Assembly (NCBI GenBank): GCA_030145245.1
Contig: JAQYWC010000074.1
Coordinates: 62,001 to 126,000, forward strand
Length of the DNA: 64,000 nt
Source of the DNA: Desulfobacterium sp.
GTDB taxonomy: Bacteria; Desulfobacterota; Desulfobacteria; Desulfobacterales; Desulfobacteraceae
Direction of reading: 5' to 3'
Below are positions 1-64,000 of this stretch, one piece after another. Within the stretch, counting starts at the first letter, position 1. Every line of letters starts with the position of its first letter. The translations under genes and the position numbers were made by a program. The notes beneath the pieces were generated by a model, which was given only the letters and a program-made list of their open reading frames with translations, had not been told where the DNA came from and made no database searches.

Positions 1-317
1 CCAAATACCATGATGTGGTGCGGATCATCCAGGACCTTGCCGGCGGCCTCCTTGTCACGGCCCCCACCTACAAGGATTTCAAGCACCCGGATCTCCATGA
101 CGACATTAAAAAGTACCTGGGCGGCAACAGCGCCGTCTCCACCGAGAAACGGCTCAGGATGTTTGACCTGATCCGCAGGCTCACCTCGGACGATCTTGAA
201 ACCATCGCCCTCCATGGCGAAGGCTCTCCCTTTGGCCAGAGAATGACAGTGCTCATGGAGGCCCGGCACATCATCAAAAAATGCAAGAAAATCGCTGAAG
301 AGCTGGCCGAGGTATGA
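1..317 (+). CDS. 4-hydroxybutyryl-CoA dehydratase / vinylacetyl-CoA isomerase family, C-terminal end (partial)
   Basis: The reading frame is open from the window edge (first full codon at base 3) and ends at TGA 317, so the 5' part is missing. About 105 residues are visible. The stretch DVVRIIQDLAGGLLVTAP, then KDFKHP, KKYLGG and STEKRLRM, is the pattern I recognise from the C-terminal end of AbfD-type flavin/4Fe-4S enzymes (4-hydroxyphenylacetate 3-hydroxylase superfamily), which dehydrate 4-hydroxybutyryl-CoA to crotonyl-CoA. The Fe-S and flavin ligands would lie upstream of the window and cannot be checked. A GC-rich hairpin follows at 324-353. The family call is fairly sure; exact substrate is inference. 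Confidence 0.78.
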   Translation, partial: KYHDVVRIIQDLAGGLLVTAPTYKDFKHPDLHDDIKKYLGGNSAVSTEKRLRMFDLIRRLTSDDLETIALHGEGSPFGQRMTVLMEARHIIKKCKKIAEELAEV

Positions 318-323
318 CCCAGG

Positions 324-353
324 ATCCCGGGCGGTCCCCCAACCGCCCGGGAT
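324..353 (+). terminator. GC-rich hairpin after the dehydratase gene
   Basis: A perfect 11-bp inverted repeat (ATCCCGGGCGG at 324-334, CCGCCCGGGAT at 343-353) with an 8-nt loop begins 6 nt after the stop codon. There is no T-run, so it is either a factor-assisted terminator or an RNA-stabilising hairpin. Confidence 0.5.
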
Positions 354-540
354 GCGCCACCGGCAGAGGCACCCATCAGAAAGAGATGAACCCAGAATCC
401 AGGGCCCGGCGCAATCTGGCCGCAGCCATCATTGAACCGTCACAAATAGAAAGAGATCCCAAGGTAAGGTCTGCCATATGCAGACCCGTCTGCTTAAAAA
501 ATTCTCTATCATCGTAAGACACAACGAAAAGGAGAGAAAC

Positions 541-1893
541 ATGAAGCTAAAGAGACCACTTGGATGTTTATTGGCGACCGCTTTCTTTTCAATCTTCGTG
601 GCAGCATCCATCTGCCATGGCGCAGCCTTTGCCCTTCTTGAATGGAGCGCCAGGGGAGAATCCCTGGGGGCCGGCATGGTGGCCCGGGCCGACGATCCTT
701 CGGCCGTGGCGTACAACCCAGCTGGCATTACCCAGCTGGACGGATACAATATCCAGACAACCAGCACCATGGTAACGGTACAGAGCACGGTGGATACACG
801 AAACGTCTACGACGGTTCCTGGGAGAGCAATTCAAATGACCGTGAGTACCATATTCTGCCCACCGCTTTTATCACGGCCCAGGTGAGTGATAAACTGTAC
901 ATGGGTTTTGGCACCTTCACCCGGTTCGGCCTGGGGGTCAGCTGGGACGAGGAATGGCCCGGCCGCTACAGCACCACCAGCGCCGAACTCAAATGTTTTT
1001 CAGGCAACGGCAGCCTTGCCTACAAGGTCACCGACTCTTTTTCCGTGGCTGCCGGAGTCGAAGTCATCACTGCGGATGTCACCCTGGAGAACACCCTGGA
1101 TGCCACCCGGGTCTTCCACGCCACGGGCCAGGCAGACGCGCTTGCGGCCATGGGGGTTTCCACAACGGTCAATGATCCCAACACCAACCTTCTGGATGTA
1201 AACCACAGGCTGGAGGGAGATGCCACGGAAATGGCCTATAACCTGGCCCTTCACTACAAACCCTCCGACCAAATCTCCATGGGCGTCTCCTACCGCAGCC
1301 GGGTAACATTCAAGGCAGACGGCAAGGCCAGCTTTGAGAAATCCCCCACCGTGGAAGCCTTGCCCCTTCCCGACTACCTATACTCCACCACGGGGTTCAA
1401 GTCGGAAATAACGGTTCCGGACATGCTCTTTACCGGCATCATGTACAGACCCAGAAAGGATCTGACCCTGGAGTTCACCACCCTCTGGACCAACTTCAGC
1501 GTCTACAAAGAGCTGGAGTTCAACTATGACACCCCTGCCATCGGGGTGGACACGGCAACCATGATAAAGAACTATAGCGATACATGGCGGCTGGGGCTGA
1601 GCGCAGAGTGGAATGTGAACCCGCAACTGGCCCTCAGGGCGGCCTATGTGTATGATGAGTCCCCCATTGACAAGGATCACACCGACTACCTCTGCCTGGA
1701 CAATGACCGCAACATGTTCAGTTTTGGCGCAGGGTATAAAAGGAACCGGTTTGAATGCGACTTTGGATACATGTACATTCTGTTTGATGATATCGATACC
1801 GGTTCCCGGCAGGCCCAGGACGGATTTCTGCAGACAAACTACCGGGATGCCGATGCCCACATCCTTGGCATAAACGTCTCCTATACCTTTTAA
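541..1893 (+). CDS. FadL/OmpP1/TodX-family outer-membrane protein
   Basis: Predicted 450-residue outer-membrane beta barrel of the FadL family, which lets hydrophobic compounds (long-chain fatty acids, aromatics) cross the outer membrane. Residues 1-27 form a signal peptide ending near HG/AAF. The mature N-terminus carries the family pattern: ARGESLGAGMVARADDP followed by the NPAG signature at about 59-62. Alternating strands run to a C-terminal phenylalanine (SYTF), typical of BAM-assembled barrels. The frame is open from 478, but the ATG at 541 is preceded by AGGAGAG and starts the signal peptide, so I chose it. It stands alone between a dehydratase and fdhD. The ligand cannot be read from sequence. 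Confidence 0.85.
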   Translation: MKLKRPLGCLLATAFFSIFVAASICHGAAFALLEWSARGESLGAGMVARADDPSAVAYNPAGITQLDGYNIQTTSTMVTVQSTVDTRNVYDGSWESNSNDREYHILPTAFITAQVSDKLYMGFGTFTRFGLGVSWDEEWPGRYSTTSAELKCFSGNGSLAYKVTDSFSVAAGVEVITADVTLENTLDATRVFHATGQADALAAMGVSTTVNDPNTNLLDVNHRLEGDATEMAYNLALHYKPSDQISMGVSYRSRVTFKADGKASFEKSPTVEALPLPDYLYSTTGFKSEITVPDMLFTGIMYRPRKDLTLEFTTLWTNFSVYKELEFNYDTPAIGVDTATMIKNYSDTWRLGLSAEWNVNPQLALRAAYVYDESPIDKDHTDYLCLDNDRNMFSFGAGYKRNRFECDFGYMYILFDDIDTGSRQAQDGFLQTNYRDADAHILGINVSYTF

Positions 1894-1972
1894 GAGATAT
1901 TTTGGATGTCTTTTTTTCTCCAGGTCAAGTAAAGTAGGGACACGTCCATACCATAGGAGCTTTAAACATAAC

Positions 1973-2830
1973 ATGACCCGGAAAGAGAAGAGCAGACACA
2001 CCATGACAGAGCGTATGAAGTTTGACAGAATGCTGGAGCCAGGGGTTGCCCATTACTACCTTCCAAGCGAGATAAAAGAAACAGACATGGAACTGATAAG
2101 GGAGGAGCCCCTGGCCATCAACATCCAGGGAAAGAACCATGCAACGGTCATGCGTACCCCCGGGGATGAACGGGCCCATGCCGCAGGGTTCTGCCTGGCC
2201 GAAGGGATCATCGATCATCCCGATGATATCCGGGACATCGCCCTGTGTGACGGGGAGGATTCCAATGTGGCGGCCGTGATGCTCACCCCCAGTCGGCTTG
2301 AACGGGTACAAACCATCCTTGAAGGCAAAAGCTATATGAGCCAGACAAGCTGCGGCATCTGCGGACGGGAGATCATCGATGATCTGGGTGAGATCCTTAC
2401 GGCGCCCGGGAAAAAGGTCCAAATCTCCTTTGGGGAAGCAATGGCCGCCGTGTCTGAACTGAAAACCGTTCAAAAGCTGAGAAAACGGTGCTTCGCCTCC
2501 CATGCCGTGGCCATCTTCAACCCCGATCTTAAAATGATATCCAGTGCTGAGGATGCGGGCCGGCACAACGCCCTGGACAAGGCAGTGGGCAGGCTGTTCC
2601 TCGAAGCAAGGCTTTCCGAAGCCGCTGTTACTGTGCTGTCGTCACGGGCCAGCTACGAAATGATCCAGAAGAGCGCCCGGGCCGGCATGGAGGTGGTGAT
2701 CAGCATGTCCCGGCCCACAGCCCTGGCCCTGGACCTGGCAAAACGCCTGGGAATGACCCTGACATCGGTCCGGGACGACGGTCTTTACGTTTACACGGGC
2801 AAAGAGCGCATCACCTGGAAGAAGCAGTAG
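1973..2830 (+). CDS. fdhD: FdhD, formate dehydrogenase accessory sulfurtransferase
   Basis: FdhD moves sulfur from a cysteine desulfurase to the molybdenum or tungsten bis-MGD cofactor of formate dehydrogenases, which are inactive without it. The protein (285 aa) has the family order: REEPLAINIQG near the N-terminus, RTPGDERAHAAGFCLAEGII, the essential Cys loop TSCGICGRE, then SAEDAGRHNALDK and a C-terminal SRASYEM segment. Both Cys of CGIC are present. The start is uncertain: ATG 1973 has AGGAG 14 nt upstream, while ATG 2003 (275 aa) lies closer to the family start but has a weak ribosome site. No formate dehydrogenase gene is adjacent. Confidence 0.93.
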   Translation: MTRKEKSRHTMTERMKFDRMLEPGVAHYYLPSEIKETDMELIREEPLAINIQGKNHATVMRTPGDERAHAAGFCLAEGIIDHPDDIRDIALCDGEDSNVAAVMLTPSRLERVQTILEGKSYMSQTSCGICGREIIDDLGEILTAPGKKVQISFGEAMAAVSELKTVQKLRKRCFASHAVAIFNPDLKMISSAEDAGRHNALDKAVGRLFLEARLSEAAVTVLSSRASYEMIQKSARAGMEVVISMSRPTALALDLAKRLGMTLTSVRDDGLYVYTGKERITWKKQ

Positions 2831-2884
2831 TCACAGAGTGCTGTGGGCAATCCCATGGCACATTCCCCCATTTACAGGAAGAGT

Positions 2885-4270
2885 TCAGGGAAACAGTTTG
2901 CCTGGATTAAGGATGTTATTCGGGTCAAACAGCTGTTTCATTCCCCGCTGAAGGGCAAGGCTGGTTTCCGAGAGTTCCATTGCGATGAACTCCTTTTTGG
3001 CAAGACCAATCCCGTGCTCTCCTGAGATGGTGCCGCCAAGGTCCAGCACCAGCTGGAGCAAGGCCCGCACCCCCTGGTTCACCAGGGGAATATTATCGCG
3101 GTTTTGGGCCGTGACGTTCAGATGGATGTTCCCGTCCCCGGCATGGCCGAATGCGAAAATCTCAAGCTTGTATCGCGCTTCAAACCCGGGCAATTGGTTC
3201 ACAAGACCGGCAATGGCCGACAGGGGAACCGCCACATCCTCGGACACGTAGAGGGGGGCGTAATCGTGGATCCTGAGGGAGACCTGGCGCCGCACCTCCC
3301 AGATCTTCTCCCGCTCGGCGTCATGGGGGGCCGGAATGATATGAAAGGCGCCCATGGCGGTGCACAGCCCTGCAATATCCCGGATCTCCTCCTGGATTCG
3401 GTCCTTGTTTCCATCGATCTCGATGATGAGAACGGAGGGTTTGCCCTGGGGCAGGGCCACGGGCAGCATCTCCCCCACAAGGTCCAGACAGCGGTGGTCC
3501 ATGAACTCGATGGCGCTGGGAAGATGGCCTTTGGCCATCACGGTGGATACCGTTTCCATGGCCGTGACCATATCATGGAAGACCGCCATGATACAGGTTG
3601 CGGCCGGAACCGCGGGTATGAGCTTCAGGGTCAGGGCGGTGATGATGCCAAGGGTGCCCTCGGCCCCCACCAGCAGGTTGGTCAGATCGTACCCCACCAC
3701 CCCTTTACGGGTCTTGACCCCGGTCTGTATGATCTCTCCCGTGGGCAGCACAGCCTCAAGTCCCAGGATATAATCCCGGGTGGTCCCGTACTTGACACAG
3801 GCGGGCCCGCCAGCATCGGTTGCCGCATTGCCGCCAATGGTGCTTTTATCCATGCCCGCCGGATCCGGGGGATAGAACAGCCCCTTTTCCGCGGCAGCAT
3901 CCCTCACATCCTGGCTGATGGCGCCTGCCTCCACCTCCATGATGAAGTTGCGGGTATCAATGGTCCGTATCCGGTTCATCCCCTCAAGGGAGAGAACCAC
4001 CCCGCCGAAATGGGCCAGGCAGGCCCCGGCAAGGCCACTGCCACCGCCCCTGGGGGTCAGGGGAAAGTTGTGTTTATTGGCAAGGCATACCAGGGCCGCA
4101 ACCTCCCGGGTGGTTTTCGGTATGACCACCATCTCGGGCACAAACCGCAACTCTGAGGCATCCTTGTTGTAACCGGAGAGAATTTCCGGATCGGTCACCA
4201 CCGTGCCCGTATCCAGGGCAGCGATGATCCCGGCCCGGAGGCTGTCGGTGATCCTTGTGTAGTTCTTCAT
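2885..4270 (-). CDS. glcD: FAD-linked oxidase, GlcD/D-lactate dehydrogenase type
   Basis: A 461-residue flavoprotein of the GlcD/DLD group that oxidises 2-hydroxy acids such as glycolate or D-lactate. The N-terminal FAD_binding_4 domain (about 35-175) shows PRGGGSGLAG and the PPDPAGMDKSTIGGN loop; the C-terminal FAD-oxidase_C domain (about 215-458) carries FAFGHAGDGNIH and SGEHGIG, which contain the flavin-domain histidines. The frame is open to 4303, but ATG 4270 is chosen since the longer version overlaps the permease gene ending at 4275. It is the last gene of the ABC-transporter unit, so the imported compound may be its substrate or a precursor (inference). No GlcE/GlcF iron-sulfur partner is adjacent. 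Confidence 0.88.
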   Translation of the reverse strand: MKNYTRITDSLRAGIIAALDTGTVVTDPEILSGYNKDASELRFVPEMVVIPKTTREVAALVCLANKHNFPLTPRGGGSGLAGACLAHFGGVVLSLEGMNRIRTIDTRNFIMEVEAGAISQDVRDAAAEKGLFYPPDPAGMDKSTIGGNAATDAGGPACVKYGTTRDYILGLEAVLPTGEIIQTGVKTRKGVVGYDLTNLLVGAEGTLGIITALTLKLIPAVPAATCIMAVFHDMVTAMETVSTVMAKGHLPSAIEFMDHRCLDLVGEMLPVALPQGKPSVLIIEIDGNKDRIQEEIRDIAGLCTAMGAFHIIPAPHDAEREKIWEVRRQVSLRIHDYAPLYVSEDVAVPLSAIAGLVNQLPGFEARYKLEIFAFGHAGDGNIHLNVTAQNRDNIPLVNQGVRALLQLVLDLGGTISGEHGIGLAKKEFIAMELSETSLALQRGMKQLFDPNNILNPGKLFP

Positions 4271-4274
4271 GGGG

Positions 4275-4940
4275 TTACACACTTCCAAAGCCCGGCACCT
4301 CAAGCGCCTTTTCGGTTTTCCTCAGGATAATCTTTGCAACGGAAACCAGGATGAGATAGTAGAATCCGATCACGAGAAACACCTCGGTGAACCGGAAATA
4401 CTCGGTGGCAATGGTCTTGCCCTCCCCGGTCAGCTCCATGAAAGTAACGATGTAGGCAAGGGAGGAGTACTTGATAAGATAGATGATCTCGTTACCGCAC
4501 CCGGGCAGGGCCCGGCGCATGGCCTGGGGAATGATCACCCAGAAAATGGTCTGCAGCCTTGTGAATCCCAGGGCCTGGGCACCCAGATACTGGTTTCTCT
4601 TGATGGAGAGAAGGGCTCCCCTGACATATTCCGACTGGTAGGCGCCGGAGCAGAGCATGAAACCTGTCACAGCAGCCCAGTAGGGCGTCAGGTAAATGCC
4701 CACATTGGGCAGCCCGAAATAGAGTACAAAGAGCTGAACCACCAGGGGCGTGCCCCTGAACAGGGCGGCATACCCGTCCCCGATCCGGATCACCAGGGAA
4801 TTGCCAAAAGCCCTGAGGGCACCTGCGACAATGCCGATGATCAACCCGCCAAGGGCAGATGGAATGATGAGCATGACGCTCATGAGAAGGCCCCGGTTAA
4901 GGCCGGTGACAAGCTCCCGGAAAAACGCCATATCGTCCAC
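4275..4940 (-). CDS. Amino-acid ABC transporter permease (second permease)
   Basis: A polar-amino-acid-type (HisMQ/GlnP) inner-membrane permease of 221 residues with about five hydrophobic spans. The EAA loop that docks the ATPase reads QALGFTRLQTIFWVIIPQA. A GTG start at 4940 lies 2 nt beyond the ATPase stop with GGAGAG in front; ATG 4931 (MAFFREL) is the alternative. It is the second permease of the unit (the first is at 5710-6387), so the importer is probably a heterodimeric-membrane type. It ends 4 nt before glcD begins. Confidence 0.88.
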   Translation of the reverse strand: MDDMAFFRELVTGLNRGLLMSVMLIIPSALGGLIIGIVAGALRAFGNSLVIRIGDGYAALFRGTPLVVQLFVLYFGLPNVGIYLTPYWAAVTGFMLCSGAYQSEYVRGALLSIKRNQYLGAQALGFTRLQTIFWVIIPQAMRRALPGCGNEIIYLIKYSSLAYIVTFMELTGEGKTIATEYFRFTEVFLVIGFYYLILVSVAKIILRKTEKALEVPGFGSV

Positions 4941-4942
4941 GA

Positions 4943-5707
4943 TCAGCTCTCCTCTCCTGCAATTTCGTTGAGCTTATCGCAAAATCCCTGGCTCAGGGTG
5001 CCGCATCCTTTGCCCAACAACTCGTCCGGGGTTCCCCGCTCAGCGATCAGGCCGTCCTTCATGAAAAGGATCTCGTCGGCCAGGTTGCGGATCAGGCTGA
5101 TCTGGTGGGTCGCCATGATCATGGTCATCCCCTTATGGGCCAGGCTGCGGATCACTGCCACCACCTCCCCTACAAGTTCGGGGTCAAGGGCGGAGGTGGG
5201 CTCGTCCAGAAGAAGCACCTTGGGATCCATGGCAAGGGCCCGTGCAATGGCAACCCGCTGCTTCTGGCCGCCGGACAGCTCAGCCGGATAAAGATGGCCC
5301 TTATCGCCAAGCCCCACCTGGTCAAGCTCAGTCATGGCCCGTTCCCTGGCCTGTTGCTTGCTCATCTTCTTGACCTTGCAAAGGGCGATGATGATATTGT
5401 CCAGGGCCGTGAGGTGGTCAAACAGGTTAAAGTCCTGGAAGATCATCCCCACCTGCTGGCGAAAGGCGTAAAGTTCCTTGCTCTTCTGGATATTCACGAC
5501 GCCGCCGTTGAACCAGATGGTCCCGGAATCAGGCGTCACAAGGCAATTAAGGCACTGTAAAAGGGTACTCTTGCCACCGCCGGAAGGACCGATGAGAATC
5601 TTGATGGCCCCCTTGGGCAGCTCCAGTCCAACCCCCTTGAGGATCTCGGCGCTGCCAAATGATTTGGTGATATTTTCAACTTTTAGGATGGGTTCTGAAC
5701 GACTCAT
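4943..5707 (-). CDS. Amino-acid ABC transporter ATP-binding protein
   Basis: A 254-residue cytoplasmic ATPase of the GlnQ/HisP type that powers the neighbouring permeases. Walker A is GPSGGGKST at 40-48, the signature LSGGQKQRVAIARAL starts at 144, Walker B LLLDEP is at 165-170, followed by the D-loop SALD and the switch histidine in MATHQ. The frame is open to 5785, but ATG 5707 sits 2 nt after the upstream permease stop and starts the normal N-terminus (MSRSEPILKVENITKSF). Order in the transcript: binding protein, permease, ATPase, permease, glcD. Confidence 0.95.
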   Translation of the reverse strand: MSRSEPILKVENITKSFGSAEILKGVGLELPKGAIKILIGPSGGGKSTLLQCLNCLVTPDSGTIWFNGGVVNIQKSKELYAFRQQVGMIFQDFNLFDHLTALDNIIIALCKVKKMSKQQARERAMTELDQVGLGDKGHLYPAELSGGQKQRVAIARALAMDPKVLLLDEPTSALDPELVGEVVAVIRSLAHKGMTMIMATHQISLIRNLADEILFMKDGLIAERGTPDELLGKGCGTLSQGFCDKLNEIAGEES

Positions 5708-5709
5708 TG

Positions 5710-6387
5710 TTAATTTCCCTGGTGCGAATAGCCCGGTATCCGGACCTTGTTTTCCAGCGCCCTCAATCCCTTGACGCCCGACCATGTCAGGACGAAATAG
5801 ATGAGACCTGCGGTGATGTAGAGGGGAAGGTGCTGGTATGTTCTTGAAGCGACAAACTGGGTCCTTGCCATGATTTCAGGTGCGCCGATCACAAAGGCCA
5901 GGGCCGAATCCTTGAGAATAATGGAAAACTCGTTGGACCATGCCGGAATGGAGATGCGAAGCACCTGGGGCAGAATGATGTTGGTGATGGCCTGGACATT
6001 ACTCATGCCAAGGGCATTGGCCGCCTTGAACTGCCCCTGGGGAATGGAAAGCATCGCCCCCCTGAAGATGTTTGCCTGGTAGGCGGCCGTGGTCATGCCA
6101 AGGACAATGGTCACGGCGGTAATGGCAGTAAAGTTAAGCCCGAGAAAATTAAACAGGCCAAAATAAAAAAGGAATAAAAGGACCAGCACCGGGACGCCCT
6201 GGAAGAACCAGATATAGAACCCGACCACCAGGCGCACCCATTTACGGCCATAGACCATGCCGCAGGCCATTAAAAGCCCCAGGGCAAGGCCGATCAGCAT
6301 GGCGCCCACGACAATGACCCCGGTGGCAAACGATCCCTTCAGCAGATAGGGGAGGGCATCTTTTATAACAGAAAGACTTTCAAGCAT
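5710..6387 (-). CDS. Amino-acid ABC transporter permease (first permease)
   Basis: A 225-residue inner-membrane permease of the HisMQ/GlnP family. Hydrophobic spans start near residues 17, 50 and 85, and the EAA docking loop is ANALGMSNVQAITNIILPQV. It is separated from the binding-protein gene by 57 nt that hold a strong hairpin (6405-6441), and runs into the ATPase gene with a 2-nt gap. Substrate class (polar amino acid or related) follows from the family, not from residues I can point to. Confidence 0.9.
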   Translation of the reverse strand: MLESLSVIKDALPYLLKGSFATGVIVVGAMLIGLALGLLMACGMVYGRKWVRLVVGFYIWFFQGVPVLVLLFLFYFGLFNFLGLNFTAITAVTIVLGMTTAAYQANIFRGAMLSIPQGQFKAANALGMSNVQAITNIILPQVLRISIPAWSNEFSIILKDSALAFVIGAPEIMARTQFVASRTYQHLPLYITAGLIYFVLTWSGVKGLRALENKVRIPGYSHQGN

Positions 6388-6404
6388 TGGTTAGACCAGA
6401 CACA

Positions 6405-6441
6405 AAAAAGGCGGGAACACCTTTGGCATCCCCGCCTTTTT
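6405..6441 (-). terminator. Intercistronic hairpin between binding protein and permease
   Basis: AAAAAGGCGGG (6405-6415) pairs perfectly with CCCGCCTTTTT (6431-6441) around a 15-nt loop. Read on the minus strand it follows the binding-protein stop at 6445 directly and ends in a T-run, so it looks like a rho-independent terminator that is partly read through. It would give more binding protein than membrane components. Confidence 0.8.
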
Positions 6442-6444
6442 CAT

Positions 6445-7197
6445 CTATTTCAGGTTATACTTTACGGCAAGTTCATCCCAGTAGGGAGTTGCCATCAGTT
6501 TCTTAAGGCTTTTGTTGATCTGCTCGAGCAGCTCGGTATCGCCCTTGCGAACGGCATACCCGAAATCTTCAGCATGCATGCCGAAGTTGCCGAGGATCTT
6601 AACATTTTTCTTGGCAACAGCATCGTGGGCCGGGGCATCATCCATGGCAGCGGCGACGATCCTGCCGTTGAGGACATCCTCGACAGCCAGGGGGGAGGAG
6701 CTGTAGTAGCTGAGCTTGAAGTTCCATCCACGGGTCTCGGCCTCGGCCTTGAGCCACTTGGCCTCACTGGTTCCCTGCTGTACGCCCACTTTATTTTTAC
6801 CGGTCATGAGATCCGCCATGGTCAGCGCAGAGTCTTTCTTTACCACCATTACCTGGTCGATCTTCCAGTAGGGGATGGTGAAGTTAACCTTTTTGGCGCG
6901 GTCCGGGGTGATGCTCATGCCGGAGGCGATGACATCGATCTTTTTTGTCATGAGACTTGTGATAATACCATCCCAGTCAATGGCCTTATGCTCCACCTCA
7001 AGTCCCAGATCCTTTGCGACCCACTCCATGGCCTCCACATCAAAGCCTGCGGGATTTCCGGTCTTATCGATATAAGCAAAGGGAGGAAAGTTTGCATCGA
7101 TTCCGTTGACGATCTTCTTGCCCGCAAATGCGGGAGTAGTACCCGCCGCAATCAGAGCAACAGCAGCCACAAGCCAAATGAAATTTCTCTTCAACAT
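6445..7197 (-). CDS. Periplasmic amino-acid-binding protein (SBP family 3)
   Basis: The 250-residue binding protein of the importer encoded downstream. A signal peptide (1-25, ending TTPAFA) precedes an SBP_bac_3 fold: GIDANFPPFAYIDKTGNPAGFDVE, DGIITSLMTKKIDVIASGMSITPDR, then IPYWKIDQVMVVKK. This is the family-3 layout, where the Arg of TPDR contacts the alpha-carboxylate of amino acids. First gene of a five-gene minus-strand unit. The preceding 340 nt hold a recognisable promoter at 7255-7283. Confidence 0.92.
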   Translation of the reverse strand: MLKRNFIWLVAAVALIAAGTTPAFAGKKIVNGIDANFPPFAYIDKTGNPAGFDVEAMEWVAKDLGLEVEHKAIDWDGIITSLMTKKIDVIASGMSITPDRAKKVNFTIPYWKIDQVMVVKKDSALTMADLMTGKNKVGVQQGTSEAKWLKAEAETRGWNFKLSYYSSSPLAVEDVLNGRIVAAAMDDAPAHDAVAKKNVKILGNFGMHAEDFGYAVRKGDTELLEQINKSLKKLMATPYWDELAVKYNLK

Positions 7198-7254
7198 TGT
7201 CCGTTTCCTTTCATTGTTTTTAGGGTTGAACTATCCTTATCCATAAAACAACAC

Positions 7255-7283
7255 AATAGAAACTGTTTTCCGCAGAATGTCAA
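7255..7283 (-). promoter_or_regulatory. Probable sigma-70-type promoter of the ABC importer unit
   Basis: On the minus strand TTGACA (7278-7283) and TCTATT (7255-7260) are 17 nt apart, about 58 nt ahead of the binding-protein start. Confidence 0.45.
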
Positions 7284-7537
7284 GAATTATCCAGATTTAC
7301 AGCCACTTTTATCCAAGGATCAATCCAGACTGAATCGTGGAACCGGGGAGATCATTCGCCCGGGTTCCGGCACAGGTGACATCCGTTGCCGTACAGCGAT
7401 ATTTTATATCAAAAATAATGCCCCCACGCTAGCACAGATCCATCATTGTTGTTGCATTTTCCCCGTCATTCACCTAAATAGGCCCAGCCAGCGATAACAA
7501 AAATCCGGACAGGAGTAGAACAGGAGAAAAAGAGATC
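7284..7537. other. Intergenic region between divergent units
   Basis: Together with 7198-7283 this is a 340-nt gap between the importer and the EamA gene. A palindromic AT stretch GATATTTTATATC lies near 7400. I see no further gene, tRNA or clear plus-strand promoter. Confidence 0.4.
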
Positions 7538-8455
7538 ATGTGTTTAAACCAGAAAACCCGGGGGCTCATCCTCATCGTTCTGTCGGCAGCGAGCTTCGGC
7601 CTGGTCCCCTTGTGCGCCAAGATCGCCTATGCCAACGGGCTCACCCCCTACTCCTTTATCCTGTTTCGATCCATCATCGCCGCAGGAGCCCTCTTTGCCC
7701 TGTTAAAGCAAAGGGGGACCGGCCTTACGGTCAAACCCGGCCACCTGGCCACCCTGTTCAAGGCAAGCTTTTTCGGGTATTGCATGATGATGATCACCCT
7801 GTACGTCTCCTACAATTACATGGCATCCGGGGTGGCCACCACCGTCCATTTTGTCTACCCCGTGGCCACCATGACAGGGGCGGTGCTCTTCCATGGGCAA
7901 AGAACAAATTCCCAGAAAATCGCGGCGCTCCTGGTCTCGCTGCTGGGCATCTATTTCCTTGTAGGAGCCGGTGGCTCAGCCGGGTTCAGCATGAAAGGGG
8001 CAAGCCTTGCCTTTGTCTCGGGCCTGTTCTACGCCTACTACATCCTGACGGTCTCCTACTCGGAAATAAAGGGGTTGAACTCGTTTGTCCTGGTGTTTTA
8101 CGTCTCGCTGTTCAATGCCCTGACCCTGTTCATCATCTGCATCTTCACAGGCCAGCTGAATCTTGATTTCAACGCGACGGCCCTGTTCAGTGTCCTTATG
8201 ATCACCCTTGCGGTGAACATCGTGGGCATGGTGGCTCTCCAGGAAGGACTGAAGGTGATCAACCCCTCAACCGCCACCATCCTGAGCACATTCGAACCCC
8301 TGACAAGCCTGGTGATCGGGGTGGCACTGCTCAACGAGACGGTCTCATGGCACCATGGTGCCGGCAGCGTGTTGATATTGATCTCGGTGGTGTGGGTGGC
8401 ATTGTCGGAAAAGAAGCTCTCCAGGGACCTGGAGAGCCTGGAACAGGGAAATTAG
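7538..8455 (+). CDS. EamA/DMT-superfamily transporter
   Basis: A 305-residue inner-membrane protein with two EamA repeats, about ten hydrophobic segments, of the drug/metabolite transporter superfamily. Members export amino acids, nucleobases or other metabolites. Repeat 1 starts at about residue 9 (GLILIVLSAASFGLVPL) with the conserved FILFRSIIAA; repeat 2 ends with ATILSTFEPLTSLVIGVALLNE, the typical last-helix pair. The SD region is weak (AGGAGAAAAAGAGATC before ATG 7538). Gene order suggests no fixed partner; substrate unknown. Confidence 0.88.
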   Translation: MCLNQKTRGLILIVLSAASFGLVPLCAKIAYANGLTPYSFILFRSIIAAGALFALLKQRGTGLTVKPGHLATLFKASFFGYCMMMITLYVSYNYMASGVATTVHFVYPVATMTGAVLFHGQRTNSQKIAALLVSLLGIYFLVGAGGSAGFSMKGASLAFVSGLFYAYYILTVSYSEIKGLNSFVLVFYVSLFNALTLFIICIFTGQLNLDFNATALFSVLMITLAVNIVGMVALQEGLKVINPSTATILSTFEPLTSLVIGVALLNETVSWHHGAGSVLILISVVWVALSEKKLSRDLESLEQGN

Positions 8456-8469
8456 GCCTTGAAGGTGCC

Positions 8470-8931
8470 GGCCCGGTTTTCAGCTCAGCGTATATTATCT
8501 TCACAGGCGTAAACAATCCCCATATTGATAAAATCAGGCAGATAAAAAGCCTTGGGGAACTGCGCAAACACACGGATCTGATCAACATATGCATCATTGG
8601 GGGCGGGTGGCACAATAATAATCTGAAAGGGGTCAAACATCTCAGCCAGGTGGTGAACGCAACCAAGATCATGGAGCTGCTCAAGCATAACCGGGCCGAT
8701 ATCTATATCGAGCAGACACTCCTGGTACGCTATCAGTTGAAACAGCTGGGTATGCAGGCGGACATCGTGGAGATCCCCAATGTGATGGACATGACCCACT
8801 GGAACCTGTGTATCGGCAAAAAGTCGCCCTTCGCAAATCTGATGCCGGCCATCGACCAAAAACTTGAAGAGATGCAGAAGAACGGCGCCTTAAAGAAGCT
8901 CCAGGACAAGATCTTTAGCAAATATCAGTGA
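8470..8931 (+). pseudogene. 5'-truncated periplasmic solute-binding protein remnant
   Basis: After the EamA stop another frame reads convincingly as the C-terminal 150 residues of a family-3-like binding protein: SSAYIIFTGVNNPHIDKIRQIKSL, SQVVNATKIMELLKHNRADI, and a terminal LEEMQKNGALKKLQDKI typical of the last helix. There is no signal peptide, no N-terminal lobe and no credible start; the open frame runs back only into out-of-frame EamA sequence. The break therefore lies at about 8460-8480. The remnant abuts a histidine kinase that already has its own binding protein on the other side, so it may be the leftover of a second sensor pair. Confidence 0.65.
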
Positions 8932-8941
8932 GCTATAAAGG

Positions 8942-10906
8942 TTACCGATGCTGTTCCAGGGGCAGGTGAATGATGAATTTGGTGCCCTTACCCGGGGAGG
9001 ACTCCACGGAGAGGGTGCCGCCCTGGTTTTCCGTGACGATGAAATAGGAGACCGAAAGGCCCAGCCCCGTTCCTGTCCCCACATCCTTTGTGGTGTAAAA
9101 CGGCTCAAATACCCGTTTTTGAGTCTCTTCATCCATGCCCGGACCGTTATCCTCGATCTCGATGCGGACCCTGCTGCCGTCCACCATGAGGCGCAGCACG
9201 AAACAGGGCCGGATTCCCGCTTCATGGGCTTTCCACATGGCCTGGGCCCCGTTCTTGAGGATATTCAGAAAGACCTGCTGGATCTTGCTGGCTTCGCAGG
9301 GGATCTTTGGCACGGACCCATCGTACTCCCGCCGAATCTCGACATTTCTGAAATCGTAACGCTGCTTGAGGTCGTAATCGGTCTCAAGCAGCCTGACGCT
9401 GGTATCGAGAAGCTCGCCCAGATCATTGAGATCAAACCGGGAGTCGCTCCTGCGGCTGAAGGAGAGCATATTGTCAACAATGGCAGCCGCCCGCTTCCCG
9501 GATTCCATGATCGCCTCGATCATGGAGTAGATCCCCCGGTTCTCCATGTAGGCGATGATGGTCTCCATGCTGGTGCCGCACGCTTCGGCCGCCTGCCTGT
9601 TTTTGGCCATGTTGCCGGAGATCCGGTTTTGCATCACCTGGGTATTTTGAAGGATTCCCGCCAGGGGGTTGTTGATCTCATGGGCCATGCCCGCGGCTAA
9701 CCCTCCCACGGACATCATCTTCTCCGTCTGGATCATCATCTCCTGGGTGCGCCGGCGCTCGGTCACGTCAAAAAACGCCCCCACAAGGCTTGAGAGGGTC
9801 CCGTTTGACGCGTAGATGCCCTGGCCCGTTTCATTGATCCACCGGATCTCACCCCCGGCATGGACGATCCGATACTCCAGGGAGTAGGGTTCCTGGGATC
9901 CCAGGCTCTTTTCAATCTTCTGCCTTGCCAGGGGGGCGTCTTCAAGGTGAATGATAGAACAGAAGCGCCGCCCCCTGCTGTTGATGAAATCAGACGCCGG
10001 ATACCCGGAAATCTCCTGGATGGTATCGCTGATGAACTCCATGGTCCAATCCGCATCATTGACAGTCCTGTAGACGGCACCGGGAATGTTGTCCACAAGG
10101 ACCCGGAACTGGGCCTCGCTCAGGGAAAGGGAATCCTCGGCAAGGTCGCGGTCACGGATGGTCTTGATCAGGCTGGCATTGAGTCTCTGCTGGGTTATCA
10201 GCTCATTCCTGAGGCTCTCCCGGGCCTGGATCAGGTTAACGCGCATGGCATTGAGGGCATCCACCACCATATCGAGTTCATTTTTCCGGGTTCGTCCGCC
10301 TGCCAGAACCAGGGGAATTCCAAGGCTCTCCATGTTGAGGTTTCCGGCATACTCCGACATGCGGTGGAGGTGACGGCTGACAAGGAACCAGATGAGAAAC
10401 AGGACAAACACGGACACGGAAAAGGTCTTGACGGCCTGGGCTCCCAGGATGATCAGCACCCGGTCCCTGAGCCTTGCGTAGATGTACTGAAGATCGCCGT
10501 GGATAATCAACCGCCCTACGGTTTCCGGCTCAAACTGGGCCTGGGGATCCGCGTATTGAATGGGAAACTCGAACACCACGCTTCTGATGGCCGGGGGCTT
10601 CTCCCCCACCATATAGGAGGTGTCAAGGGTTTTGAGCTCCAGGTAGGAGATCTCGGGCAGCTTCAGTATCCCGTTGAGCTGGGCATTGACATGGCTTGTG
10701 TTCATGTTCCAGATGCTCATGGAGAGGCTGTTGACATAGGCCTTCCGAACCTCATGGATCCGGGTCCCAAGAAGATCGACATCCTTGGTGTAATCCACCC
10801 ACAGTTGAAGGCCCGTGGCCAGAAGCGTCAACAGGGAACTTACCAGCAGAATATATACAAGGAGCTGCCGGGCCAGTATATCTTTGGAATCAGGGATTAG
10901 TTTCAT
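8942..10906 (-). CDS. Membrane sensor histidine kinase with PAS domain
   Basis: A 654-residue two-component sensor. Order: TM1 at 13-33, periplasmic sensor loop about 34-150, TM2 at about 158-177, a linker helix region, a PAS/PAC module at about 262-390 ending in FFDVTERRRTQ, the dimerisation helix with phospho-acceptor His409 in GMAHEINNPLAG, and an HATPase domain with N box (NILKNGAQAM), G1 (DNGPGM) and G2 (GTGLGLSV). No receiver domain and no response regulator is adjacent, so its partner must lie elsewhere. Start ATG 10906 is 6 nt from the stop of the binding-protein gene upstream, so the two are cotranscribed. Confidence 0.93.
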   Translation of the reverse strand: MKLIPDSKDILARQLLVYILLVSSLLTLLATGLQLWVDYTKDVDLLGTRIHEVRKAYVNSLSMSIWNMNTSHVNAQLNGILKLPEISYLELKTLDTSYMVGEKPPAIRSVVFEFPIQYADPQAQFEPETVGRLIIHGDLQYIYARLRDRVLIILGAQAVKTFSVSVFVLFLIWFLVSRHLHRMSEYAGNLNMESLGIPLVLAGGRTRKNELDMVVDALNAMRVNLIQARESLRNELITQQRLNASLIKTIRDRDLAEDSLSLSEAQFRVLVDNIPGAVYRTVNDADWTMEFISDTIQEISGYPASDFINSRGRRFCSIIHLEDAPLARQKIEKSLGSQEPYSLEYRIVHAGGEIRWINETGQGIYASNGTLSSLVGAFFDVTERRRTQEMMIQTEKMMSVGGLAAGMAHEINNPLAGILQNTQVMQNRISGNMAKNRQAAEACGTSMETIIAYMENRGIYSMIEAIMESGKRAAAIVDNMLSFSRRSDSRFDLNDLGELLDTSVRLLETDYDLKQRYDFRNVEIRREYDGSVPKIPCEASKIQQVFLNILKNGAQAMWKAHEAGIRPCFVLRLMVDGSRVRIEIEDNGPGMDEETQKRVFEPFYTTKDVGTGTGLGLSVSYFIVTENQGGTLSVESSPGKGTKFIIHLPLEQHR

Positions 10907-10912
10907 TCACCA

Positions 10913-11719
10913 TCACTTCCCCCCGGGTCGGCCGGGCTGTAATACTTTGCCCGGGTCGACCGCGCCGTAATATTTTTCCCAGATTTTTCCATAGGCCTCC
11001 TCAGTTTTAAACACCTTTAAGGCATCTGAAAACCTTTTCACAAACGACTCGGCCACCGTCTTTTTGCTGAAGATGAGGTTGAGATCGCTCTTGAGGATCT
11101 CCCTGGAAACGATGGGAACGATCTGGCCGGTCAATCCCATCTCCTGGATGATCAGCATGCCGTTGGCATTGTCCGCAATGGCGTAATCGATTCTTCCTGC
11201 CATCAGCTTCTGGAAGTTGAGAAGATCGTTCTCCACCGCCTGGGCGTTTTTCTCGGTTTCAATGAAATTTAGAAACTCCAGGGGATAGGCAAATGCCCTG
11301 ACGATCCCAATCCGTTTTCCCTTGAGGTCGTCATAGGAGTTGAATTTCAAGGTTCCGGCGTTCTCCTTTTTAATGAACAGGAGGTATTCCAGTGTTGCGA
11401 TGGACTCCTCCGGGTAATGGCAGAATTTAGCCCTCTCTTCCGTGAAAAGGGCACAGAACAGGGCGTCGTTCCGGCCCTTAAAGACAAAATCAACGGCCCT
11501 TGACCAGGGGTACTCGGCAATGGTGATCGCAACCCCCATCCGTTTGAACACCTCCCGGACCACCTCCGTGCAGAACCCCGGGGCTTCAAGGTTGAAGATA
11601 TCTTCATGGGGCGGCCACTTGTCCGTGCCGATCTTGATCACCTCTGCCTGCCCCCCTTTTGTGTAAAAGGTCAGGAGAAGCAACGCCAGGATTGCGATAA
11701 AAAACTTTGTTTTTGCCAT
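10913..11719 (-). CDS. Periplasmic solute-binding protein paired with the histidine kinase
   Basis: A 268-residue SBP family-3-like protein with signal peptide (1-25, ending GGQA) and an N-terminal lobe starting IKIGTDKWPPHED. It lacks ABC components nearby and lies 6 nt upstream of a membrane histidine kinase, so it most likely presents a ligand to the kinase rather than to a transporter (inference). ATG 11719 is preceded by GAGGTGGG and starts the signal peptide; the longer open frame to 11767 is rejected. A possible promoter (TTGACA, forward 11815-11820 on the complement) lies about 100 nt upstream. Confidence 0.85.
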   Translation of the reverse strand: MAKTKFFIAILALLLLTFYTKGGQAEVIKIGTDKWPPHEDIFNLEAPGFCTEVVREVFKRMGVAITIAEYPWSRAVDFVFKGRNDALFCALFTEERAKFCHYPEESIATLEYLLFIKKENAGTLKFNSYDDLKGKRIGIVRAFAYPLEFLNFIETEKNAQAVENDLLNFQKLMAGRIDYAIADNANGMLIIQEMGLTGQIVPIVSREILKSDLNLIFSKKTVAESFVKRFSDALKVFKTEEAYGKIWEKYYGAVDPGKVLQPGRPGGK

Positions 11720-11928
11720 GGTTTCCCACCTCATAGACACGGCCACCCGGGAACAGCGTAAAAGCAATCCATCTGGGCCTTGCCTTTTGAAAGGTAATAT
11801 GCCGGGCTCGCTGCTGTCAAGCCCTTAACCATATGAGATTTGGACTTTTTCCGCGGTTATGCTATGCTTTTTCCATCAACCGCAGGTTGATCCGTTCAAT
11901 TTATCGCCCGGGAAACAGGGGGTATTCC

Positions 11929-12696
11929 ATGGACGCACCGATTCTCTTCTTTGACAGACACTTTCTCTTTTTCCTCGCTGCCAGGGGCCATATGGCCACA
12001 CGCTTTGCCATGGAACCCAGGCGAGCCTCAGTCAAGGACATGATCGAATCCCTGGGCGTCCCCCACACAGAGGTGGGCGCCATCCTTGTGAACCAGAAGG
12101 AGGTGGCGTTCTCCTTTATTCCCGGGAACAGTGAAAAGATCGTGATTCAGGCCATTTCACCGCCCTTTGACGTCACCCGGAAAACCCGCCTCAGGCCCCG
12201 GCCCTTTGAGCATGTCAGGTTTGTGGCCGATGTCAACGTGGGAAGGCTTGCCAGACTGCTCCTCGCCCTGGGATTTGACACGGTTTACTCCAACGGGTTC
12301 AGGGATAGTGAGGTGGCAACCATTTCAACCCAAGAGCAACGAATCGTCCTGACCCGGGACACAGGCCTGTTAAAGAGAAAAAACATCATTTTTGCACGGC
12401 GGATTCGTGGGGAGGATCCCTATCTCCAGCTCAAGGAGGTCCTTGATTTCTTCGGCCTTGGCAGGGACGAGTTTGATTTTCTCTCCCGGTGCACCGTCTG
12501 CAACTGCCGGCTCCAGCCTGTTGAAAAGCAAACCATTCTCCACCGGCTGGAGCCAAAAACAAAACGTTTTTACACCCGGTTCTCCATCTGCCCCGGCTGT
12601 TGCCGGATCTTCTGGAAAGGCTCCCACCACGGGGCCATGAAAGAGCGGCTCAGGGCACTTGGAATTCCGCTGGCTCCCGAGGAGGAACGCCCATGA
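11929..12696 (+). CDS. Mut7-C RNase-domain protein with N-terminal ubiquitin-like domain
   Basis: 255 residues. The N-terminal part (about 18-78, EVGAILVNQKEV) resembles the Mut7-C ubiquitin-like module; the C-terminal part (about 96-245) is a Mut7-C (DUF82) PIN-like RNase domain with candidate acidic residues D101 (FVADVNVGRLARLL), D126 (GFRDSE) and D144 (LTRDTGLL), and a four-cysteine zinc knuckle CTVC/CPGC at 188-191 and 221-224. RNase activity is known for the Mut7 exonuclease relatives and inferred here. The ATG at 11929 has CAGGGGGT in front; the open frame extends to 11833 but has no ribosome site. It overlaps pcm by 4 nt (ATGA). Confidence 0.85.
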   Translation: MDAPILFFDRHFLFFLAARGHMATRFAMEPRRASVKDMIESLGVPHTEVGAILVNQKEVAFSFIPGNSEKIVIQAISPPFDVTRKTRLRPRPFEHVRFVADVNVGRLARLLLALGFDTVYSNGFRDSEVATISTQEQRIVLTRDTGLLKRKNIIFARRIRGEDPYLQLKEVLDFFGLGRDEFDFLSRCTVCNCRLQPVEKQTILHRLEPKTKRFYTRFSICPGCCRIFWKGSHHGAMKERLRALGIPLAPEEERP

Positions 12697-13406
12697 GACC
12701 AGCAACTGTCACACTCTTGACTCTTCTTCTTGTCTGGCTCCAGCCGGCCACGGCCCCGGCAGACATGACAAACGACCCCTTTGGGGCTTCCAGGAAAAAG
12801 ATGGTCGCCACCCAGATCCGCAGCCGGGGGGTGTCAGATCCGGCTGTGCTCAGGGCCATGGAAGATGTGCCCCGGCATCTCTTTGTCCCTGAAAAATTAA
12901 GGGACCATGCCCATGAAGACCGTCCCCTTGCCATCGGCTTTGGCCAGACCATCTCCCAGCCCTATGTGGTGGCCCTGATGACAAAGCTCCTTGATCTTAC
13001 AGAGGCGTCCAGGGTGCTTGAGGTGGGCACCGGTTCCGGTTACCAGGCGGCGATCCTCTCAAGGATCGCAAAGGAGGTCTTTTCCGTGGAGATTGTAAGT
13101 CCCCTCCACCTCCGGGCAAAACAGACACTCAAAGAAACGGGCTGCACCAACGTGACCGCCATCCACAGGGACGGGTTTTTCGGATGGAAGAAACACGCGC
13201 CCTATGACGCCATCATCGTGACCTGTGCGGCCGAGTCGGTTCCCCCGCCCCTGATTCAACAGCTCAGGATCGGCGGCGTCATGTGCATCCCGGTGGGCCC
13301 GCCCTTCCGGGTCCAGAACCTGCTGCGCATCACCCGCAGAGCAAAGGACGACGTCAGGACCGAGGTGATCTCCCAGGTCCGGTTTGTCCCCCTGACAAGG
13401 CCGTAG
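12693..13406 (+). CDS. pcm: Protein-L-isoaspartate O-methyltransferase, exported form
   Basis: Pcm methylates isoaspartyl residues with S-adenosylmethionine to start repair of aged proteins. The 237-residue product shows GQTISQPYVVALM (84-96), motif I VLEVGTGSGYQAA (108-120), motif post-I VEIVSPL and YDAIIVTCAA. Unlike classical cytosolic Pcm it begins with a cleavable signal peptide (1-23, LLLVWLQPATAPA), implying a periplasmic enzyme; the source of SAM there is unclear. Start ATG 12693 has GAGGAGG at ideal distance and overlaps the preceding stop. The next gene begins 2 nt after its stop, so the three genes form an operon. Confidence 0.93.
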   Translation: MRPATVTLLTLLLVWLQPATAPADMTNDPFGASRKKMVATQIRSRGVSDPAVLRAMEDVPRHLFVPEKLRDHAHEDRPLAIGFGQTISQPYVVALMTKLLDLTEASRVLEVGTGSGYQAAILSRIAKEVFSVEIVSPLHLRAKQTLKETGCTNVTAIHRDGFFGWKKHAPYDAIIVTCAAESVPPPLIQQLRIGGVMCIPVGPPFRVQNLLRITRRAKDDVRTEVISQVRFVPLTRP

Positions 13407-13408
13407 AC

Positions 13409-15841
13409 ATGAAACCCGGCAGCCGCGCCGTCTGGGTGATCGTCTTTGTCACCTCCTTTACCCTCCTCGGCCACGAGATAGCCCTGGCAAGGGTATCGGC
13501 CCTGGTCCAGTGGCAGAATCTGGCTGCCATCATCATCGGCATGGCCATGCTGGGCTTTGGGGCCAGCGGGTCCGTGATCATGCTGCTGGAGCCCCTGATA
13601 AAGAGGCACCTTTTCAAGAGTATGCTCCTCTTCGCCCTGGCCTATCCCATCTCCCTGACCCTGGGATTCATCCTCTACTGCAAGATCCCGTTCAACCCCT
13701 TTGAGGTGGGGCTGGATCCTTGCCAGATCGTTTTCCTTTTGTTCAAGCTTGGGGCCATGGCTATGCCCTTTTTCTTCGGGGCCATGGTGGTGGGAACGGC
13801 ACTCCGGTTTTTCAGGGTCTCAAGGATCTACTTTGCCAACCTTACGGGATCGGGCGCAGGAGCCCTGGCCGTTGTTTTCCTTCTCTACCGGTTCCACCCC
13901 ATGGAGATCGTCATCATCATCATCGCCACTGCCATGGTTCCTTTTCTCGTTCTGCTGGGGGAGAAAAGTACGCTGTCCTTTGTGACAGGGCTTATCCTCT
14001 CCGTGACCTGGACAGGCCTGCTTTTCCTCTCCGTCAACGGCCTGGACCTCACCCGGGTCTCCCAGTACAAGGCGATCTCAGGCGCCCTGACCCTTCCCGA
14101 CGCAAAGATCCTGGCCCAGCGGTTCTCCCCCCTCTCCACGGTCCAGGCGGTCCAGGCCACGGGCCTTCGCTCCACCCCGGGCCTGAGCCTCATCACCCCG
14201 GTTCCCGTGCCGGTCCACAAGGGGCTCTTTTTCGACGGCCAGGCAATGAGCCCCATCGCCCCCTACAACGGCGACAATACCGCCATCGCCTACCTGGACC
14301 ACATGCCCCCGGCCCTGGCCCACCACCTGGTCCCCATGGAACACCGGGAGCGCATCCTGATTGTGGGCATGGGCGGCGGAGAAGGGATCCTTGGGGCGAA
14401 CCTCCACGGATTCAGGCAGCTGGTCGGCCTGGAGGTCGACCGGAACGTCATCGACCTCATGGAGACCGAATTCGCCGGTTTTTCAGGAGATATTTATCAC
14501 CAGGAGAACCTTGTCGTCATCAACCAGGATGCCCGGGCCTATGCAAAAAGTGCCCGGGCCTATGCAAGGCGTGCCCGGGACCGGTTCGACCTCATCGAAA
14601 TCAGGATGATCGATGCCGCAGGATCTGCCGCCTCAGGCCTTGCCGCCATGCATGAGACCTATCTCTACACCGTGGAGGCGATCCAAGAGTTCCTGAACCT
14701 TCTCGCCCCCCACGGCGTACTGGCCATCTCCCGGTGGGTCACCACCCCGCCCGGGGATGTCATCAAGATGGCGAACATCATGATCCATGCCCTGGAGCGG
14801 TCGGGGATTGAGGAGGTCGCAGAGCATCTTATCCTGATCCGAAGCCTTCAGACAGCCACCCTGGTGGTCTCGAACCAAAAATTTTCACAGGAACAGATCA
14901 GGATCACCCGGAAATTCTGCGACCAGCGGCTCTTTGACGCGATCTACCACCCCGGCATAAAGATTGAAGAGACCCAACGGTTCATCCGTACAGAACACCC
15001 CGTGTACCATGATGCCATCCAGGCCCTGGTTTCCCAGGAGGCCACGGCGTTTGAACGCGCCTACCCCTTTGAGATCACCCCGGCCGTTGACGACCGCCCC
15101 TACTTTTACCACTTTTTCCGCTGGCATCTGGTCCACGAGATCCTGCAGACCGGCACCCGGACCATCGCCTTTACCCAGTGGGGCTATCTTGTCCTCCTCA
15201 TTCTCCTGGCCATGGCCCTGGGCGCAAGCCTCATCTTCATCCTGATCCCCCTTGTCCTTGCAAGGGATTCAGCTGCCCCTCCCCTGAACTTAAGCCTTGG
15301 CGCCTATTTCAGCGCCATTGCCACGGGGTTCTTTTTTGTGGAGATTCCCTTGATGCAGAAACTGATCCTGTTCCTGTCGGCCCCGGCCGTGTCCATGGGG
15401 GTGATCCTGGCAAGCCTGCTGGTCTTTTCCGGCCTTGGTGCCTGTTGTTCGGACCGTATCTTCCCGGGCAGGCACGGACTGTTCTCGTCCAACCTGCTTG
15501 TCACCGCCCTCATCCTGATCTATTGGACCGGCCTGGACAAACTGCTTGCCCCGTGTGCGGCCTGGCCAATGCCCGGCAAAATGGCAGCCGCCACGGCTTC
15601 CCTCCTGCCCCTTGGCATGGCCATGGGCCTGCCCTTTCCCAAGGGCCTTACTTTAGTGAAAGAGATCTCCCCCACCAAGGTCGCCTGGGCCTTTGGGGTG
15701 AACAACCTCTTTTCCGTGATCGCAACCCTGGGAGCGGCCCTTGTCGCCATCCTCTTCGGGTTTGACAGGGTGCTCTCCCTGGCCGTCCTCTTCTACCTTG
15801 CAGCAGCCATGCTGTCATTGAAACTTGCTTCCCACGCCTGA
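13409..15841 (+). CDS. Large membrane protein with spermidine-synthase-like domain
   Basis: 810 residues. An N-terminal hydrophobic block of about seven spans (residues 5-220), a central Rossmann domain of the spermidine-synthase/SAM-methyltransferase type with VGMGGGEGILGA at about 319-330 and an acidic strand end GLEVDRNVID, then a C-terminal membrane block (about 590-805). This is the layout of fused-membrane SpeE-like proteins, whose chemistry is not established; polyamine synthesis should not be assumed. A 21-bp tandem duplication (14531-14572) inserts the heptads ARAYAKS and ARAYARR into the soluble domain. ATG 13409 is 2 nt after pcm. Confidence 0.82.
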   Translation: MKPGSRAVWVIVFVTSFTLLGHEIALARVSALVQWQNLAAIIIGMAMLGFGASGSVIMLLEPLIKRHLFKSMLLFALAYPISLTLGFILYCKIPFNPFEVGLDPCQIVFLLFKLGAMAMPFFFGAMVVGTALRFFRVSRIYFANLTGSGAGALAVVFLLYRFHPMEIVIIIIATAMVPFLVLLGEKSTLSFVTGLILSVTWTGLLFLSVNGLDLTRVSQYKAISGALTLPDAKILAQRFSPLSTVQAVQATGLRSTPGLSLITPVPVPVHKGLFFDGQAMSPIAPYNGDNTAIAYLDHMPPALAHHLVPMEHRERILIVGMGGGEGILGANLHGFRQLVGLEVDRNVIDLMETEFAGFSGDIYHQENLVVINQDARAYAKSARAYARRARDRFDLIEIRMIDAAGSAASGLAAMHETYLYTVEAIQEFLNLLAPHGVLAISRWVTTPPGDVIKMANIMIHALERSGIEEVAEHLILIRSLQTATLVVSNQKFSQEQIRITRKFCDQRLFDAIYHPGIKIEETQRFIRTEHPVYHDAIQALVSQEATAFERAYPFEITPAVDDRPYFYHFFRWHLVHEILQTGTRTIAFTQWGYLVLLILLAMALGASLIFILIPLVLARDSAAPPLNLSLGAYFSAIATGFFFVEIPLMQKLILFLSAPAVSMGVILASLLVFSGLGACCSDRIFPGRHGLFSSNLLVTALILIYWTGLDKLLAPCAAWPMPGKMAAATASLLPLGMAMGLPFPKGLTLVKEISPTKVAWAFGVNNLFSVIATLGAALVAILFGFDRVLSLAVLFYLAAAMLSLKLASHA

Positions 15842-15993
15842 CCACCCCGGGGGGAAAAGAGATCCAACCGTTTCCGGTTTCTCCCCGTCCAAAAATAAAT
15901 ATAACCATTGATTTTAAAAGAAAATAATGGCATATACGATGCTTTAGTTTTTTAGTTTCAATTTCATTAGTTACTTGGAGAAAGCATCCAACC

Positions 15994-16425
15994 ATGGCAC
16001 TTTTCAGCTCAACCATCACCATCGATTCCGATGTGGAATCCGTATTCAGCTTTGCCACCGATCCTAGAAACAATGGGACCTGGCAATCGAACTTTGTCTC
16101 TTTCCAGCAGACAAATGGCGACGGCGTTGAAGTTGGCGCAACCTACAGGTATGTCAACTCTTTTCTTGGGATGAACATGCAGACCGATGGGGTGATCACC
16201 GAATATGAACCCAACCAGGTGATGACCTATGAATTCAAGTCCCCAACAATGTCCGGTTCAAGCAGGTTCCAGGTGGAAGAGAAGGGTGACAAAACAGAGG
16301 TGACCTTCACGGGTGAAGCCGATCTCAGCGCCATTAAATTCGGTAAAAAATTAGCTGAGATGAAAGCCAAGAAGCAGATCAAATCCGACCTTAAGAAACT
16401 CAAGCGAGTCCTTGAAGCAGGATAA
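15994..16425 (+). CDS. SRPBCC (START/polyketide-cyclase-like) family protein
   Basis: 143 residues with the SRPBCC pattern: SSTITIDSDVESVFSFATDPRNNGTW at the N-terminus (strand, then helix closing the pocket), VGATYRYV, GVITEYEPNQVMTYEF and a long C-terminal helix (KKLAEMKAKKQIKSDLKKLKRVL). Such small helix-grip proteins bind hydrophobic ligands; no catalytic residue can be named. Cytoplasmic (no signal peptide). The iron-box motif at 16441 begins 15 nt after its stop, so it marks the left border of the metal island. Confidence 0.8.
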   Translation: MALFSSTITIDSDVESVFSFATDPRNNGTWQSNFVSFQQTNGDGVEVGATYRYVNSFLGMNMQTDGVITEYEPNQVMTYEFKSPTMSGSSRFQVEEKGDKTEVTFTGEADLSAIKFGKKLAEMKAKKQIKSDLKKLKRVLEAG

Positions 16426-16440
16426 CCCCAAAACAACAAT

Positions 16441-16491
16441 GTTTGGCATACCAAATTCTTTTCTTGACTTTAAAAAGAAAGGCTTTAAAAT
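16441..16491 (+). promoter_or_regulatory. TTTGG-N4-CCAAA box plus promoter for the Cys-rich Feo partner
   Basis: GTTTGGCATACCAAAT (16441-16456) is a palindrome; 7 nt further TTGACT (16464-16469) and TAAAAT (16486-16491) form a 16-nt-spaced promoter. The same box at the same 7-nt distance precedes the feoA promoter. Confidence 0.7.
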
Positions 16492-16531
16492 GTAACGCAT
16501 AAAAGCCGGATCAATTTAAGGAGGATTCAAC

Positions 16532-16696
16532 ATGGAATTTCTGGATATCGCCCTGACCTCAATCATTGTTGTCATTGCCGGGATCTACACCCTGAAGAGC
16601 ATCACCAGCAAAAAAGGATGTTCTTCATGCAGTTCATGCAGCAACTGCCCGGACGCTGCCAAAACAGTCTGTATCAAAGACTCACCCTATCGATAA
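16532..16696 (+). CDS. FeoB-associated Cys-rich membrane protein
   Basis: A 54-residue protein, too short for most gene callers: MEFLDIALTSIIVVIAGIY forms a single N-terminal membrane span, followed by a basic patch and a cysteine cluster GCSSCSSCSNC plus one later Cys (five in all). This matches the family of small Cys-rich membrane proteins encoded with feoAB, thought to assist ferrous iron uptake or its control. ATG 16532 has TAAGGAGG 7 nt upstream. It has its own iron-box promoter and precedes feoA by 190 nt. Confidence 0.85.
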   Translation: MEFLDIALTSIIVVIAGIYTLKSITSKKGCSSCSSCSNCPDAAKTVCIKDSPYR

Positions 16697-16752
16697 CAAT
16701 TCGAAATATTAATATCTGCAGCACCGCCATCCTTAAGGTGGTTGAGAAAAAA

Positions 16753-16804
16753 ATTAGGCTATCCAAACTTTTTCCTTGACCATCTTTTTTTTTAGCCCTA
16801 TAAG
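16753..16804 (+). promoter_or_regulatory. Iron-type box plus promoter for feoAB
   Basis: ATTAGGCTATCCAAAC (16753-16768), 7 nt, TTGACC (16776-16781), 17 nt, TATAAG (16799-16804). A second half-site CTCCAAAC lies just downstream of the expected start of transcription. Confidence 0.7.
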
Positions 16805-16888
16805 TTTGTTGCTCCAAACAAAATACACAAGAATGAAAAAACAGACTTTCAGCAAACATCGTTAACAACAAACAACGGGATTAAAAAA

Positions 16889-17110
16889 ATGACGTCATTG
16901 AGCAGAACCACACCGGGAGGCAGCGTCAGCATCGAAAAAGTCACGGCCACGGGAAAGCTTGGCCAGCGCCTCATGGATCTGGGACTCTACCCCGGCCTTA
17001 GAGTGAGCGTAATCAGAAACTCCCCCCTTGAAGATCCCATGGAGATTGAAATAAACGGATATTTTTTGAGTCTGAGACATGAAGAGGCAGCGTATGTTAA
17101 AGTCAGCTGA
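16889..17110 (+). CDS. feoA: FeoA, ferrous iron transport accessory protein
   Basis: A 73-residue SH3-like FeoA protein that supports FeoB in Fe(II) uptake, probably by contacting its cytoplasmic domains. Family signs: GQRLMDLGLYPGLRVSVIRNSPLEDPMEIEING and a final strand with YVKVS. It precedes feoB in the same transcript; the feoB start lies inside or 1 nt after the end of feoA, so translation is coupled. Confidence 0.93.
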   Translation: MTSLSRTTPGGSVSIEKVTATGKLGQRLMDLGLYPGLRVSVIRNSPLEDPMEIEINGYFLSLRHEEAAYVKVS

Positions 17111-19598
17111 GATGGCCAGCCAGAAACGACTTATTGCATTGGCCGGCCAGCCAAACTGCGGCAAGTCAACGGTTTTCAATGCCATCACCGGGGCAAGCCA
17201 GCATGTGGCCAACTACCCCGGGGTGACCGTTGAAAAGCTGTCAGGCTCCTATTCCATCAACGGCACCCGGATTGAGATCGTGGATCTTCCCGGCACCTAC
17301 TCCCTGACATCATTTTCCCCTGAAGAGAAGGTCTCCCGGGATTTTATCCTCCATGATAAACCAGAGACCATCATCAACGTGGCAGATGCCGCAAGCATCA
17401 AGCGCAGCCTTTATCTCACCTTCCAGCTCCTTGAGATGGAAACCCCGGTCATCCTGGACCTCAACATGATGGATGTGGCCGTAAAAAACGGCATGACCAT
17501 CGACTGCAACGGGCTTGAGCAGGCCCTGGGCACCCCGGTGATCCCAACGGCCATCAAGCGCGGGGAGGGCAAGCAGGACCTGATCAAAGCCATTGAGGAC
17601 TCCCTCGCTTCAGGGATTCACTCCAATTTCAAGGTGGATTACGGTCCCATGGAACCTTCCATTCAAGCGATCGCAGCTGAGATTACCGCTGCCGCCGGTT
17701 CCTTTTCCTACCCCCTCAGGTGGCTTGCCATCAAGCTCATGGAGGGGGATCTTGAGGTGGAAAAGCGACTCAGCCAGACCCTCCCCGATTCCGGCAGGAT
17801 CCTTGCCCTGGCCGAAGCCGAGCGGAACCGGTTCAGGCAAAACCATGACGAATCCCCGGAAAAGCACATCGCCTACGCCCGGTACAGGGAGGCGGACAGG
17901 CTCAACCGCTTGTTCGTCCACCAGAAGCCAAGGACGGGCAAGAGCCTCACGGACAGAATAGACCGGTTTGTCTGCCACAAATTCCTGGGGCCGGTCATCC
18001 TGGCCCTGATTGTGTACGCCCTCTACAACCTCTCCATCGTCCAGGGATATAAGATCACCAACTACACCTGGCCGCTGCTGGCCAGGCTGAGGGACTTCAC
18101 CGAATGGATCATGCCCGATCCGGGATTTATCACAGAACCCATGATACGCGCCCTCGCCCTCTGGTTTGTGGACAGCGTCAATGCGCTTCTCAATTACGTG
18201 CCCATCTTCTTCATCCTGTTCTCCCTGATCGCCATCCTTGAGGACAGCGGCTACATGCCGCGGATGGCCTTTATCCTGGACAGGCTGCTTGCGCGGTTCG
18301 GCCTCCATGGCCAGTCAACCCTTCCCATGGTGCTTGGCGGCGTCTATGTCGGGGGGTGCGCCGTGCCGGCCATCATGTCCACCAAGGGCATCCCGGATGA
18401 AAAGGCCCGTTTTGCCACCATGATGATCATCCCCATGCTCAACTGCCTGGCAAAGATCCCCCTCTATATCCTGATCATCAACATCTACTTTGCGGACCAC
18501 AAGTCCCTGCTCATGGTCTTCATCGCCACCATCACCCTGATGCTGGCCCTGCCGGTGGCCAAGATCCTCACCCTGACCGTGTTAAAGAACAAACCCAGCG
18601 AACCCTTTATCATGGAGCTGCCCACCTACCACCTTCCCACCATTTCAGGAGTCCTGAAACGGGCACTGGATCGGATCTGGATGTTCCTGAAAAAGATCGT
18701 CACCATCGTGGCCGCCGTGGCCGTGGTGCTCTTCGCCCTTCTCCAGTTTCCCGGGCTCACCGACGAGAGAAAAACATGGTACGACACCCAGGCGGAAATC
18801 GCCCTGGCTACCTTCCACCAAAAAATGGTAAAGACCGCCTTTGGCGGGGCCCTGACCACCCCTGACGCGGCCATGGAACTCATCCTGTTCGCAGACCGTT
18901 ACAAGGGCGCCCGCATGGGATCAGACAAGGCCGCCATGGAAAAGATCAACACCCGGTTCAAATCGGAAAACCCGGCCTTTTACGCCATCACCACGGGCAA
19001 GGGCGGCCCGGAGGCAAAAACGGCCAAACGTACCCTGAAACAACTCTCCCAGACCCGGAAGAAACTGCTCCGGGGCATCAAACTGGAGAAGATCCAAAAC
19101 AGCTTTCTTGGAAAATTCGGACGCACCCTGGAGCCTGTCACCCAGTGGGCGGGTTTCAACTGGCGGGTCAACATCGCCCTGTTGAGCTCCTTTGCCGCCA
19201 AGGAGAGCACGGTGGCCACCCTGGGGGTTCTCTACCAGCAGGAGGCAGGCACGGAAAACCAGAGCCTTGAGAAGCGGATGGAACAGGGAGAAAAGGGATT
19301 TACCCAGCTCCACGCCCTGGCCCTTCTCCTGATGATGGCCCTGTTCCCGCCCTGTGTGGCCACCATGATCACCCTGAAGATCCAGTCGGGATCGGTGAAG
19401 ATGATGCTCATCAGCTTTGGATATCAGTCCCTGCTGGGCTTCCTGGTGGCCTCATCGGTGTTCACCATCTCATCCCTCCTCGGCCTCACGGGCCTCCAGG
19501 CCATGTTCGGGTTCTGGTTTTTAGCCCTGTTGCTTGCAATCACAGTGGGATCCATCAATCCCAAAAATAATATTACCACATTAAAGGAGTTATCATGA
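17094..19598 (+). CDS. feoB: FeoB, ferrous iron transporter
   Basis: Inner-membrane Fe(II) importer (834 aa) with an N-terminal G domain: G1 GQPNCGKST at 18-26, G3 DLPGTYSL near 64, G4 NMMD near 124. Two gate regions follow: GYMPRMAFILDRLLARFGLHG with GGCAVPAIMSTKG, and later FNWRVNIALLSSFAAKEST with PPCVATM. A charged soluble insertion of roughly 120 residues (about 556-679) separates the gate halves and makes the protein longer than the usual 770. Start: ATG 17094 has AGAGG 6 nt ahead; ATG 17112, just past feoA, is the alternative. Stop overlaps the next gene (ATGA). Confidence 0.95.
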   Translation: MLKSAEMASQKRLIALAGQPNCGKSTVFNAITGASQHVANYPGVTVEKLSGSYSINGTRIEIVDLPGTYSLTSFSPEEKVSRDFILHDKPETIINVADAASIKRSLYLTFQLLEMETPVILDLNMMDVAVKNGMTIDCNGLEQALGTPVIPTAIKRGEGKQDLIKAIEDSLASGIHSNFKVDYGPMEPSIQAIAAEITAAAGSFSYPLRWLAIKLMEGDLEVEKRLSQTLPDSGRILALAEAERNRFRQNHDESPEKHIAYARYREADRLNRLFVHQKPRTGKSLTDRIDRFVCHKFLGPVILALIVYALYNLSIVQGYKITNYTWPLLARLRDFTEWIMPDPGFITEPMIRALALWFVDSVNALLNYVPIFFILFSLIAILEDSGYMPRMAFILDRLLARFGLHGQSTLPMVLGGVYVGGCAVPAIMSTKGIPDEKARFATMMIIPMLNCLAKIPLYILIINIYFADHKSLLMVFIATITLMLALPVAKILTLTVLKNKPSEPFIMELPTYHLPTISGVLKRALDRIWMFLKKIVTIVAAVAVVLFALLQFPGLTDERKTWYDTQAEIALATFHQKMVKTAFGGALTTPDAAMELILFADRYKGARMGSDKAAMEKINTRFKSENPAFYAITTGKGGPEAKTAKRTLKQLSQTRKKLLRGIKLEKIQNSFLGKFGRTLEPVTQWAGFNWRVNIALLSSFAAKESTVATLGVLYQQEAGTENQSLEKRMEQGEKGFTQLHALALLLMMALFPPCVATMITLKIQSGSVKMMLISFGYQSLLGFLVASSVFTISSLLGLTGLQAMFGFWFLALLLAITVGSINPKNNITTLKELS

Positions 19599-19912
19599 TC
19601 AAGAACGGTTTAATCGCAACACTACTCATCTCCCTCTTCACGGCAGTCCCGGCACTGGCCCACACCCCCCTGTGCAGCTGCTGGGACGAAGGGGACGGCA
19701 CCATCACCTGTGAAGGGGGATTTTCCGACGGTTCCTCTGCCCAGGGGGTCATCATGTACGTCAACGAAAAAAACGGAACGACCCTGGTCAAGGGTCAGAT
19801 GAACGAGTTCAGCGAGTTTTCGTTCAAAAAACCGGCCCAGGCCTACACCGTCATATTTGATGCCGGGGAAGGACACGCGGTTGAAGTGGACGGCGAGGAG
19901 ATCACGGAATAA
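19595..19912 (+). CDS. Small secreted protein coupled to feoB
   Basis: 105 residues with a clear signal peptide (1-22, ending PALA, mature start HTPLCSCW). The mature part is a single small beta-rich domain (GQMNEFSEFSFKKPAQAYTVIFDAGEGHAVEVDG), similar in tone to the Ig-like/carboxypeptidase-regulatory fold of COG5266-type metal-uptake proteins, and has three cysteines near its start (CSC and C). Its ATG overlaps the feoB stop and has AAGGAG in front, so the stoichiometry with FeoB is probably coupled. A periplasmic role in Fe(II) delivery is inference only. Confidence 0.72.
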   Translation: MIKNGLIATLLISLFTAVPALAHTPLCSCWDEGDGTITCEGGFSDGSSAQGVIMYVNEKNGTTLVKGQMNEFSEFSFKKPAQAYTVIFDAGEGHAVEVDGEEITE

Positions 19913-19928
19913 TTTTTTTTACCCATTG

Positions 19929-19946
19929 AGTTTGGCACACCAAACT
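19929..19946 (+). promoter_or_regulatory. Perfect iron-type palindrome upstream of DUF4198 gene
   Basis: AGTTTGG (19929-19935), CACA, CCAAACT (19940-19946): a perfect 7-4-7 palindrome, the best copy in the window. It overlaps the likely promoter (TTGAGT at 19926, TATAAA at 19951) of the gene starting at 19996. Confidence 0.7.
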
Positions 19947-19995
19947 TAATTATAAACACGCAACAAATAATAAAAAATAAAAATAAGGAAAAAAG

Positions 19996-20796
19996 ATGAA
20001 AGCAAAAAATCTGATCACCGCAGGAATTGCAGGACTTATCATGGCAGCCACCCCGGCCTTTGCCCACTTCCAGATGATACACACCCCCGAGGCCGCCATG
20101 AAAAAGGGCGGCACCATCGACATGAAGCTTGTGTTCACCCACCCCTTTGAGGCGGGCCACACCATGGACATGGGCACCCCGGAGAGTTTCACGGTCCTTC
20201 ACAAGGAAAAAACAAAGGACCTCTCCTCAACCCTCAAGCCCGTCACATGGCAGAGCCTGTCCAACAGCGGCCAGGCCTATGAGACCTCCTACAAACTTCG
20301 GGGCATGGGCGACTGGATCTTCTCCCTGACCCCGGCCCCCTATTACGAGGCGTCCGAGGATGTCTACATCCAGCAGATCACCAAAACCGTTATCAATGTG
20401 GGCGGCTCCCCAACGGACTGGGATGCCGAGGTGGGCCTGCCCGCCGAGATCGTCCCCCTGGACAAACCCTATGCCATCTGGACCGGCTCCACCTTCCGGG
20501 GCATCGTCACCAGCAACGGCAAGCCGGTTCCCTTTGCCGAGGTCGAGGTGGAGTACATGAACCACGAGCCCATGATGGACAGCAACTGCTTTGCAAAAGA
20601 GGCAAAGGCCCGGGCGCCCCAGGACTCCTTCATCACCATGGGCATCAAGGCCAACGCCTTTGGCGAGTTCTCCTTCGGCATACCCAAGGCGGGCTGGTGG
20701 GGATTCTGCGCCCTGGGGGTCGGCCCCGTCAAGGAGTACAACGGCAAAGAGCTTTCCCAGGATGCTGTCATCTGGATCAATGCCCAGGACATGTAA
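19996..20796 (+). CDS. DUF4198 (COG5266-like) periplasmic metal-uptake protein
   Basis: 266 residues, signal peptide 1-23 (ending TPAFA), mature start HFQMIHTPEAAMKKGG. The DUF4198 family comprises periplasmic components associated with cobalt, nickel or iron uptake. Seen here: N-terminal His directly after cleavage, HPFEAGHTMDMG (a His/Met cluster near 47-58), a carboxypeptidase-regulatory-like segment FRGIVTSNGKPVPFAEVEVEYMN, and GWWGFCALGVG near the end. ATG 19996 has AAGGA. The box at 19929 ties it to the feo promoters. A second, diverged family member is at 26962. Metal unknown. Confidence 0.82.
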   Translation: MKAKNLITAGIAGLIMAATPAFAHFQMIHTPEAAMKKGGTIDMKLVFTHPFEAGHTMDMGTPESFTVLHKEKTKDLSSTLKPVTWQSLSNSGQAYETSYKLRGMGDWIFSLTPAPYYEASEDVYIQQITKTVINVGGSPTDWDAEVGLPAEIVPLDKPYAIWTGSTFRGIVTSNGKPVPFAEVEVEYMNHEPMMDSNCFAKEAKARAPQDSFITMGIKANAFGEFSFGIPKAGWWGFCALGVGPVKEYNGKELSQDAVIWINAQDM

Positions 20797-20798
20797 TT

Positions 20799-20820
20799 GG
20801 GGTCAGGTCTGGCTTATTGT
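20799..20820 (+). repeat. Partial GGGGTCAG repeat (half copy)
   Basis: GGGGTCAGGTCTGGCTTATT starts 2 nt after the DUF4198 stop; a left arm only, directly ahead of a complete copy. Confidence 0.8.
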
Positions 20821-20828
20821 AAAAAACA

Positions 20829-20902
20829 GGGGTCAGGCTTAGCTTATTGTTGTCAGATTATGACTCACCAACAGCAAACGTCAATAAGCTAAGCCTACCC
20901 CC
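20829..20902. repeat. GGGGTCAG hairpin repeat, type A copy 1
   Basis: 74 bp: left arm GGGGTCAGGCTTAGCTTATT, 32-nt middle, right arm AATAAGCTAAGCCTACCCCC (two arm mismatches). Located between the DUF4198 gene and the LbtU gene. Confidence 0.9.
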
Positions 20903-20912
20903 GATTACATCA

Positions 20913-20936
20913 CGGCAGGTCTGTCCGGACCTGCCG
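20913..20936. other. 9-bp hairpin ahead of the LbtU-family gene
   Basis: CGGCAGGTC pairs perfectly with GACCTGCCG around TGTCCG. No T-run. It could lie in the leader of the porin gene that starts at 20972, or help end transcription from the left. Confidence 0.4.
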
Positions 20937-20971
20937 CCGAACCATGATAAAAAGGATATTAAGAAATAAAG

Positions 20972-22012
20972 ATGAAAAAAAGAAGTTTCACCATCAGTGC
21001 GGTTATCTCGCTCATTGGATGTTTCACCCTTGCCACCAGTACATTTGCCCTGGACCTGAACGATTTCACCCCGGAAAAGATCAAACTTTCCGGCACCATC
21101 GAGATCGAGGCCGGATTTGAGAACAACGATATTGAAAATGAAGATACAAGCGATATCTCCCTTGCCACGGCAGAGCTTGGCATTGAAGCAAAACCTGTCG
21201 ACTGGCTCACAGGCTTTGCCCTGCTCTCATGGGAAGACGATGAGGATAAAATCATATTTGACGAAGCCCATATCACCCTTGGAGGCACCGATGCAATCCC
21301 CTACTATCTCCAGGCCGGTAAATTCTACATGCCCTTTGGTGTTTTTGAGACAAACATGATCTCAGACCCCCTGACCCTGGAGTTTGCAGAGGTTGTGGAC
21401 ACAGGCGCCCGGATCGGCATTGAGATATCAGGATTCCGCGGCTCTGTTTACACATTCAACGGAGAGACAGACGAGGCAGGAGAAGACGACGAGATCCGCA
21501 GCTTTGGTGCCTCCGTGGGCTATGCCGTTGAAACAGACGGTTTCACACTTGCAGCCGGTGCAGACTGGATCAACAACATCCTCGAGTCCGACGCCATGCA
21601 CGAATATGTCACCGGCACGGGCGACCTTGAAGATGATGTGGCAGGATTTGGGTTAAATGCCATGATCGGTTTTGGCCCGGTCACCCTGACCGGTGAGTAC
21701 CTGGCAGCCACTGACGACATCGAGTTCACCAATGCGGCCAAGCATGAAGCGCCTTCTGTGTGGGCCCTCGAAGCCGGCTACACCCTTGAAATCGCAGGCA
21801 AGGAGACCACCCTTGCCCTGGCGTACCAGGCCACCGATGATGCAGCGGAGATCCTGCCCGAGTCAAAGTTCCTGACATCCGTGGGAGTTTCCCTCACAGA
21901 GGCCCTTTCCGTGGCCCTGGAGTATTCAAAGGCAGACGACTATTCTGTCTCTGACGGGGGCACCGGCGACGATATCCATGCGGTAACAATGCAGCTGGCA
22001 CTTGAATTCTAA
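20972..22012 (+). CDS. LbtU-family siderophore porin
   Basis: 346 residues: signal peptide 1-26 (ending TSTFA), then an acidic beta barrel with alternating strands and a C-terminal phenylalanine (LALEF). The pattern KLSGTIEIEAGFEN, ELGIEAKPVDWLTGFALLSWE and YYLQAGKFYMPFGVFETNMISDPLT is that of the LbtU family, named for the TonB-independent legiobactin porin of Legionella. No TonB box. Iron chelate passage is inferred from the family and from the surrounding iron genes. It sits between two copies of the GGGGTCAG repeat, so it may be a separate transcript. Confidence 0.8.
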   Translation: MKKRSFTISAVISLIGCFTLATSTFALDLNDFTPEKIKLSGTIEIEAGFENNDIENEDTSDISLATAELGIEAKPVDWLTGFALLSWEDDEDKIIFDEAHITLGGTDAIPYYLQAGKFYMPFGVFETNMISDPLTLEFAEVVDTGARIGIEISGFRGSVYTFNGETDEAGEDDEIRSFGASVGYAVETDGFTLAAGADWINNILESDAMHEYVTGTGDLEDDVAGFGLNAMIGFGPVTLTGEYLAATDDIEFTNAAKHEAPSVWALEAGYTLEIAGKETTLALAYQATDDAAEILPESKFLTSVGVSLTEALSVALEYSKADDYSVSDGGTGDDIHAVTMQLALEF

Positions 22013-22023
22013 ATAAAAAAACA

Positions 22024-22033
22024 GGGGTCAGAC
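22024..22033 (+). repeat. GGGGTCAG fragment
   Basis: GGGGTCAGAC, a short left-arm fragment 11 nt after the porin stop and directly before a full copy. Confidence 0.6.
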
Positions 22034-22043
22034 TTTTTTAAAA

Positions 22044-22117
22044 GGGGTCAGGCTTAGCTTATTGTTATCATATTATAATTCACAAACAACATAAGCCAAT
22101 AAGCTAAGCCTGACCCC
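22044..22117. repeat. GGGGTCAG hairpin repeat, type A copy 2
   Basis: 74 bp with perfect 21-bp arms (GGGGTCAGGCTTAGCTTATT plus G, and its complement) around a 32-nt middle related to that of copy 1. Confidence 0.92.
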
Positions 22118-22156
22118 GACAACAATGCCCCCGATAACAATGGAACCCAAATAAGA

Positions 22157-23140
22157 ATGAAAGCATCCAACATATCAGAATCCATCCAGACCCTTGCCCC
22201 CACGGGCCAGCCCCTGTTTCTATGGGGCCCTCCGGGGGTCGGCAAGAGCCAGGTGGTAAAAGCAACCGCCCGGGCCATGGGCATCGACCTCATCGATGTC
22301 AGGGCCATCCTCCTGGACCCCGTAGACTTAAGGGGGCTACCCCGGATCAGCCAGGAAGGGCTATCCCAGTGGTGCGCCCCGGATTTTCTCCCCCGCCAGG
22401 GCCAGGGGATCCTCTTTCTTGACGAACTCAATGCCGCCCCGCCCCTGGTCCAGGCCGCCTGCTACCAGCTGGTCCTGGACAGGCGCCTGGGGGAGTACGA
22501 ACTGCCCGAAGGGTGGACCGTCATCGCGGCCGGAAACCGGGAAACGGACAGGGCCGTCACCCACAGGATGCCCTCTGCCCTGGCCAACCGGTTTGTCCAC
22601 ATCGATTTTTCCGTGGATCTTGAGGAGTGGATCGACTGGGCCATTGATGCCGCCATCGCTCCGGAAGTGATCGCCTTCCTGAGATTCAGGCCCACGCTCC
22701 TCCACAGCTTTGACCCGGAGACCAACACCAAGGCATTCCCCTCACCTCGCTCCTGGGAGTTTGTCTCCAACCTGGTCTCCTCCGTGCCTGCCCCCCACCT
22801 GTTCCACGAGCTTGTCCAGGGAACGGTGGGCAAGGGGGCGGCAGCGGAATTTACAGGCTTCATCAAGATCTGGAAGGAGCTGCCCCCGGCCCGGGAGATC
22901 CTGGACCATCCCAACGCAATCAACATCCCCAAAGATCCCGCCATCCTGTTTGCCATGTGCGAAATGCTGGGCCATGCCGTCACCGGTACCGACATGGAAG
23001 CGATGGTTCAATTCGGCTCCCGGCTACCGGCGGAATTCGGCGTGCTCCTCATGCGGGAGGCGGTCCGGAACGAGGCCGCCCTCCTCCACACCCCGGCATT
23101 TGCCGAGTGGGCCAAAACCAACTGCGATGTCCTGGTCTGA
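22157..23140 (+). CDS. MoxR-type AAA+ ATPase
   Basis: 327 residues. Walker A GPPGVGKS (24-31), Walker B ILFLDE (85-90), sensor 1 AAGNRE (124-129), arginine-rich LANRFVHIDF. MoxR ATPases work with VWA-domain partners as chaperones or metal-insertion motors, the same pairing seen in magnesium and cobalt chelatases. The partner VWA gene begins 15 nt downstream. Unlike classical MoxR (about 310-330 aa), the C-terminal half is not obviously the standard lid, so the substrate remains open. First gene of a four-gene operon that ends with a periplasmic binding protein. Confidence 0.88.
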   Translation: MKASNISESIQTLAPTGQPLFLWGPPGVGKSQVVKATARAMGIDLIDVRAILLDPVDLRGLPRISQEGLSQWCAPDFLPRQGQGILFLDELNAAPPLVQAACYQLVLDRRLGEYELPEGWTVIAAGNRETDRAVTHRMPSALANRFVHIDFSVDLEEWIDWAIDAAIAPEVIAFLRFRPTLLHSFDPETNTKAFPSPRSWEFVSNLVSSVPAPHLFHELVQGTVGKGAAAEFTGFIKIWKELPPAREILDHPNAINIPKDPAILFAMCEMLGHAVTGTDMEAMVQFGSRLPAEFGVLLMREAVRNEAALLHTPAFAEWAKTNCDVLV

Positions 23141-23155
23141 GGGGTGGAGACAGCA

Positions 23156-24406
23156 ATGATAAATCCCAAAGCCCACACCAGGATCCTGAAGGCAAGGACC
23201 GCCCTTGTCCTGAACCACCCGTTCTTTGCCTCCCTTGCCCTGCGCCTCACCGTAAAGGAGGACCCCTCCTGCGACACCGCCTGGACAGACGGGCATGTAT
23301 TTGCCTACAACCCCGACTATGTCAATATCCTGCCGCCGGACAAACTCCTGGGACTTACCGCCCACACGGTGATGCACCCGGCCTGCAACCACCACACCCG
23401 GCGAAGCAACCGGAACCCGGACCTGTGGAACCGGGCCTGCGACTACGCCATCAACCCGATTCTCCTGGACGCTGGCCTCACCCTGCCGGACGGTTTTCTC
23501 TTTGACGCGCAATATAAGGGAAAGAGTGCGGACGCGGTTTATGAAAGCCTTGTTGCCCAACAAAGCGACAACCAGGAGAAAAAGGAGGACCAGGACCAGG
23601 AGAGGGACGACAGGACCGATACCGACCTTGGGGATGAAGGGGAGGCGCCGGCCCAAGCACCCCCCGGAAAGGAGGAAAAGGAGGTCCGGGCCTCCGACGA
23701 CCCGGACGATGGCACAGGCGACCCGGGCAAATCGGGAGAGATCCGGGACATGCCCTCCCCGGATGCCAGGGAAAACGACGACCACGAAACCGACTGGGAC
23801 GAAGCCCTTATCCAGGCGGCCACCAACGCAAGGTCAATGGGACGGCTGCCCGGGGGCCTGGACCGCTTCATCCAGGAACGGGTCAACCCCAGGCTGTGCT
23901 GGCAGGAGCTCCTGTCACGGTTCATTGAAAACACGGCACGGTCGGACTACTCCTGGATCACCCCCAACCGGCGCCATGTACACCAGGGCCTCTATCTGCC
24001 CTCCCTGAGAAACAGCGAACTTGCCGACATCGCCATTGCCGTGGACACCTCGGGCAGTATCCGGCCGTCAGAGACAGACCAGTTTGCCGCAGAACTCTCC
24101 GCCATCATGGAGAACTTTCCTGCAACCCTCCACCTGATTTACTGCGACATGGCCGTGACCGGCTACCAGCGTCTTGAAAGAGCCGACCTGCCCGTGGCCA
24201 TCCGTCCCAAGGGCGGGGGCGGCACGGACTTTCGCCCGGCCTTTGATCACGTAAAGCAACAGGGCATTGATCCTGCCTGCATGATCTACCTCACCGACCT
24301 TGAGTGCAACTCCTTTCCCCAAACCCCGGCCTATCCGGTGTTATGGGTCAAGACCGGGGAAGGCACCATCCTTCCCCCGTTTGGAGAGGTCATCACCTTA
24401 AACTGA
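23156..24406 (+). CDS. VWA-like protein with degenerate metallopeptidase-like N-terminus (DUF2201)
   Basis: 416 residues. The N-terminal part (1-130) is the putative metallopeptidase module that accompanies DUF2201 VWA proteins, but the zinc motif reads HTVMH (70-74): the catalytic Glu of HExxH is replaced by Thr, so peptidase activity is unlikely. A very acidic, low-complexity linker covers about 135-215. The C-terminal VWA domain has a complete MIDAS: DTSGS near 296, the Thr in GGGGTDFRP and the Asp in YLTDLE. ATG 23156 has GGTGGAG; an in-frame GTG at 23144 is less likely. Partner of the upstream MoxR ATPase. Confidence 0.85.
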   Translation: MINPKAHTRILKARTALVLNHPFFASLALRLTVKEDPSCDTAWTDGHVFAYNPDYVNILPPDKLLGLTAHTVMHPACNHHTRRSNRNPDLWNRACDYAINPILLDAGLTLPDGFLFDAQYKGKSADAVYESLVAQQSDNQEKKEDQDQERDDRTDTDLGDEGEAPAQAPPGKEEKEVRASDDPDDGTGDPGKSGEIRDMPSPDARENDDHETDWDEALIQAATNARSMGRLPGGLDRFIQERVNPRLCWQELLSRFIENTARSDYSWITPNRRHVHQGLYLPSLRNSELADIAIAVDTSGSIRPSETDQFAAELSAIMENFPATLHLIYCDMAVTGYQRLERADLPVAIRPKGGGGTDFRPAFDHVKQQGIDPACMIYLTDLECNSFPQTPAYPVLWVKTGEGTILPPFGEVITLN

Positions 24407-24419
24407 CAGGGAGATTGTC

Positions 24420-24908
24420 ATGAAAATCAACTGGACCATCACCAAAAAAAGGGGCAATTTCCGCCCCACCCTGAACTATAAAATCACCCTGGAGGCATTT
24501 GAAAAAAAACTGGCCGTCAACGCCGTTTCCATCAAGAGCACCATCCCGGCTGTCCCGGATCCCCACCAGGGATTCTGCCTTCCCGGCACCAACGAGAGAT
24601 CCCCCCAATGGAAGGGGTCGAACTGCCATTATCTCAGCGTGCCCTATTTTAAAAAAGGGGAGGCCAGCGGGTTCATCCGGCTGCCGTTCAGGGAGTCCCG
24701 GGAGTACCCAGAGGTGACGGCCTCGTTTCAAACCCTCAGGGATGCCTATGAAACCGTTGTAAGGCAGGCATACGGCCATGGCCCCCTTAACCTTACGGAC
24801 GAACTTGAAATGTCCCAAGGGACAAAACAGGAGATCGCGGCCACCATCACGGCCGCAACCCTCTTCAATAACTTTGCCGCCCCCCAAGCCATGGAGATCC
24901 GACAATGA
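24420..24908 (+). CDS. Unknown protein in the MoxR-VWA operon
   Basis: 162 residues, no signal peptide, no membrane span, no family I recognise. It starts MKINWTITKKRGNFRPTLNYKITL and carries two cysteines (FCLPG and SNCHYL) and a conserved-looking ending ATITAATLFNNFAAPQAMEI. GGGAG precedes the ATG, 13 nt after the VWA stop; its own stop overlaps the next start (ATGA). Tight coupling on both sides argues that it is a working part of the MoxR-VWA-binding-protein unit. Confidence 0.7.
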   Translation: MKINWTITKKRGNFRPTLNYKITLEAFEKKLAVNAVSIKSTIPAVPDPHQGFCLPGTNERSPQWKGSNCHYLSVPYFKKGEASGFIRLPFRESREYPEVTASFQTLRDAYETVVRQAYGHGPLNLTDELEMSQGTKQEIAATITAATLFNNFAAPQAMEIRQ

Positions 24909-25861
24909 AAAAAAATTTACTATTCCTTATCCTGGGTACCACCCTGTTCTGGAGCAACACCGCCCTTGCAGCCTGTTCATCCATCCCCATCGAAAAAAAG
25001 AATGTGGTGATCGTTGGCGAACGGGCCGTGTCAACCGCCCTTCATCTCAATATATTGCCCACCGCATGGGTGGGCAGCAAGGACCTGTGGGAAGGGGCTT
25101 CCACGGCCCGGGCCGGAGCACGGTTCCTGAGCTGTTCCAAAGGCCTTGCCGGCCATAAAAAGACAAAGGTCAAAAACGCCCTGCAACAGTACAAGGAACT
25201 GCCGGTCCTCCTCTCCAAAGCGTCCCCCCCATGCCGCTACAAGTCCGACATCACCCCGGCAGCGATTGAACAACAGCTCAACGCCTGGGGCATCACCCCG
25301 GTTGTCATGGATTTCACCCAGGGCATTGACCCGGCCGTCACGGCCCTGGGCGACTACTTTGGCTGCCCGGACAAGGCTGCGGCCGAGCTTGCCGCCTACC
25401 ACAAACTCATGGACAAGGCCAAAGCCATGGCACCCAGGGTAAAACCGGGGCTGAAGGTGGCCGTTGTCAGCGGCACCCTCCAGACCGCCACCGGCAAAAG
25501 CTTCCTGCGGCTTGAGGCCCCGGGCGGGTATACGGACACCTACATCCTCGACAAGCTCAAGGCCCGCAACCTTGCCCATGCGGTGATCACCCCCCGGGAC
25601 AAAATTTCCAAGGGGCATCTGTCCATCCGGAAAATAGACAAAATATTGGCGGCCAATCCCGATGTGATCGTCATCACCGGGGATAGCATTGCCGTTCAAA
25701 CGGCCATTGCGCGGGCGGTGGCAAAGCACCCGGAGTTGTCAGACACCCCGGCACTCAGGCATCAGGCTGTTTTCTCCCTCCCCTTTTACAGCGATGCCGA
25801 TCCCCTCTCCTATCCCCAAATCCTCATGAAATGGATCACCGCATTGGGGGGACAGGCGTAA
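24905..25861 (+). CDS. Periplasmic binding (lipo)protein, iron-chelate/cobalamin type
   Basis: 318 residues with a type III periplasmic-binding fold: two lobes joined by a long helix (KAAAELAAYHKLMDKAKAM), with NVVIVGERAV at the start, LLSKASPPC and NPDVIVITGD in the lobes, ending in a C-terminal helix PQILMKWITALGG. The signal peptide ends LAAC with Cys24, a plausible lipobox, so it may be a lipoprotein. Three more cysteines (SCSK, PPCR, FGCP) are unusual for a binding protein and could bind metal or form disulfides. No permease or ATPase for import follows. Start overlaps the previous stop. Confidence 0.75.
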   Translation: MKKNLLFLILGTTLFWSNTALAACSSIPIEKKNVVIVGERAVSTALHLNILPTAWVGSKDLWEGASTARAGARFLSCSKGLAGHKKTKVKNALQQYKELPVLLSKASPPCRYKSDITPAAIEQQLNAWGITPVVMDFTQGIDPAVTALGDYFGCPDKAAAELAAYHKLMDKAKAMAPRVKPGLKVAVVSGTLQTATGKSFLRLEAPGGYTDTYILDKLKARNLAHAVITPRDKISKGHLSIRKIDKILAANPDVIVITGDSIAVQTAIARAVAKHPELSDTPALRHQAVFSLPFYSDADPLSYPQILMKWITALGGQA

Positions 25862-25869
25862 TGACAAAA

Positions 25870-25941
25870 GGGGTCAGGCTTAGCTTGTTGCAAGGCTTAC
25901 CGCAGCACCGAAAAAATCACCAACAAGCTAAGCCTGACCCC
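25870..25941. repeat. GGGGTCAG hairpin repeat, type B copy 1
   Basis: 72 bp, perfect 21-bp arms (GGGGTCAGGCTTAGCTTGTT plus G and complement), 30-nt middle with CTTACCGCAGCACCGAAA. It begins 8 nt after the binding-protein stop. Confidence 0.92.
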
Positions 25942-25974
25942 AAAGTCCCGAAACCTGTTTTTTTTAAAAAAGTA

Positions 25975-26032
25975 TTGACAGAGCCCTCCAGGGATTATAT
26001 TTTCTCACATAAATTAGTTAGGCAACCCAAAC
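25975..26032 (+). promoter_or_regulatory. Flavodoxin promoter with downstream iron-type box
   Basis: TTGACA (25975-25980), 17 nt, TATTTT (25998-26003), then GTTAGGCAACCCAAAC (26017-26032) where the polymerase would start. Here the box is downstream of -10, the geometry of a repressor site. Confidence 0.65.
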
Positions 26033-26090
26033 ATACTTAGACACGACTGATCGCCTTGAGGTGATCAGAGAAAACCCACAAGGAGACACC

Positions 26091-26537
26091 ATGGCCAAAG
26101 CACTCATCATCTACGGATCAACCACAGGGAACACCGAATTCGCCGCCGAAGAGATCGAAACCATTCTAAGGGACAACAACGTTGAGATCACCCTGAAGAA
26201 TGTCACGGACGCCGGGGTGGAGGCGCTTGAAAACGACTTTGATCTCTACCTTCTGGGTGCCTCCACCTGGGGGGATGACGAGATCGAGCTCCAGGAGGAT
26301 TTCGTGGATTTCTTTGATGACATGAAAGCGGCCCCCCCATTTGAAGGAAAGCGCTTTGCCGTCTTTGGCTGCGGCGATTCCACCTACGACTATTTCTGCG
26401 GGGCCGTGGATGCCATCGAAGAACGGATCAGGGCAAAGGGCGGCCAACTGGTGGCAGAGGGCCTGAAGATCGACGGAGACCCTGAGACGGAAGAGATCAG
26501 GGAATGGACCGAATCGGTTGTATCAACCATAGCCTAG
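26091..26537 (+). CDS. Flavodoxin
   Basis: 148 residues, a short-chain flavodoxin that carries electrons on FMN and typically replaces ferredoxin when iron is scarce. The phosphate loop is IYGSTTGNTEFAAE (8-21); the FMN-isoalloxazine loops are GASTWGDDEIE (about 58-68) and FGCGDSTYDYFCGAVD (about 91-106), with aromatic W and Y in the expected places. ATG 26091 has AAGGAGA; the open frame to 26061 has no ribosome site. The iron-type box in its promoter fits control by iron. Confidence 0.96.
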   Translation: MAKALIIYGSTTGNTEFAAEEIETILRDNNVEITLKNVTDAGVEALENDFDLYLLGASTWGDDEIELQEDFVDFFDDMKAAPPFEGKRFAVFGCGDSTYDYFCGAVDAIEERIRAKGGQLVAEGLKIDGDPETEEIREWTESVVSTIA

Positions 26538-26545
26538 GAGACACC

Positions 26546-26878
26546 ATGATTAATTCCCCAAAGACACTCAACAGAAAAGCGGAATTAAAGTCCATCGGCC
26601 GCCTCAACCGAACCGGAATGGCCGATGGAAATGCGGGCCGGTATGACGAGGCAAAGGCCAAGCTCAGAACCGCCCTGGCCAAAATCCAGAACATCGGCCT
26701 GGGCTGCCTTGAACCCAAGATCCTCAACAACCTCGGGCTGGTCCATGCCATGGAGGGCCGGTGGGACCAGGCCATTCTTTACTACAATGATGCCCTGGCG
26801 ATGACGGAACACCACTCAGGAACAGACAACGTTCTCTACAGGACCGTCCAGAAAAATATCACCCACCTCTTTCAATAG
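26546..26878 (+). CDS. Small tetratricopeptide-like protein
   Basis: 110 residues, all helical. Two TPR-like pairs are visible: GMADGNAGRYDEAKAKLRTAL and NNLGLVHAMEGRWDQAILYYNDAL, each with the Gly/Tyr and Ala spacing of TPR helices. No signal peptide. It follows flavodoxin by 8 nt with GGAGA before the ATG, so both are made from one iron-controlled message; a binding partner for flavodoxin or a regulator is possible but unproven. Confidence 0.75.
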   Translation: MINSPKTLNRKAELKSIGRLNRTGMADGNAGRYDEAKAKLRTALAKIQNIGLGCLEPKILNNLGLVHAMEGRWDQAILYYNDALAMTEHHSGTDNVLYRTVQKNITHLFQ

Positions 26879-26961
26879 GGAGCAGGCCTGCCTTGTTATC
26901 GTTATTTACGGCAACAAGACACCCCCTCCCCCGTCCCTTTTCTATCAGCAAAGGAGATCCC

Positions 26962-27804
26962 GTGAACACATTCACCAATCCAAAAAGCAGCCTCAAAAAC
27001 AAATTAACAGGGTATGTCCTTCCCATTGTCTCATGCCTCTTATTCGCCTCCAGCTCATTTGCCCACACCCTCTATATCCAGTCCAGCCGCTACCATGTCC
27101 ATGAAGGCAAACAATTCCCTCTCTTCTTCTGCTACGGCCACCACATCCCGGTTTCCGACGGGGTACGGGCAAAAAAACTGAACAATATCAAGGTCCACGC
27201 GCCCTCGGGAGAGGTTAAAGAGATTCAAATCCGGGATGAGACCTCCCTCCACTCCTACATGGTCGACTATAAAACCCCTGGCACCTATGTGCTGACCGCA
27301 GAAACCAATCCCGGTTACTACACGATCTATATCGATAAAAAGGGCCGGGAACACCATGTGATCAAACCGAAAAACCTTGTTGAAGCCAAGGCCCAAAAAA
27401 TCATCACCAGCCTTTACTGCAACCAGTACACAAAGACCTATGTGGTGTGCGACACCCCGTCCCCGGAATTTCCAGCCCGGGTGGACCTGGCCCTGGAACT
27501 TGTGCCGACAAAGGATATCTCCACCCTGAAACCCGGTGATACCCTGGAGCTGTCCGTGTGGAGCAACGGCAAGCCCTATAACGGTGAGGGCAGCTGGGAT
27601 GCCTCATATAGCGGCTACTCAACCAAGGCGGAGGATATGTTTTACAAAGAAACAACGGTGTCCAGCGGCGACCCCCTGAAAATCCCCATTCCCAAATCGG
27701 GGCGCTGGTTCATTCGCTACTCCACGAATACCGATGCCACAGGCGAAGCCCTCAACTCCTGCAACCAGCTCAAACAGGCCGCATCCCTTGTATTCCAGCT
27801 ATAG
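26962..27804 (+). CDS. DUF4198 (COG5266-like) periplasmic protein, second copy
   Basis: 280 residues from a GTG start preceded by AAGGAG. An N-terminal signal segment (about 12-34) ends SSSFA, and the mature chain begins HTLYIQSSRYHVHEGK, again with His at the first position as in the copy at 19996. The C-terminal part (TLKPGDTLELSVWSNGKPYNGEG) is the carboxypeptidase-regulatory-like module. Overall identity to the other copy looks low, so they probably serve different metals or partners. Lies 83 nt after the TPR gene; the intervening bases show no terminator. Confidence 0.78.
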   Translation: MNTFTNPKSSLKNKLTGYVLPIVSCLLFASSSFAHTLYIQSSRYHVHEGKQFPLFFCYGHHIPVSDGVRAKKLNNIKVHAPSGEVKEIQIRDETSLHSYMVDYKTPGTYVLTAETNPGYYTIYIDKKGREHHVIKPKNLVEAKAQKIITSLYCNQYTKTYVVCDTPSPEFPARVDLALELVPTKDISTLKPGDTLELSVWSNGKPYNGEGSWDASYSGYSTKAEDMFYKETTVSSGDPLKIPIPKSGRWFIRYSTNTDATGEALNSCNQLKQAASLVFQL

Positions 27805-27810
27805 ATAATG

Positions 27811-27856
27811 GGGGTCAGGCCTAGCTTATTGTCGTTATTTCAGCACGGCCTGACCC
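27811..27856. repeat. GGGGTCAG repeat, short form
   Basis: GGGGTCAGGCCTAGCTTATT, a reduced middle, then GGCCTGACCC; a deleted version of the hairpin, 6 nt after the DUF4198 stop. Confidence 0.8.
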
Positions 27857-28429
27857 GGTCACCCTTTAATTGAAATCGAAATGCAACAACTTCAGATACC
27901 GCCTGGAAATGGGGTGATCAAAAAGGACCTTTTCTCCACCGGTTTCATACCGACATTAAAAATAATACCATTTCCCAGACTCAATTCAGCGGGTTGAAAT
28001 GCCAATAATCTCCAGAAGCGTACCCGCCGGAACAGACGGACTGACAACTATCATCTGGCTAACATTAAAAAAACTTTCACCGTCAAGCAAAAGAAGAACC
28101 ACACCTGACCTACCAAAAAACGTCGCATATACAAATCGTCCATCAGGACCGACACAACACCTCTACAAGTGAGACTACACCTTAAGAATCTACAGTTCAT
28201 GCCGCCTAAAAAAAATTATTGACAATCAATTCTCACCAATGTAAGCATTTAAATCATAGAGACCACACCAATAATGCTTGAGATCAATCCATGGATAGCA
28301 ACAAACAGAGCTTCACCTATTATTATCAGCCGATTCGCTAACGTTAGTGCCATTGAGAAAGGTACCGCAGACGCGGTTACATTTTTTTCAGGAATATAAT
28401 CTATTAACCCACAGGACAGGGAGAATAAG
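27857..28429. other. Long AT-richer intergenic region
   Basis: About 570 nt without a convincing gene. On the complement, 27986-28165 reads as an open stretch (GPDGRFVYATFFGRSGVV, then a stop) without a start codon, perhaps a decayed gene end. A possible promoter for the next gene is TTGACA 28219-28224 with TAAGCA 17 nt later. Confidence 0.35.
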
Positions 28430-30238
28430 ATGGCAGAACAGATAGCAGACAGAAGAGATATCGATTTCGTATTATTTGATCAGTTAAACGTTGATGAGCT
28501 GTGCCATGTCGAAAAATTCCGCGATTTCAATAAAAATACCTTCACCATGCTGATAAATGAAACCAGAAAATTTGCAATTAAGGAGATCCTGCCCACCTAT
28601 CAGGCAGGGGACCGTGAGGGTGTCCGGCTGGAAAACGGAAACGTGATCATTCCCGAATGTTACCGGCGCCCGTTCAATCTGTTAAGGGAAGCTGAATTTA
28701 CCTCCATCACCGAAGATCCCGAATACGGGGGCCAGGGTGTTCCCGAAACCATTGCAACGGCTGCGGCGGAATATCTTGTGGGAACCAATTTTGCTTTTGC
28801 CACCTATTCTTTCCTTGGTCACGGAACCGGTAAGATGATCGAGCTCTTCGGCACGGCGCGACAAAAAGAGCTCTACCTGAAAAAGCTCTATACCGCCCAA
28901 TGGGGAGGCACCATGCTTCTTACGGAACCCAATGCCGGTTCCGATGTCGGCAGCCTTGAAACAACGGCGAAACCCAATAAAGACGGCACGTTCACGCTCA
29001 CCGGGAACAAAATATTCATCACCTCGGGAGATCATGACCTGACCGAAAATATCATCCACCCGGTGCTGGCCCGCATCGAAGGCGCGCCCAAAGGGACAAA
29101 AGGGATTTCCCTCTTTCTCGTTCCCAAATACCGGGTGAATGATGACGGTTCCCTGGGAGAGAAAAACGATATTGTCTGTACGGGTGTGGAGGAAAAAATG
29201 GGCATCCACGGCAGCGCCACATGCAGTATGGCATTAGGCAGCAAAGGCAAGTGCCGCGGCGTGCTCCTCGGGGAAGAAAATAAAGGCATGAAAGTCATGT
29301 TTCACATGATGAATGAAGCACGGCTCGGCGTTGGACTTCAGTCGTTTGCCCATGCATCCAATGCCTACCTCTACGCCTTGAATTATGCCAGGGAAAGAAT
29401 ACAGGGCCGGGCCCTTGAAGACACTTTGAACCACGCAGCTCCCCCGGTAGCGATCATAAATCACCCCGATGTCAGAAGAATGCTTCTTGAGATGAAATCC
29501 CATGTGGAGGGCATGAGAAGCTTCACCTATTATGTCGCCAATTGCTTCGACAAAGCCAAAATCGCCGACACCCAGGAAGAACGGGACAAGTCAAAAATGA
29601 TGAGCGAACTGCTTACCCCGGTGCTCAAAACATATAACAGCCAAAGGGGCTTTGACATGTGCGTCAAGGCGATCCAGGTGTACGGCGGTGCCGGATATAC
29701 CAAAGACTACCCCGTCGAGCAGCTGGCCAGGGACTGCAAGATTGCGTCCATCTACGAAGGCACAGACGGCATCCAGGCCATGGACCTGCTCGGAAGAAAA
29801 CTGGGGATGAACAATGGCCAGGCCTTTATGGATTTTATCAATGAAGTAAAAGGCGTTATCGCCAAAGCAAAAGAAGATGATGGCCTGAAAGTCCTTGCAG
29901 ACAGGACAGAAACATTGATCAACGACCTGGGGCATGCAGCAATGCATCTGGGAACCACGGCAATGTCTGACAAGTTCAAGGTCGCCTTTGCCCACTCGGT
30001 TCCCTTTGTTGAAGTAATGGGAGATACGGTAATGGCATGGATGCTGCTGTGGCGGGCAAACATTGCCAGTGAAAAACTTGGCAACGGCGCAAAGAAAAAG
30101 GAGGTGCCCTACCTTGAAGGCCAGATTAAAAGCGCCGATTTTTTCATCAACAACATCACCCCCATGACCCTGGGAAAAATCGCTTCAATCCAAGCATCAG
30201 GCGATGCGGCTGTCACAATAAGCGATGCTTCCTTCTAA
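28430..30238 (+). CDS. Acyl-CoA dehydrogenase, long form with C-terminal extension
   Basis: 602 residues, an FAD enzyme that introduces the alpha-beta double bond in acyl-CoA. The standard fold runs from about 80 to 460: FLGHGTGKMIELFG, GTMLLTEPNAGSDVGSL (substrate/FAD loop), GNKIFITSGDHD, MNEARLGVGLQ, QVYGGAGYTKDYPVEQLARDCK and the catalytic base in IYEGTDGIQAMDLLGRK near 443. An extra 140-residue C-terminal helical domain is typical of the FadE5/AcdA-like group acting on longer or branched acyl-CoA. GGGAG lies before the ATG. No electron-transfer flavoprotein gene adjoins it. Unexpected inside an iron island. Confidence 0.92.
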   Translation: MAEQIADRRDIDFVLFDQLNVDELCHVEKFRDFNKNTFTMLINETRKFAIKEILPTYQAGDREGVRLENGNVIIPECYRRPFNLLREAEFTSITEDPEYGGQGVPETIATAAAEYLVGTNFAFATYSFLGHGTGKMIELFGTARQKELYLKKLYTAQWGGTMLLTEPNAGSDVGSLETTAKPNKDGTFTLTGNKIFITSGDHDLTENIIHPVLARIEGAPKGTKGISLFLVPKYRVNDDGSLGEKNDIVCTGVEEKMGIHGSATCSMALGSKGKCRGVLLGEENKGMKVMFHMMNEARLGVGLQSFAHASNAYLYALNYARERIQGRALEDTLNHAAPPVAIINHPDVRRMLLEMKSHVEGMRSFTYYVANCFDKAKIADTQEERDKSKMMSELLTPVLKTYNSQRGFDMCVKAIQVYGGAGYTKDYPVEQLARDCKIASIYEGTDGIQAMDLLGRKLGMNNGQAFMDFINEVKGVIAKAKEDDGLKVLADRTETLINDLGHAAMHLGTTAMSDKFKVAFAHSVPFVEVMGDTVMAWMLLWRANIASEKLGNGAKKKEVPYLEGQIKSADFFINNITPMTLGKIASIQASGDAAVTISDASF

Positions 30239-30244
30239 CGAAAA

Positions 30245-30316
30245 GGGGTCAGGCTTAGCTTGTTGACAGGCTTACCGCAGCACCGAAAGAAATACCAACA
30301 AGCTAAGCCTGACCCC
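30245..30316. repeat. GGGGTCAG hairpin repeat, type B copy 2
   Basis: 72 bp, perfect arms, middle nearly identical to copy 1 (CTTACCGCAGCACCGAAA). It begins 6 nt after the acyl-CoA dehydrogenase stop. Confidence 0.92.
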
Positions 30317-30326
30317 GATGATTACA

Positions 30327-30446
30327 TTAACCGTATCCGCTCCCGGCAATGCCCCCGCCCGCTATCATCACGACCACCACCACCGCCACAAAGAGGTAGA
30401 TCACCTCGGACCGGGTGATCACAGGTTTGACAATCCGTTGTTCCAT
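30327..30446 (-). CDS. Tiny single-span membrane protein
   Basis: 39 residues: a basic N-terminus (MEQRIVKPVITRSE), one hydrophobic helix (VIYLFVAVVVVVMIAGGG) and a glycine-rich tail (IAGSGYG). AAGGAGAAGAG stands at ideal distance before ATG 30446, which is strong support for translation although the frame is short. It lies alone on the minus strand, its 3' end 11 nt from a GGGGTCAG repeat. Function unknown; such mini-proteins often tune transporters or oxidases. Confidence 0.6.
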   Translation of the reverse strand: MEQRIVKPVITRSEVIYLFVAVVVVVMIAGGGIAGSGYG

Positions 30447-30553
30447 TCTCTTCTCCTTTAATATGGGGCAGGTCTGTACACTTGACACCGGTATGGCCGC
30501 CAACCTTAACTCACCCCCATTCCATAGTTCAGCTGACCGCCAACAGATAGACA

Positions 30554-30585
30554 ATAAACTTCTTTTTTACAAAGAAGAAGTTTAT
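30554..30585. other. AT-rich perfect hairpin
   Basis: ATAAACTTCTT (30554-30564) and AAGAAGTTTAT (30575-30585) are perfect complements with a 10-nt loop, in the 314-nt gap between the tiny membrane protein and the chemoreceptor. Confidence 0.45.
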
Positions 30586-30603
30586 GCAATGCAACAAAAA
30601 GAT

Positions 30604-30695
30604 AGACATGCCAAACTTTTTTCTGTTGACAAAGACAGAATTCTATTCTAATCACCCACATTATGGCGTTGCAAAAAATGTTTTGCACACCAAAC
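30604..30695 (+). promoter_or_regulatory. Chemoreceptor promoter with two iron-type boxes
   Basis: A degenerate box ending ATGCCAAAC (to 30616), TTGACA (30626-30631), 17 nt, TAATCA, then a better box TTTTGCACACCAAAC (30681-30695). The chemoreceptor starts at 30761. Confidence 0.45.
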
Positions 30696-30760
30696 AAACC
30701 ACCCACACTATTTTATAAAAGGATAAAGACACAATTGAAAAAATCTAACGGAACACTGAC

Positions 30761-32902
30761 ATGACCCTGAAGAATATAAAAATCACCCACAAAATTATCT
30801 GCGGGCTTGCCATATTACTGAGCCTCACCCTCGCCATCAGCGCAGGTGCCCTCTACAGCGCCAGGATATTCAAGCAAAAAACCGAGAGGAACATTGCCCT
30901 GGAAGAGTTGATCACCTTTGGGGAACAGATGGAGGAAACGGCCCAAAGCTGGCTTGTTCACAGGGAAAGCTTAGGTCGGCAGGCATCCACCGGCAACAGG
31001 GCGGATGGGATTCAAAAGAAGAATCCCCTTGAAGAATACCTGGCCCTGCGCGACCAGGTCCGCACCCGGTCGGACCACCTGTCCTCAGCCGGGCTTTCTC
31101 CCGGGGAATCAAAAGCCCTGGAGGATCTGATGGCCACGTTCAACGACTACGACACCGTCTTTGGCAGCTACCGGACCCAGTTTGACCAAGGGGTGGCGCT
31201 CATGGATCAACTGCGGGAACAGGCCACCGGTATCCTGGGCTCCGCCATCTCCCTGGACAGGGCGGTCAAACGTAAAACCCAGAAGCTGAACCTGCGCCTG
31301 GACACCCTCAGGCAACAGCTTACCCGGGGGACACCGCATACAGACGAAAGCACCCTTGGGGAGATAATGGAGATCACCGATGCCCTGGCAGCCCAGGCTG
31401 AACGCACGGGGCTAACGGCCATCCTCATTAACAAACCCCTTGGTTTTCAGGAGATGGCCAAGGATTTTGTTCTTTACCAGGAGGATGCCAGCGGCAGCGG
31501 CCTGATCACAGACATGGAAAAACTGCTCGGGATCGATACAGCGGCAACCATGGGGGCCTGCCTGCCGTCCATGAAGCCTTACTTCACCTCCGGCCGGGAA
31601 GGAAGGCTCTTTGACAAAATCACCCGGGGCACAGGGGATTATCTTGCCCGGTTCAAGGAATACTATGACCTGAATTTTGCCCTGCGGAAGACCATGCAGC
31701 TGATGGAAACCAAGCGCGAGTTGTCCCAGGAGCGTGCCGCCGGGATCCGGGCCGGCCACGTGGCGGCACTGGGCGCGTTCCAGGAAAAGGCCACCCGTTT
31801 CCTGGTCGTTTTCACCTGCGCCGCTATGGTGCTGGGGGTGATGATCGGTTTCAACCTTGTCAGGGGAGTTGTCGGCCCCATCAAAAAAGTGGGTTCCGGC
31901 CTCAAGGAGATTGCTTCGGGGGAAGGCGACCTGACCAAACGGCTGAATGTGGCGTCCAGGGACGAAGTGGGCAGCCTGGCCCGATGGTTCAATCTGTTTG
32001 CCCGGAAATTGCAAGAGATGATCACGGAATTTGCCGGAAATGCAGAAACCCTCAATCGCTCTTCCCATGATTTTTTATGCATTTCGGAACAGATGTCGAC
32101 CGGTGCCGCCCAGGTGGCCGAAAAATCAAACGCCGTTGCAGCCGCAGCCGAAGAGATGAGTGGCAACCTCTCCTCCCTGGCGGCGGCAGCCAGCCAATCT
32201 TCGGCCAATATCGCCATGATTTCGGCGGCGGCCGAAGAGATGAACCACACCATTGGTAACATTGCCCAAAACACCGCAGAAACACGGGAGACAAGCATCC
32301 ACACCGTCACACGGGCCCGAACAACAGCGGACCGTATCACCGGCCTGAGCACCTCGGCCCGGCAGATCGGCAATGTGGTTGAAACCATCACGGACATTTC
32401 CGAGCAGACCCACCTGCTTGCATTAAACGCCACCATTGAGGCTGCGCGGGCAGGGGAGGCCGGGAAAGGCTTCGCTGTCGTAGCCGGTGAGATCAAAAAC
32501 CTGGCTCAGCAGACAGCAGATGCGACCCAGGAAATTAAAAATAAAATCGAGAACATTCAAGGCGCCACCCGGGAAACGGTTTCGGAAATAGAGGAGATCA
32601 CGGGGGCCATCACCCATGTAAACGAAATGATAGATCATGTTGCCGCATCGGTTGAAGAACAGTCTGCCACCACCGCCGAGATCGCCGGCAATGTAAGCCA
32701 GGCAGCCGACGGCATACGGGATGTCACCGACAATATCACCCAGGGTTCAGATGCCGCCGCCCGGATCGCAACGGATATGGCGGACGTCAACCAGGCATCC
32801 CACCAAATGTCGGACAATGGATTAAAAATCAACGACAGCGCCGAGTCGCTAAACCAATTGTCCCAGCGACTCAAACAAAAAGTGGAGCAGTTCAAAGTTT
32901 AA
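30761..32902 (+). CDS. Methyl-accepting chemotaxis protein
   Basis: 713 residues. TM1 at about 13-33, a long helical periplasmic region (34-344) without a Cache fold and probably a helical-bundle sensor, TM2 at about 346-367, HAMP (368-418: [24 protein letters not shown]) and a cytoplasmic signalling hairpin whose tip carries [20 protein letters not shown]. It relays ligand binding to CheA/CheW. No C-terminal CheR-docking pentapeptide (ends KVEQFKV). Iron-type boxes upstream suggest production under iron control. Confidence 0.92.
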
Positions 32903-32920
32903 CCCATAAACATTTAAAAA

Positions 32921-32992
32921 GGGGTCAGGCTTAGCTTGTTGACAAGCGTACTGCAGCACCAGAAATAATACCAACAAGCTAAGCCTGACCCC
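32921..32992. repeat. GGGGTCAG hairpin repeat, type B copy 3
   Basis: 72 bp, perfect arms, middle slightly diverged (CGTACTGCAGCACCAGAAA). It begins 18 nt after the chemoreceptor stop. Confidence 0.92.
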
Positions 32993-33000
32993 GATGATAT

Positions 33001-33021
33001 CAACAAGCTAGGCCTGACCCC
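33001..33021. repeat. GGGGTCAG half copy forming the end of the P-type ATPase gene
   Basis: CAACAAGCTAGGCCTGACCC plus C: a right arm only. On the minus strand it encodes the final residues W-G-Q-A and the TAG stop of the ATPase. Confidence 0.88.
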
Positions 33022-34846
33022 AGCAGAGGGAGGCGGCCAGGAGCACCACCAGTATGGAGCCGAGGTTGTGCATGACAGCGCCCATGATCGGGGTCAACAG
33101 CCCCAGGGAGCCGGCAGCCACGGCAACAAGGTTGATCAGAAAACTGATGGCAATGCTGACCTTGATGATCCGGCTCATGTTTTTACCCAGGTCGATGAGA
33201 AAGGGCAGCCGGTCCAGCCGGTCGTTCATCAATACCACGTCCGCCGTTTCAAGGGCGGCATCGGAACCGTTCAATCCCATGGCAATGCCCACATCGGCAG
33301 CCTTTAAGGCCGGTGCATCGTTGATTCCGTCCCCCACATAGACAAGACCGCCCCTGGGGTAGGAATTCAATACCGCAAGCTTGTCCTGGGGCTTCTGGCA
33401 GAAATGGATCTCCATGATCCCCACCCCGTCTGCCACGGCCCTCACCGGCGCCTCCTGGTCGCCGGAAAGGATGGCAACATCCTCGGCCCCCGTCCTGCGA
33501 ATGGCTTGGACCGTTTTTTGTGCGCAGCTTCTTGGCCGGTCCTGCAGGCCAATGTATCCTGCCGTACCCGTGTCCACAACCACTTGGACGGCGGTCAATC
33601 CAAGGTCTGCCCAGCGATCGCTTGTTACGATCTCAACCCGTCTCTGCCCCACCATACCGGATATCCCCCTGCCCGGTTCCGAAAAGATGCCGGTGGCGAC
33701 TTGGGCGTCGCATCCAAGCGCCGTGGCCTTTGCCACGATTCCCTTGGCAAGGGGGTGAAGGCTGCCGGCTTCAATGGCTGAGGCAAGGGAGAGCATCTCT
33801 TTTTCAGTGAACCCGGGCGAAACATCCATCCGGGTGACCACGGGCTCGCCCTGGGTAAGGGTCCCTGTCTTATCAAAGAACACCCCGGTTGCGGTTGCTA
33901 TCTTTTCAAGGCTCCTGCCGCCCCGGACAAGGATGCCGGCCTTGGCGGCCCGGCCGATGGCGGCAACGGTGGATACCGGCCCGGCCAGGAGAAAGGAGCA
34001 GGGGCAGCCCACGATGAGCACCGTGATCGCCCGGGTGATATCCAGGGTGATCCCATAGGTGAGAGCGGCAACAAAAAGGATAACCGGGGTAAAAAACGCG
34101 GCATAGCGATCCACAATCCCCCCACTCTCCGTCTTTGACGCCTCCGCTTCCCGCACCATCCGGATGATCTTGCCGATGGTTGAATTCTCCCCCACCTGGG
34201 TGGCTTCGGCCTTGATGAATCCGTCCACACACAGGGTGCCGGCATACACAGGATCGTTGACCTGCTTTACAACCGGAATCGACTCCCCGGTGATGGTGGA
34301 CTCGTCCACGGAGGTTGCCCCGCTTGTGATGATGCCGTCAACGGCAATAGTCTCCCCGGCCCTGATGACAACCCTGTTCCCGGGGACAATATCGGAAACG
34401 TTCACCTGGACCTCGCCCCCCTCTTTTTCGATGGTTGCCTGCCCGGGCGCAAGTTCCATGAGCTGCTGGATCGCGTTCCTCGCACTGTCGCTCACGGCCT
34501 CCTCCACCAGGGCCCCGAACATCATGATGGCACTGACAACGGCCGCCTCAAAAAAATTGCCGTTGAAAAGACAGGCAAGGATGGCAATGCTCACCAGTTC
34601 GTCCACATTGATCTGGCGTTTCATCATGCCCCGGAAGGCCCCCATGATAATAGGCACACCGTTGACGGCGATGGATACCATCAGCACCAGGTCTGAGGGG
34701 GAAAGATTTAAAAGCGGCAAATCACCCGTACGGGTCACTGCCAGGGCAGCCGGAATGAGCATGCCGCCGGACGCAACCCGGAAAAAGTCCCTGGATTTAA
34801 AGATCTCCCGGTACACATTGAGATTCCCATGTCGCCCTATCATCAC
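33008..34846 (-). CDS. Heavy-metal P1B-type ATPase without N-terminal metal-binding domain
   Basis: 612 residues, an inner-membrane pump for a soft or transition metal. Actuator TGES (186-189), membrane metal site CPC (281-283), phosphorylation site DKTGT (325-329), P1B-specific His-Pro in SLHPLAKG (364-365), hinge GDGIND (505-510). The HMA (CxxC) domain usual at the N-terminus is missing: membrane spans begin at about residue 25. Cu(I), Zn and Cd are all possible. The last four residues (WGQA) and stop come from a repeat half copy. Preceded by a strong promoter with MarR-type operators. Confidence 0.92.
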   Translation of the reverse strand: MMIGRHGNLNVYREIFKSRDFFRVASGGMLIPAALAVTRTGDLPLLNLSPSDLVLMVSIAVNGVPIIMGAFRGMMKRQINVDELVSIAILACLFNGNFFEAAVVSAIMMFGALVEEAVSDSARNAIQQLMELAPGQATIEKEGGEVQVNVSDIVPGNRVVIRAGETIAVDGIITSGATSVDESTITGESIPVVKQVNDPVYAGTLCVDGFIKAEATQVGENSTIGKIIRMVREAEASKTESGGIVDRYAAFFTPVILFVAALTYGITLDITRAITVLIVGCPCSFLLAGPVSTVAAIGRAAKAGILVRGGRSLEKIATATGVFFDKTGTLTQGEPVVTRMDVSPGFTEKEMLSLASAIEAGSLHPLAKGIVAKATALGCDAQVATGIFSEPGRGISGMVGQRRVEIVTSDRWADLGLTAVQVVVDTGTAGYIGLQDRPRSCAQKTVQAIRRTGAEDVAILSGDQEAPVRAVADGVGIMEIHFCQKPQDKLAVLNSYPRGGLVYVGDGINDAPALKAADVGIAMGLNGSDAALETADVVLMNDRLDRLPFLIDLGKNMSRIIKVSIAISFLINLVAVAAGSLGLLTPIMGAVMHNLGSILVVLLAASLCWGQA

Positions 34847-34856
34847 GCCTCCTTAA

Positions 34857-34952
34857 AAGTTTGAATTTCGAGTAGTTTGAATGTCAAGCTATCTTTACCG
34901 GCTGATATATCCCGATATAGCTCGGGTGTCAAGTAGTTTGATGATCAAGCTA
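34857..34952. promoter_or_regulatory. Divergent promoter region with TAGTTTGA-N3-TCAAGCTA operators
   Basis: Two identical-arm palindromes, TAGTTTGA-ATG-TCAAGCTA (34873-34891) and TAGTTTGA-TGA-TCAAGCTA (34934-34952), 61 bp apart, plus a weaker copy at 34857-34875. They flank a minus-strand promoter for the ATPase: TTGACA (34927-34932), 17 nt, TATATC (34904-34909). Most likely bound by the MarR protein encoded at 35026. Confidence 0.75.
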
Positions 34953-35025
34953 CTTTTTTAGATTGTGTCGGAAGATAGCCTGTGATAGGGGAACACCAAC
35001 GACATGAACTCATTTGGAGAACAGG

Positions 35026-35439
35026 ATGGAACTGAAAAACCTGGCAAGAATCATAGTGGAATTTTACGAAAAGCTCTCCTCCTGGGAAGAGTCGGTGGTC
35101 AGGGACTCAGGCCTTACCACGGCCCAGATCCATACCATTGAGATCGTCGGCCATGCCGGGGCCATAAAGATGAAGGATCTGGCAGGAAAGATCGGCGTGA
35201 CCACGGGCACCCTGACCGTCAGCGTTGACAGGCTTGAGAAAAAGGGCCTTCTGGTACGAAGACCCCATGAAAAGGACAGGCGTTCCTACATGATCGAGCT
35301 GACCCGGGAAGGCAAAAAACATTTTGAAGAGCACCACAACTTCCACATCAGAATGACGGAAGAGATCGTTTCGTGCCTGAGTGAACAGGAGCAGAAGGCC
35401 TTTGCCGGGATCATCGAAAAGATGCTGAAAAGAATCTAA
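35026..35439 (+). CDS. MarR-family transcriptional regulator
   Basis: 137 residues: dimerisation helices at both ends and a winged helix (about 30-105) with GAIKMKDLAGKIGVTTGTLTVSVDRLEKKGLL as recognition region and RRPHEKDRRSYMIELT as the wing, including the conserved D-R-R. ATG 35026 is preceded by GGAG at 6 nt; an in-frame TTG at 35014 is less likely. Divergent from the P-type ATPase with shared operators, so it probably represses that pump and itself. MarR control of a P1B ATPase is unusual (ArsR, MerR or CopY are usual). Its stop codon overlaps a repeat half copy. Confidence 0.9.
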   Translation: MELKNLARIIVEFYEKLSSWEESVVRDSGLTTAQIHTIEIVGHAGAIKMKDLAGKIGVTTGTLTVSVDRLEKKGLLVRRPHEKDRRSYMIELTREGKKHFEEHHNFHIRMTEEIVSCLSEQEQKAFAGIIEKMLKRI

Positions 35440-35450
35440 GCCTGACCCCA
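35436..35450. repeat. GGGGTCAG half copy shared by two convergent stop codons
   Basis: CTAAGCCTGACCCCA: supplies WGQA plus TAG to the hybrid kinase on the minus strand and contributes to the TAA of marR on the plus strand. Confidence 0.8.
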
Positions 35451-38255
35451 GAGGAGCTTTCTGACCCTGGCGGTCAGTCCCTGGACGGTGAACGGCTTCT
35501 GGATGAACTCAACCCCCTCTTCGAGGACGCCGTGCCTGGCGATCACGTTACCGGTGTAGCCGGACATATAGAGCACCTTCAGGCCCGGATGCATATCAAC
35601 AGCCCGGGTAAACAGCTCTTTACCGTTCATCCCGGGCATAATCACATCGGTCAGCAGAAGATCCACCGAACCGCCATGGGAGGAAAGGATCTGCAACGCT
35701 TCAGCCCCGTCTTCCGCCACAAGAACCGTGTACCCCTGTTGGGTGAGAACGGCACTGCCGAAATCCCGAACCTGCCCATTATCTTCCACCAGCAGAATGG
35801 TCTCGGAACCGCCCGGCCCTCCGGGCGACACTTCCGGGGCCTTTTGTTCGACCGGGGCGTCGTCTGAGACCGGCAGGTAGACCTTGAAGGTCGTGCCCCT
35901 TCCCGGTTCGCTGTAAACCCAGATGTTGCCCCCGTGCTGTTTAACAATGCCGTAGACCGTGGCAAGTCCCAGGCCGGTACCCTGATCGCCCTTGGTGGAA
36001 AAGAACGGCTCGAAAATATGTTCCCGGACCGCATCATCCATGCCGCAGCCAGGGTCGCTGACCGCCAGCATGACATAGCGTCCCTCCCGGGTGCCGGGAC
36101 GAGCCGCAGCAGACGCCGGGTCGATATCCTCCATGGCGGTCTCCAGGGTAAGCCTGCCGCCTTCCGGCATGGCATCCTGGGCATTCACGGCAAGGTTCAT
36201 GATCACCTGCTCGACCTGGCCAATGTCCGCCTTGATGGTTTGAATGCCGGGATCAGGGATGAACTCGATCTCTATATCTTCCCGGATGGTACGCCGCAGC
36301 AACGGTTCAAATTCCTGGATGGTGGCGTTCAGGTTCAGCGGCTTGTACTGCAGGGTCTGTTTGCGGCCAAAGGCCAGGAGCTGACGCACCAGATTCCGGG
36401 TCCGGTGGCCTGCCCGCACGATCTGGTCCACGTAGCGCCTCTGCCGGTCACCCAGGTCCAAATCAGCCATGAGCATCTCGCCGAACCCGAGGATGGGGGT
36501 CAGCAGGTTGTTCATGTCATGGGCCACGCCTGCGGCCAGCCGGCCGATGGCCTCCACCTTCTGGGCCTGGCGGTATTGTTCCGCAAGCCGTTCCTTTTGC
36601 GCCTCTGCCTCTTTGGTTTCCGTTATGTCGGTGACCACCCCTTCAAAATTCTCCCCCGGGCCATAAAGCCTGCCGGAAAAACGCAACCAACAGAGGGAAC
36701 CGTCCCTTCTCCTGAAGCGCGCCTCGTGGTTTTCCACTTGACCATTTTCCCTGAGCGCTGCAACCATATAGGCTCTTGCGCCAGGCTCGACATAGAAATC
36801 ACTTATGGAGCGTTGCTGGAGGAGTTCATCCCGGGAATCGTAGCCAAACATTTCAACCATATGGAGGTTGGCTTCCAGGAACAATCCATCAAAAAGCCGT
36901 GTCCGGACAAGTCCTATCTGGGCATTTTCATAAAGGTTACGGTATTTTTCCTCGCTGGCCACCAGGGCCTCCCGGGTCCGCCGCTGATCGATGACAGACT
37001 GGAACCGCTTGGCCAGGGATTCCATCAAGTCTGCTTCCTCTTTCAGGAAAGGCCCCTGATCCATCAGGGGACGCTCTTCAAGATAGCAGACATCCAATGT
37101 CCCCACCCTGATCCCGGACCGCACAATCTCCTGTGACAATCGCCAGGAAGTGTTCCGATAGTTGTCCGTCTTATATTCCCGGCCCTCTATCTTGAGGCGT
37201 GCACAAGTGATCTCCGGGTATTGCCATCCTGGCGGAATCAGGCCGATGCCCTGTTCGAAAATCTCCTCCAGGGAGATACCGGGAGCCTCAATAAGACTGG
37301 AGAGCTCAAAAAGGCACTTCATCTCCTTGACCCGTTCGGCCAACTGTGCTTCACTCCTGCGCAGCTGTTCCTCCGCCTGCTTTTTCATGATATGCAGCCC
37401 CATGAAGGACGTTATTGTTTCCAGGGCGTCCCGGGATATTTCCGAAAAGGTACCGGCCTTGCAGGAGGCCACCCCCAGACAACCGATAACCCGGTGCTCA
37501 TGTTTGATCGGGATAAGCCCCACCGCCTTCAGCCCCTCTTGCCAACAGACCGGATCAACCAAGTTTTCAAGGTTGTTAACATGTGTAAAAACAGGCGATC
37601 CTTTTAAAACCATTGTGGTGTACGGCGAATCCGGGGCATACCATGCGATTTTCCTGGCAAAGGATTGGGACAGTCCGCTATGGGACCGCATGGACAGGGA
37701 ACCATCCCCTTTGACCAGATAGATTGCCCCGCAATCCATGCCTGAGCCTTGGATTGCAAAACCAACACAGAGTGCAAGAAACCCATCAAGATCACTGGTG
37801 GCCCCCACGGCATGGGCAAGATCATACTGGGACAGAAGAAGCGTCTCTGCCCGCCTGCGCTCGGTCCAGTCCGTGATGACAAAAATAAAACCGATCACCT
37901 TTCCGCCGTCGTCCCGGATGGCATCAACCCGCTGAAAGGCCGGAAAATTCCGTCCGCTTTTTGTCACCATGGTGAGCGCGCCGGCCCATGCCTCTCCGGC
38001 CATGATACTGTCCGTTATTTCCCTTGCAATGCTCTTGTCCTGAACAAGGTTAAAGCCGCTGCCCTGGGCCACGACTTCCTGGGCGGTTTCAAATTCGAAC
38101 AGCTCTGAAAAGGCTCTGTTTTGATAGCAATGGCGCCCTTCAGGATCGACGATGCCAATGGCATCGCCGGTGAAGTCCAGCGCTTTCATCATCAGGATAA
38201 GTTTCCCGGGGGTATCTTCACTCATCCGAAATATTTTATCGTTTTCCATCGCCAT
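35436..38255 (-). CDS. Hybrid sensor histidine kinase (PAS-GAF-GAF-PAS-HK-REC)
   Basis: 939 residues, no membrane span, so a cytoplasmic sensor. N-terminal PAS (about 22-135, ending VITDWTERRRAET), GAF (about 140-295), a second GAF-like region (about 310-435), a PAS/PAC (about 442-560, ending VTDITETKEAEAQ), dimerisation helix with His near 579 (AGVAHDMNNLLTPI), HATPase (NLAVNAQDAMPEGG, DPGCGMDD, GTGLGLATVYG) and a C-terminal receiver with ILLVEDN and the phospho-acceptor in LLTDVIMPGMNG near 867. ATG 38255 has AGGGGG upstream. Divergent from an NtrC-type regulator, a likely partner. Confidence 0.93.
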   Translation of the reverse strand: MAMENDKIFRMSEDTPGKLILMMKALDFTGDAIGIVDPEGRHCYQNRAFSELFEFETAQEVVAQGSGFNLVQDKSIAREITDSIMAGEAWAGALTMVTKSGRNFPAFQRVDAIRDDGGKVIGFIFVITDWTERRRAETLLLSQYDLAHAVGATSDLDGFLALCVGFAIQGSGMDCGAIYLVKGDGSLSMRSHSGLSQSFARKIAWYAPDSPYTTMVLKGSPVFTHVNNLENLVDPVCWQEGLKAVGLIPIKHEHRVIGCLGVASCKAGTFSEISRDALETITSFMGLHIMKKQAEEQLRRSEAQLAERVKEMKCLFELSSLIEAPGISLEEIFEQGIGLIPPGWQYPEITCARLKIEGREYKTDNYRNTSWRLSQEIVRSGIRVGTLDVCYLEERPLMDQGPFLKEEADLMESLAKRFQSVIDQRRTREALVASEEKYRNLYENAQIGLVRTRLFDGLFLEANLHMVEMFGYDSRDELLQQRSISDFYVEPGARAYMVAALRENGQVENHEARFRRRDGSLCWLRFSGRLYGPGENFEGVVTDITETKEAEAQKERLAEQYRQAQKVEAIGRLAAGVAHDMNNLLTPILGFGEMLMADLDLGDRQRRYVDQIVRAGHRTRNLVRQLLAFGRKQTLQYKPLNLNATIQEFEPLLRRTIREDIEIEFIPDPGIQTIKADIGQVEQVIMNLAVNAQDAMPEGGRLTLETAMEDIDPASAAARPGTREGRYVMLAVSDPGCGMDDAVREHIFEPFFSTKGDQGTGLGLATVYGIVKQHGGNIWVYSEPGRGTTFKVYLPVSDDAPVEQKAPEVSPGGPGGSETILLVEDNGQVRDFGSAVLTQQGYTVLVAEDGAEALQILSSHGGSVDLLLTDVIMPGMNGKELFTRAVDMHPGLKVLYMSGYTGNVIARHGVLEEGVEFIQKPFTVQGLTARVRKLLWGQA

Positions 38256-38445
38256 ATTTTCCCCCTGATAAAATTTGCTTGCACCGTGGATTTTAAAATG
38301 CTATCTGCACCTCACGTCGACCGGAAAAAATACAGTTTAACAATCAATGTGTCAAGGAACTTCAATCATCATGACCCCGGCGTGAACGAACCCGTCATCT
38401 GTTTTTGGGTTCGCTGGACTCGGGATAAAGGTGTGGAGAAAGCAA

Positions 38446-39831
38446 ATGAATCAGATTCTGATCGTTGATGATGACCCGGGCGTATGTCTGTTCATGGAGG
38501 AAGTCATGACCTCCATGGGATATGCTGCGGACCATGCCCGGACACTTAAAAAAGGTCTGAAAAAAGCAAACTCAGCCCCCTGGGATATCATCTTTCTGGA
38601 TGTGCACCTGCCGGACGGCAGCGGACTTGAGGCGGTATCCGAATTCCGGAAGACCCCGTCAGCCCCGGAGGTGATCATCCTGACGGGGGAAGGCTCCGCA
38701 GACGGCGCAGCCCAGGCCATCCGCAGCGGCGCATGGGACTATATCGAAAAACCGGTCACGCCCAATACCATCTCCCTGCCCCTCAAACACGCCATGGAGA
38801 TCCGGCTGGCAAGAAAGGCCAAATCAGGCCCGGCACCCTTCAAGCGGGAAAAGATCAGCGGGGACAGCCCGGAACTGTCCGACTGCCTGGCCCAGGCAGC
38901 CAACGCGGCCGGCAGCGATGCCAGTGTGCTGCTCATGGGCGAGAGCGGAACGGGCAAGGAACTTTTTGCCCGGGCCATCCATGATAACAGCCCCAGGGCA
39001 AAAGGCCCCTTTGTGGTGGTGGATTGCGCAGCCCTGCCCGAATCCCTGGTGGAAAGCGTTCTGTTCGGCCACGAAAAAGGGGCGTTCACCGGGGCGACGA
39101 AATCCCAGGCAGGATTAATTCGTGAGGCCAACGGGGGCACCCTGTTTCTGGATGAATTGGGGGAGCTGTCACCCTCGAATCAGAAACGGTTCCTGCGGGT
39201 CCTCCAGGAACGCAGGGTTCGCTCCATCGGGGGGGGCAGGGAAGATGCCATCGATTTTCGTCTCATTACCGCCACCCATCAGGATATCGATGGAATGGCA
39301 GACGCGGGCAGCTTCAGGAAAGACCTTCTGTTCCGCCTTCGCGGACTGACCATCTCCCTTCCACCCCTCAGGGATCGCCAGGGGGATGCCCAAATCATTG
39401 CCATGCGCTCCATTGAAAAATACTGCACCCGGTTTGGAATTACGGTCAAGGGGTTTTATCCCGAATTTCTGGAAGCCCTTGTTCGCTACCGATGGCCCGG
39501 CAATGTCAGGGAACTTGTGGCGGCCGTGGAAGCGGCCGTGATCCATGGAAAAGATGAGCCCCTCCTCCATCCCATTCATCTGCCGGTCCATATCCGCGCC
39601 AATCTGGCGCAAAAGGCGGTGCGGGGGTCAACCCCTCCCTTGGAAGACCCCATGGATCAAGATCCGGGGACCATACTCCCCCACTCCCAGTACATGCAAG
39701 CCGCTGAAAAGAGATACTTCAAGGAGGTGGGTGCTGCCGCAAGCGGCACCATAAACGAAATTTGCCGCCTGTCCGGCCTTTCAAGGGCCCAGGTGTACCG
39801 ATTGATCAAAAAACACAACATCACCCTTTGA
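38446..39831 (+). CDS. NtrC-type sigma-54-dependent response regulator
   Basis: 461 residues. Receiver domain (1-120) with acid pocket VDDD and acceptor Asp52 (FLDVHLPDGSG); AAA+ domain with Walker A GESGTGKE (about 164-171), the sigma-54 contact loop GAFTGA (about 211-216), Walker B GGTLFLDELGE and R-finger region; C-terminal helix-turn-helix (about 435-457, INEICRLSGLSRAQVYRLI). It activates RpoN-dependent promoters after phosphorylation. ATG 38446 has GTGGAGAAA in front. It is transcribed away from the hybrid kinase 190 nt to its left, an arrangement usual for a cognate pair. Targets unknown. Confidence 0.94.
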   Translation: MNQILIVDDDPGVCLFMEEVMTSMGYAADHARTLKKGLKKANSAPWDIIFLDVHLPDGSGLEAVSEFRKTPSAPEVIILTGEGSADGAAQAIRSGAWDYIEKPVTPNTISLPLKHAMEIRLARKAKSGPAPFKREKISGDSPELSDCLAQAANAAGSDASVLLMGESGTGKELFARAIHDNSPRAKGPFVVVDCAALPESLVESVLFGHEKGAFTGATKSQAGLIREANGGTLFLDELGELSPSNQKRFLRVLQERRVRSIGGGREDAIDFRLITATHQDIDGMADAGSFRKDLLFRLRGLTISLPPLRDRQGDAQIIAMRSIEKYCTRFGITVKGFYPEFLEALVRYRWPGNVRELVAAVEAAVIHGKDEPLLHPIHLPVHIRANLAQKAVRGSTPPLEDPMDQDPGTILPHSQYMQAAEKRYFKEVGAAASGTINEICRLSGLSRAQVYRLIKKHNITL

Positions 39832-40077
39832 CCATGGTCTCCGGTGGGGGGCTTTCCAAATCCGCCCCCTATCACCCCCCATTCTCATCAATAAGACCCC
39901 GTCTCATCCCTGCACATCTTTTTCCCCCACCCCCAATTAACGGGGATTTCCACCTGCAAACATAACTCCCTGGAATTAAACCCCATAGATACGAAACAGA
40001 CAAAATTACCAACAATGGCATAAAACTTGATTAAGCTCGCTCCCATGGAAGCAATGGCGAACATAAAAGGAGACTGT

Positions 40078-40500
40078 ATGAGTATATTGATACTTTGCGC
40101 TGACGGGGATACGCCGGATTCATCCGTGGCCAACACGTGTGCAGGCCAGGAAAAGTGGGGGGAACAGCCGGCCAAGGGCTTGCGTGAAAAGCTTGTCAAG
40201 GCATTCGGGCCGAAAATTGGAAATATCGAATTCTGTGATACCGTGCCCCAGCTGACGGCCCGTTTTCACCGGCCCATGGCCGCTCCAACAGTCCTGATAC
40301 TGGTCATTGACGGCCAGGACACCCTTGAATCACTTATATCTGTCAGGGACTTTTTCGACGGCATCCCGGTGATTATTATCCCGACCTTCGAATCGCCACA
40401 AACCCTGCGCCAAACCTACACCTTGTGCCCCCGGTATATCGGCAATGGCGACAATCTGATCCATGTGGCTGCGGTCCTTGCCAACCTGACGGCCCGCTAG
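40078..40500 (+). CDS. Unknown small protein, response-regulator-like fold possible
   Basis: 140 residues, cytoplasmic. The alternation MSILILCADGDTPDSS, APTVLILVIDGQDTLESLISVRDFFDGIPVIIIPTFESP suggests a doubly wound alpha/beta fold like a pseudo-receiver: strand VLILVIDG sits where the phospho-acceptor strand would be, and GIPVIIIPT where the Lys strand ends, but Lys is absent. AAAAGGAGA precedes the ATG. It lies downstream of the NtrC-type gene, separated by 246 nt. Function unknown. Confidence 0.6.
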   Translation: MSILILCADGDTPDSSVANTCAGQEKWGEQPAKGLREKLVKAFGPKIGNIEFCDTVPQLTARFHRPMAAPTVLILVIDGQDTLESLISVRDFFDGIPVIIIPTFESPQTLRQTYTLCPRYIGNGDNLIHVAAVLANLTAR

Positions 40501-40518
40501 TGCAATATAAAGTGAACT

Positions 40519-40557
40519 CCCCCGGATCTGAAACCGCCCTGGCTTCAGGTCCGGGGG
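40519..40557 (+). terminator. Strong hairpin after the small unknown gene
   Basis: CCCCCGGA (40519-40526) pairs with TCCGGGGG (40550-40557), and inside it CTGAA with TTCAG. Starts 18 nt after the stop; no T-run. Confidence 0.5.
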
Positions 40558-40672
40558 CACAAAACCCCACAAAACAGATAGGATGGATCTATCAGATATT
40601 GTGCTGAAAGGCATGGTGTATTACTCTTAAGATTCAAGATTTGGCATTTCAAAGAAACGCGGGGTTTACACC

Positions 40673-42445
40673 ATGGAGATCTGGATCGTCACCCTCATTC
40701 TGATAATTACAATTTTTCTTTTAATAACTGAAAAGCTGCCCTATGACGTTACCTCCATAGGTATCATGGCGGCTTTGTCGCTGACCCGGATCCTCACCCC
40801 GGTGGAATCGGTGGCCGGGTTTGCCAACCCGGCCCTGATCACCGTGGCTGCCATGTTTTTAATCTCAAGGGGGATGATTCGCACCGGCGCCATAGAATTT
40901 TTGGGAAACCAGGTCACCCGACTGGCCGGTGATAACGGTAAAACAGCCATTTATCTTGTATTTCTCATTGTGGCACTGTCATCGGCATTTATGAACAATA
41001 CCCCGGTGGTGGTTCTTTTCATACCGGTTCTGATCAGCATGTGCTGCAGATTCAACATGAGCCCGTCCCAATACCTTCTGCCCCTGTCCTATACCTCCAT
41101 CCTGGCCGGGACCTGCACCCTCATCGGCACGTCCACAAATATCATCGTCAGTGACCTGAGTGCTGAATACGGGTATGGCACCATCGGCATGTTTGAACTT
41201 GCAAAGGTGGGCCTCCCCCTTGCCGTTGTTGGCATTGGCTTTATTCTGATCTCTGCGGCAAAGATACTGCCGAACATGGCAAATCCCGCCTGTGAACTGG
41301 AAAAGAAAGGGCATCGGAAATACCTGTCCCAAATACGGATCCCGGCCCAAAGCCGTCTGATCGGAAAAAAGCCGGACCTCTATTTTTCCGCACACTTCCC
41401 GAGCCTTGAAACCGTTGAACTGGTAAGGAAGCATCGGATTTTCCATCCCTTAAGGGACAAGGTCCGGATGATGAAACAGGATCTGCTGCTGATAAAGGGA
41501 TCTGCAAAAGACCTGGTTCATTTAATGGAGGAGAATGACACCGTAAGGGTCGACCGGCAAAACGCCAGGAAACAGGTCCCTGGTGAAGACAACATTACCG
41601 TGGAGTTCATTATTCCGCCGAATTCCTCCCTTGTGGGGGACAGACTGAAGCAGACACAACTCCACCAGGAGTCGCAACTCGCGGTTATCGCGATTCAAAG
41701 AAGCGGCCTGCAATACACGGAAAGGAATATTCAAGACATACGACTCCGGGTGGGAGATATCCTGCTGGTCAACCTGCCATGGTCAAAGCTTGATGATTTC
41801 CGGCACAACAGCGATGTTATCATCATCGAGGATATTCATCACACCATTGTCCTGAAAAACAGGGCCCATTATGCCGGGATCATTTTTCTCACCGTTGTTT
41901 TAACCGCCTCAACCGGGCTTCTGAATATCATGGTCAGCGCAATGGCAGGTGTTTTTCTCATGTTTGTGACCAACTGCCTTCAGGTGAGGGACGCATACCG
42001 GTCACTCCAGGGCAACATCCTCATGCTGATCGCAGGCACCATCGCCCTTGGAACCGCACTTGAAAAAACCGGTGCCAGCAGGCTTTACGCTGAAACCCTT
42101 ATCCGCCTGATGGAGGGATTCCCGCCGGGGTTGATACTGGGGGTGATCATACTTTTGACCAGCATCTTTACCCAGCTGTTAAGCAACAACGCCACAGCGG
42201 TCCTGATACTGCCCGTTGCCATCTCTGCCGCAACCACCATCGGGGTGGACCCCAAGCCGTTTATCATCGCCGTCTGTTTTGGTGCCAGCGCCTGTTTTGC
42301 CTCTCCCCTGGGCTATCAGACAAACCTGCTGGTATATGGTCCCGGCGGCTACCGTTTTATTGACTACCTGAAACTGGGTATCCCCCTGAATCTGATGATA
42401 CTGATTTTCGGCACCCTCATGATCCCGGTCTTCTGGCCTTTTTGA
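40673..42445 (+). CDS. SLC13/DASS-type transporter with central TrkA-C domains
   Basis: 590 residues. Two membrane halves (about 5-195 and 405-588) enclose a soluble region with two RCK/TrkA-C-like modules (about 215-300 and 305-385; TVEFIIPPNSSLVGDRLKQ, then LRVGDILLVN). The first half has the family hairpin AFMNNTPVVVLFIPV and the second LLSNNATAVLILPVA, the SNT-like motifs that bind sodium and anion. Relatives move sulfate or dicarboxylates; sulfate is attractive in a sulfate reducer, but that is inference. The ribosome site before ATG 40673 is weak (CGGGGT). Confidence 0.9.
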   Translation: MEIWIVTLILIITIFLLITEKLPYDVTSIGIMAALSLTRILTPVESVAGFANPALITVAAMFLISRGMIRTGAIEFLGNQVTRLAGDNGKTAIYLVFLIVALSSAFMNNTPVVVLFIPVLISMCCRFNMSPSQYLLPLSYTSILAGTCTLIGTSTNIIVSDLSAEYGYGTIGMFELAKVGLPLAVVGIGFILISAAKILPNMANPACELEKKGHRKYLSQIRIPAQSRLIGKKPDLYFSAHFPSLETVELVRKHRIFHPLRDKVRMMKQDLLLIKGSAKDLVHLMEENDTVRVDRQNARKQVPGEDNITVEFIIPPNSSLVGDRLKQTQLHQESQLAVIAIQRSGLQYTERNIQDIRLRVGDILLVNLPWSKLDDFRHNSDVIIIEDIHHTIVLKNRAHYAGIIFLTVVLTASTGLLNIMVSAMAGVFLMFVTNCLQVRDAYRSLQGNILMLIAGTIALGTALEKTGASRLYAETLIRLMEGFPPGLILGVIILLTSIFTQLLSNNATAVLILPVAISAATTIGVDPKPFIIAVCFGASACFASPLGYQTNLLVYGPGGYRFIDYLKLGIPLNLMILIFGTLMIPVFWPF

Positions 42446-42475
42446 ACCACCGAAAAACGACTAGTTGTTTATGGA

Positions 42476-42590
42476 TCAGGCACTCACCGTACAGGAACGA
42501 AGGACAAGTTTCAGCTCCTTCACCGTTGTACCCCAGTGGGTGCCGTCATGCTGCTCCTCCAACTTGAATCCATGCTTTTCATAGAGATGC
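42476..42590 (-). pseudogene. Acetyltransferase (GNAT) C-terminal fragment
   Basis: On the minus strand the last 38 codons before the stop read RHLYEKHGFKLEEQHDG then THWGTTVKELKLVL, the usual end of a GNAT acetyltransferase (beta strand, LYEKHGF helix). Nothing of the acetyl-CoA-binding core precedes it; the frame instead runs out of phase over metallo-beta-lactamase sequence. Confidence 0.6.
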
Positions 42591-42850
42591 CTCGGCCTCC
42601 TCCGGGATGACGTCGACAATGGCGTTCCACTCCGGATGTTCCATATGGACCGGGTGCAAGATGGCATCCCCGATGTAGAGCAACTCCCGGCCATGGGAAG
42701 TGATGGATACAGCCATGTGCCCGGGGGTATGCCCCGGGGCTGCCACGGTTTTGATGCCGGGCAGGAGTTGAGTATCGCCGTCAATCAATTCGATTCCATC
42801 AGCAAGTTTAGACAGGGAGGCGTTGACCGACCGGATCAGCACCTCCCTTG
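42579..42850 (-). pseudogene. Metallo-beta-lactamase-fold fragment
   Basis: About 87 residues of an MBL-fold hydrolase: LLPGIKTVAAPGHTPGHMAVSI contains the GHTPGH metal-ligand motif and YIGDAILHPVHMEHPEW the next Asp. The N-terminal HxHxDH motif and the C-terminus are missing. It is fused out of frame to the acetyltransferase piece; both ends are truncated, so it is not functional. Confidence 0.7.
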
Positions 42851-42852
42851 TT

Positions 42853-43674
42853 TTATAGGTAGATCTTTCCCTGTTGCAGGTTCAGGTCTTGCTCGGTGGT
42901 TTTTCCCATATCAAGCTTAAAGGCCCAGAAGGGTGTTGTGTCGTTTATGGAAAGCACCTGATCCGGACAGTTTGCCACGCAGGCCAGGCAGGCGATGCAT
43001 TTATGGCTGTCCACCTCGCCAGTTACGGCGTCCATGGCGCCTGTGGGGCATTCGTCCTCGCAGGCCATACACAAGCTGCACTCCCTGCCCGCCCGGGTGG
43101 GAAGCTGGGTGACGATTTTAAATCGTAAGCGTTCAAACCCATCCAGTTGCTCCCCACTGTATATGCTATGATCCAAGTCCCCCAGTATGCCGGGATCTTC
43201 TCCTGTAAATCGGTTAAGGGTTGCCTGGGCATAGTCTTGGGCCAGATTGAAATCCGGTTCATTGGGCCGGTCTGGGAACGCCCGCCATCCCCCGAGATTA
43301 AAGGTGTGCGCCCCGGGGAATTCGGCCGATGACACCACGCTGAAATTTTGCTCAGTCAGAATTTGCCGGGTGGATTGGTGGGCAGGGTGAACCGTGAATC
43401 CGCCGTAGGTGAAAAACAGAGCCGCTTTTTTCCCGTGGCCCGTAAGCGTGCGCAACCATTCCCGCGCCACCCTGGGTGCACGCAGGGAATGAACGGGAAA
43501 TCCAAATACGATCCCCTGGTAAGGGCTGATATCGATTGTTTTTTGCCTGTCCGACAAGGCGGTGATATCGTACCCGTCAACCGCCACACCCAAAGTTTCA
43601 AAATTTGTTTTAATCTCCCTTGCCATCCTGGCGGTATTGCCCGTGGCCGAAAAAACGATGATTGCTACTTTCAT
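42853..43674 (-). CDS. EFR1-type flavodoxin-ferredoxin protein
   Basis: 273 residues. An N-terminal flavodoxin-like domain (1-165) starts VAIIVFSATGNTARMA, the FMN phosphate loop, and a C-terminal ferredoxin domain has two 4Fe-4S motifs: Cys199, 202, 205, 209 and Cys226, 229, 232, 236, each followed by Pro. Such EFR1 proteins shuttle electrons in anaerobes; the partner is unknown. ATG 43674 has AAGGAGAA; the open frame upstream to 44283 is the shadow of the methyltransferase. A GTTTAG-N3-CTAAAC operator lies 42 nt upstream, tying it to the MarR gene at 44612. Confidence 0.88.
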   Translation of the reverse strand: MKVAIIVFSATGNTARMAREIKTNFETLGVAVDGYDITALSDRQKTIDISPYQGIVFGFPVHSLRAPRVAREWLRTLTGHGKKAALFFTYGGFTVHPAHQSTRQILTEQNFSVVSSAEFPGAHTFNLGGWRAFPDRPNEPDFNLAQDYAQATLNRFTGEDPGILGDLDHSIYSGEQLDGFERLRFKIVTQLPTRAGRECSLCMACEDECPTGAMDAVTGEVDSHKCIACLACVANCPDQVLSINDTTPFWAFKLDMGKTTEQDLNLQQGKIYL

Positions 43675-43715
43675 GACGATTCTCCTTATGGGTTGATGGT
43701 GATAGTCCCTCGGAA

Positions 43716-43730
43716 GTTTAGCAACTAAAC
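43716..43730. promoter_or_regulatory. MarR-type operator 1 (EFR1 gene)
   Basis: GTTTAG-CAA-CTAAAC, a perfect 6-3-6 palindrome between the methyltransferase terminator and the EFR1 start. Confidence 0.8.
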
Positions 43731-43739
43731 CTTTGGGGC

Positions 43740-43767
43740 AAAAAAAAGGGGCAGAGATCCCGCCCCC
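43740..43767 (-). terminator. Rho-independent terminator of the methyltransferase gene
   Basis: Read on the minus strand: GGGGC (complement of 43762-43766), 9-nt loop, GCCCC, then TTTTTTTT. It abuts the operator of the next gene. Confidence 0.75.
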
Positions 43768-43837
43768 GCCGAATGCCCAAGCGAATCGACTGCATTCCAT
43801 ATGTCCATGTGCAGCAATCCCACCCCAGGCAGAAGAC

Positions 43838-44404
43838 TTACAACCGGACCTGTTTTTCGAGAAGGACTGCGTGGCTTTTACTGATTCTGGGGCTGTCAAC
43901 CACCTGGTAGCCGCAAGCCCGGGCCTGTTCCACCGTATCCCTGAACAGCTGTTGGGAGACATGGCCCGCAGGTTCGCACAACAAGAACCGCCCGCCGGGC
44001 TTGAGGGCCCGGAAGGTTTCTGCAAACAGCTTTGCCGGATCCGGCACCTCGTGGACAACGGCAAATGCCAGGATAAAATCAACGCCCTGGTCGAGATCTT
44101 CCAGGCCAAGGGCGCCATTGACGCACAACCGATACTCCATGGCCGCGTCCACGCCGGCCTTGACCGCCCGTTTTTTAAGCGATTGCAGCATCTTCTCCTG
44201 GATATCCACACACACAACCCGGCCGCTGGGACCGACCATACCGGCCATGGGGATGGAAAAAAATCCCATGGCACACCCGACATCCACCACGGTCATGCCG
44301 GGCTTCACATGGGGTGATAGGATTTTTTCCGGATTCTGGATCAATTTTCTCAAGGGACTGGAAAGAAGGTAACCTACCCAAACCGGGCACACACGCTCTG
44401 CCAT
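43838..44404 (-). CDS. Class I SAM-dependent methyltransferase
   Basis: 188 residues with Rossmann motifs: motif I VVDVGCAMGFFSIPMAG (about 40-56), motif II VVCVDIQEKMLQSL, motif IV DFILAFAVVHEVPDP and post-motif LKPGGRFLLCEPAGH. Residues before motif I are short, as in UbiE-like small-molecule methyltransferases. The acceptor is unknown. Its promoter (TTGACA, 17 nt, TACTTT; forward 44481-44486 and 44458-44463) contains two MarR-type operators, and the gene precedes EFR1 with a terminator between them. Confidence 0.88.
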   Translation of the reverse strand: MAERVCPVWVGYLLSSPLRKLIQNPEKILSPHVKPGMTVVDVGCAMGFFSIPMAGMVGPSGRVVCVDIQEKMLQSLKKRAVKAGVDAAMEYRLCVNGALGLEDLDQGVDFILAFAVVHEVPDPAKLFAETFRALKPGGRFLLCEPAGHVSQQLFRDTVEQARACGYQVVDSPRISKSHAVLLEKQVRL

Positions 44405-44433
44405 GGGGAACTCCTGTCTTATGGGGTTAACAA

Positions 44434-44448
44434 GTTTAGCTCCTAAAC
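44434..44448. promoter_or_regulatory. MarR-type operator 2 (methyltransferase)
   Basis: GTTTAG-CTC-CTAAAC, perfect 6-3-6 palindrome, just downstream of the -10 element of the methyltransferase promoter. Confidence 0.8.
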
Positions 44449-44457
44449 ATACCCGAC

Positions 44458-44486
44458 AAAGTATAGCACCTAAACTAACTTGTCAA
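44458..44486 (-). promoter_or_regulatory. Methyltransferase promoter with operator 3
   Basis: TTGACA (complement of 44481-44486), 17 nt, TACTTT (complement of 44458-44463). GTATAG-CAC-CTAAAC (44461-44475) fills the spacer and -10, the classic place for a repressor. Confidence 0.75.
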
Positions 44487-44611
44487 CCTAAAAAAATAAA
44501 ACCAATGACGGGTTTATAGATGGCGGCTTTTCAGATTGTAATAAGCCATGGGTTCAATTCATATGCGGGGAGCTATTAGTATGGGGGGGACAAGACTGTG
44601 GGAGCGAAGGG

Positions 44612-45085
44612 TCAGGACTCGCTGATCACCTGGTCGCAGAACCGGTCAATGGCCTTGAAAACCGTTTCCATGAACTCGATATTGGCATCGTCCGCCTGCT
44701 CGATGACCCCCACGAGATCCGGGTAGATCCTTGAATGAAAATCCTGGTGGGCCTTGTACGCGATCGTTCCGGTGTCTGAGAGCTTCAAAAGCACCTCGCG
44801 GTCGGACATCTCATCCTTCATCCTGACCACCATCCCCTTTTTCACAAGCTTTTGGACGATCTGGGAAATAGCCCCCTTGGTCACCCCCTGGAGGGAGGCA
44901 AGGGCGGTGACATTGATGCCGGCATTCCTGCCAATGGCTTCGATGGTGTGGATCTCTGAAGGATAGAGCAAAAAATCCGTGCCAAAACGCCTGGGTTTCT
45001 GCTCTATCCGCTTCATCTTGTTCATGACCCTGTGAAACATCTCATCAAACAGGGCCACGCGTCTATGGGAGTCGGTGGTATGCAT
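44612..45085 (-). CDS. MarR-family regulator of the EFR1/methyltransferase group
   Basis: 157 residues: winged helix with IEAIGRNAGINVTALASLQGVTKGAISQIVQKLVKKGMVVRM and wing KDEMSDREVLLKLSDTG. The GTWTAG-N3-CTAAAC operator occurs in its own promoter (45096-45110), twice ahead of the methyltransferase and once ahead of EFR1, so it is the obvious repressor of all three units. Start: ATG 45085 is almost at the predicted transcription start, so the message would be nearly leaderless and lacks a ribosome site; ATG 45040 is the alternative. The frame open to 45127 would run over the promoter and is rejected. Confidence 0.85.
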   Translation of the reverse strand: MHTTDSHRRVALFDEMFHRVMNKMKRIEQKPRRFGTDFLLYPSEIHTIEAIGRNAGINVTALASLQGVTKGAISQIVQKLVKKGMVVRMKDEMSDREVLLKLSDTGTIAYKAHQDFHSRIYPDLVGVIEQADDANIEFMETVFKAIDRFCDQVISES

Positions 45086-45092
45086 GGGACTA

Positions 45093-45121
45093 AAGGTATA
45101 GGAGCTAAACACAGATGTCAA
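45093..45121 (-). promoter_or_regulatory. marR promoter with operator 4
   Basis: TTGACA (complement of 45116-45121), 17 nt, TACCTT (complement of 45093-45098), with GTATAG-GAG-CTAAAC (45096-45110) inside: same geometry as the methyltransferase promoter. Confidence 0.7.
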
Positions 45122-45154
45122 CCCCAAAGGGCACCTGCTTAGAAAGGGGTTGGA

Positions 45155-45916
45155 TTACGCTTCAAACGGAACCACCATCACCTTTTTGGCATCCACTTTT
45201 CTCACCGTGAGATGATATCCCCGGACCTCCACATCGATATCCCCTGTTTCCGCAGCAATGCCCCCGATCTCAAACAGGCTGCCCGGGGTGATGCCAAGCT
45301 CTGTGAACCGTTTGCCCAGGTTGGTTTTTTTACCAAAACTGATCAGCCGCGCCTTTGTCCCTTCCGGAGCCGAGCTCAGGGGGGTCGGTTTCTGGTTGGC
45401 CGTGGTGCACTTGGCGGAGAAATCCTTGATATCTCCCATGCAGCGCTCAGCACTGTCCTGGCACACCTCAATGGAGAAATTGCTGTCGCAAAACCTGCGG
45501 AACCCGGAGATCCACTCTGTTCCGCTCCTGGGGCACACCTCGGTAAACTCCACGAATCTCACGATGCGCTCGAGCACCTCAGGCGTCACCGAGTGTTCCA
45601 TCATGCAGGCGGCTTCGTCTGCCGACTCACCTTCAATGCAGAGAATATTGATGATAAACTTCTTCAGCACCCGATGGCGCCGGATCACGTCCAGGGCGAT
45701 CACTTCCCCCTTGTCGGTCAGGGTGATCACATCATAGGGGGCATAGTTGAGCAGCCCCTTCTTGGAAAGGGTTTTCAGGGCTCCGGTTACAGAGGAGTTG
45801 TTCACCTCAAGCCGTTTTGCAATCTCCTTTACCCGTGCGGCCTGCTTATCTTCGATTATATGATAGATGGTCTCCAGGTAGTCTTCAAGGCTTGCAGTCA
45901 ACGCTTTTTTTTTCAT
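45155..45916 (-). CDS. DtxR/MntR-family metalloregulator with FeoA-like domain
   Basis: 253 residues. N-terminal winged helix (about 8-70: LETIYHIIEDKQAARVKEIAKRLEVNNSSVTGALKTLSKKGLL), dimerisation/metal domain with HRVLKKF, DEAACMMEHSVTPEVLERI (the His/Glu ligand pattern), a Cys-rich linker (CPRSG, CDSN, CQDS, CMGD, CTT), and a C-terminal SH3-like FeoA domain (about 180-250, GKRFTELGITPGSLFEI). Such regulators sense Fe(II) or Mn(II) and repress uptake genes. CAGGAGAA precedes ATG 45916. An inverted repeat in its own promoter suggests autoregulation; it is the only DtxR-type candidate here for the TTTGG boxes. Confidence 0.9.
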   Translation of the reverse strand: MKKKALTASLEDYLETIYHIIEDKQAARVKEIAKRLEVNNSSVTGALKTLSKKGLLNYAPYDVITLTDKGEVIALDVIRRHRVLKKFIINILCIEGESADEAACMMEHSVTPEVLERIVRFVEFTEVCPRSGTEWISGFRRFCDSNFSIEVCQDSAERCMGDIKDFSAKCTTANQKPTPLSSAPEGTKARLISFGKKTNLGKRFTELGITPGSLFEIGGIAAETGDIDVEVRGYHLTVRKVDAKKVMVVPFEA

Positions 45917-45953
45917 CAGTTCTCCTGTTGGGTACTTATTTTATATAGGGAAA

Positions 45954-45982
45954 AGTTTATTGGGTTAAACAAAACTTGTCAA
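45954..45982 (-). promoter_or_regulatory. Promoter and operator of the DtxR-type gene
   Basis: TTGACA (complement of 45977-45982), 17 nt, TAAACT (complement of 45954-45959). The inverted repeat GTTTA-TTGGGT-TAAAC (forward 45955-45970) fills spacer and -10. Confidence 0.7.
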
Positions 45983-45992
45983 GTTAATTGTC

Positions 45993-46166
45993 CTATAGTA
46001 GCCACCCCTCAAAGTTTAACAGGAACCAAGGGGCAACCAAAGGAACCCATACGATCCGGGCCTGAAAGAGGTTTAATAGAAGCAAAGCGTTGTTCGCCAC
46101 GCCTAATACTCTTGCCGCAAACCAAAGCACAATGGCCGCGTCTTGAACTTCAAAAACGGCTATCAC
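45993..46166 (-). other. Possible 57-residue ORF in the gap upstream of the DtxR gene
   Basis: From GTG 46166: VIAVFEVQDAAIVLWFAARV, then a Leu-rich stretch and ending LLNFEGWLL. Hydrophobic and protein-like in composition but no ribosome site and a rare start; its end lies next to the DtxR promoter. The rest of the 333-nt gap (45917-46249) holds that promoter and a terminator. Confidence 0.25.
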
Positions 46167-46222
46167 CCGTCAAACGTAAACTATTTTAGAAAAGTCATTG
46201 GAAACACCACAGGTGTTGTCTG

Positions 46223-46240
46223 AAAAAGAGCCGGCGGCTC
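46223..46240 (-). terminator. Terminator of the GGDEF/EAL gene
   Basis: On the minus strand GAGCCGCCGGCTC (complement of 46228-46240) folds on itself and is followed by TTTTT, 10 nt after the gene stop. Confidence 0.7.
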
Positions 46241-46249
46241 ATATTGATT

Positions 46250-49200
46250 TCAAGCTCTTTTTATTCCCCCTTCAAGCAGGGCCAGGAACTCGTCTGCCGG
46301 CACCGGGGGGCTGTAATAGTAGCCCTGGATCTCGTCGCAGTGGTTGGCTTGCATGAACTCAAGCTGGGCCTCGGTCTCGACCCCTTCGGCCACGGTTTTC
46401 ATGTTCAGGTTCTTTGCCATGGAAAGGATGGTGCGGGCGATCACCATGTCGTCCTTGCTGTCGGGGATCTCCCGGACAAAGGACTGATCCACCTTGAGGA
46501 TGGACACGGGAAAGCGTTTCAGGTAGCTCAGGGAGGAATACCCGGTTCCGAAATCATCAATGGAAAAACTCACCCCCAGGTCTGCGATCCGGTTCATGGT
46601 GTCGATGGCCGCTTCCACATCGTTCATCACCAGGCTCTCGGTGATCTCCAGATTGAGGAACCGGGGATGGAGTCCGGCATCGTTGAGGGCGGCCTGGATC
46701 TTACCGGCCAGATCCCTGTTGCGAAACTGCACGGCCGAGAGGTTCACGGCGATCTTGAGGAACCCGTATCCCAGGTCATGCCATTTCCTGGTCTGGATGC
46801 ACGCCTGGTTGAGCACCCAGGTGCCGATGGGTTCGATCACCCCGGTCTCTTCGGCAACGGGAATAAAGTCGCCCGGGGAGATGAGCCCCTTTTCTGCGTT
46901 GTCCCAGCGGATCAGGGCCTCCATGCCCGAGATTTTTCCGGTTTCAACCGCCACCTTGGGCTGGTAAAAGAGCTTGAATTCGTTCTTATCCAGGCCGTGC
47001 CTCAGGTCCGCCTCAAGTTCGATCCGTTTGATCATCTTCTGGTTCATGCCGCTCTCAAACAGGGAGTAACTGTTCTTGCCCGATTCCTTGGTCTTGTGCA
47101 TGGCGATCTCGGCATTCTGAATCAGGGCCGTGGGGGTGGTCCCGTCCGTGGGAAACAGGCTGATGCCAATGCTGATGTTGGTATAGATCTCCTTTTTTTC
47201 CACCATAAAGGGGCTTTCAAACAAGGCGATCAGATCCGTTGCACAGGTAACCGCCTCCTGGGCCGTGGCAAGGCTGTTGAGGGTGATGTTAAACTGGTCC
47301 CCCCCAAACCGTGATACCGTTGTTTTGTCCTTAAAATCCTGGGAGATCCGTTTCCCGACCTCCTGGAGAAAAAGGTCGCCGATATTGTGTCCAAGGCTTT
47401 CGTTGACATGTTTGAAATTGTCCAGATCCAGGCAGAGAACGGCAACCAAAAACTTGTTCTTCTGGGCAATACTGATGGAACGTTCAAGATGATCCTCAAA
47501 GAGCAGGCGGTTTGGAAGCCCTGTCAGGCCGTCGTGGTAGGTCTTGAACCTGAGTTTCTCCTGGCTGCGCCGAATCTCTGTCATGTCGTGGAACACCGCC
47601 ACATAGCTTGAAACGTCGCCCTGACTACCCATGATGGCGGTGATGGAGAGCCATTCGGGATAGGCTTCCCCGTTCTTTTTGCGGTTCCAGATCTCTCCGG
47701 ACCACTGGCCCTTTTCTTTAAGGCTTGACCACATCTCTTCATAAAATTCCGGAGAGTGACGGTCCGACTTGAGTAGCCTTGGGTTCTGGCCCACCGCCTC
47801 CCTGGCTGAATACCCGGTTATCCCCTCAAAGGCCGGGTTGACCCGTTGGATGATACCGTCGGCATCGGAGACGGTGATTCCCTCGATGCTGTTTTCAAAC
47901 ACACTGTCCGAGAGCAGCAGAAGATTTTCATAATGCTTTTTTTCCGTGATCTCCCGCCCGTACACAAAGAACGACTCCGTGTCCGAGATCTTGCTGGTCC
48001 TGAATAAAAAGGCCCGGTGGCCAAGGGTGATCTCCAGCTCCTGGTAACCGTCTTTCCCAAGGCTCTGTTCAAGCTTTTCGATCCAGTACAGGGGAAGGGG
48101 CTTCCCAACCGCAAATCCCCTGTCCGAAAAGAGAGTTTGTGCCGTTTGGTTCAGGTAGAGCAGGGTGAAATCAGGGGAGACCCGAAGGACTGGATTGGGA
48201 CTTTCATCGGGAAACTTTGCCAGCATCCGGATACGCTCTTTGGACTGTTTCAGCTCAAGGATGTTGGTGTTCAGCTCCAGGGCGTAGGTTTCAAAGGTCT
48301 CCATAAACCGGTTGAAATGCCGGGCCAGGAGTTTGAATTCATAGGTGTCGGCATCCTCTTTAATGCGCACGGAAAAATCCCCGGAAATTCCACGGCCAAA
48401 GGTGCGGATCATCCCCCTGACCGGCCGGTTCAGATTGTTGCTCAGCCAGAGAACCACAAGGAGGATCACAAGGGACGCCACCAGGCCCGTCACCCAAAAA
48501 GCCCGTTGAATCTGGGTTGAAGCAATATCAAACTCATCCACATAGGCAGAGCTGACAATGATCCATCCCAGGGCCGGGATCTGCCGGTGGGCATGGATGA
48601 CCCGCCTGTTGCCCGCCCGGGTCATGGTGAAGCCCCTTGGTGTTGCAAACACCCTCTCCATGGGGATGCTCTCCATCAACAAGGGATCCAGCCCTGAGGG
48701 GGGGGCGGCCTTGCCGTTTTGATCAATAATAAAGGTGTGCCCGGATTGGCCGAACCTGAAGGCCGAAACCGCCCTTGACAACTCCCCGGGTCCCACAATC
48801 TCTGAAAACTCCTCCTTGTAACCGGAGGCGGAGACGATCAGGTCCCAGGGTTCGAACCGCTTCATATAGAGGGCCTTCAGCCTGGGGGCTGGCTCATTGG
48901 GATTTTTCCACTCATATTCCAGGTACCCTGTCCCGGATTTCAGCTGCTCCTTGACAAACTCCCGGAACGATACATCCATGCCCACCAGGGAGGGATGGGG
49001 GTGGGCCTTAAAAATGCCCTGGGAGTCGAGGCAATAAAGGTAGCCGGAGGTACCGATGGACTCAGATGTGAGTTCCTTAAATGCCCTGACCCTGGCCACC
49101 GCTTCCGTGACATACCCCCTTCTCACATTGTCCAGGTGAAGGCCAAGGGCCTCGACCCGCTTTTCAACAATGGCCCGGAGGTGATTTTGGATAACGAGAT

Positions 49201-49393
49201 CTGCCGTCTCAACCACCATGTCGTGGATCGAATCAAGGGCCGAGTTCATCTGGTTGGAAATATTGGCGTCGATGCTCCTCTTGACAAGGGAGTAGGTCAG
49301 GGCGGAAGAACCCGCCAGCATGAGAACAAACACCGAAAAATAGGTGATAAACAGCTTTGTTCTGATTCGTAAATTTCCCCGGCCTGCAAACAT
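46250..49393 (-). CDS. Membrane Cache-PAS-PAS-GGDEF-EAL cyclic-di-GMP protein
   Basis: 1047 residues. TM1 near 10-32, a periplasmic double-Cache sensor (about 40-290), TM2 near 292-315, HAMP (about 316-370), two PAS modules (about 395-490 and 495-615), a diguanylate-cyclase domain with the degenerate motif GGDQF near 697, and an EAL phosphodiesterase domain with MEALIRW near 824, NLSAVQF, LEITESLVM, DDFGTGYSS, KVDQSF and EGVET. All usual EAL residues are present, so c-di-GMP hydrolysis is likely; GGDQF may act only as a GTP-binding sensor. AGGAGG precedes ATG 49393. Alone in its unit, ended by the hairpin at 46223. Confidence 0.94.
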   Translation of the reverse strand: MFAGRGNLRIRTKLFITYFSVFVLMLAGSSALTYSLVKRSIDANISNQMNSALDSIHDMVVETADLVIQNHLRAIVEKRVEALGLHLDNVRRGYVTEAVARVRAFKELTSESIGTSGYLYCLDSQGIFKAHPHPSLVGMDVSFREFVKEQLKSGTGYLEYEWKNPNEPAPRLKALYMKRFEPWDLIVSASGYKEEFSEIVGPGELSRAVSAFRFGQSGHTFIIDQNGKAAPPSGLDPLLMESIPMERVFATPRGFTMTRAGNRRVIHAHRQIPALGWIIVSSAYVDEFDIASTQIQRAFWVTGLVASLVILLVVLWLSNNLNRPVRGMIRTFGRGISGDFSVRIKEDADTYEFKLLARHFNRFMETFETYALELNTNILELKQSKERIRMLAKFPDESPNPVLRVSPDFTLLYLNQTAQTLFSDRGFAVGKPLPLYWIEKLEQSLGKDGYQELEITLGHRAFLFRTSKISDTESFFVYGREITEKKHYENLLLLSDSVFENSIEGITVSDADGIIQRVNPAFEGITGYSAREAVGQNPRLLKSDRHSPEFYEEMWSSLKEKGQWSGEIWNRKKNGEAYPEWLSITAIMGSQGDVSSYVAVFHDMTEIRRSQEKLRFKTYHDGLTGLPNRLLFEDHLERSISIAQKNKFLVAVLCLDLDNFKHVNESLGHNIGDLFLQEVGKRISQDFKDKTTVSRFGGDQFNITLNSLATAQEAVTCATDLIALFESPFMVEKKEIYTNISIGISLFPTDGTTPTALIQNAEIAMHKTKESGKNSYSLFESGMNQKMIKRIELEADLRHGLDKNEFKLFYQPKVAVETGKISGMEALIRWDNAEKGLISPGDFIPVAEETGVIEPIGTWVLNQACIQTRKWHDLGYGFLKIAVNLSAVQFRNRDLAGKIQAALNDAGLHPRFLNLEITESLVMNDVEAAIDTMNRIADLGVSFSIDDFGTGYSSLSYLKRFPVSILKVDQSFVREIPDSKDDMVIARTILSMAKNLNMKTVAEGVETEAQLEFMQANHCDEIQGYYYSPPVPADEFLALLEGGIKRA

Positions 49394-49431
49394 CTATTTC
49401 CTCCTGCTTATCAATGGCTTTAAATCCCCTA

Positions 49432-49467
49432 AGATTACGTTTACAGCCCGGGTTTGTCAAACCCTAG
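49432..49467 (-). promoter_or_regulatory. Promoter of the GGDEF/EAL gene
   Basis: TTGACA (complement of 49455-49460), 17 nt, TAATCT (complement of 49432-49437). The -35 sits inside CTAGGGTTTGACAAACCC (complement strand, up to 49467), almost the same text as at the acnA promoter. Confidence 0.65.
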
Positions 49468-49498
49468 TCCACTCCCGGAAGCTTTTTCAAGATTTCAT

Positions 49499-49510
49499 CC
49501 CCCCCCCCCG
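49499..49510 (+). repeat. Run of twelve C
   Basis: A C12 homopolymer in the gap between the divergent GGDEF/EAL and acnA promoters, a site prone to slippage. Confidence 0.9.
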
Positions 49511-49556
49511 GCAAGGTCTGCTTTGATTCCAGCGCCCTCCCCCCCTTGACGGTTTA

Positions 49557-49591
49557 CTAGGGTTGACACCCGGGAGCCATTCCCCTATAGT
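49557..49591 (+). promoter_or_regulatory. acnA promoter
   Basis: CTAGGGTTGACACCCGGG (49557-49574) contains TTGACA (49563-49568); 17 nt later TATAGT (49586-49591). This is close to consensus. It leaves a leader of about 158 nt before ATG 49756, with a small hairpin CTGCC/GGCAG near 49650. Confidence 0.8.
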
Positions 49592-49755
49592 TTCATTACA
49601 ACAGCTGAAAATCCCTATATTTCCTGCCACCCATGCGCCGGACGATTCTGCCTGAAATTGGCAGGCCCAAACCCTTTATTCTTTGTAATCCTGTTATCGC
49701 GCCTCGCATATAATAGGGCCCATTTTTTATCAATAAAAGTAAAACAGGGGGAACA

Positions 49756-52509
49756 ATGAAACGAGAAGCGTTCACGCGCAAGCTTTCAATCAAGGGCAAA
49801 GAGTACACCATATACGACATCAACCGACTCGGCGAACAGGGGATCGCCGACATGACCCGGCTGCCTTTCTCCATTAAGATTCTTGTGGAAAACCTTCTGC
49901 GGAAACTCGACGGCAGGGTGGTTCTTGGGGAGGATCTGAAAAAGATCGCCGCCTGGCAACCCGCCTATGCCGAGCCCGTGGAGATTCCCTATCATCCGGC
50001 CCGGGTGCTGATGCAGGATTTCACCGGGGTACCGGCGGTGGTGGATCTGGCGGCCATGCGGGACGCCATGAAAACCCTTGGGGGCGATCCCGGCAAGATC
50101 AATCCCCTGGTACCGGTGGAACTGATTGTGGACCACTCGGTCCAGGTGGATTACCATGGCACGACCCACGCGTTAAAGCGCAACGTGGACCTTGAGTACC
50201 AGCGCAACTCCGAGCGGTACATGCTCCTGAAGTGGGCCCAGGGCAGCTTTGACAACTTCAGGGTGGTGCCGCCCAATTCCGGTATCTGCCACCAGGTCAA
50301 CCTGGAACACCTGGGCCGGGTGATGATGACCGAAACCAACGAAAAGGAAACCATCGCTTTTCCCGACACCCTGGTGGGCACCGACTCCCACACCCCCATG
50401 ATCAACGGAATAGGCGTCATGGGATGGGGGGTGGGCGGCATCGAGGCGGAAGCTGTGATGCTGGGCCAGCCCTATTATATGTCCATCCCTGAGGTGATCG
50501 GCGTGCGGCTGGTGGGCGAGCTCGCCCCGGGCGTGACCGCCACCGATCTTGTGCTCATGGTGACGGAGCTGTTGCGAAAACAGAACGTGGTGGAAAAATT
50601 TGTCGAATACTTCGGACCGGGCATGAAACACCTGACCGTTACCGATCGTGCCACCATTGCCAACATGACCCCGGAGTATGGGGCCACCCTCGGGTTCTTT
50701 CCCGTGGATGAAAAAACCATTGAATATCTTGAAGCCACCAACCGGGGCGAGGCTGCAGCCCTGACAGAAGCCTGCGCCAAGGCCCTGGGGCTTTTTTACA
50801 CGGGCGAAACAGAGGCTGTTTACTCCCAGGTGCTGGAGGTGGATCTCGCCCAGGCCCGACCCTGCCTGGCCGGCCCGGCCCGGCCCCAGGACCGGATTCT
50901 CCTGGAGGATTTGAAATCGAGCCTCACGGATCTGCTGGGCTGCGCCTATACCCGGGATACCGACGTGACCCATGCCTCCACCTTCCATGACGAATCAGGA
51001 TGCCAAACCACGAGAGCCCCCCAATGCCGCCCGGCCGTCAGCAAATCCGTACAAATCAGTGTCAATGACAAAGAGGTTACTTTAAGGGACGGCAGCCTGG
51101 TGATTGCGGCCATCACCTCATGCACCAACACATCCAATCCCCATGTGATGCTGGGAGCAGGACTGGTTGCCCAAAAGGCTGTGGATCTGGGACTGCGGGT
51201 GCCGGTCCATGTGAAAACCTCCCTTGCCCCGGGCTCCAGGGTGGTGATGCGCTATCTTGATGATGCAGGTCTCACCCCCTATCTGACCGCCCTGGGGTTC
51301 CATGTGGCAGGATTTGGCTGCACCACCTGTATCGGCAACAGCGGCCCCTTGCATCCGGCCATTGACAAGGCCATTACCGACAATGATCTCATTGTTGCGG
51401 CAGTGCTCTCCGGGAACCGGAACTTCGAGGCCCGGATTCACCAGAAGATACGAGGCAACTTCCTGGCCTCCCCCATGCTGGTGGTGGCATTTGCCATTGC
51501 AGGCAGGATCGATGTGGATCTCACCACCGAGCCCCTTGGCCTCGATCCCAACGGGGAAGCGGTCTTTCTCAAGGATATCTGGCCCGACCCGGCTGAGATC
51601 AATGCCCTCATCAACGCACATGTGAAACCCCGGTTCTTTGAAACCGAGTATGCCGCAGTCTTTGACGGGGACGAGTTCTGGAAAAACCTGCCCGTGGCCC
51701 GGGGCGTAACCTATGCCTGGGATGAAGCCTCCACCTATATCAAGCACCCGCCCTATTTTACCGGCATCACCCGGGAGCCGGTCCTGCCGACGAGTGTTTC
51801 CAACGCCCGGGCCCTGGCCACCCTGGGCGACTCGGTGACCACCGATCATATCTCTCCTGCCGGGGCCATCCCCGAAGAATATCCGGCCGGACTCTACCTC
51901 ATGGAACAGGGCGTGGCGCCGGCGGATTTTAATTCATACGGATCCCGCCGGGGAAATCACCAGGTGATGATGCGGGGCACCTTTGGCAACATCCGGATCA
52001 AAAACAAAATCATGGGGGATAAGGAGGGAAGCTTTACCCTGAAATTCCCGGCAGCCGATGAGATGACCATCTATGATGCGGCCATGACCTATCAAAAAGA
52101 GCAGGTACCCCTGGTGGTGCTGGGGGGCAGGGAATACGGCACAGGCTCCTCCAGGGACTGGGCAGCCAAGGGGTCTCAGCTGTTGGGGGTAAGAGCGGTC
52201 ATCGCCCAATCCTATGAGCGGATCCACCGCAGCAACCTGGTGGGCATGGGGGTTCTGCCCCTGATGTTCCAGCCGGGGGACTCCTGGGGGAGCTTAGGGC
52301 TTGACGGGTCCGAGACCTATGACATAAAGGGGATAGAGGAGATGGTTCCCCGGAAGAAGCTCATGGTCACCGCCACCCGGCCGGACGGTCAAAACATATC
52401 CTTTGAAGTGACGGCCCGGCTGAATACGGATGTGGACGTGGCCTATTTCCAACACGGGGGAATCCTGCCCTATGTGCTGCGAAAACTCCTGAAAGAGGAC
52501 AAAGACTGA
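49756..52509 (+). CDS. acnA: Aconitate hydratase A
   Basis: 917 residues, the monomeric AcnA/IRP1-type aconitase that isomerises citrate and isocitrate. The 4Fe-4S ligands are the Cys in AAITSCTNTSNP (near 455) and both Cys in GFGCTTCIGNSG (near 521 and 524). Substrate residues appear in VGTDSHTPMINGIGVMGWGVGG and REYGTGSSRDWAAKG. Length and order (domains 1-3, linker, swivelling domain 4) are standard for AcnA. CAGGGGG precedes the ATG. AcnA-type enzymes are usually stress- and oxygen-tolerant forms, in line with the oxidase cluster next door. Confidence 0.97.
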   Translation: MKREAFTRKLSIKGKEYTIYDINRLGEQGIADMTRLPFSIKILVENLLRKLDGRVVLGEDLKKIAAWQPAYAEPVEIPYHPARVLMQDFTGVPAVVDLAAMRDAMKTLGGDPGKINPLVPVELIVDHSVQVDYHGTTHALKRNVDLEYQRNSERYMLLKWAQGSFDNFRVVPPNSGICHQVNLEHLGRVMMTETNEKETIAFPDTLVGTDSHTPMINGIGVMGWGVGGIEAEAVMLGQPYYMSIPEVIGVRLVGELAPGVTATDLVLMVTELLRKQNVVEKFVEYFGPGMKHLTVTDRATIANMTPEYGATLGFFPVDEKTIEYLEATNRGEAAALTEACAKALGLFYTGETEAVYSQVLEVDLAQARPCLAGPARPQDRILLEDLKSSLTDLLGCAYTRDTDVTHASTFHDESGCQTTRAPQCRPAVSKSVQISVNDKEVTLRDGSLVIAAITSCTNTSNPHVMLGAGLVAQKAVDLGLRVPVHVKTSLAPGSRVVMRYLDDAGLTPYLTALGFHVAGFGCTTCIGNSGPLHPAIDKAITDNDLIVAAVLSGNRNFEARIHQKIRGNFLASPMLVVAFAIAGRIDVDLTTEPLGLDPNGEAVFLKDIWPDPAEINALINAHVKPRFFETEYAAVFDGDEFWKNLPVARGVTYAWDEASTYIKHPPYFTGITREPVLPTSVSNARALATLGDSVTTDHISPAGAIPEEYPAGLYLMEQGVAPADFNSYGSRRGNHQVMMRGTFGNIRIKNKIMGDKEGSFTLKFPAADEMTIYDAAMTYQKEQVPLVVLGGREYGTGSSRDWAAKGSQLLGVRAVIAQSYERIHRSNLVGMGVLPLMFQPGDSWGSLGLDGSETYDIKGIEEMVPRKKLMVTATRPDGQNISFEVTARLNTDVDVAYFQHGGILPYVLRKLLKEDKD

Positions 52510-52639
52510 CAAAAAGGCCTTGCCGAATATGGAACCTTTGCCCCATCACTCCCATCAGCTTGTACTGCCGGGGGATCAGCCAAGGCCTTAGTTCCATTGG
52601 CTCCCGGGGCCGGGGACCGGGGACCGGTGGAACCCCCCG

Positions 52640-53500
52640 TCAACCGGCAAGGCCGTCAGCCATCAGAGCGGCCATGAAGATCACCAGGGAAGCATTGAGG
52701 ACCCGGAATCCCAGTTTGGCGGCCCCGGCACCCGGCACCCTGGGCCGTACCCAGAAAAAGAGCACCACCCCCATGCCGTTGCCCCCGAGGATCCAGGCAG
52801 CCATTCCCGCAAGATCGGGCTTGAACAGCACAAACATGGCAAGACAGCTCCCCCAGAGGGAGATCCAGACCAGGAGTACCCGCTCCAGCTGATCCCGCCG
52901 GAACAGGGCCGCAAAAGGACCCGGTTCTCCCCAGGGCTGGGAGAGGAGCACCAGCCAGGCGTGGGGCAGCTGCCACACAACCATCAGGGCCATCACGGCC
53001 CACAGTCCCGGGGGAAGCCCCCCGCCCACGGCCCCGGACCATCCCATGGCCACGGGCACGGCCCCGGCAAGCGCACCCGGCACCATGGCCCAGACGGTGC
53101 GCAACTTCAAAGGGGTGTAGATCCCGTTGTACAAAACCACCCCTGCCAGGCCCCACAGGCAGGGGGCAGGCCCTCCCCCCACCCGGAAAAGCCCGGCCAG
53201 GCCCAGGACCAGGAAGGTCAGGGCCTGGACCAGGACACCCATGGGACAGAGCCGCCCCAGGGGAAGGGCACGGCCACGGGTGCGCGCCAGCAGCCGGTCC
53301 CCATGCCTGTCCTGGACATTGTTCAGGCAGGCGCTGCCAAAGAAGAGGCAGAAAGCGGCCAGGGCCTGTTTAAAGAACCTGTCAACGTGGCCAAAATCGT
53401 CAAAGGCGATTCCCAGGCAGGAGGAGAGGGTCAGGGCCAGGCAAAGCAAGGGCTTTCCCACCCAAAGCCGGTCCCAAAGCCTGCTACTCATCATCATCAT
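52640..53500 (-). CDS. ctaB: Heme O synthase (protoheme IX farnesyltransferase)
   Basis: 286 residues, a UbiA-type membrane prenyltransferase that adds farnesyl to heme b for the oxidase. The first Asp-rich motif NNVQDRHGDRLLARTRGRALP (read without the last residue as the family NxxDxxxD-RTRxRPLP) is intact; the second loop reads YTPLKLRT. About eight membrane spans. Last gene of the oxidase unit; it starts inside the end of the subunit II gene, where a run of ATGATGATGATGAG gives several possible starts (53491 to 53500, or 53512). No heme A synthase gene is present here. Confidence 0.88.
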   Translation of the reverse strand: MMMMSSRLWDRLWVGKPLLCLALTLSSCLGIAFDDFGHVDRFFKQALAAFCLFFGSACLNNVQDRHGDRLLARTRGRALPLGRLCPMGVLVQALTFLVLGLAGLFRVGGGPAPCLWGLAGVVLYNGIYTPLKLRTVWAMVPGALAGAVPVAMGWSGAVGGGLPPGLWAVMALMVVWQLPHAWLVLLSQPWGEPGPFAALFRRDQLERVLLVWISLWGSCLAMFVLFKPDLAGMAAWILGGNGMGVVLFFWVRPRVPGAGAAKLGFRVLNASLVIFMAALMADGLAG

Positions 53501-54101
53501 CCCCGGTCTCAAGCCAGGCCAGGTACTCCTCCCCGGTCACCACCCGGAGCACTGCGGTCATGTCGGCATGGCCCACCCCGCAGAATTCGCTGCACTGGAT
53601 AAAATAGGTGCCCACCTCGTCGGGAAGGAACCAGGCATAGGTGTGCACCCCCGGAACAGCGTCCACCTTAATGCGAAAGGCCGGGATGAAGAGACCGTGG
53701 ATCACGTCGTCGGAGGTGACCTCCAGGCGCACGGGCTTGCCCTGGGGCACCACCAGCTCGTCCTCGGTCTCCTTTTCGTTGGGATAGATGAAAATCCAGG
53801 AGTACATCATGGCCACGGCCTCGATGGTAAGGGCGTTGTCCGGCACGTTTCGGAGTCCTGCATAGGAACTCCAGCCGATCCAGAACATGGACAGGGCAAT
53901 GAGGGTGGGCACCAGGGTCCACACCAGCTCCAGCCGCCAGTCCCCCCGGATATCGGCGGCCTTGGGATGGCGCTTCCGGCTGTACCGGAACACAAACCAG
54001 ACCATGGTCACCGTGATGGCAAACAACAAAAACAGGGAAAAGCCGATGATATAGATGAAAGCCGCATCCACCTTTACAACCGGATTGATGATCGTCTCCA
54101 T
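53484..54101 (-). CDS. ctaC: Cytochrome c oxidase subunit II
   Basis: 205 residues, the CuA-bearing electron-entry subunit. Two membrane helices (about 12-35 and 50-72) are followed by a cupredoxin domain with the CuA ligands: His in VIHGLFIPAF, then CSEFCGVGHADM, which holds both Cys, the Glu, the second His and the Met. No fused cytochrome c domain, and no lipobox. The frame is open to 54272 but ATG 54101 has AGGGGGAA and starts the first helix. The stop is overlapped by ctaB. Confidence 0.94.
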   Translation of the reverse strand: METIINPVVKVDAAFIYIIGFSLFLLFAITVTMVWFVFRYSRKRHPKAADIRGDWRLELVWTLVPTLIALSMFWIGWSSYAGLRNVPDNALTIEAVAMMYSWIFIYPNEKETEDELVVPQGKPVRLEVTSDDVIHGLFIPAFRIKVDAVPGVHTYAWFLPDEVGTYFIQCSEFCGVGHADMTAVLRVVTGEEYLAWLETGDDDDE

Positions 54102-54109
54102 GGTTCCCC

Positions 54110-54385
54110 CTAACGAAATGCAACGTCCCAGAACATGAAACCGATAAACAGGGCAAGCACACCGATGGTCATGAGAAACGAGCCCCGGATCAGCCAGGAT
54201 TCGTACTTCAGGTGCATGAAAAATAGCAGCACAAGCGCGCTCTTCATCCCGGCGATCACCATGGCCACCCACAGGCTGAGGCTGCCCAGGTCCAGGCGGG
54301 AGACCCCCACTGTGATTGCCGTGAGCACCAGAAGCACCCCGAGAACGCCCCCGAGTTTTTTATAGGACTGAATATGCGGGTCCAT
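54110..54385 (-). CDS. ctaF: Cytochrome c oxidase subunit IV (small membrane subunit)
   Basis: 91 residues with three hydrophobic helices (LGGVLGVLLVLTAITVGV, LWVAMVIAGMKSALVLLFFM, FLMTIGVLALFIGFMF) and the family HLKYES loop. Bacterial oxidase subunit IV stabilises the core. CAGGAGG precedes ATG 54385; the open frame to 54448 is untranslated. 8 nt before subunit II. Confidence 0.88.
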   Translation of the reverse strand: MDPHIQSYKKLGGVLGVLLVLTAITVGVSRLDLGSLSLWVAMVIAGMKSALVLLFFMHLKYESWLIRGSFLMTIGVLALFIGFMFWDVAFR

Positions 54386-54482
54386 CTTTTCCTCCTGACC
54401 TGGACAAGCCAGAACCAAATAAGTTTTCTGATCTCTTGCCAAACGCACACGAAGATCAGAGCTAAGAAGCTAAAGTGACAGG

Positions 54483-55079
54483 TTACAGGATCAGGTAAAA
54501 AAGCGGAAAGATAAAGATCCAGATCAGATCCACCAAATGCCAGTAGAGGCCGCAGTTCTCCAGGAGCAAAAACCGCTCCTTCTGGATGCGGCCGAGCCCG
54601 GTCATGGCAATGCAGACGATCAGAAGCACCATGCCCATGACGATGTGAAAGGCGTGGAGGCCCGTGATGGTGAAATAGAGGCCATAAAAGACAATCCTGC
54701 CCGGCGGGCTCTCCCCAAGGCCAGGGGAGCCGGGATAGATCCCCAAATGAAACTTGTGGCCCCACTCAAAATATTTGTTGAGAAGAAAGAGCCCACCCAG
54801 CAGGACGGCCCCGGCAAGAAAGGCCATGGCCCCTTTGGTACTGTTCCTCCGGACGGCCGTCACCGAGGCGGCCACAAAAAAGCTGCTCACCAGAAGGATA
54901 ACGGTGTTGACGCATCCCAGCACCATGTCAAGCTCCTGGCCGGTACCGATGAACTCGACCGCATGAATCCGGTAATAGGCCCCGTAGAGCACGAACAGTC
55001 CGCCAAAGAGCATGATCTCGGTATAGAGAAACAGCCACATGCCGATTCTTGCCCCAACGGTATCCTGGTGTGAGCCCAT
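54483..55079 (-). CDS. ctaE: Cytochrome c oxidase subunit III
   Basis: 198 residues with five membrane helices, the short bacterial form lacking the first two helices of mitochondrial subunit III. Family residues: MWLFLYTEIMLFGGLF, the Glu-bearing WGHKFHLGIYPG loop, FYGLYFTITGLHAFHIVMGM and the closing YWHLVDLIWIFIFPLFYL. ATG 55079 follows GAGGAG, 10 nt after subunit I ends. The longer open frame to 55226 overlaps subunit I and is rejected. Confidence 0.93.
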   Translation of the reverse strand: MGSHQDTVGARIGMWLFLYTEIMLFGGLFVLYGAYYRIHAVEFIGTGQELDMVLGCVNTVILLVSSFFVAASVTAVRRNSTKGAMAFLAGAVLLGGLFLLNKYFEWGHKFHLGIYPGSPGLGESPPGRIVFYGLYFTITGLHAFHIVMGMVLLIVCIAMTGLGRIQKERFLLLENCGLYWHLVDLIWIFIFPLFYLIL

Positions 55080-55089
55080 GGCGATCTCC

Positions 55090-56691
55090 TCAGGGGGTCC
55101 CGACCCGGGAGAAATCGTAGGGATACTCCCCGGGGCTGGGCCGTTCGATAAAGTTATGCAGGGGCGGCGGCGACGGCACAGACCACTCCAGGGTGGTTCC
55201 GCCCCAGGGATCGGCCGGGGCGTCAACCGGCTGTTTCAGGCTCATCATAAGATTGATGACCATGAGAAACAGGCCCGGCACCATGATCAATGCCCCCAGG
55301 CCTGCAAACAGGTTGCCAGGGGCGAACTGTTCCAGGTAATCGTGGTACCGCCGGGGCATGCCCTGGAGCCCCAGGATGAACATGGGAACATAGTGGAGCA
55401 TGAACCCGGTGACGATGAGAAGGGCAGAGAGGTAGGCCCGCTTAAAGTCGTACATGCGGCCGAAGATCTTGGGCCACCAGAAGTGAAGGGCGGCAAAAAA
55501 GGAAAACCCGGTGCCGCCGAACATGACAAAATGGAAATGGGCCACCACAAAATGGGTGTCATGGACCTGGATGTTGGTCCCTGCCGACCCCAGCACAAGC
55601 CCGGTGAGGCCGCCCACGGAAAAAAGATAGATAAAACAGAGGGCGAAAAACAGGGGCGGGGTCATGAGGATGGATCCCTTGTACATGGTGGAGACCCAGG
55701 AGAACACCTTGATGGCGCTGGGGATGGCCACGATAAAGGTGAGAAAGGAAAACACGAACACGGCCACATCGCTCATGCCGCTTGTGAACATGTGATGGGC
55801 CCAGACCAGGGAGCCTGCCGTAGCAATCCCAAGGCTTGAGCCGACAATGGCCTTGTACCCGAAGATGGACTTCCGGGAAAAGACCGGGATGATCTCGGAG
55901 ATCACCCCCATACCGGGCAGGATCATGATGTAGACCGCCGGATGGGAGTACATCCAGAACAGGTGCTGGTAGAGCACCGGGTCCCCGCCCCTTGCCGGAT
56001 CAAAGAGCCCGGTTCCGAACACCCGCTCAAACACCACCAGAAGCAGGGTGATGGATAGGACAGGTGTTGCCAGAAGCTGCACCCAGGCCGTGGCATAGAG
56101 GGACCAGGTAAAAAGGGGAATCTGTAGCCAGCCCATGCCCGGCACCCGCATGCGGTGAACCGTGGTGATGAAGTTAAGGCCGGTGAGCATGGAGGAGAGG
56201 CCCAGGGTAAAGGCGGCGGTGACAGTGAGGCCCACGTTGGTCTGGGTGGAGACGCTGAAGGGAACGTAGAAGGTCCACCCGGTGTCCGGGGGACCGTCGG
56301 CAAAGAGGGAGACGATGGCCAGCACGCCCCCCAGCATATAGAGATACCAGGAGAGAAGGTTCAGTTTTGGGAAAAACACATCGTCGGTCCCGATCTGGAT
56401 GGGCAGCAGGAAATTGCCGAAGATGGCCGGCATGGCCGGAATCACGAAGAGAAAGATCATGATCACCCCATGGAGGGTGAAAGCGGCGTTGTAGGTCTCG
56501 GCCCCCATGATGGTACGGCCGGGGGTCATGAGCTCCATGCGCACCAGGAACCCCAGGACAATGGCGATGATGAACCAGAACATGACCGCCCCGAGATAAA
56601 GCAGGGCGATGCGCTTGTGATCCAGGGTGAGAAGCCAGGCCCAGACACCCCGAAACCGGGCCGGAAAGGGCGTGTGATAAAAGGATGTCAC
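55090..56691 (-). CDS. ctaD: Cytochrome c oxidase subunit I, A2-type heme-copper oxidase
   Basis: 533 residues, twelve membrane helices, the catalytic subunit that reduces O2 to water and pumps protons. Heme and CuB ligands: FTLHGVIMIF, the active-site HPAVYI with cross-linked Tyr, HHMF, and HDTHFVVAHFHFVMFGG. In the D-channel the usual Glu of HPEVY is Ala; the Tyr-Ser pair just before it (LFWMYSHPAVY) marks the A2 subfamily. Its ATG overlaps the SCO stop. In a probable anaerobe it would serve for oxygen removal or microaerobic respiration (inference). Confidence 0.96.
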   Translation of the reverse strand: MTSFYHTPFPARFRGVWAWLLTLDHKRIALLYLGAVMFWFIIAIVLGFLVRMELMTPGRTIMGAETYNAAFTLHGVIMIFLFVIPAMPAIFGNFLLPIQIGTDDVFFPKLNLLSWYLYMLGGVLAIVSLFADGPPDTGWTFYVPFSVSTQTNVGLTVTAAFTLGLSSMLTGLNFITTVHRMRVPGMGWLQIPLFTWSLYATAWVQLLATPVLSITLLLVVFERVFGTGLFDPARGGDPVLYQHLFWMYSHPAVYIMILPGMGVISEIIPVFSRKSIFGYKAIVGSSLGIATAGSLVWAHHMFTSGMSDVAVFVFSFLTFIVAIPSAIKVFSWVSTMYKGSILMTPPLFFALCFIYLFSVGGLTGLVLGSAGTNIQVHDTHFVVAHFHFVMFGGTGFSFFAALHFWWPKIFGRMYDFKRAYLSALLIVTGFMLHYVPMFILGLQGMPRRYHDYLEQFAPGNLFAGLGALIMVPGLFLMVINLMMSLKQPVDAPADPWGGTTLEWSVPSPPPLHNFIERPSPGEYPYDFSRVGTP

Positions 56692-57632
56692 TGTTTTCCC
56701 CGCTCTTTTTTCCTTAAGAGGAATACAAGAAAGCCCCCCGCCAGGACCAGGATAGCCAGGGCGGAAACCTGGAAGGTCTTGAAGACATAGGTCTTGTGCT
56801 CAGGATCGTAATCAAAGCAATAGGTCATCAGTTTTTTGATGGAGATCCCGGGGGTACCCCTGGAAGCCTCGGTAAGGGCCATGCTCACGTCAAAGGGCAG
56901 GTACTCAAGCCCGTAAAGATACCGGATGATGGTGCCGTCCCCCCCCAGGACCACCAGGACGTTGGGGTGGACGAAATTATGTTGCCCAACCTGTTTGAAC
57001 CGGAACCCCACGGCCCGGGTCAGGCCCTGGATTTCAGGCACTTCCCCGGTGAGGAAGCGCCACTGGTCCGCCGGGAACCCACCCTTGACCATCTTCAGGT
57101 AGTTGCGTTTGGTTTCGGCAGCCATCCGGAAGGTCTCCTCGTGGTCAAAGCTCACCGTCACCACACCATACTCTTTCCCGGGCTCAAAGGTCACGCCATG
57201 TAGCACCGAGGCCAGGCTTGCCATCATCATGTTGCAGGCCTGGGGACAGTGGTAGAACACCAGCTGAAGCAGGGTGGGACCGTCCACAAGGTCCTTGAGG
57301 GGAACTGCCCTGCCCGCCTCGTCCATGAAGGTGAGATCCAGGGGCACGGTCTCCCCCAGGCGCTCTGAAAGCCCCACGGAATCAAACAGGGCGGGAGCAT
57401 CCTCCGGGTCTTGCAGGGGGGAGTCGTCCGGGGCCGGATGCTGATGGCCCATCCCGGCATCAGGGGAAGCCTCCTGGGTGGAATGGGTATGGCCCATCCC
57501 CTCCTCCATGGGAACAGCTTGGGTCTGTCCATTGGAAGGGGTTGCCGGAACCCTGGAGGGCCAGGCAAGACCTAGGAAACAGACAACCCATATCAAAAAA
57601 ACCCACCGTAAAGCCTTCCATCTCAATACCAT
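56688..57632 (-). CDS. SCO1/SenC-type copper chaperone, membrane bound
   Basis: 314 residues. An N-terminal signal/anchor (1-30), a Met/His-rich segment (about 41-66, with GMGHTH and GMGHQH) that looks like an extra copper-loading arm, a thioredoxin-like SCO domain with the Cu-binding Cys pair YHCPQAC (129 and 133) and a distal His in HNFVHPNVLV, and a C-terminal membrane helix (about 286-306). SCO proteins fill CuA of subunit II. The C-terminal anchor is seen in fused-style SCO of some oxidase operons. The stop overlaps the subunit I start. Confidence 0.92.
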   Translation of the reverse strand: MVLRWKALRWVFLIWVVCFLGLAWPSRVPATPSNGQTQAVPMEEGMGHTHSTQEASPDAGMGHQHPAPDDSPLQDPEDAPALFDSVGLSERLGETVPLDLTFMDEAGRAVPLKDLVDGPTLLQLVFYHCPQACNMMMASLASVLHGVTFEPGKEYGVVTVSFDHEETFRMAAETKRNYLKMVKGGFPADQWRFLTGEVPEIQGLTRAVGFRFKQVGQHNFVHPNVLVVLGGDGTIIRYLYGLEYLPFDVSMALTEASRGTPGISIKKLMTYCFDYDPEHKTYVFKTFQVSALAILVLAGGFLVFLLRKKERGKQ

Positions 57633-57664
57633 GGCTCCTCCCTGTCAATCCCAGGAAAACGGTT

Positions 57665-58216
57665 TCACTTCAATTTTTCGTAAACCCCGGTTTGCAGATT
57701 GACCTTAAGGGCTGTCTTGAACTTGTGCTTTCCCTTTAAGCTGTCCCTGCCTGCGCCATGGGCCAGCAAAACCAGGTTATCCTTGTTGATGAATATCTCT
57801 TTATCCTTGTCGTCTCCGGAATTCAAGGGGATGGTGAAACCGATGGAGGTTCGCCCCCCCTCTTCCTCGCCCCAGACGTCTGAAACATTTTTTTTCCCCC
57901 CAAGCTTGGTATCGCTCTTGTGCTGGCGGGAGGTGAAACCAAAATGATCGGAGATCTTCACCTTTCCTTTTTTGACGTACCCGAGGATGAAGTTGGCGTC
58001 TTTCATCTCCTTGGTGGGGTTAAAACCGATGCCCACCCATCCTTTGGTTTTGGCTGACAGCCTCACCTGAAGACTATCCCCGGCAAAGCGCCACTCAAAG
58101 GTAAGGGTCTCCACCTCAATCTTATGGTCAAAGCCATCCTGGCCCGCCATGGAACAGGTCGCCAGAGCGATCAACAGGAGAAAGATAAACAAAAACGAAA
58201 CTCTTCGTACTATCAT
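57665..58216 (-). CDS. DOMON-domain secreted protein
   Basis: 183 residues, signal peptide 1-24 (ending CSMAG), then one DOMON fold: TFEWRFAGDSLQVRLSAKTKGWVGIGFNPTKEMKDANFILGY is typical (strands plus the heme-side W and M), with GFTIPLNSGDD near the end. DOMON domains bind heme or sugars and act in extracytoplasmic electron transfer, so a link between quinone/cytochrome and this oxidase is plausible. In the oxidase unit, 32 nt before the SCO gene. Confidence 0.83.
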   Translation of the reverse strand: MIVRRVSFLFIFLLLIALATCSMAGQDGFDHKIEVETLTFEWRFAGDSLQVRLSAKTKGWVGIGFNPTKEMKDANFILGYVKKGKVKISDHFGFTSRQHKSDTKLGGKKNVSDVWGEEEGGRTSIGFTIPLNSGDDKDKEIFINKDNLVLLAHGAGRDSLKGKHKFKTALKVNLQTGVYEKLK

Positions 58217-58275
58217 GATTCATACTCCTTCAGGGTTGCGATTTCGCGATCCTGACCCTCTTCGCCAGGACGCCA

Positions 58276-58701
58276 TCACCCGAACAACAGCTCACCGCCC
58301 ATGAAACCAAGCCCAATGGCAAAGAACAGGCACAGGCCATGGATGATCAACAGCTTTCTTGGATTATCGCGATCTTCCCTGTTAAATTTAATGGCAAAAA
58401 GAATCAGAACCACAAGGGTCAGGGCAAAGATCATCTTCAGGACGATCAGCAGGCTCCACTCCCCGTCAAACCGGTACTGCCAGTCGGTGAATCCCAACAG
58501 GATCGTGGGAAAAGTCCCCAGAAAGGCCAGACACATGCAGTGGAAAGCCGTGGTCAGGAACGCGGTCTTCTTCACCAGGACAAAGAGCAGCACAAACACA
58601 AACCCGCCCATAACCATCCCCATGGGAACATGGGTAATGGCCGGGTGCAGGGGATGAACAAACCCCACCTTCTCCAGCGTATGGTACATAGCCTCGATCA
58701 T
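58276..58701 (-). CDS. DUF2231-like four-helix membrane protein
   Basis: 141 residues with four membrane helices and the DUF2231 opening VHPLHPAITHVPMGM, where His residues at the membrane edge could bind heme. Further signs: HCMCLAFLGTFP and GFTDWQYRF. Members are often encoded with cytochromes and oxidases. It is the first gene of the oxidase unit behind a 183-nt leader. Confidence 0.8.
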   Translation of the reverse strand: MIEAMYHTLEKVGFVHPLHPAITHVPMGMVMGGFVFVLLFVLVKKTAFLTTAFHCMCLAFLGTFPTILLGFTDWQYRFDGEWSLLIVLKMIFALTLVVLILFAIKFNREDRDNPRKLLIIHGLCLFFAIGLGFMGGELLFG

Positions 58702-58884
58702 GGTTTCACCTTTTTATCTGGTTATAACGTTGACAAGACCGTTTCCCAAAGGTCCGAACCGGTCTGCGAAAAGGATTGAAGGTCTTTACGAAAGCTGCCG
58801 TCAGGGGACATGGAGAATTCGCCCTGTCTCCAGCCGAAGATTTACTCCCCTATGTGAAACCGATAAATCAGGAGGACAGCGCCT
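58702..58884 (-). promoter_or_regulatory. Long, structured 5' leader of the oxidase operon
   Basis: From the predicted start of transcription near 58884 to ATG 58701. On the minus strand it holds GGGGAGTAAATCTTCGG, a purine-rich GGAGACAGGGCG with CATGTCCCC partner, and near the gene an AGACCG/CGGTCT hairpin. I do not recognise it as a known riboswitch class. Confidence 0.4.
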
Positions 58885-58890
58885 TTTTCT

Positions 58891-58919
58891 GATATAGGGG
58901 AAAGGCTGGGGGTTGTCAA
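58891..58919 (-). promoter_or_regulatory. Near-consensus promoter of the oxidase operon
   Basis: TTGACA (complement of 58914-58919), 17 nt, TATATC (complement of 58891-58896). Confidence 0.75.
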
Positions 58920-58993
58920 GAAAATTAAAGGGGGAAAGACAGGCCGGGCAGGTCAGCTCAGATCATCATCCCACCCGCCCGGCCGGCCGGGGG

Positions 58994-59224
58994 TCATTTG
59001 ATCAAAGTGGGATTGCACACCTCATCCTCAATGACGGCCCCACGGCCGCAGGATGTGCAAAAGTATTTGAACTCCTTGAGTTTGGGCTTGCACAGGTGCC
59101 CCTCGTTGGCCACCTGGAGTCCGCACTGTTCACATTCATAGATCTTGCCCGCCCCGGTGGGATCGCATAGATGCCCTTTGTCTGCGGTGACCTTACCACA
59201 TGTTTTGCATTGATACTGTGTCAT
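58994..59224 (-). CDS. Small zinc-ribbon/rubredoxin-like protein
   Basis: 76 residues built of three copies of CxxC-x10-C: Cys 6, 9, 20; 31, 34, 45; 56, 59, 70 (QCKTCGKV, ECEQCGLQV, FCTSCGRGA), each ending in a GHLC/EVC turn. Nine cysteines allow Zn or Fe sites; rubredoxin needs CxxC pairs and two of the three units could pair. The gene stands alone between the oxidase promoter and a 524-nt gap. Function unknown. Confidence 0.7.
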   Translation of the reverse strand: MTQYQCKTCGKVTADKGHLCDPTGAGKIYECEQCGLQVANEGHLCKPKLKEFKYFCTSCGRGAVIEDEVCNPTLIK

Positions 59225-59748
59225 GGAAAATTCCTTTCCCGGCCAGTGTCCCCCATGGATGCCGAAAAGAGTTAAAAGTGAACGTTGACATGGGGTGGTT
59301 CAACGCCCGGGATCAAACAGCAGAAAGCAGCCAGGCTACAAGGTAAATTACAACCGGTTTATTGTTTTAATAACCGGAGCTTACACCATTTATAGTGACG
59401 CCTGCCCCCTGGGATGTCAAGGCTGGCCTGGAAAAAAACAACGATTTCGCCGATCTAACGGAACAAATTTGCCGCAAGGAGATCCATACTTTTCTTGACA
59501 AAAAGGATCTACCTATTTTAATCTGTCACAATCTATCTTGATTAGCTGTATGGTCGTGATTCACTGTATGGTTGATTTCATCTAATCCGAACGTCTGTAC
59601 TCTCACTTTTCCGAAAGTCAATATTCCGGCAGTAACGGCTAAACCAATGAGTATTAATCCCAAAAGTAATTAGACCGTGACGATGCAGCAGGCGAAACGG
59701 GTACAAAAGTTCTAATTTTAATCCATATTTCAAACCGGGAGAGAGATC
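59225..59748. other. 524-nt gap upstream of the chemoreceptor
   Basis: Holds an imperfect inverted repeat CCGGTTTATT/AATAACCGG near 59355-59377, a candidate promoter TTGACA (59495-59500) with TTAATC 17 nt on, and a 48-codon open frame (59395-59541). Otherwise nothing recognisable. Confidence 0.4.
59395..59541 (+). CDS. Possible 48-residue ORF or gene remnant
   Basis: From GTG 59395: VTPAPWDVKAGLEKNNDF, ADLTEQICRKEIHTFLDK, ending ICHNLS. The composition (Lys, Asp, Glu, Leu in helix-like spacing) is protein-like, but no ribosome site precedes it and the frame closes 15 codons upstream. It may be the tail of a decayed gene. Confidence 0.25.
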   Translation: MTPAPWDVKAGLEKNNDFADLTEQICRKEIHTFLDKKDLPILICHNLS

Positions 59749-61935
59749 ATGAAGATCAATACAAAAATAATTTTGTTACTCATTTCGTCTTTGATGCTGT
59801 GTTCATTGATCGTGGGGGGCCTGTCTGCCTGGCAGTTGCTCCAGAACCGAAACACCGCCATCGCCCAGGTGGAATCCCTGAGCACTGAAAACATTAAACT
59901 GATCCAGATCGATTCGGATCGCCATCGCCAGGAGCTGATTGCCCAGAAAAAAGAGTATCTCCAGTCCCAGATACAGACGGCGATCGGTGTTCTTCAAAAG
60001 TCTTATAATGATGCCCACGATACGGAAAAACTGAAAAATGTATACAAAACGCCGCTTCAGAATGCGCTCAACACCGCCTACGGCATCTTGGTCAACGTCG
60101 AAAAACGGTCTGATCTGGGGGTGAAGGAGAAAAAGCAATTGGCTGCCTCGTTAATCGCCCAGATGAGATACGGTCCAACGAACAAGGACTATTTCTGGAT
60201 CAACGACATGGGGAGCCCATACCCAAAGATGGTCATGCACCCCATCGCCCCCCAATTGAACGGAAAAGTGCTGGACAACCCAAAGTACAACTGCGCCATG
60301 GGCAAGGGCCAAAACCTTTTCCAGGCCTTTGTTGAGGCCTGCCAAATCCATGGCAGCGGCTTTGTGGATTATCTCTGGCCCAAACCCGGTGAAGGAAAAC
60401 TCCAGCCAAAACTGTCCTATGTCAAACTCTTCAAGAAATGGAACTGGGTCATTGGCACCGGCGTTTATCTGGAGGTAGCGGAACAACAATTGAAAAAGGA
60501 TGCATTAGAGATGGTCAGAAGCCTGCGATACGGGCCAGCGAACAAGGACTATTTCTGGATCAACGACATGGGGACCCCATACCCGAAGATAATCATGCAC
60601 CCCATCGCCCCCCAATTGGAAGGAAAGGTGCTGGACGCCCCAAAATACAACTGCGCCATGGGCAAGGACCAAAACTTTTTCCAGGCCTTTGTCGAGGTCT
60701 GCCAGCGGGATGGCAAGGGCTTTGTCGATTATATCTGGAATAAACCCGGAGAAGAAGAACCGCAACCCAAATTGTCCTATGTCATGCTTTTCAAAAAATG
60801 GAATTGGGTCATCGGTACTGGGATTTACACCGATGATGTGGAAAAGACAGTCAGAGCCACCACGGTTGAGATGGAAAAGAAAGTGGGCAAAATCGCCGCC
60901 CAGATGGGCAGAGAGATCGACCAGACCAACATTCGTATTAACAATAACGTCACCAGGGGGTTGTGGCTTATCGCTGTGAGCAGTTTCGGTGTTCTGGCAC
61001 TAGTGCTTGTGATCGGCACGTTCTGGACAAAACGATACATAAACAAACCCATCGATCAATCGGTTCAGGGTCTCAGCAATGTGACGGAAGAGCTGGCCTG
61101 CAACATAAATCAAGTTTCAACATCCTCACAGAATCTGGCCAGGGGAGCATCTGAGCAGGCGACATCCATCAAGGACACATCGTCGGCCCTGGAAGAGATA
61201 ACCACCATGACCGAGCAGAATGCAGATAACGCCAACCAGGCAGATAATCTCATGGGAGATACCACCCGGGTTGTCATTAAAGCCAACGATTCCATGAACG
61301 AATTGACAACCTCCATGGAGGATATCTCCAGGACGAGTGAGGAGACATCAAAGATTATCAAGACCATTGATGAGATTGCATTCCAGACCAACCTGCTGGC
61401 CCTTAACGCCGCCGTAGAGGCTGCCCGGGCCGGTGAGGCGGGAGCAGGGTTTGCGGTTGTGGCAGATGAGGTGAGAAATCTTGCCATGCGCGCGGCAGAG
61501 GCTGCCAGAAACACAGCAGACCTTATCCAGGGGATTGTGACGAAAGTGCATGAGGGCTCAGCGCTTTTAACCATTACCAATGAGGCCTTTACACAGGTGG
61601 ACGGCAGTACGAAAAAGGTCAGCGAACTTGTGGGGGAAATATCCGCAGCCTCAGGTGAACAGGCTGACGGAATCAAAAAGGTTAACAATGCTGTTGCACA
61701 AATGAACAAGGTGGTTCAGGAGAATGCCGCCAGTGCTGAGGAGTCTGCGGCTGCGGCTGAAAAGATGAGCTCCCAGGCCGCACAGATGAAGTGGTCAGTT
61801 TCCCATATGGTTGCCCTGGTCGGAGGCCATGGAAAGGAAAATGTCGATCCCCCGGTTTTAAACAAAACAGCCGCCCTGCCCGGTCCGGCCGACCAGGGGG
61901 TTACCGCGCTTTCAGATGGAAGCCAGGAGATGTAA
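59749..61935 (+). CDS. Methyl-accepting chemotaxis protein with tandem duplicated Cache domain
   Basis: 728 residues. TM1 at 7-27; two single-Cache (sCache_2/PilJ-like) modules at about 139-244 and 258-364 with near-identical text: [41 protein letters not shown]2 at about 403-428; and a signalling hairpin with tip [20 protein letters not shown]. No HAMP is obvious. The two modules are repeats of 360 bp in DNA (60163-60480, 60523-60840) and differ at a few codons, so duplication was recent. WINDMG-type Cache modules bind small organic acids. CGGGAGAGAG precedes the ATG. Confidence 0.94.
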
Positions 61936-61949
61936 ATCATATATTTACA

Positions 61950-61985
61950 GCAGAGATTTATTCCTGTTGGAGAATAAATCCCTGC
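61950..61985. terminator. Hairpin between convergent chemoreceptor and bacterioferritin
   Basis: GCAGAGATTTATT (61950-61962) pairs with AATAAATCCCTGC (61973-61985) with one mismatch and a 10-nt loop; suited to act on both strands. Confidence 0.55.
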
Positions 61986-61994
61986 CGTCTAATG

Positions 61995-62534
61995 TCAGCC
62001 CCCGTCGCCTTTGACGACAAATCCCCTGGGCTCAAGCCCCGTGGCCGATGGGGTACCGGCCTTGGTGGCCAGGTAGGCGTTGCCCAGCTTTTTGATATGG
62101 GTGCTGATGCCGTCAAAATAATTGAAATGGGCCTGCTCCTCATCGATGATCTCTTCGAAGATCTTCATGCTGGTACTGTCCCCATTCCGTCTGCAAATCA
62201 GCAGAAAACCGTTGTAGGCGGCCATGGCCCTCTCCTCCTGCTCGGCGTCAAAGGGAAAGATCAGCTCCACCTCCTGCCCCTGCTCGATCCCTCCGGCCTT
62301 GTCGGTGGTGGGCTCCCCCCCCAGCTCCTTGATGCGCTCGGCAAAAACCTCGGCATGGCGCATCTCATCCAAGGCGATGAGCTTGACCTTGGCAGCCAGC
62401 TCGCCGTAATCCATATCGTCCAGGCCGTAATGCTGATTCATGTACTGGTGGATCGCCTGCAACTCCATGGAACGGGCTTTATTAAGCACCTCGACAACCT
62501 TTACCTTCTTCTCTTCCCTGGACTCTCCAGTCAT
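61995..62534 (-). CDS. bfr: Bacterioferritin-type ferritin-like protein
   Basis: 179 residues, a four-helix di-iron protein for iron storage and peroxide-linked iron oxidation. Metal ligands: Glu24 (MELQAIHQYM), the E-x-x-H pair Glu57/His60 (LDEMRHAEVF), Glu99/Glu101 region (DAEQEERA) and Glu132/His136 (IDEEQAHF). A C-terminal tail of some 25 residues (AGTPSATGLEPRGF) is longer than in E. coli Bfr. ATG 62534 has AAGGAGG; the frame open to 62702 is noncoding upstream sequence. Divergent from msrAB; promoter TTGACC, 17 nt, CATAAT on the minus strand. Confidence 0.9.
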   Translation of the reverse strand: MTGESREEKKVKVVEVLNKARSMELQAIHQYMNQHYGLDDMDYGELAAKVKLIALDEMRHAEVFAERIKELGGEPTTDKAGGIEQGQEVELIFPFDAEQEERAMAAYNGFLLICRRNGDSTSMKIFEEIIDEEQAHFNYFDGISTHIKKLGNAYLATKAGTPSATGLEPRGFVVKGDGG

Positions 62535-62655
62535 GTTATTCCTCCTTATGGAATTGATGGAATTACAGCCCATGCTTGGTTTACGAAACATGGAAAAAAT
62601 GCCGACGGTTACGTTCCCATGAGATTTGAGAAATGATGGATGCTGAACATTGACC

Positions 62656-62684
62656 ATTATGCCCCATGCCCCGGGCCTGGTCAA
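62656..62684 (-). promoter_or_regulatory. bfr promoter
   Basis: TTGACC (complement of 62679-62684), 17 nt, CATAAT (complement of 62656-62661). Confidence 0.6.
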
Positions 62685-62765
62685 GGCGTAACAGGACGAC
62701 ATCCGGTTCCGGACCGGTATGGGAATTCAGAAGCCTTATTGGGTGACATTTTCTCTTCCCAAACT

Positions 62766-62793
62766 TTGATATTTAATCCGGAATGGTTATGTT
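62766..62793 (+). promoter_or_regulatory. msrAB promoter
   Basis: TTGATA (62766-62771), 16 nt, TATGTT (62788-62793), about 75 nt ahead of the gene. Confidence 0.5.
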
Positions 62794-62868
62794 AACCCAT
62801 GAAAAGTTCTCCTATAACCGAACAGAATCCGGTCGAAAATCCCAATCGGCCGGGCAAAGGAGGCTGTG

Positions 62869-63933
62869 ATGTTGTATTATACAAGTTTGCTTTTTATTTC
62901 GTGCCTGCTGCTGATTGCCTTTGCCATTGAAGCCCAGCCCGGCCTTGAAAGGGCAACCTTTGGGGGCGGGTGTTTCTGGTGCATGGAAAAGCCCTTTGAA
63001 GAGATCAATGGCGTTGTTTCGGTCATCCCGGGGTATACCGGAGGCCACCGGGAAAATCCCACCTACCCGGAAGTTTCAAGTGGCGAAACCGGTCACCTGG
63101 AGGCCGTGGAGATCGCCTTTGATCCGGGCAAAATAAGTTACACAGAGCTCCTGGACCTGTTCTGGCGCCAGGTGGATCCCACAGATCCGGGCGGCCAGTT
63201 CGCGGACAGGGGGGATCAGTACAAAACAGCGATATTCTATCATTCAGAGGAACAGAAGAAGGCGGCACAAGCGTCAAAGGAAAAGCTCGACCAATCAGGC
63301 ACTTTCGATAAACCCGTGGTGACGGAGATCCTGCAAGGGACCGTTTTCTTTCCGGCAGAGGAATATCATCAGGACTATTACAAGAAAAATCCGGTTCGGT
63401 ACAAATTATACCGGTATGGTTCAGGCAGGGACCGTTTCCTGAAAAAGGTCTGGAGCGAGATCAAAGAAAAACCGCAAAGAAAAGATGGGCTGTTTGAGTT
63501 TAAAAAACCCTCCCCCGGGCAGTTGAAGCGGTCTCTCTCCGGGATTCAGTATCATGTTACCCAGGAAAACGGTACGGAACCTGCCTTTGACAACGCCTAC
63601 TGGTACAACAAGGAGGAAGGGATTTACGTGGACATCGTATCTGGTGAACCTCTGTTCAGTTCAACGGAAAAATATGATTCCAAAACCGGCTGGCCAAGCT
63701 TTACCACCCCCCTGGAGCCGGACAATATCGTGGAGATAAAAGACCGAAGCCTCTTCATGACCCGAACGGAGGTCCGAAGCCGCTACGCTGACTCCCATCT
63801 TGGCCACGTTTTTTCAGACGGACCGCCGCCAACCGGACTCCGGTACTGCATAAATTCAGCGGCGTTGCGATTCATCCCCAAGGAGGCGCTCAGGAAGGAG
63901 GGATACGGGAAATATCGTTTCCTGTTTGAATAA
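62869..63933 (+). CDS. msrAB: Bifunctional methionine sulfoxide reductase MsrA/MsrB, exported
   Basis: 354 residues. An N-terminal signal/anchor (1-22), MsrA (about 26-190) with catalytic Cys35 in [12 protein letters not shown] and [14 protein letters not shown], and MsrB (about 215-345) with [26 protein letters not shown], catalytic Cys near 329. The zinc CxxC pairs of many MsrB are absent. Together they reduce both S- and R-sulfoxides; the leader places them in the periplasm. AAAGGAGG precedes ATG 62869 (GTG 62866 is in frame). Lies back to back with bfr, consistent with an oxidative-stress locus. Confidence 0.94.
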
Positions 63934-63940
63934 CCCTTCT

Positions 63941-63960
63941 CCCCGGATCCGTCACCGGGG
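63941..63960 (+). terminator. Hairpin after msrAB
   Basis: CCCCGG and CCGGGG pair across an 8-nt loop 7 nt past the stop; the T-rich stretch follows only 15 nt later. Confidence 0.45.
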
Positions 63961-64000
63961 TAGCTCCCAGGCGTTATTTTTCTTTTATAATTGGGGTTTA

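Follow-up and report, generated by a model that had tools for sequence, protein, structure and literature searches.

What are the hairpin repeats that sit directly behind genes in a metal island of Desulfobacterium sp., how did they reach these positions, and what do they do there? The initial annotation of the window, by which we mean the whole 64-kb stretch of DNA analysed here, had regarded them as REP-like elements with a preference for 3' ends, probably spread by a REP-associated tyrosine transposase (RAYT) encoded elsewhere and serving as two-way terminators.

Copies of the repeat in the window

The unit of the repeat is a 21-nt arm, GGGGTCAGGCTTAGCTTRTTG, which begins with the 8-mer GGGGTCAG and in this way fits the GGGGWSAS end motif of TIR elements. 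In a full element, two inverted 21-bp arms enclose a middle of about 30 nt, resulting in a REPIN-like shape. All ten copies listed in the initial annotation are present, although the list was incomplete, as it lacked a decayed arm and an arm-like stretch described below. Its division of the full copies by their middles (32 nt for type A, 30 nt for type B) also holds, with two and three elements in the window, respectively.

The series begins on the plus strand with a single arm carrying 3 mismatches (20799-20819), located behind a DUF4198 gene (19996-20796), and continues with a type A element (20829-20902, +; 21-nt arms, 32-nt middle, hairpin of -34.6 kcal/mol). A partial arm (22024-22043, +), consisting of GGGGTCAGAC and a T/A run with 7 mismatches over 21 nt, is followed by the other type A element, which has perfect arms (22044-22117, +; 32-nt middle, -36.8 kcal/mol). 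The type B elements, all on the plus strand and with 30-nt middles, lie at 25870-25941 (arms with TTGTTG, -40.4 kcal/mol), at 30245-30316, 3' of the acyl-CoA dehydrogenase gene (-40.8 kcal/mol), and at 32921-32992, 3' of the chemoreceptor gene (-41.9 kcal/mol). Arm pairing is exactly complementary in four of these five full copies, the right arm of 20829-20902 having 2 mismatches, and their stability corresponds to z values of -7 to -10.

The remaining copies are arms standing alone. The arm at 27811-27840 (+), behind the second DUF4198 gene, carries the inner extension TCGTTATTT and has a counterpart at the orthologous place in the congener Desulfobacterium sp. MAG9 (G001). The decayed arm missing from the list (26878-26898, +; 7 mismatches) shares its first base with the last stop base of the ORF 26504-26878. 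The arm-like stretch, probably a strongly decayed arm (25848-25868, +; 10 mismatches), contains the TAA stop of the binding-protein gene 24905-25861; the product of this gene ends in GGQA, as does its G001 ortholog, where the end lies in a recognisable arm with 4 mismatches. Two single arms on the minus strand contain stop codons, as had been claimed for the last two copies. The arm at 33001-33021, common to the window and G001, gives the TAG stop and the WGQA end to a P-type ATPase gene (33008-34843, -), while that at 35429-35449, where the alignment between the window and G001 stops, holds both the TAA of a MarR gene (35026-35439, +) and the TAG, again with a WGQA end, of a kinase gene (35436-38249, -). 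Some element sites are common to the two genomes and others are not.

The distance from the stop codon to the first copy was measured as 2 nt (20796/20799), 11 nt (22012/22024), 8 nt (25861/25870), 6 nt (27804/27811), 6 nt (30238/30245) and 18 nt (32902/32921), exactly the range of 2-18 nt given previously. The gene identities also stand (two DUF4198 proteins, periplasmic binding protein, acyl-CoA dehydrogenase, chemoreceptor), with the porin-like gene, which lies before the 11-nt gap, matching porins below the cut-off. No arm with up to 6 mismatches was found outside 20799-35449 in the 64 kb, as stated initially. The 8-mer GGGGTCAG occurs 18 times in the window against 4.5 expected, including four occurrences outside the elements (934, 4053, 20326 and 36496).

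Architecture and genomic placement

A search of the 6.42-Mb genome (83 contigs) with the arm at up to 3 mismatches returned 236 copies, while the reversed arm used as a control pattern returned 0, which shows that the matches are not due to chance. At the same threshold, the relatives G001 and G004 contain 119 and 258 arms. Placement was analysed in 44 regions of the genome (508,841 bases) picked for arm content, with genes called by a custom script. These regions hold 162 arms, 88 of which belong to 44 full elements, so arms outside inverted pairs are common. The full elements mostly measure 70-75 nt in total, and the middle is 28-33 nt long in 38 of the 44.

An arm pair folds as single-stranded DNA with -22.3 kcal/mol. 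A lone arm does not (0 to -0.1 kcal/mol for the two single arms and the extended one that were analysed). The two arms of an element vary together: an identical change in both was found at 16 sites and its absence at 21, compared with 1.5 same changes when partners were shuffled (0 of 5000 shuffles). The bases 5' of GGGG are A/T-rich, with A at -3 in 91 and at -4 in 85 of the 162 arms. There is no fixed target tetranucleotide before GGGG, the commonest being AAAA (12/142), and a search of the hairpins against Rfam gave 9 matches with E up to 1, none of them above the gathering score.

The results show a strong preference for 3' ends. Among 57 clusters, 21 are located between convergent, 32 between tandem and 4 between divergent genes, while spacer length predicts 4.2, 33.7 and 19.1. 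The preference proposed from the window extends beyond it, as the counts without the window are 18, 28 and 4. In addition, 13 of the 458 genes in the sampled regions end in Gly-Gln-Ala-stop at an arm (11 with GGTCAGGCYTAG, 2 with decayed versions). One strand of the arm donates Gly-Gln-Ala-TAG, and the opposite strand TAA or TGA. Another element lies no more than 12 kb away from 19 of the elements, and for 13 of these the neighbour is also the one they most resemble (2 of 10000 permutations), and similar near pairs share their orientation in 7 of 7 cases. This suggests that copies spread locally and keep their strand.

A Y1 transposase between the same arms

The initial annotation had suggested looking for a Y1 (RAYT) transposase with the repeat arms at its flanks. 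Such a gene exists in the congener; the search of the assembly to which the window belongs yielded none. In G001, the identical arm stands on either side of the gene for a 318-aa Y1 (HUH/tyrosine) transposase, in inverted orientation as in TIRYT elements, and this protein is likely the cognate transposase of the window repeats. In G004 and G023, related arms and the transposase gene between them make up a unit of about 1.0 kb, and an arm-flanked transposase gene is also present in G030. The arm differs among these three genomes: each enzyme is accompanied by a version in which the GGGGTCAG end is kept and the inner part varies. When we searched six further arm-bearing relatives with the G001 protein (E 1e-10), a close relative was found only in G030; the Y1 genes of G002, G013 and G033 are all distant, and no match was obtained for G019 and G025 at this threshold.

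The proteins of this type match the Y1 domain and have a DnaA-like C-terminus: NCBIfam DnaA models match two of the three proteins scanned, Pfam Bac_DnaA_C matches one of the three below its cut-off, and for the G001 protein a weak match to DnaA 2z4r was obtained (E 0.013). We also surveyed 57 public loci of this transposase type having at least 200 nt on both sides. An inverted GGGGWSAS pair with at least 16 of 21 positions identical is present at 32 of the 57, compared with a mean of 6.1 (maximum 12) for mismatched loci, and a good inverted pair is lacking in the other 25. In this set of 32, the transposase ORF terminates inside its own right arm at 23 loci. Moreover, the more alike two transposases are, the more alike are positions 9-21 of their arms (Spearman 0.44 over 35 loci, 0 of 5000 permutations).

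Across the 83 contigs of the window's genome, no cognate transposase was found. The best match, a gene on contig C30 (37-39%), was rejected as it has other repeats at its ends and an arm cluster at just one of its sides, 1.3 kb off and past another gene. The Y1 genes on C13, C42 and C45 are interrupted and no arm occurs in the 2.3 to 6 kb around them, and a fragment on C3 is 13 kb from the sole arm on its contig. At least nine contig ends lie in or beside arms, and thus a cognate copy may hide in an assembly gap. The comparison of orthologous sites, which covered the window island and thiC-thiD, shows at the latter one REPIN and no transposase in the window's genome, and REPIN-transposase-REPIN in the congener.

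Alternative explanations

We consider it unlikely that the hairpins serve specifically as bidirectional transcription terminators that selection maintains behind genes, any mobility being incidental. They are stable (-34.6 to -41.9 kcal/mol) and placed at 3' ends and in convergent spacers, and T-rich tails, present on 8 and 9 of the 44 sides, are about twice as frequent as in control 8-mers (8.3%). However, the tail is on the plus side in 8 elements, on the minus side in 9, on both sides in 0 and on neither in 27 of the 44. The loops, mostly about 30 nt, are unlike those of intrinsic terminators, many copies are single arms of the kind that did not fold, and the sites are only partly common to the window and G001. 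In the window, all but one of the five full copies have an A-run before them, which would provide a U-tract for minus-strand transcripts only. An intrinsic terminator combines a GC-rich stem with a short loop and a U-tract behind the stem. As general two-way terminators the elements do not fit this pattern, the tail being one-sided in 17 of 44, and such a general role, as claimed initially, is not supported. It is very improbable that the repeats are MITEs of a DDE transposase, even though they are short and non-coding, have inverted repeats and many copies, and a DDE transposase gene is among the arm-bordered genes of an array in G033: target-site duplications of 4-5 nt are found in 0 of 44 elements, those of 2-3 nt are near chance (3 and 2 of 44 against 2.4 and 0.9), and the gene held tightly between inverted arms in G001, G004 and G023 encodes a Y1 transposase. 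Canonical GTAG-type REPs or REPINs spread by a canonical RAYT are hardly credible at all. The mostly 70-75 nt inverted doublets, their intergenic position at gene ends and the arm covariation resemble that class, but the arm begins with GGGG instead of a GTAG-type foot and forms no hairpin by itself, and the flanking transposase combines a DnaA-like C-terminus with GGGGTCAG ends, as in the TIRYT type.

That the arms are integron-like recombination sites at the ends of movable gene cassettes, the metal island included, appears improbable. In favour of this, two cassettes recur in swapped order in the G033 array with edges at the arm (positions 48081-49138 and 49139-49689 of this G033 island recurring as 56875-57944 and 56324-56874, 96-99% identity), single arms form long same-strand runs in that array, in G002 (6/6) and in one of two G023 stretches (5/5), and the alignment of the window with G001 has boundaries at 32972 and 35439 that coincide with arms. 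On the other hand, many arms in the window's genome are paired in inverted orientation around a middle that holds no gene, several further repeated blocks in the G033 array have edges away from arms, and arm strands are mixed in the other G023 stretch and in G004. The two strong integron-integrase matches in G033, above the cut-off at 2.36 and 3.04 Mb, are more than 1.3 Mb from the array (0.92-0.98 Mb). The R boxes of attC sites read RYYYAAC and GTTRRRY, and none were seen by eye in those G033 flanks that were inspected. A narrower and bolder version, to which we give a low probability, is that in Desulfobacula-like genomes single direct-orientation repeats border movable cassettes that a Y1 (HUH) transposase would excise as single-stranded DNA circles and reinsert at other repeats. 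Each circle would hold a single gene or a pair of genes together with one 29-nt repeat, an integron-like system without an integron integrase. All 27 arms in the 70-kb stretch of G033 are single (ten on the minus strand, then sixteen on the plus and one on the minus), and a 294-aa Y1 gene lies inside the array. However, homologous recombination between repeats could equally produce the swapped cassettes, and a constant orientation of arms to genes fails in half of the G033 array, in one G023 stretch and in G004.

Origin of the elements and comparison with known systems

We put at about 0.83 the probability that the repeats are high-copy, non-autonomous, REPIN-shaped mobile elements in which the terminal repeat of a TIRYT-type Y1 transposase occurs twice in inverted orientation. 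The arm flanks such an enzyme in the congener, and the enzymes of G004, G023 and G030 go with arm versions of their own. In the proposed mechanism, the enzyme would cut single-stranded DNA at the GGGG end and copy or move the hairpin-forming arm pair, the target being nearby single-stranded DNA on the same strand. Copies persist mostly behind genes or between convergent genes, possibly because insertions in genes and promoters are purged and because the stop codons of the arm end genes harmlessly. The window's lineage may have lost the cognate transposase, or the assembly may miss it. At some sites, RNA hairpins may slow 3' decay or block minus-strand readthrough.

The family most likely belongs to the TIRYT/TIR type (GGGGWSAS), that is, a new family of a known kind. 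The initial reading as REP-like elements is supported, and the elements are very probably mobile, but they fall in the TIR/TIRYT branch and not among canonical GTAG REPs. Di Nocera, De Gregorio and Rocco (2013; PMC3733652) describe TIRYTs and TIRtrons, in which a Y1 transposase lies between inverted repeats, many of them GGGGWSAS. They also report TIR families from some genomes, many of which form dimers or clusters, and repeats that in part overlap ORF ends. Such families are described there as moderately abundant and as occurring alongside TIRtrons in a restricted set of genomes. By comparison, the present genome alone has 236 arms, their 3' preference could be measured, arms covary with transposases, the orthologous thiC-thiD site lacks a transposase, and the copies seem to have spread locally. 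According to the same source, GTAG REPs mostly occupy unidirectional or convergent spacers downstream of genes and often supply a TAG stop; placement and stop supply are shared here, with Gly-Gln-Ala-TAG on one strand and TAA/TGA on the other (PMC3733652). REPINs are inverted doublets of 71 or 110 bp whose singlets are regarded as remnants (Bertels and Rainey 2011; PMC3116915). Our elements resemble them in hairpin, variable spacer, inverted doublets and a Y1 transposase nearby, and differ in arms without a GTAG-type foot or own hairpin and in the transposase branch (PMC3116915).

In the classification of Quentin et al. (2018; PMC6006769), part of TnpA-Y1 subclass 2.1 has a Bac_DnaA_C or HTH C-terminal extension; its account of this subclass reports no REP-like sequences near the genes and leaves the TIRYT link for confirmation. 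The class 2 signature Y---NP (PMC6006769) is matched by YIHLNP in the G001 protein, a comparison based on the signature. In our data, the gene lies between arms, and these occur in many copies in the genus. Among the matches listed in the open-access literature, no title deals with this repeat in these bacteria, and GGGGTCAGG with transposase and repeat returned only off-topic titles.

With these elements, the little-studied TIRYT branch gains an example that has a high copy number and whose matching transposase is present in a sister species, and the arm-flanked transposase addresses the link left open in 2018. The mobile repeat becomes part of host proteins, donating their last three residues and the stop codon, and its local, same-orientation spread fits a single-strand, fork-bound mechanism. 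If the cassette reading were true, a Y1 enzyme would be running a gene-capture system.

Distribution and placement of the arms

A search of the whole assembly GCA_030145245.1 (6,418,480 bases, 83 contigs) with the 21-nt arm returned 236 matches at up to 3 mismatches, 84 of them exact as counted from the match listing, and the reversed arm pattern gave none in the same search. We assessed placement in 44 regions fetched around exact arms (508,841 bases including the window, covering 83 of the 84 exact arms); these regions were picked because arms are present, and their uncurated gene calls come from a purpose-written dicodon gene finder. The 66 arm clusters in them lie between two genes in 57 cases, at contig or region edges in 8 and within a gene call in 1. 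The intergenic clusters occupy 32 tandem, 21 convergent and 4 divergent spacers, against 33.7, 4.2 and 19.1 expected from spacer length and 35.7, 9.6 and 11.7 expected from spacer number, and neither the scarcity of divergent clusters nor the excess of convergent ones was reached in any of 20,000 length-weighted draws. In tandem spacers, 23 of the 32 clusters are closer to the 3' end, which 39 of 5000 uniform placements matched (19 of 28 without the window), and for 36 of 53 clusters the closest stop codon is at most 20 nt away, while for 11 of 53 it adjoins or overlaps the cluster. The preference for 3' ends that the initial annotation had read from the window holds in the sampled regions, also when the window is left out (28 tandem, 18 convergent and 4 divergent clusters).

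Within the window, all copies reported there were recovered at their sites, and for all six genes concerned the first arm does start 2 to 18 nt past the stop. The arms are indeed confined to 20799-35449, with none elsewhere in the 64 kb at up to 6 mismatches; overlooked earlier were a decayed arm at 26878-26898 (7 mismatches) and a probable, strongly decayed one at 25848-25868 (10 mismatches), where the binding-protein gene has its stop codon. All six exact TTGTTG arms found in the genome lie in the window, indicating that type B is a local variety. When window 19996-25861 is compared with contig C148 of G001, the congener Desulfobacterium sp. MAG9, what lies between the start of the first DUF4198 gene and the binding-protein gene is missing from C148; a protein there joins the signal region of the DUF4198 protein to the body of the binding protein, and the start of the DUF4198 gene is found on another G001 contig (L251).

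Anatomy, stop codons and termination

We counted 162 arms in the 44 regions at up to 4 mismatches, along with 44 full elements; the middles measure 28-33 nt in 38 of these and are shorter, 0-19 nt, in 6, an anatomy that is REPIN-like in the sense of the account in PMC3116915. At 16 sites a change in one arm has its counterpart in the partner arm and at 21 it has none (13 and 19 without the window), compared with 1.5 matched changes for shuffled partners, none of 5000 shuffles giving as many. RNA folding of the five full window copies gave -34.6 to -41.9 kcal/mol; DNA folding gave -22.3 for the one full copy tried and 0 to -0.1 for single arms. No target-site duplication was found at full elements.

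Translated inward from GGGG, the arm reads Gly-Gln-Ala-TAG in one frame and has TAA and TGA on the opposite strand. GQA forms the C-terminus of 13 of the 458 called genes, three of them within the window; in 11 the end falls at GGTCAGGCYTAG, in 2 at decayed versions of it. The P-type ATPase gene, the binding-protein gene and thiD have the GQA end in G001 as well, so these donations are probably older than the split between the two species.

The elements had also been proposed to act as two-way terminators. At least 5 T in the flanking 8 nt occur on the right-arm side of 8 full elements and on the other side of 9, that is on either side of 17 of the 44 (control spacer 8-mers, 8.3%). Because none of the 44 is T-rich on both sides, a general role as two-way intrinsic terminators is unlikely, and putative one-way termination at some elements, or putative protection of mRNA 3' ends, is possible.

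Signs of local spread, and arm-bordered units

We compared the middles of the 38 full elements in which they measure 24-36 nt. Pairs no more than 12 kb apart are more similar than others (mean 0.58 in 16 pairs versus 0.43 in 687; 2 of 10,000 permutations), also without the window (7 near pairs, 0 of 10,000), and for 13 of the 19 elements having a neighbour within 12 kb, a near neighbour is the most similar element of all. The near pairs with a similarity of at least 0.65, which are not independent since three form the type B trio, share orientation in 7 of 7 cases; far pairs, for which contig orientation is arbitrary, are inverted in 18 and in the same orientation in 8. Likeness and shared orientation of near pairs fit single-strand transposition close to the donor; alternatively, neighbouring elements may have become alike through gene conversion.

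In the relative G033, presumably Desulfobacula toluolica Tol2 (one contig of 5,197,905 bases), 25 of 26 arms are concentrated at 919-981 kb, in a neighbourhood of polysaccharide genes where one arm often separates a gene or small group of genes from the next. All 27 arms in 70 kb of this genome (C1:915000-985000, up to 3 mismatches) are single, and the end facing the nearest 3' end is the inner one in 21, GGGG in 5 and neither in 1. Two repeated cassettes, in swapped order, each begin 1 base before an arm and extend through the next arm, and a third begins at an arm; other repeated blocks of the array lack arm borders. Homologous recombination between repeats would be one possible way to shuffle arm-bordered units. 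Single arms set small genes and gene groups apart in other relatives too. As in G033, they form long same-strand runs in G002 (6 of 6 single, one strand) and in one G023 stretch (L076, 5 of 5, one strand), with mixed strands in another G023 stretch (L075, 6 of 6 single) and in G004 (L071-L074, 15 of 23 single). One G023 arm pair encloses a transposase, though its arms count as single in the pairing test. The genome under study has a nearly full-length integron integrase match at C52:13832-14764 (366.5 bits, above cut-off).

The transposase

The initial annotation had predicted a Y1 (RAYT) transposase flanked by the same arms, and this was borne out in the congener but not in the organism's own assembly. 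None of the Y1 genes found in the latter is arm-flanked, the closest, on C30, having an arm cluster 1.3 kb off on one side only. G001 carries a 318-aa Y1 gene between thiC and thiD (contig JAEINR010000013.1) with an arm identical to that of the window's family on each side. The flanks of this site align at 88-89% on both sides; between them G001 has, in order, an arm, a REPIN, the transposase, a REPIN and two arms, and the genome under study has one REPIN and three more arms without a transposase. The transposase may have been lost through REPIN-REPIN recombination, or G001 may have gained it later. At least nine contig ends of the assembly under study (C3, C24, C33, C39, C60, C70, C72, C77 and C82) are about 110 nt or less from an arm, so that a transposase copy may be hidden in an assembly gap.

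Arm-transposase-arm units also occur in G004 and G023, where the inner part of the arms differs, and the G030 transposase carries its own arm version. Among six arm-bearing relatives searched with the G001 protein, G030 alone has a close relative, G002, G013 and G033 have distant ones only, and G019 and G025 gave no match, yet carry arms. From 80 public transposase loci, 71 with an intact frame and then 57 of these that had 200 or more flanking nt at each end were retained; 32 of the 57 have an inverted GGGGWSAS pair at least 16/21 identical and 25 have none such, against 6.1 on average and at most 12 for mismatched loci. The inner part of the arm tracks protein similarity (0.44, 0 of 5000) across these 32 loci and 3 from this study. 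The transposase frame stops within the right arm at 23 of the 32 loci, and exactly 4 nt short of its end, at TGA, at 14.

NCBIfam DnaA models matched the C-terminus of 2 of the 3 proteins scanned, Pfam Bac_DnaA_C matched 1 of the 3 under the cut-off, and the G001 protein weakly matched DnaA 2z4r (E 0.013). By eye, an inner block is repeated at 8-9 nt steps in several arms (CTTATTG..GTTATTG and similar); such blocks are possible iterons for a DnaA-like domain.

The arms make up a new and large family of the kind defined by Di Nocera and co-workers as TIRYTs and TIRs, many with GGGGWSAS, whose account describes TIR families as moderately abundant, in dimers or clusters, and places REPs mainly in unidirectional and convergent spacers, with stop codons often supplied by GTAG REPs (PMC3733652). 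Quentin and co-workers suggested that TIRYT-type proteins are subclass 2.1, called for confirmation, and report finding no REP-like sequences near subclass 2.1 genes (PMC6006769). Transposase loss leaving repeats behind has been proposed for REPs too (PMC3686654).

Further Y1 genes were noted in these bacteria. A 294-296 aa protein with an NHIH motif adjoins arms in G033 (L067:18382-19266) and G030 (L261:1129-2019), a distant match lies within the arm-array region of G004 (C63:54632-55054), and others (L255, L259, L260, L033) have their own GGGGACA-type flanking repeats, GGGGACAGACCACG, GGGGACACCTTACTTAATT and GGGGACAGATTTATTTT. In the genome under study, C42:1-3521 holds an element that has inverted ends and three tyrosine-recombinase frames and that we take to be RIT-like; judged from its flanks, it is inserted where Y1 transposase genes encode the HUH motif. 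Its 42-nt end occurs in the same codon region of Y1 genes in C42 and at contig ends of C3, C13 and C45, and one gene seems to have its two sides in C3 and C42. It would be striking if the element indeed chose the catalytic motif of RAYT-like genes as its target.
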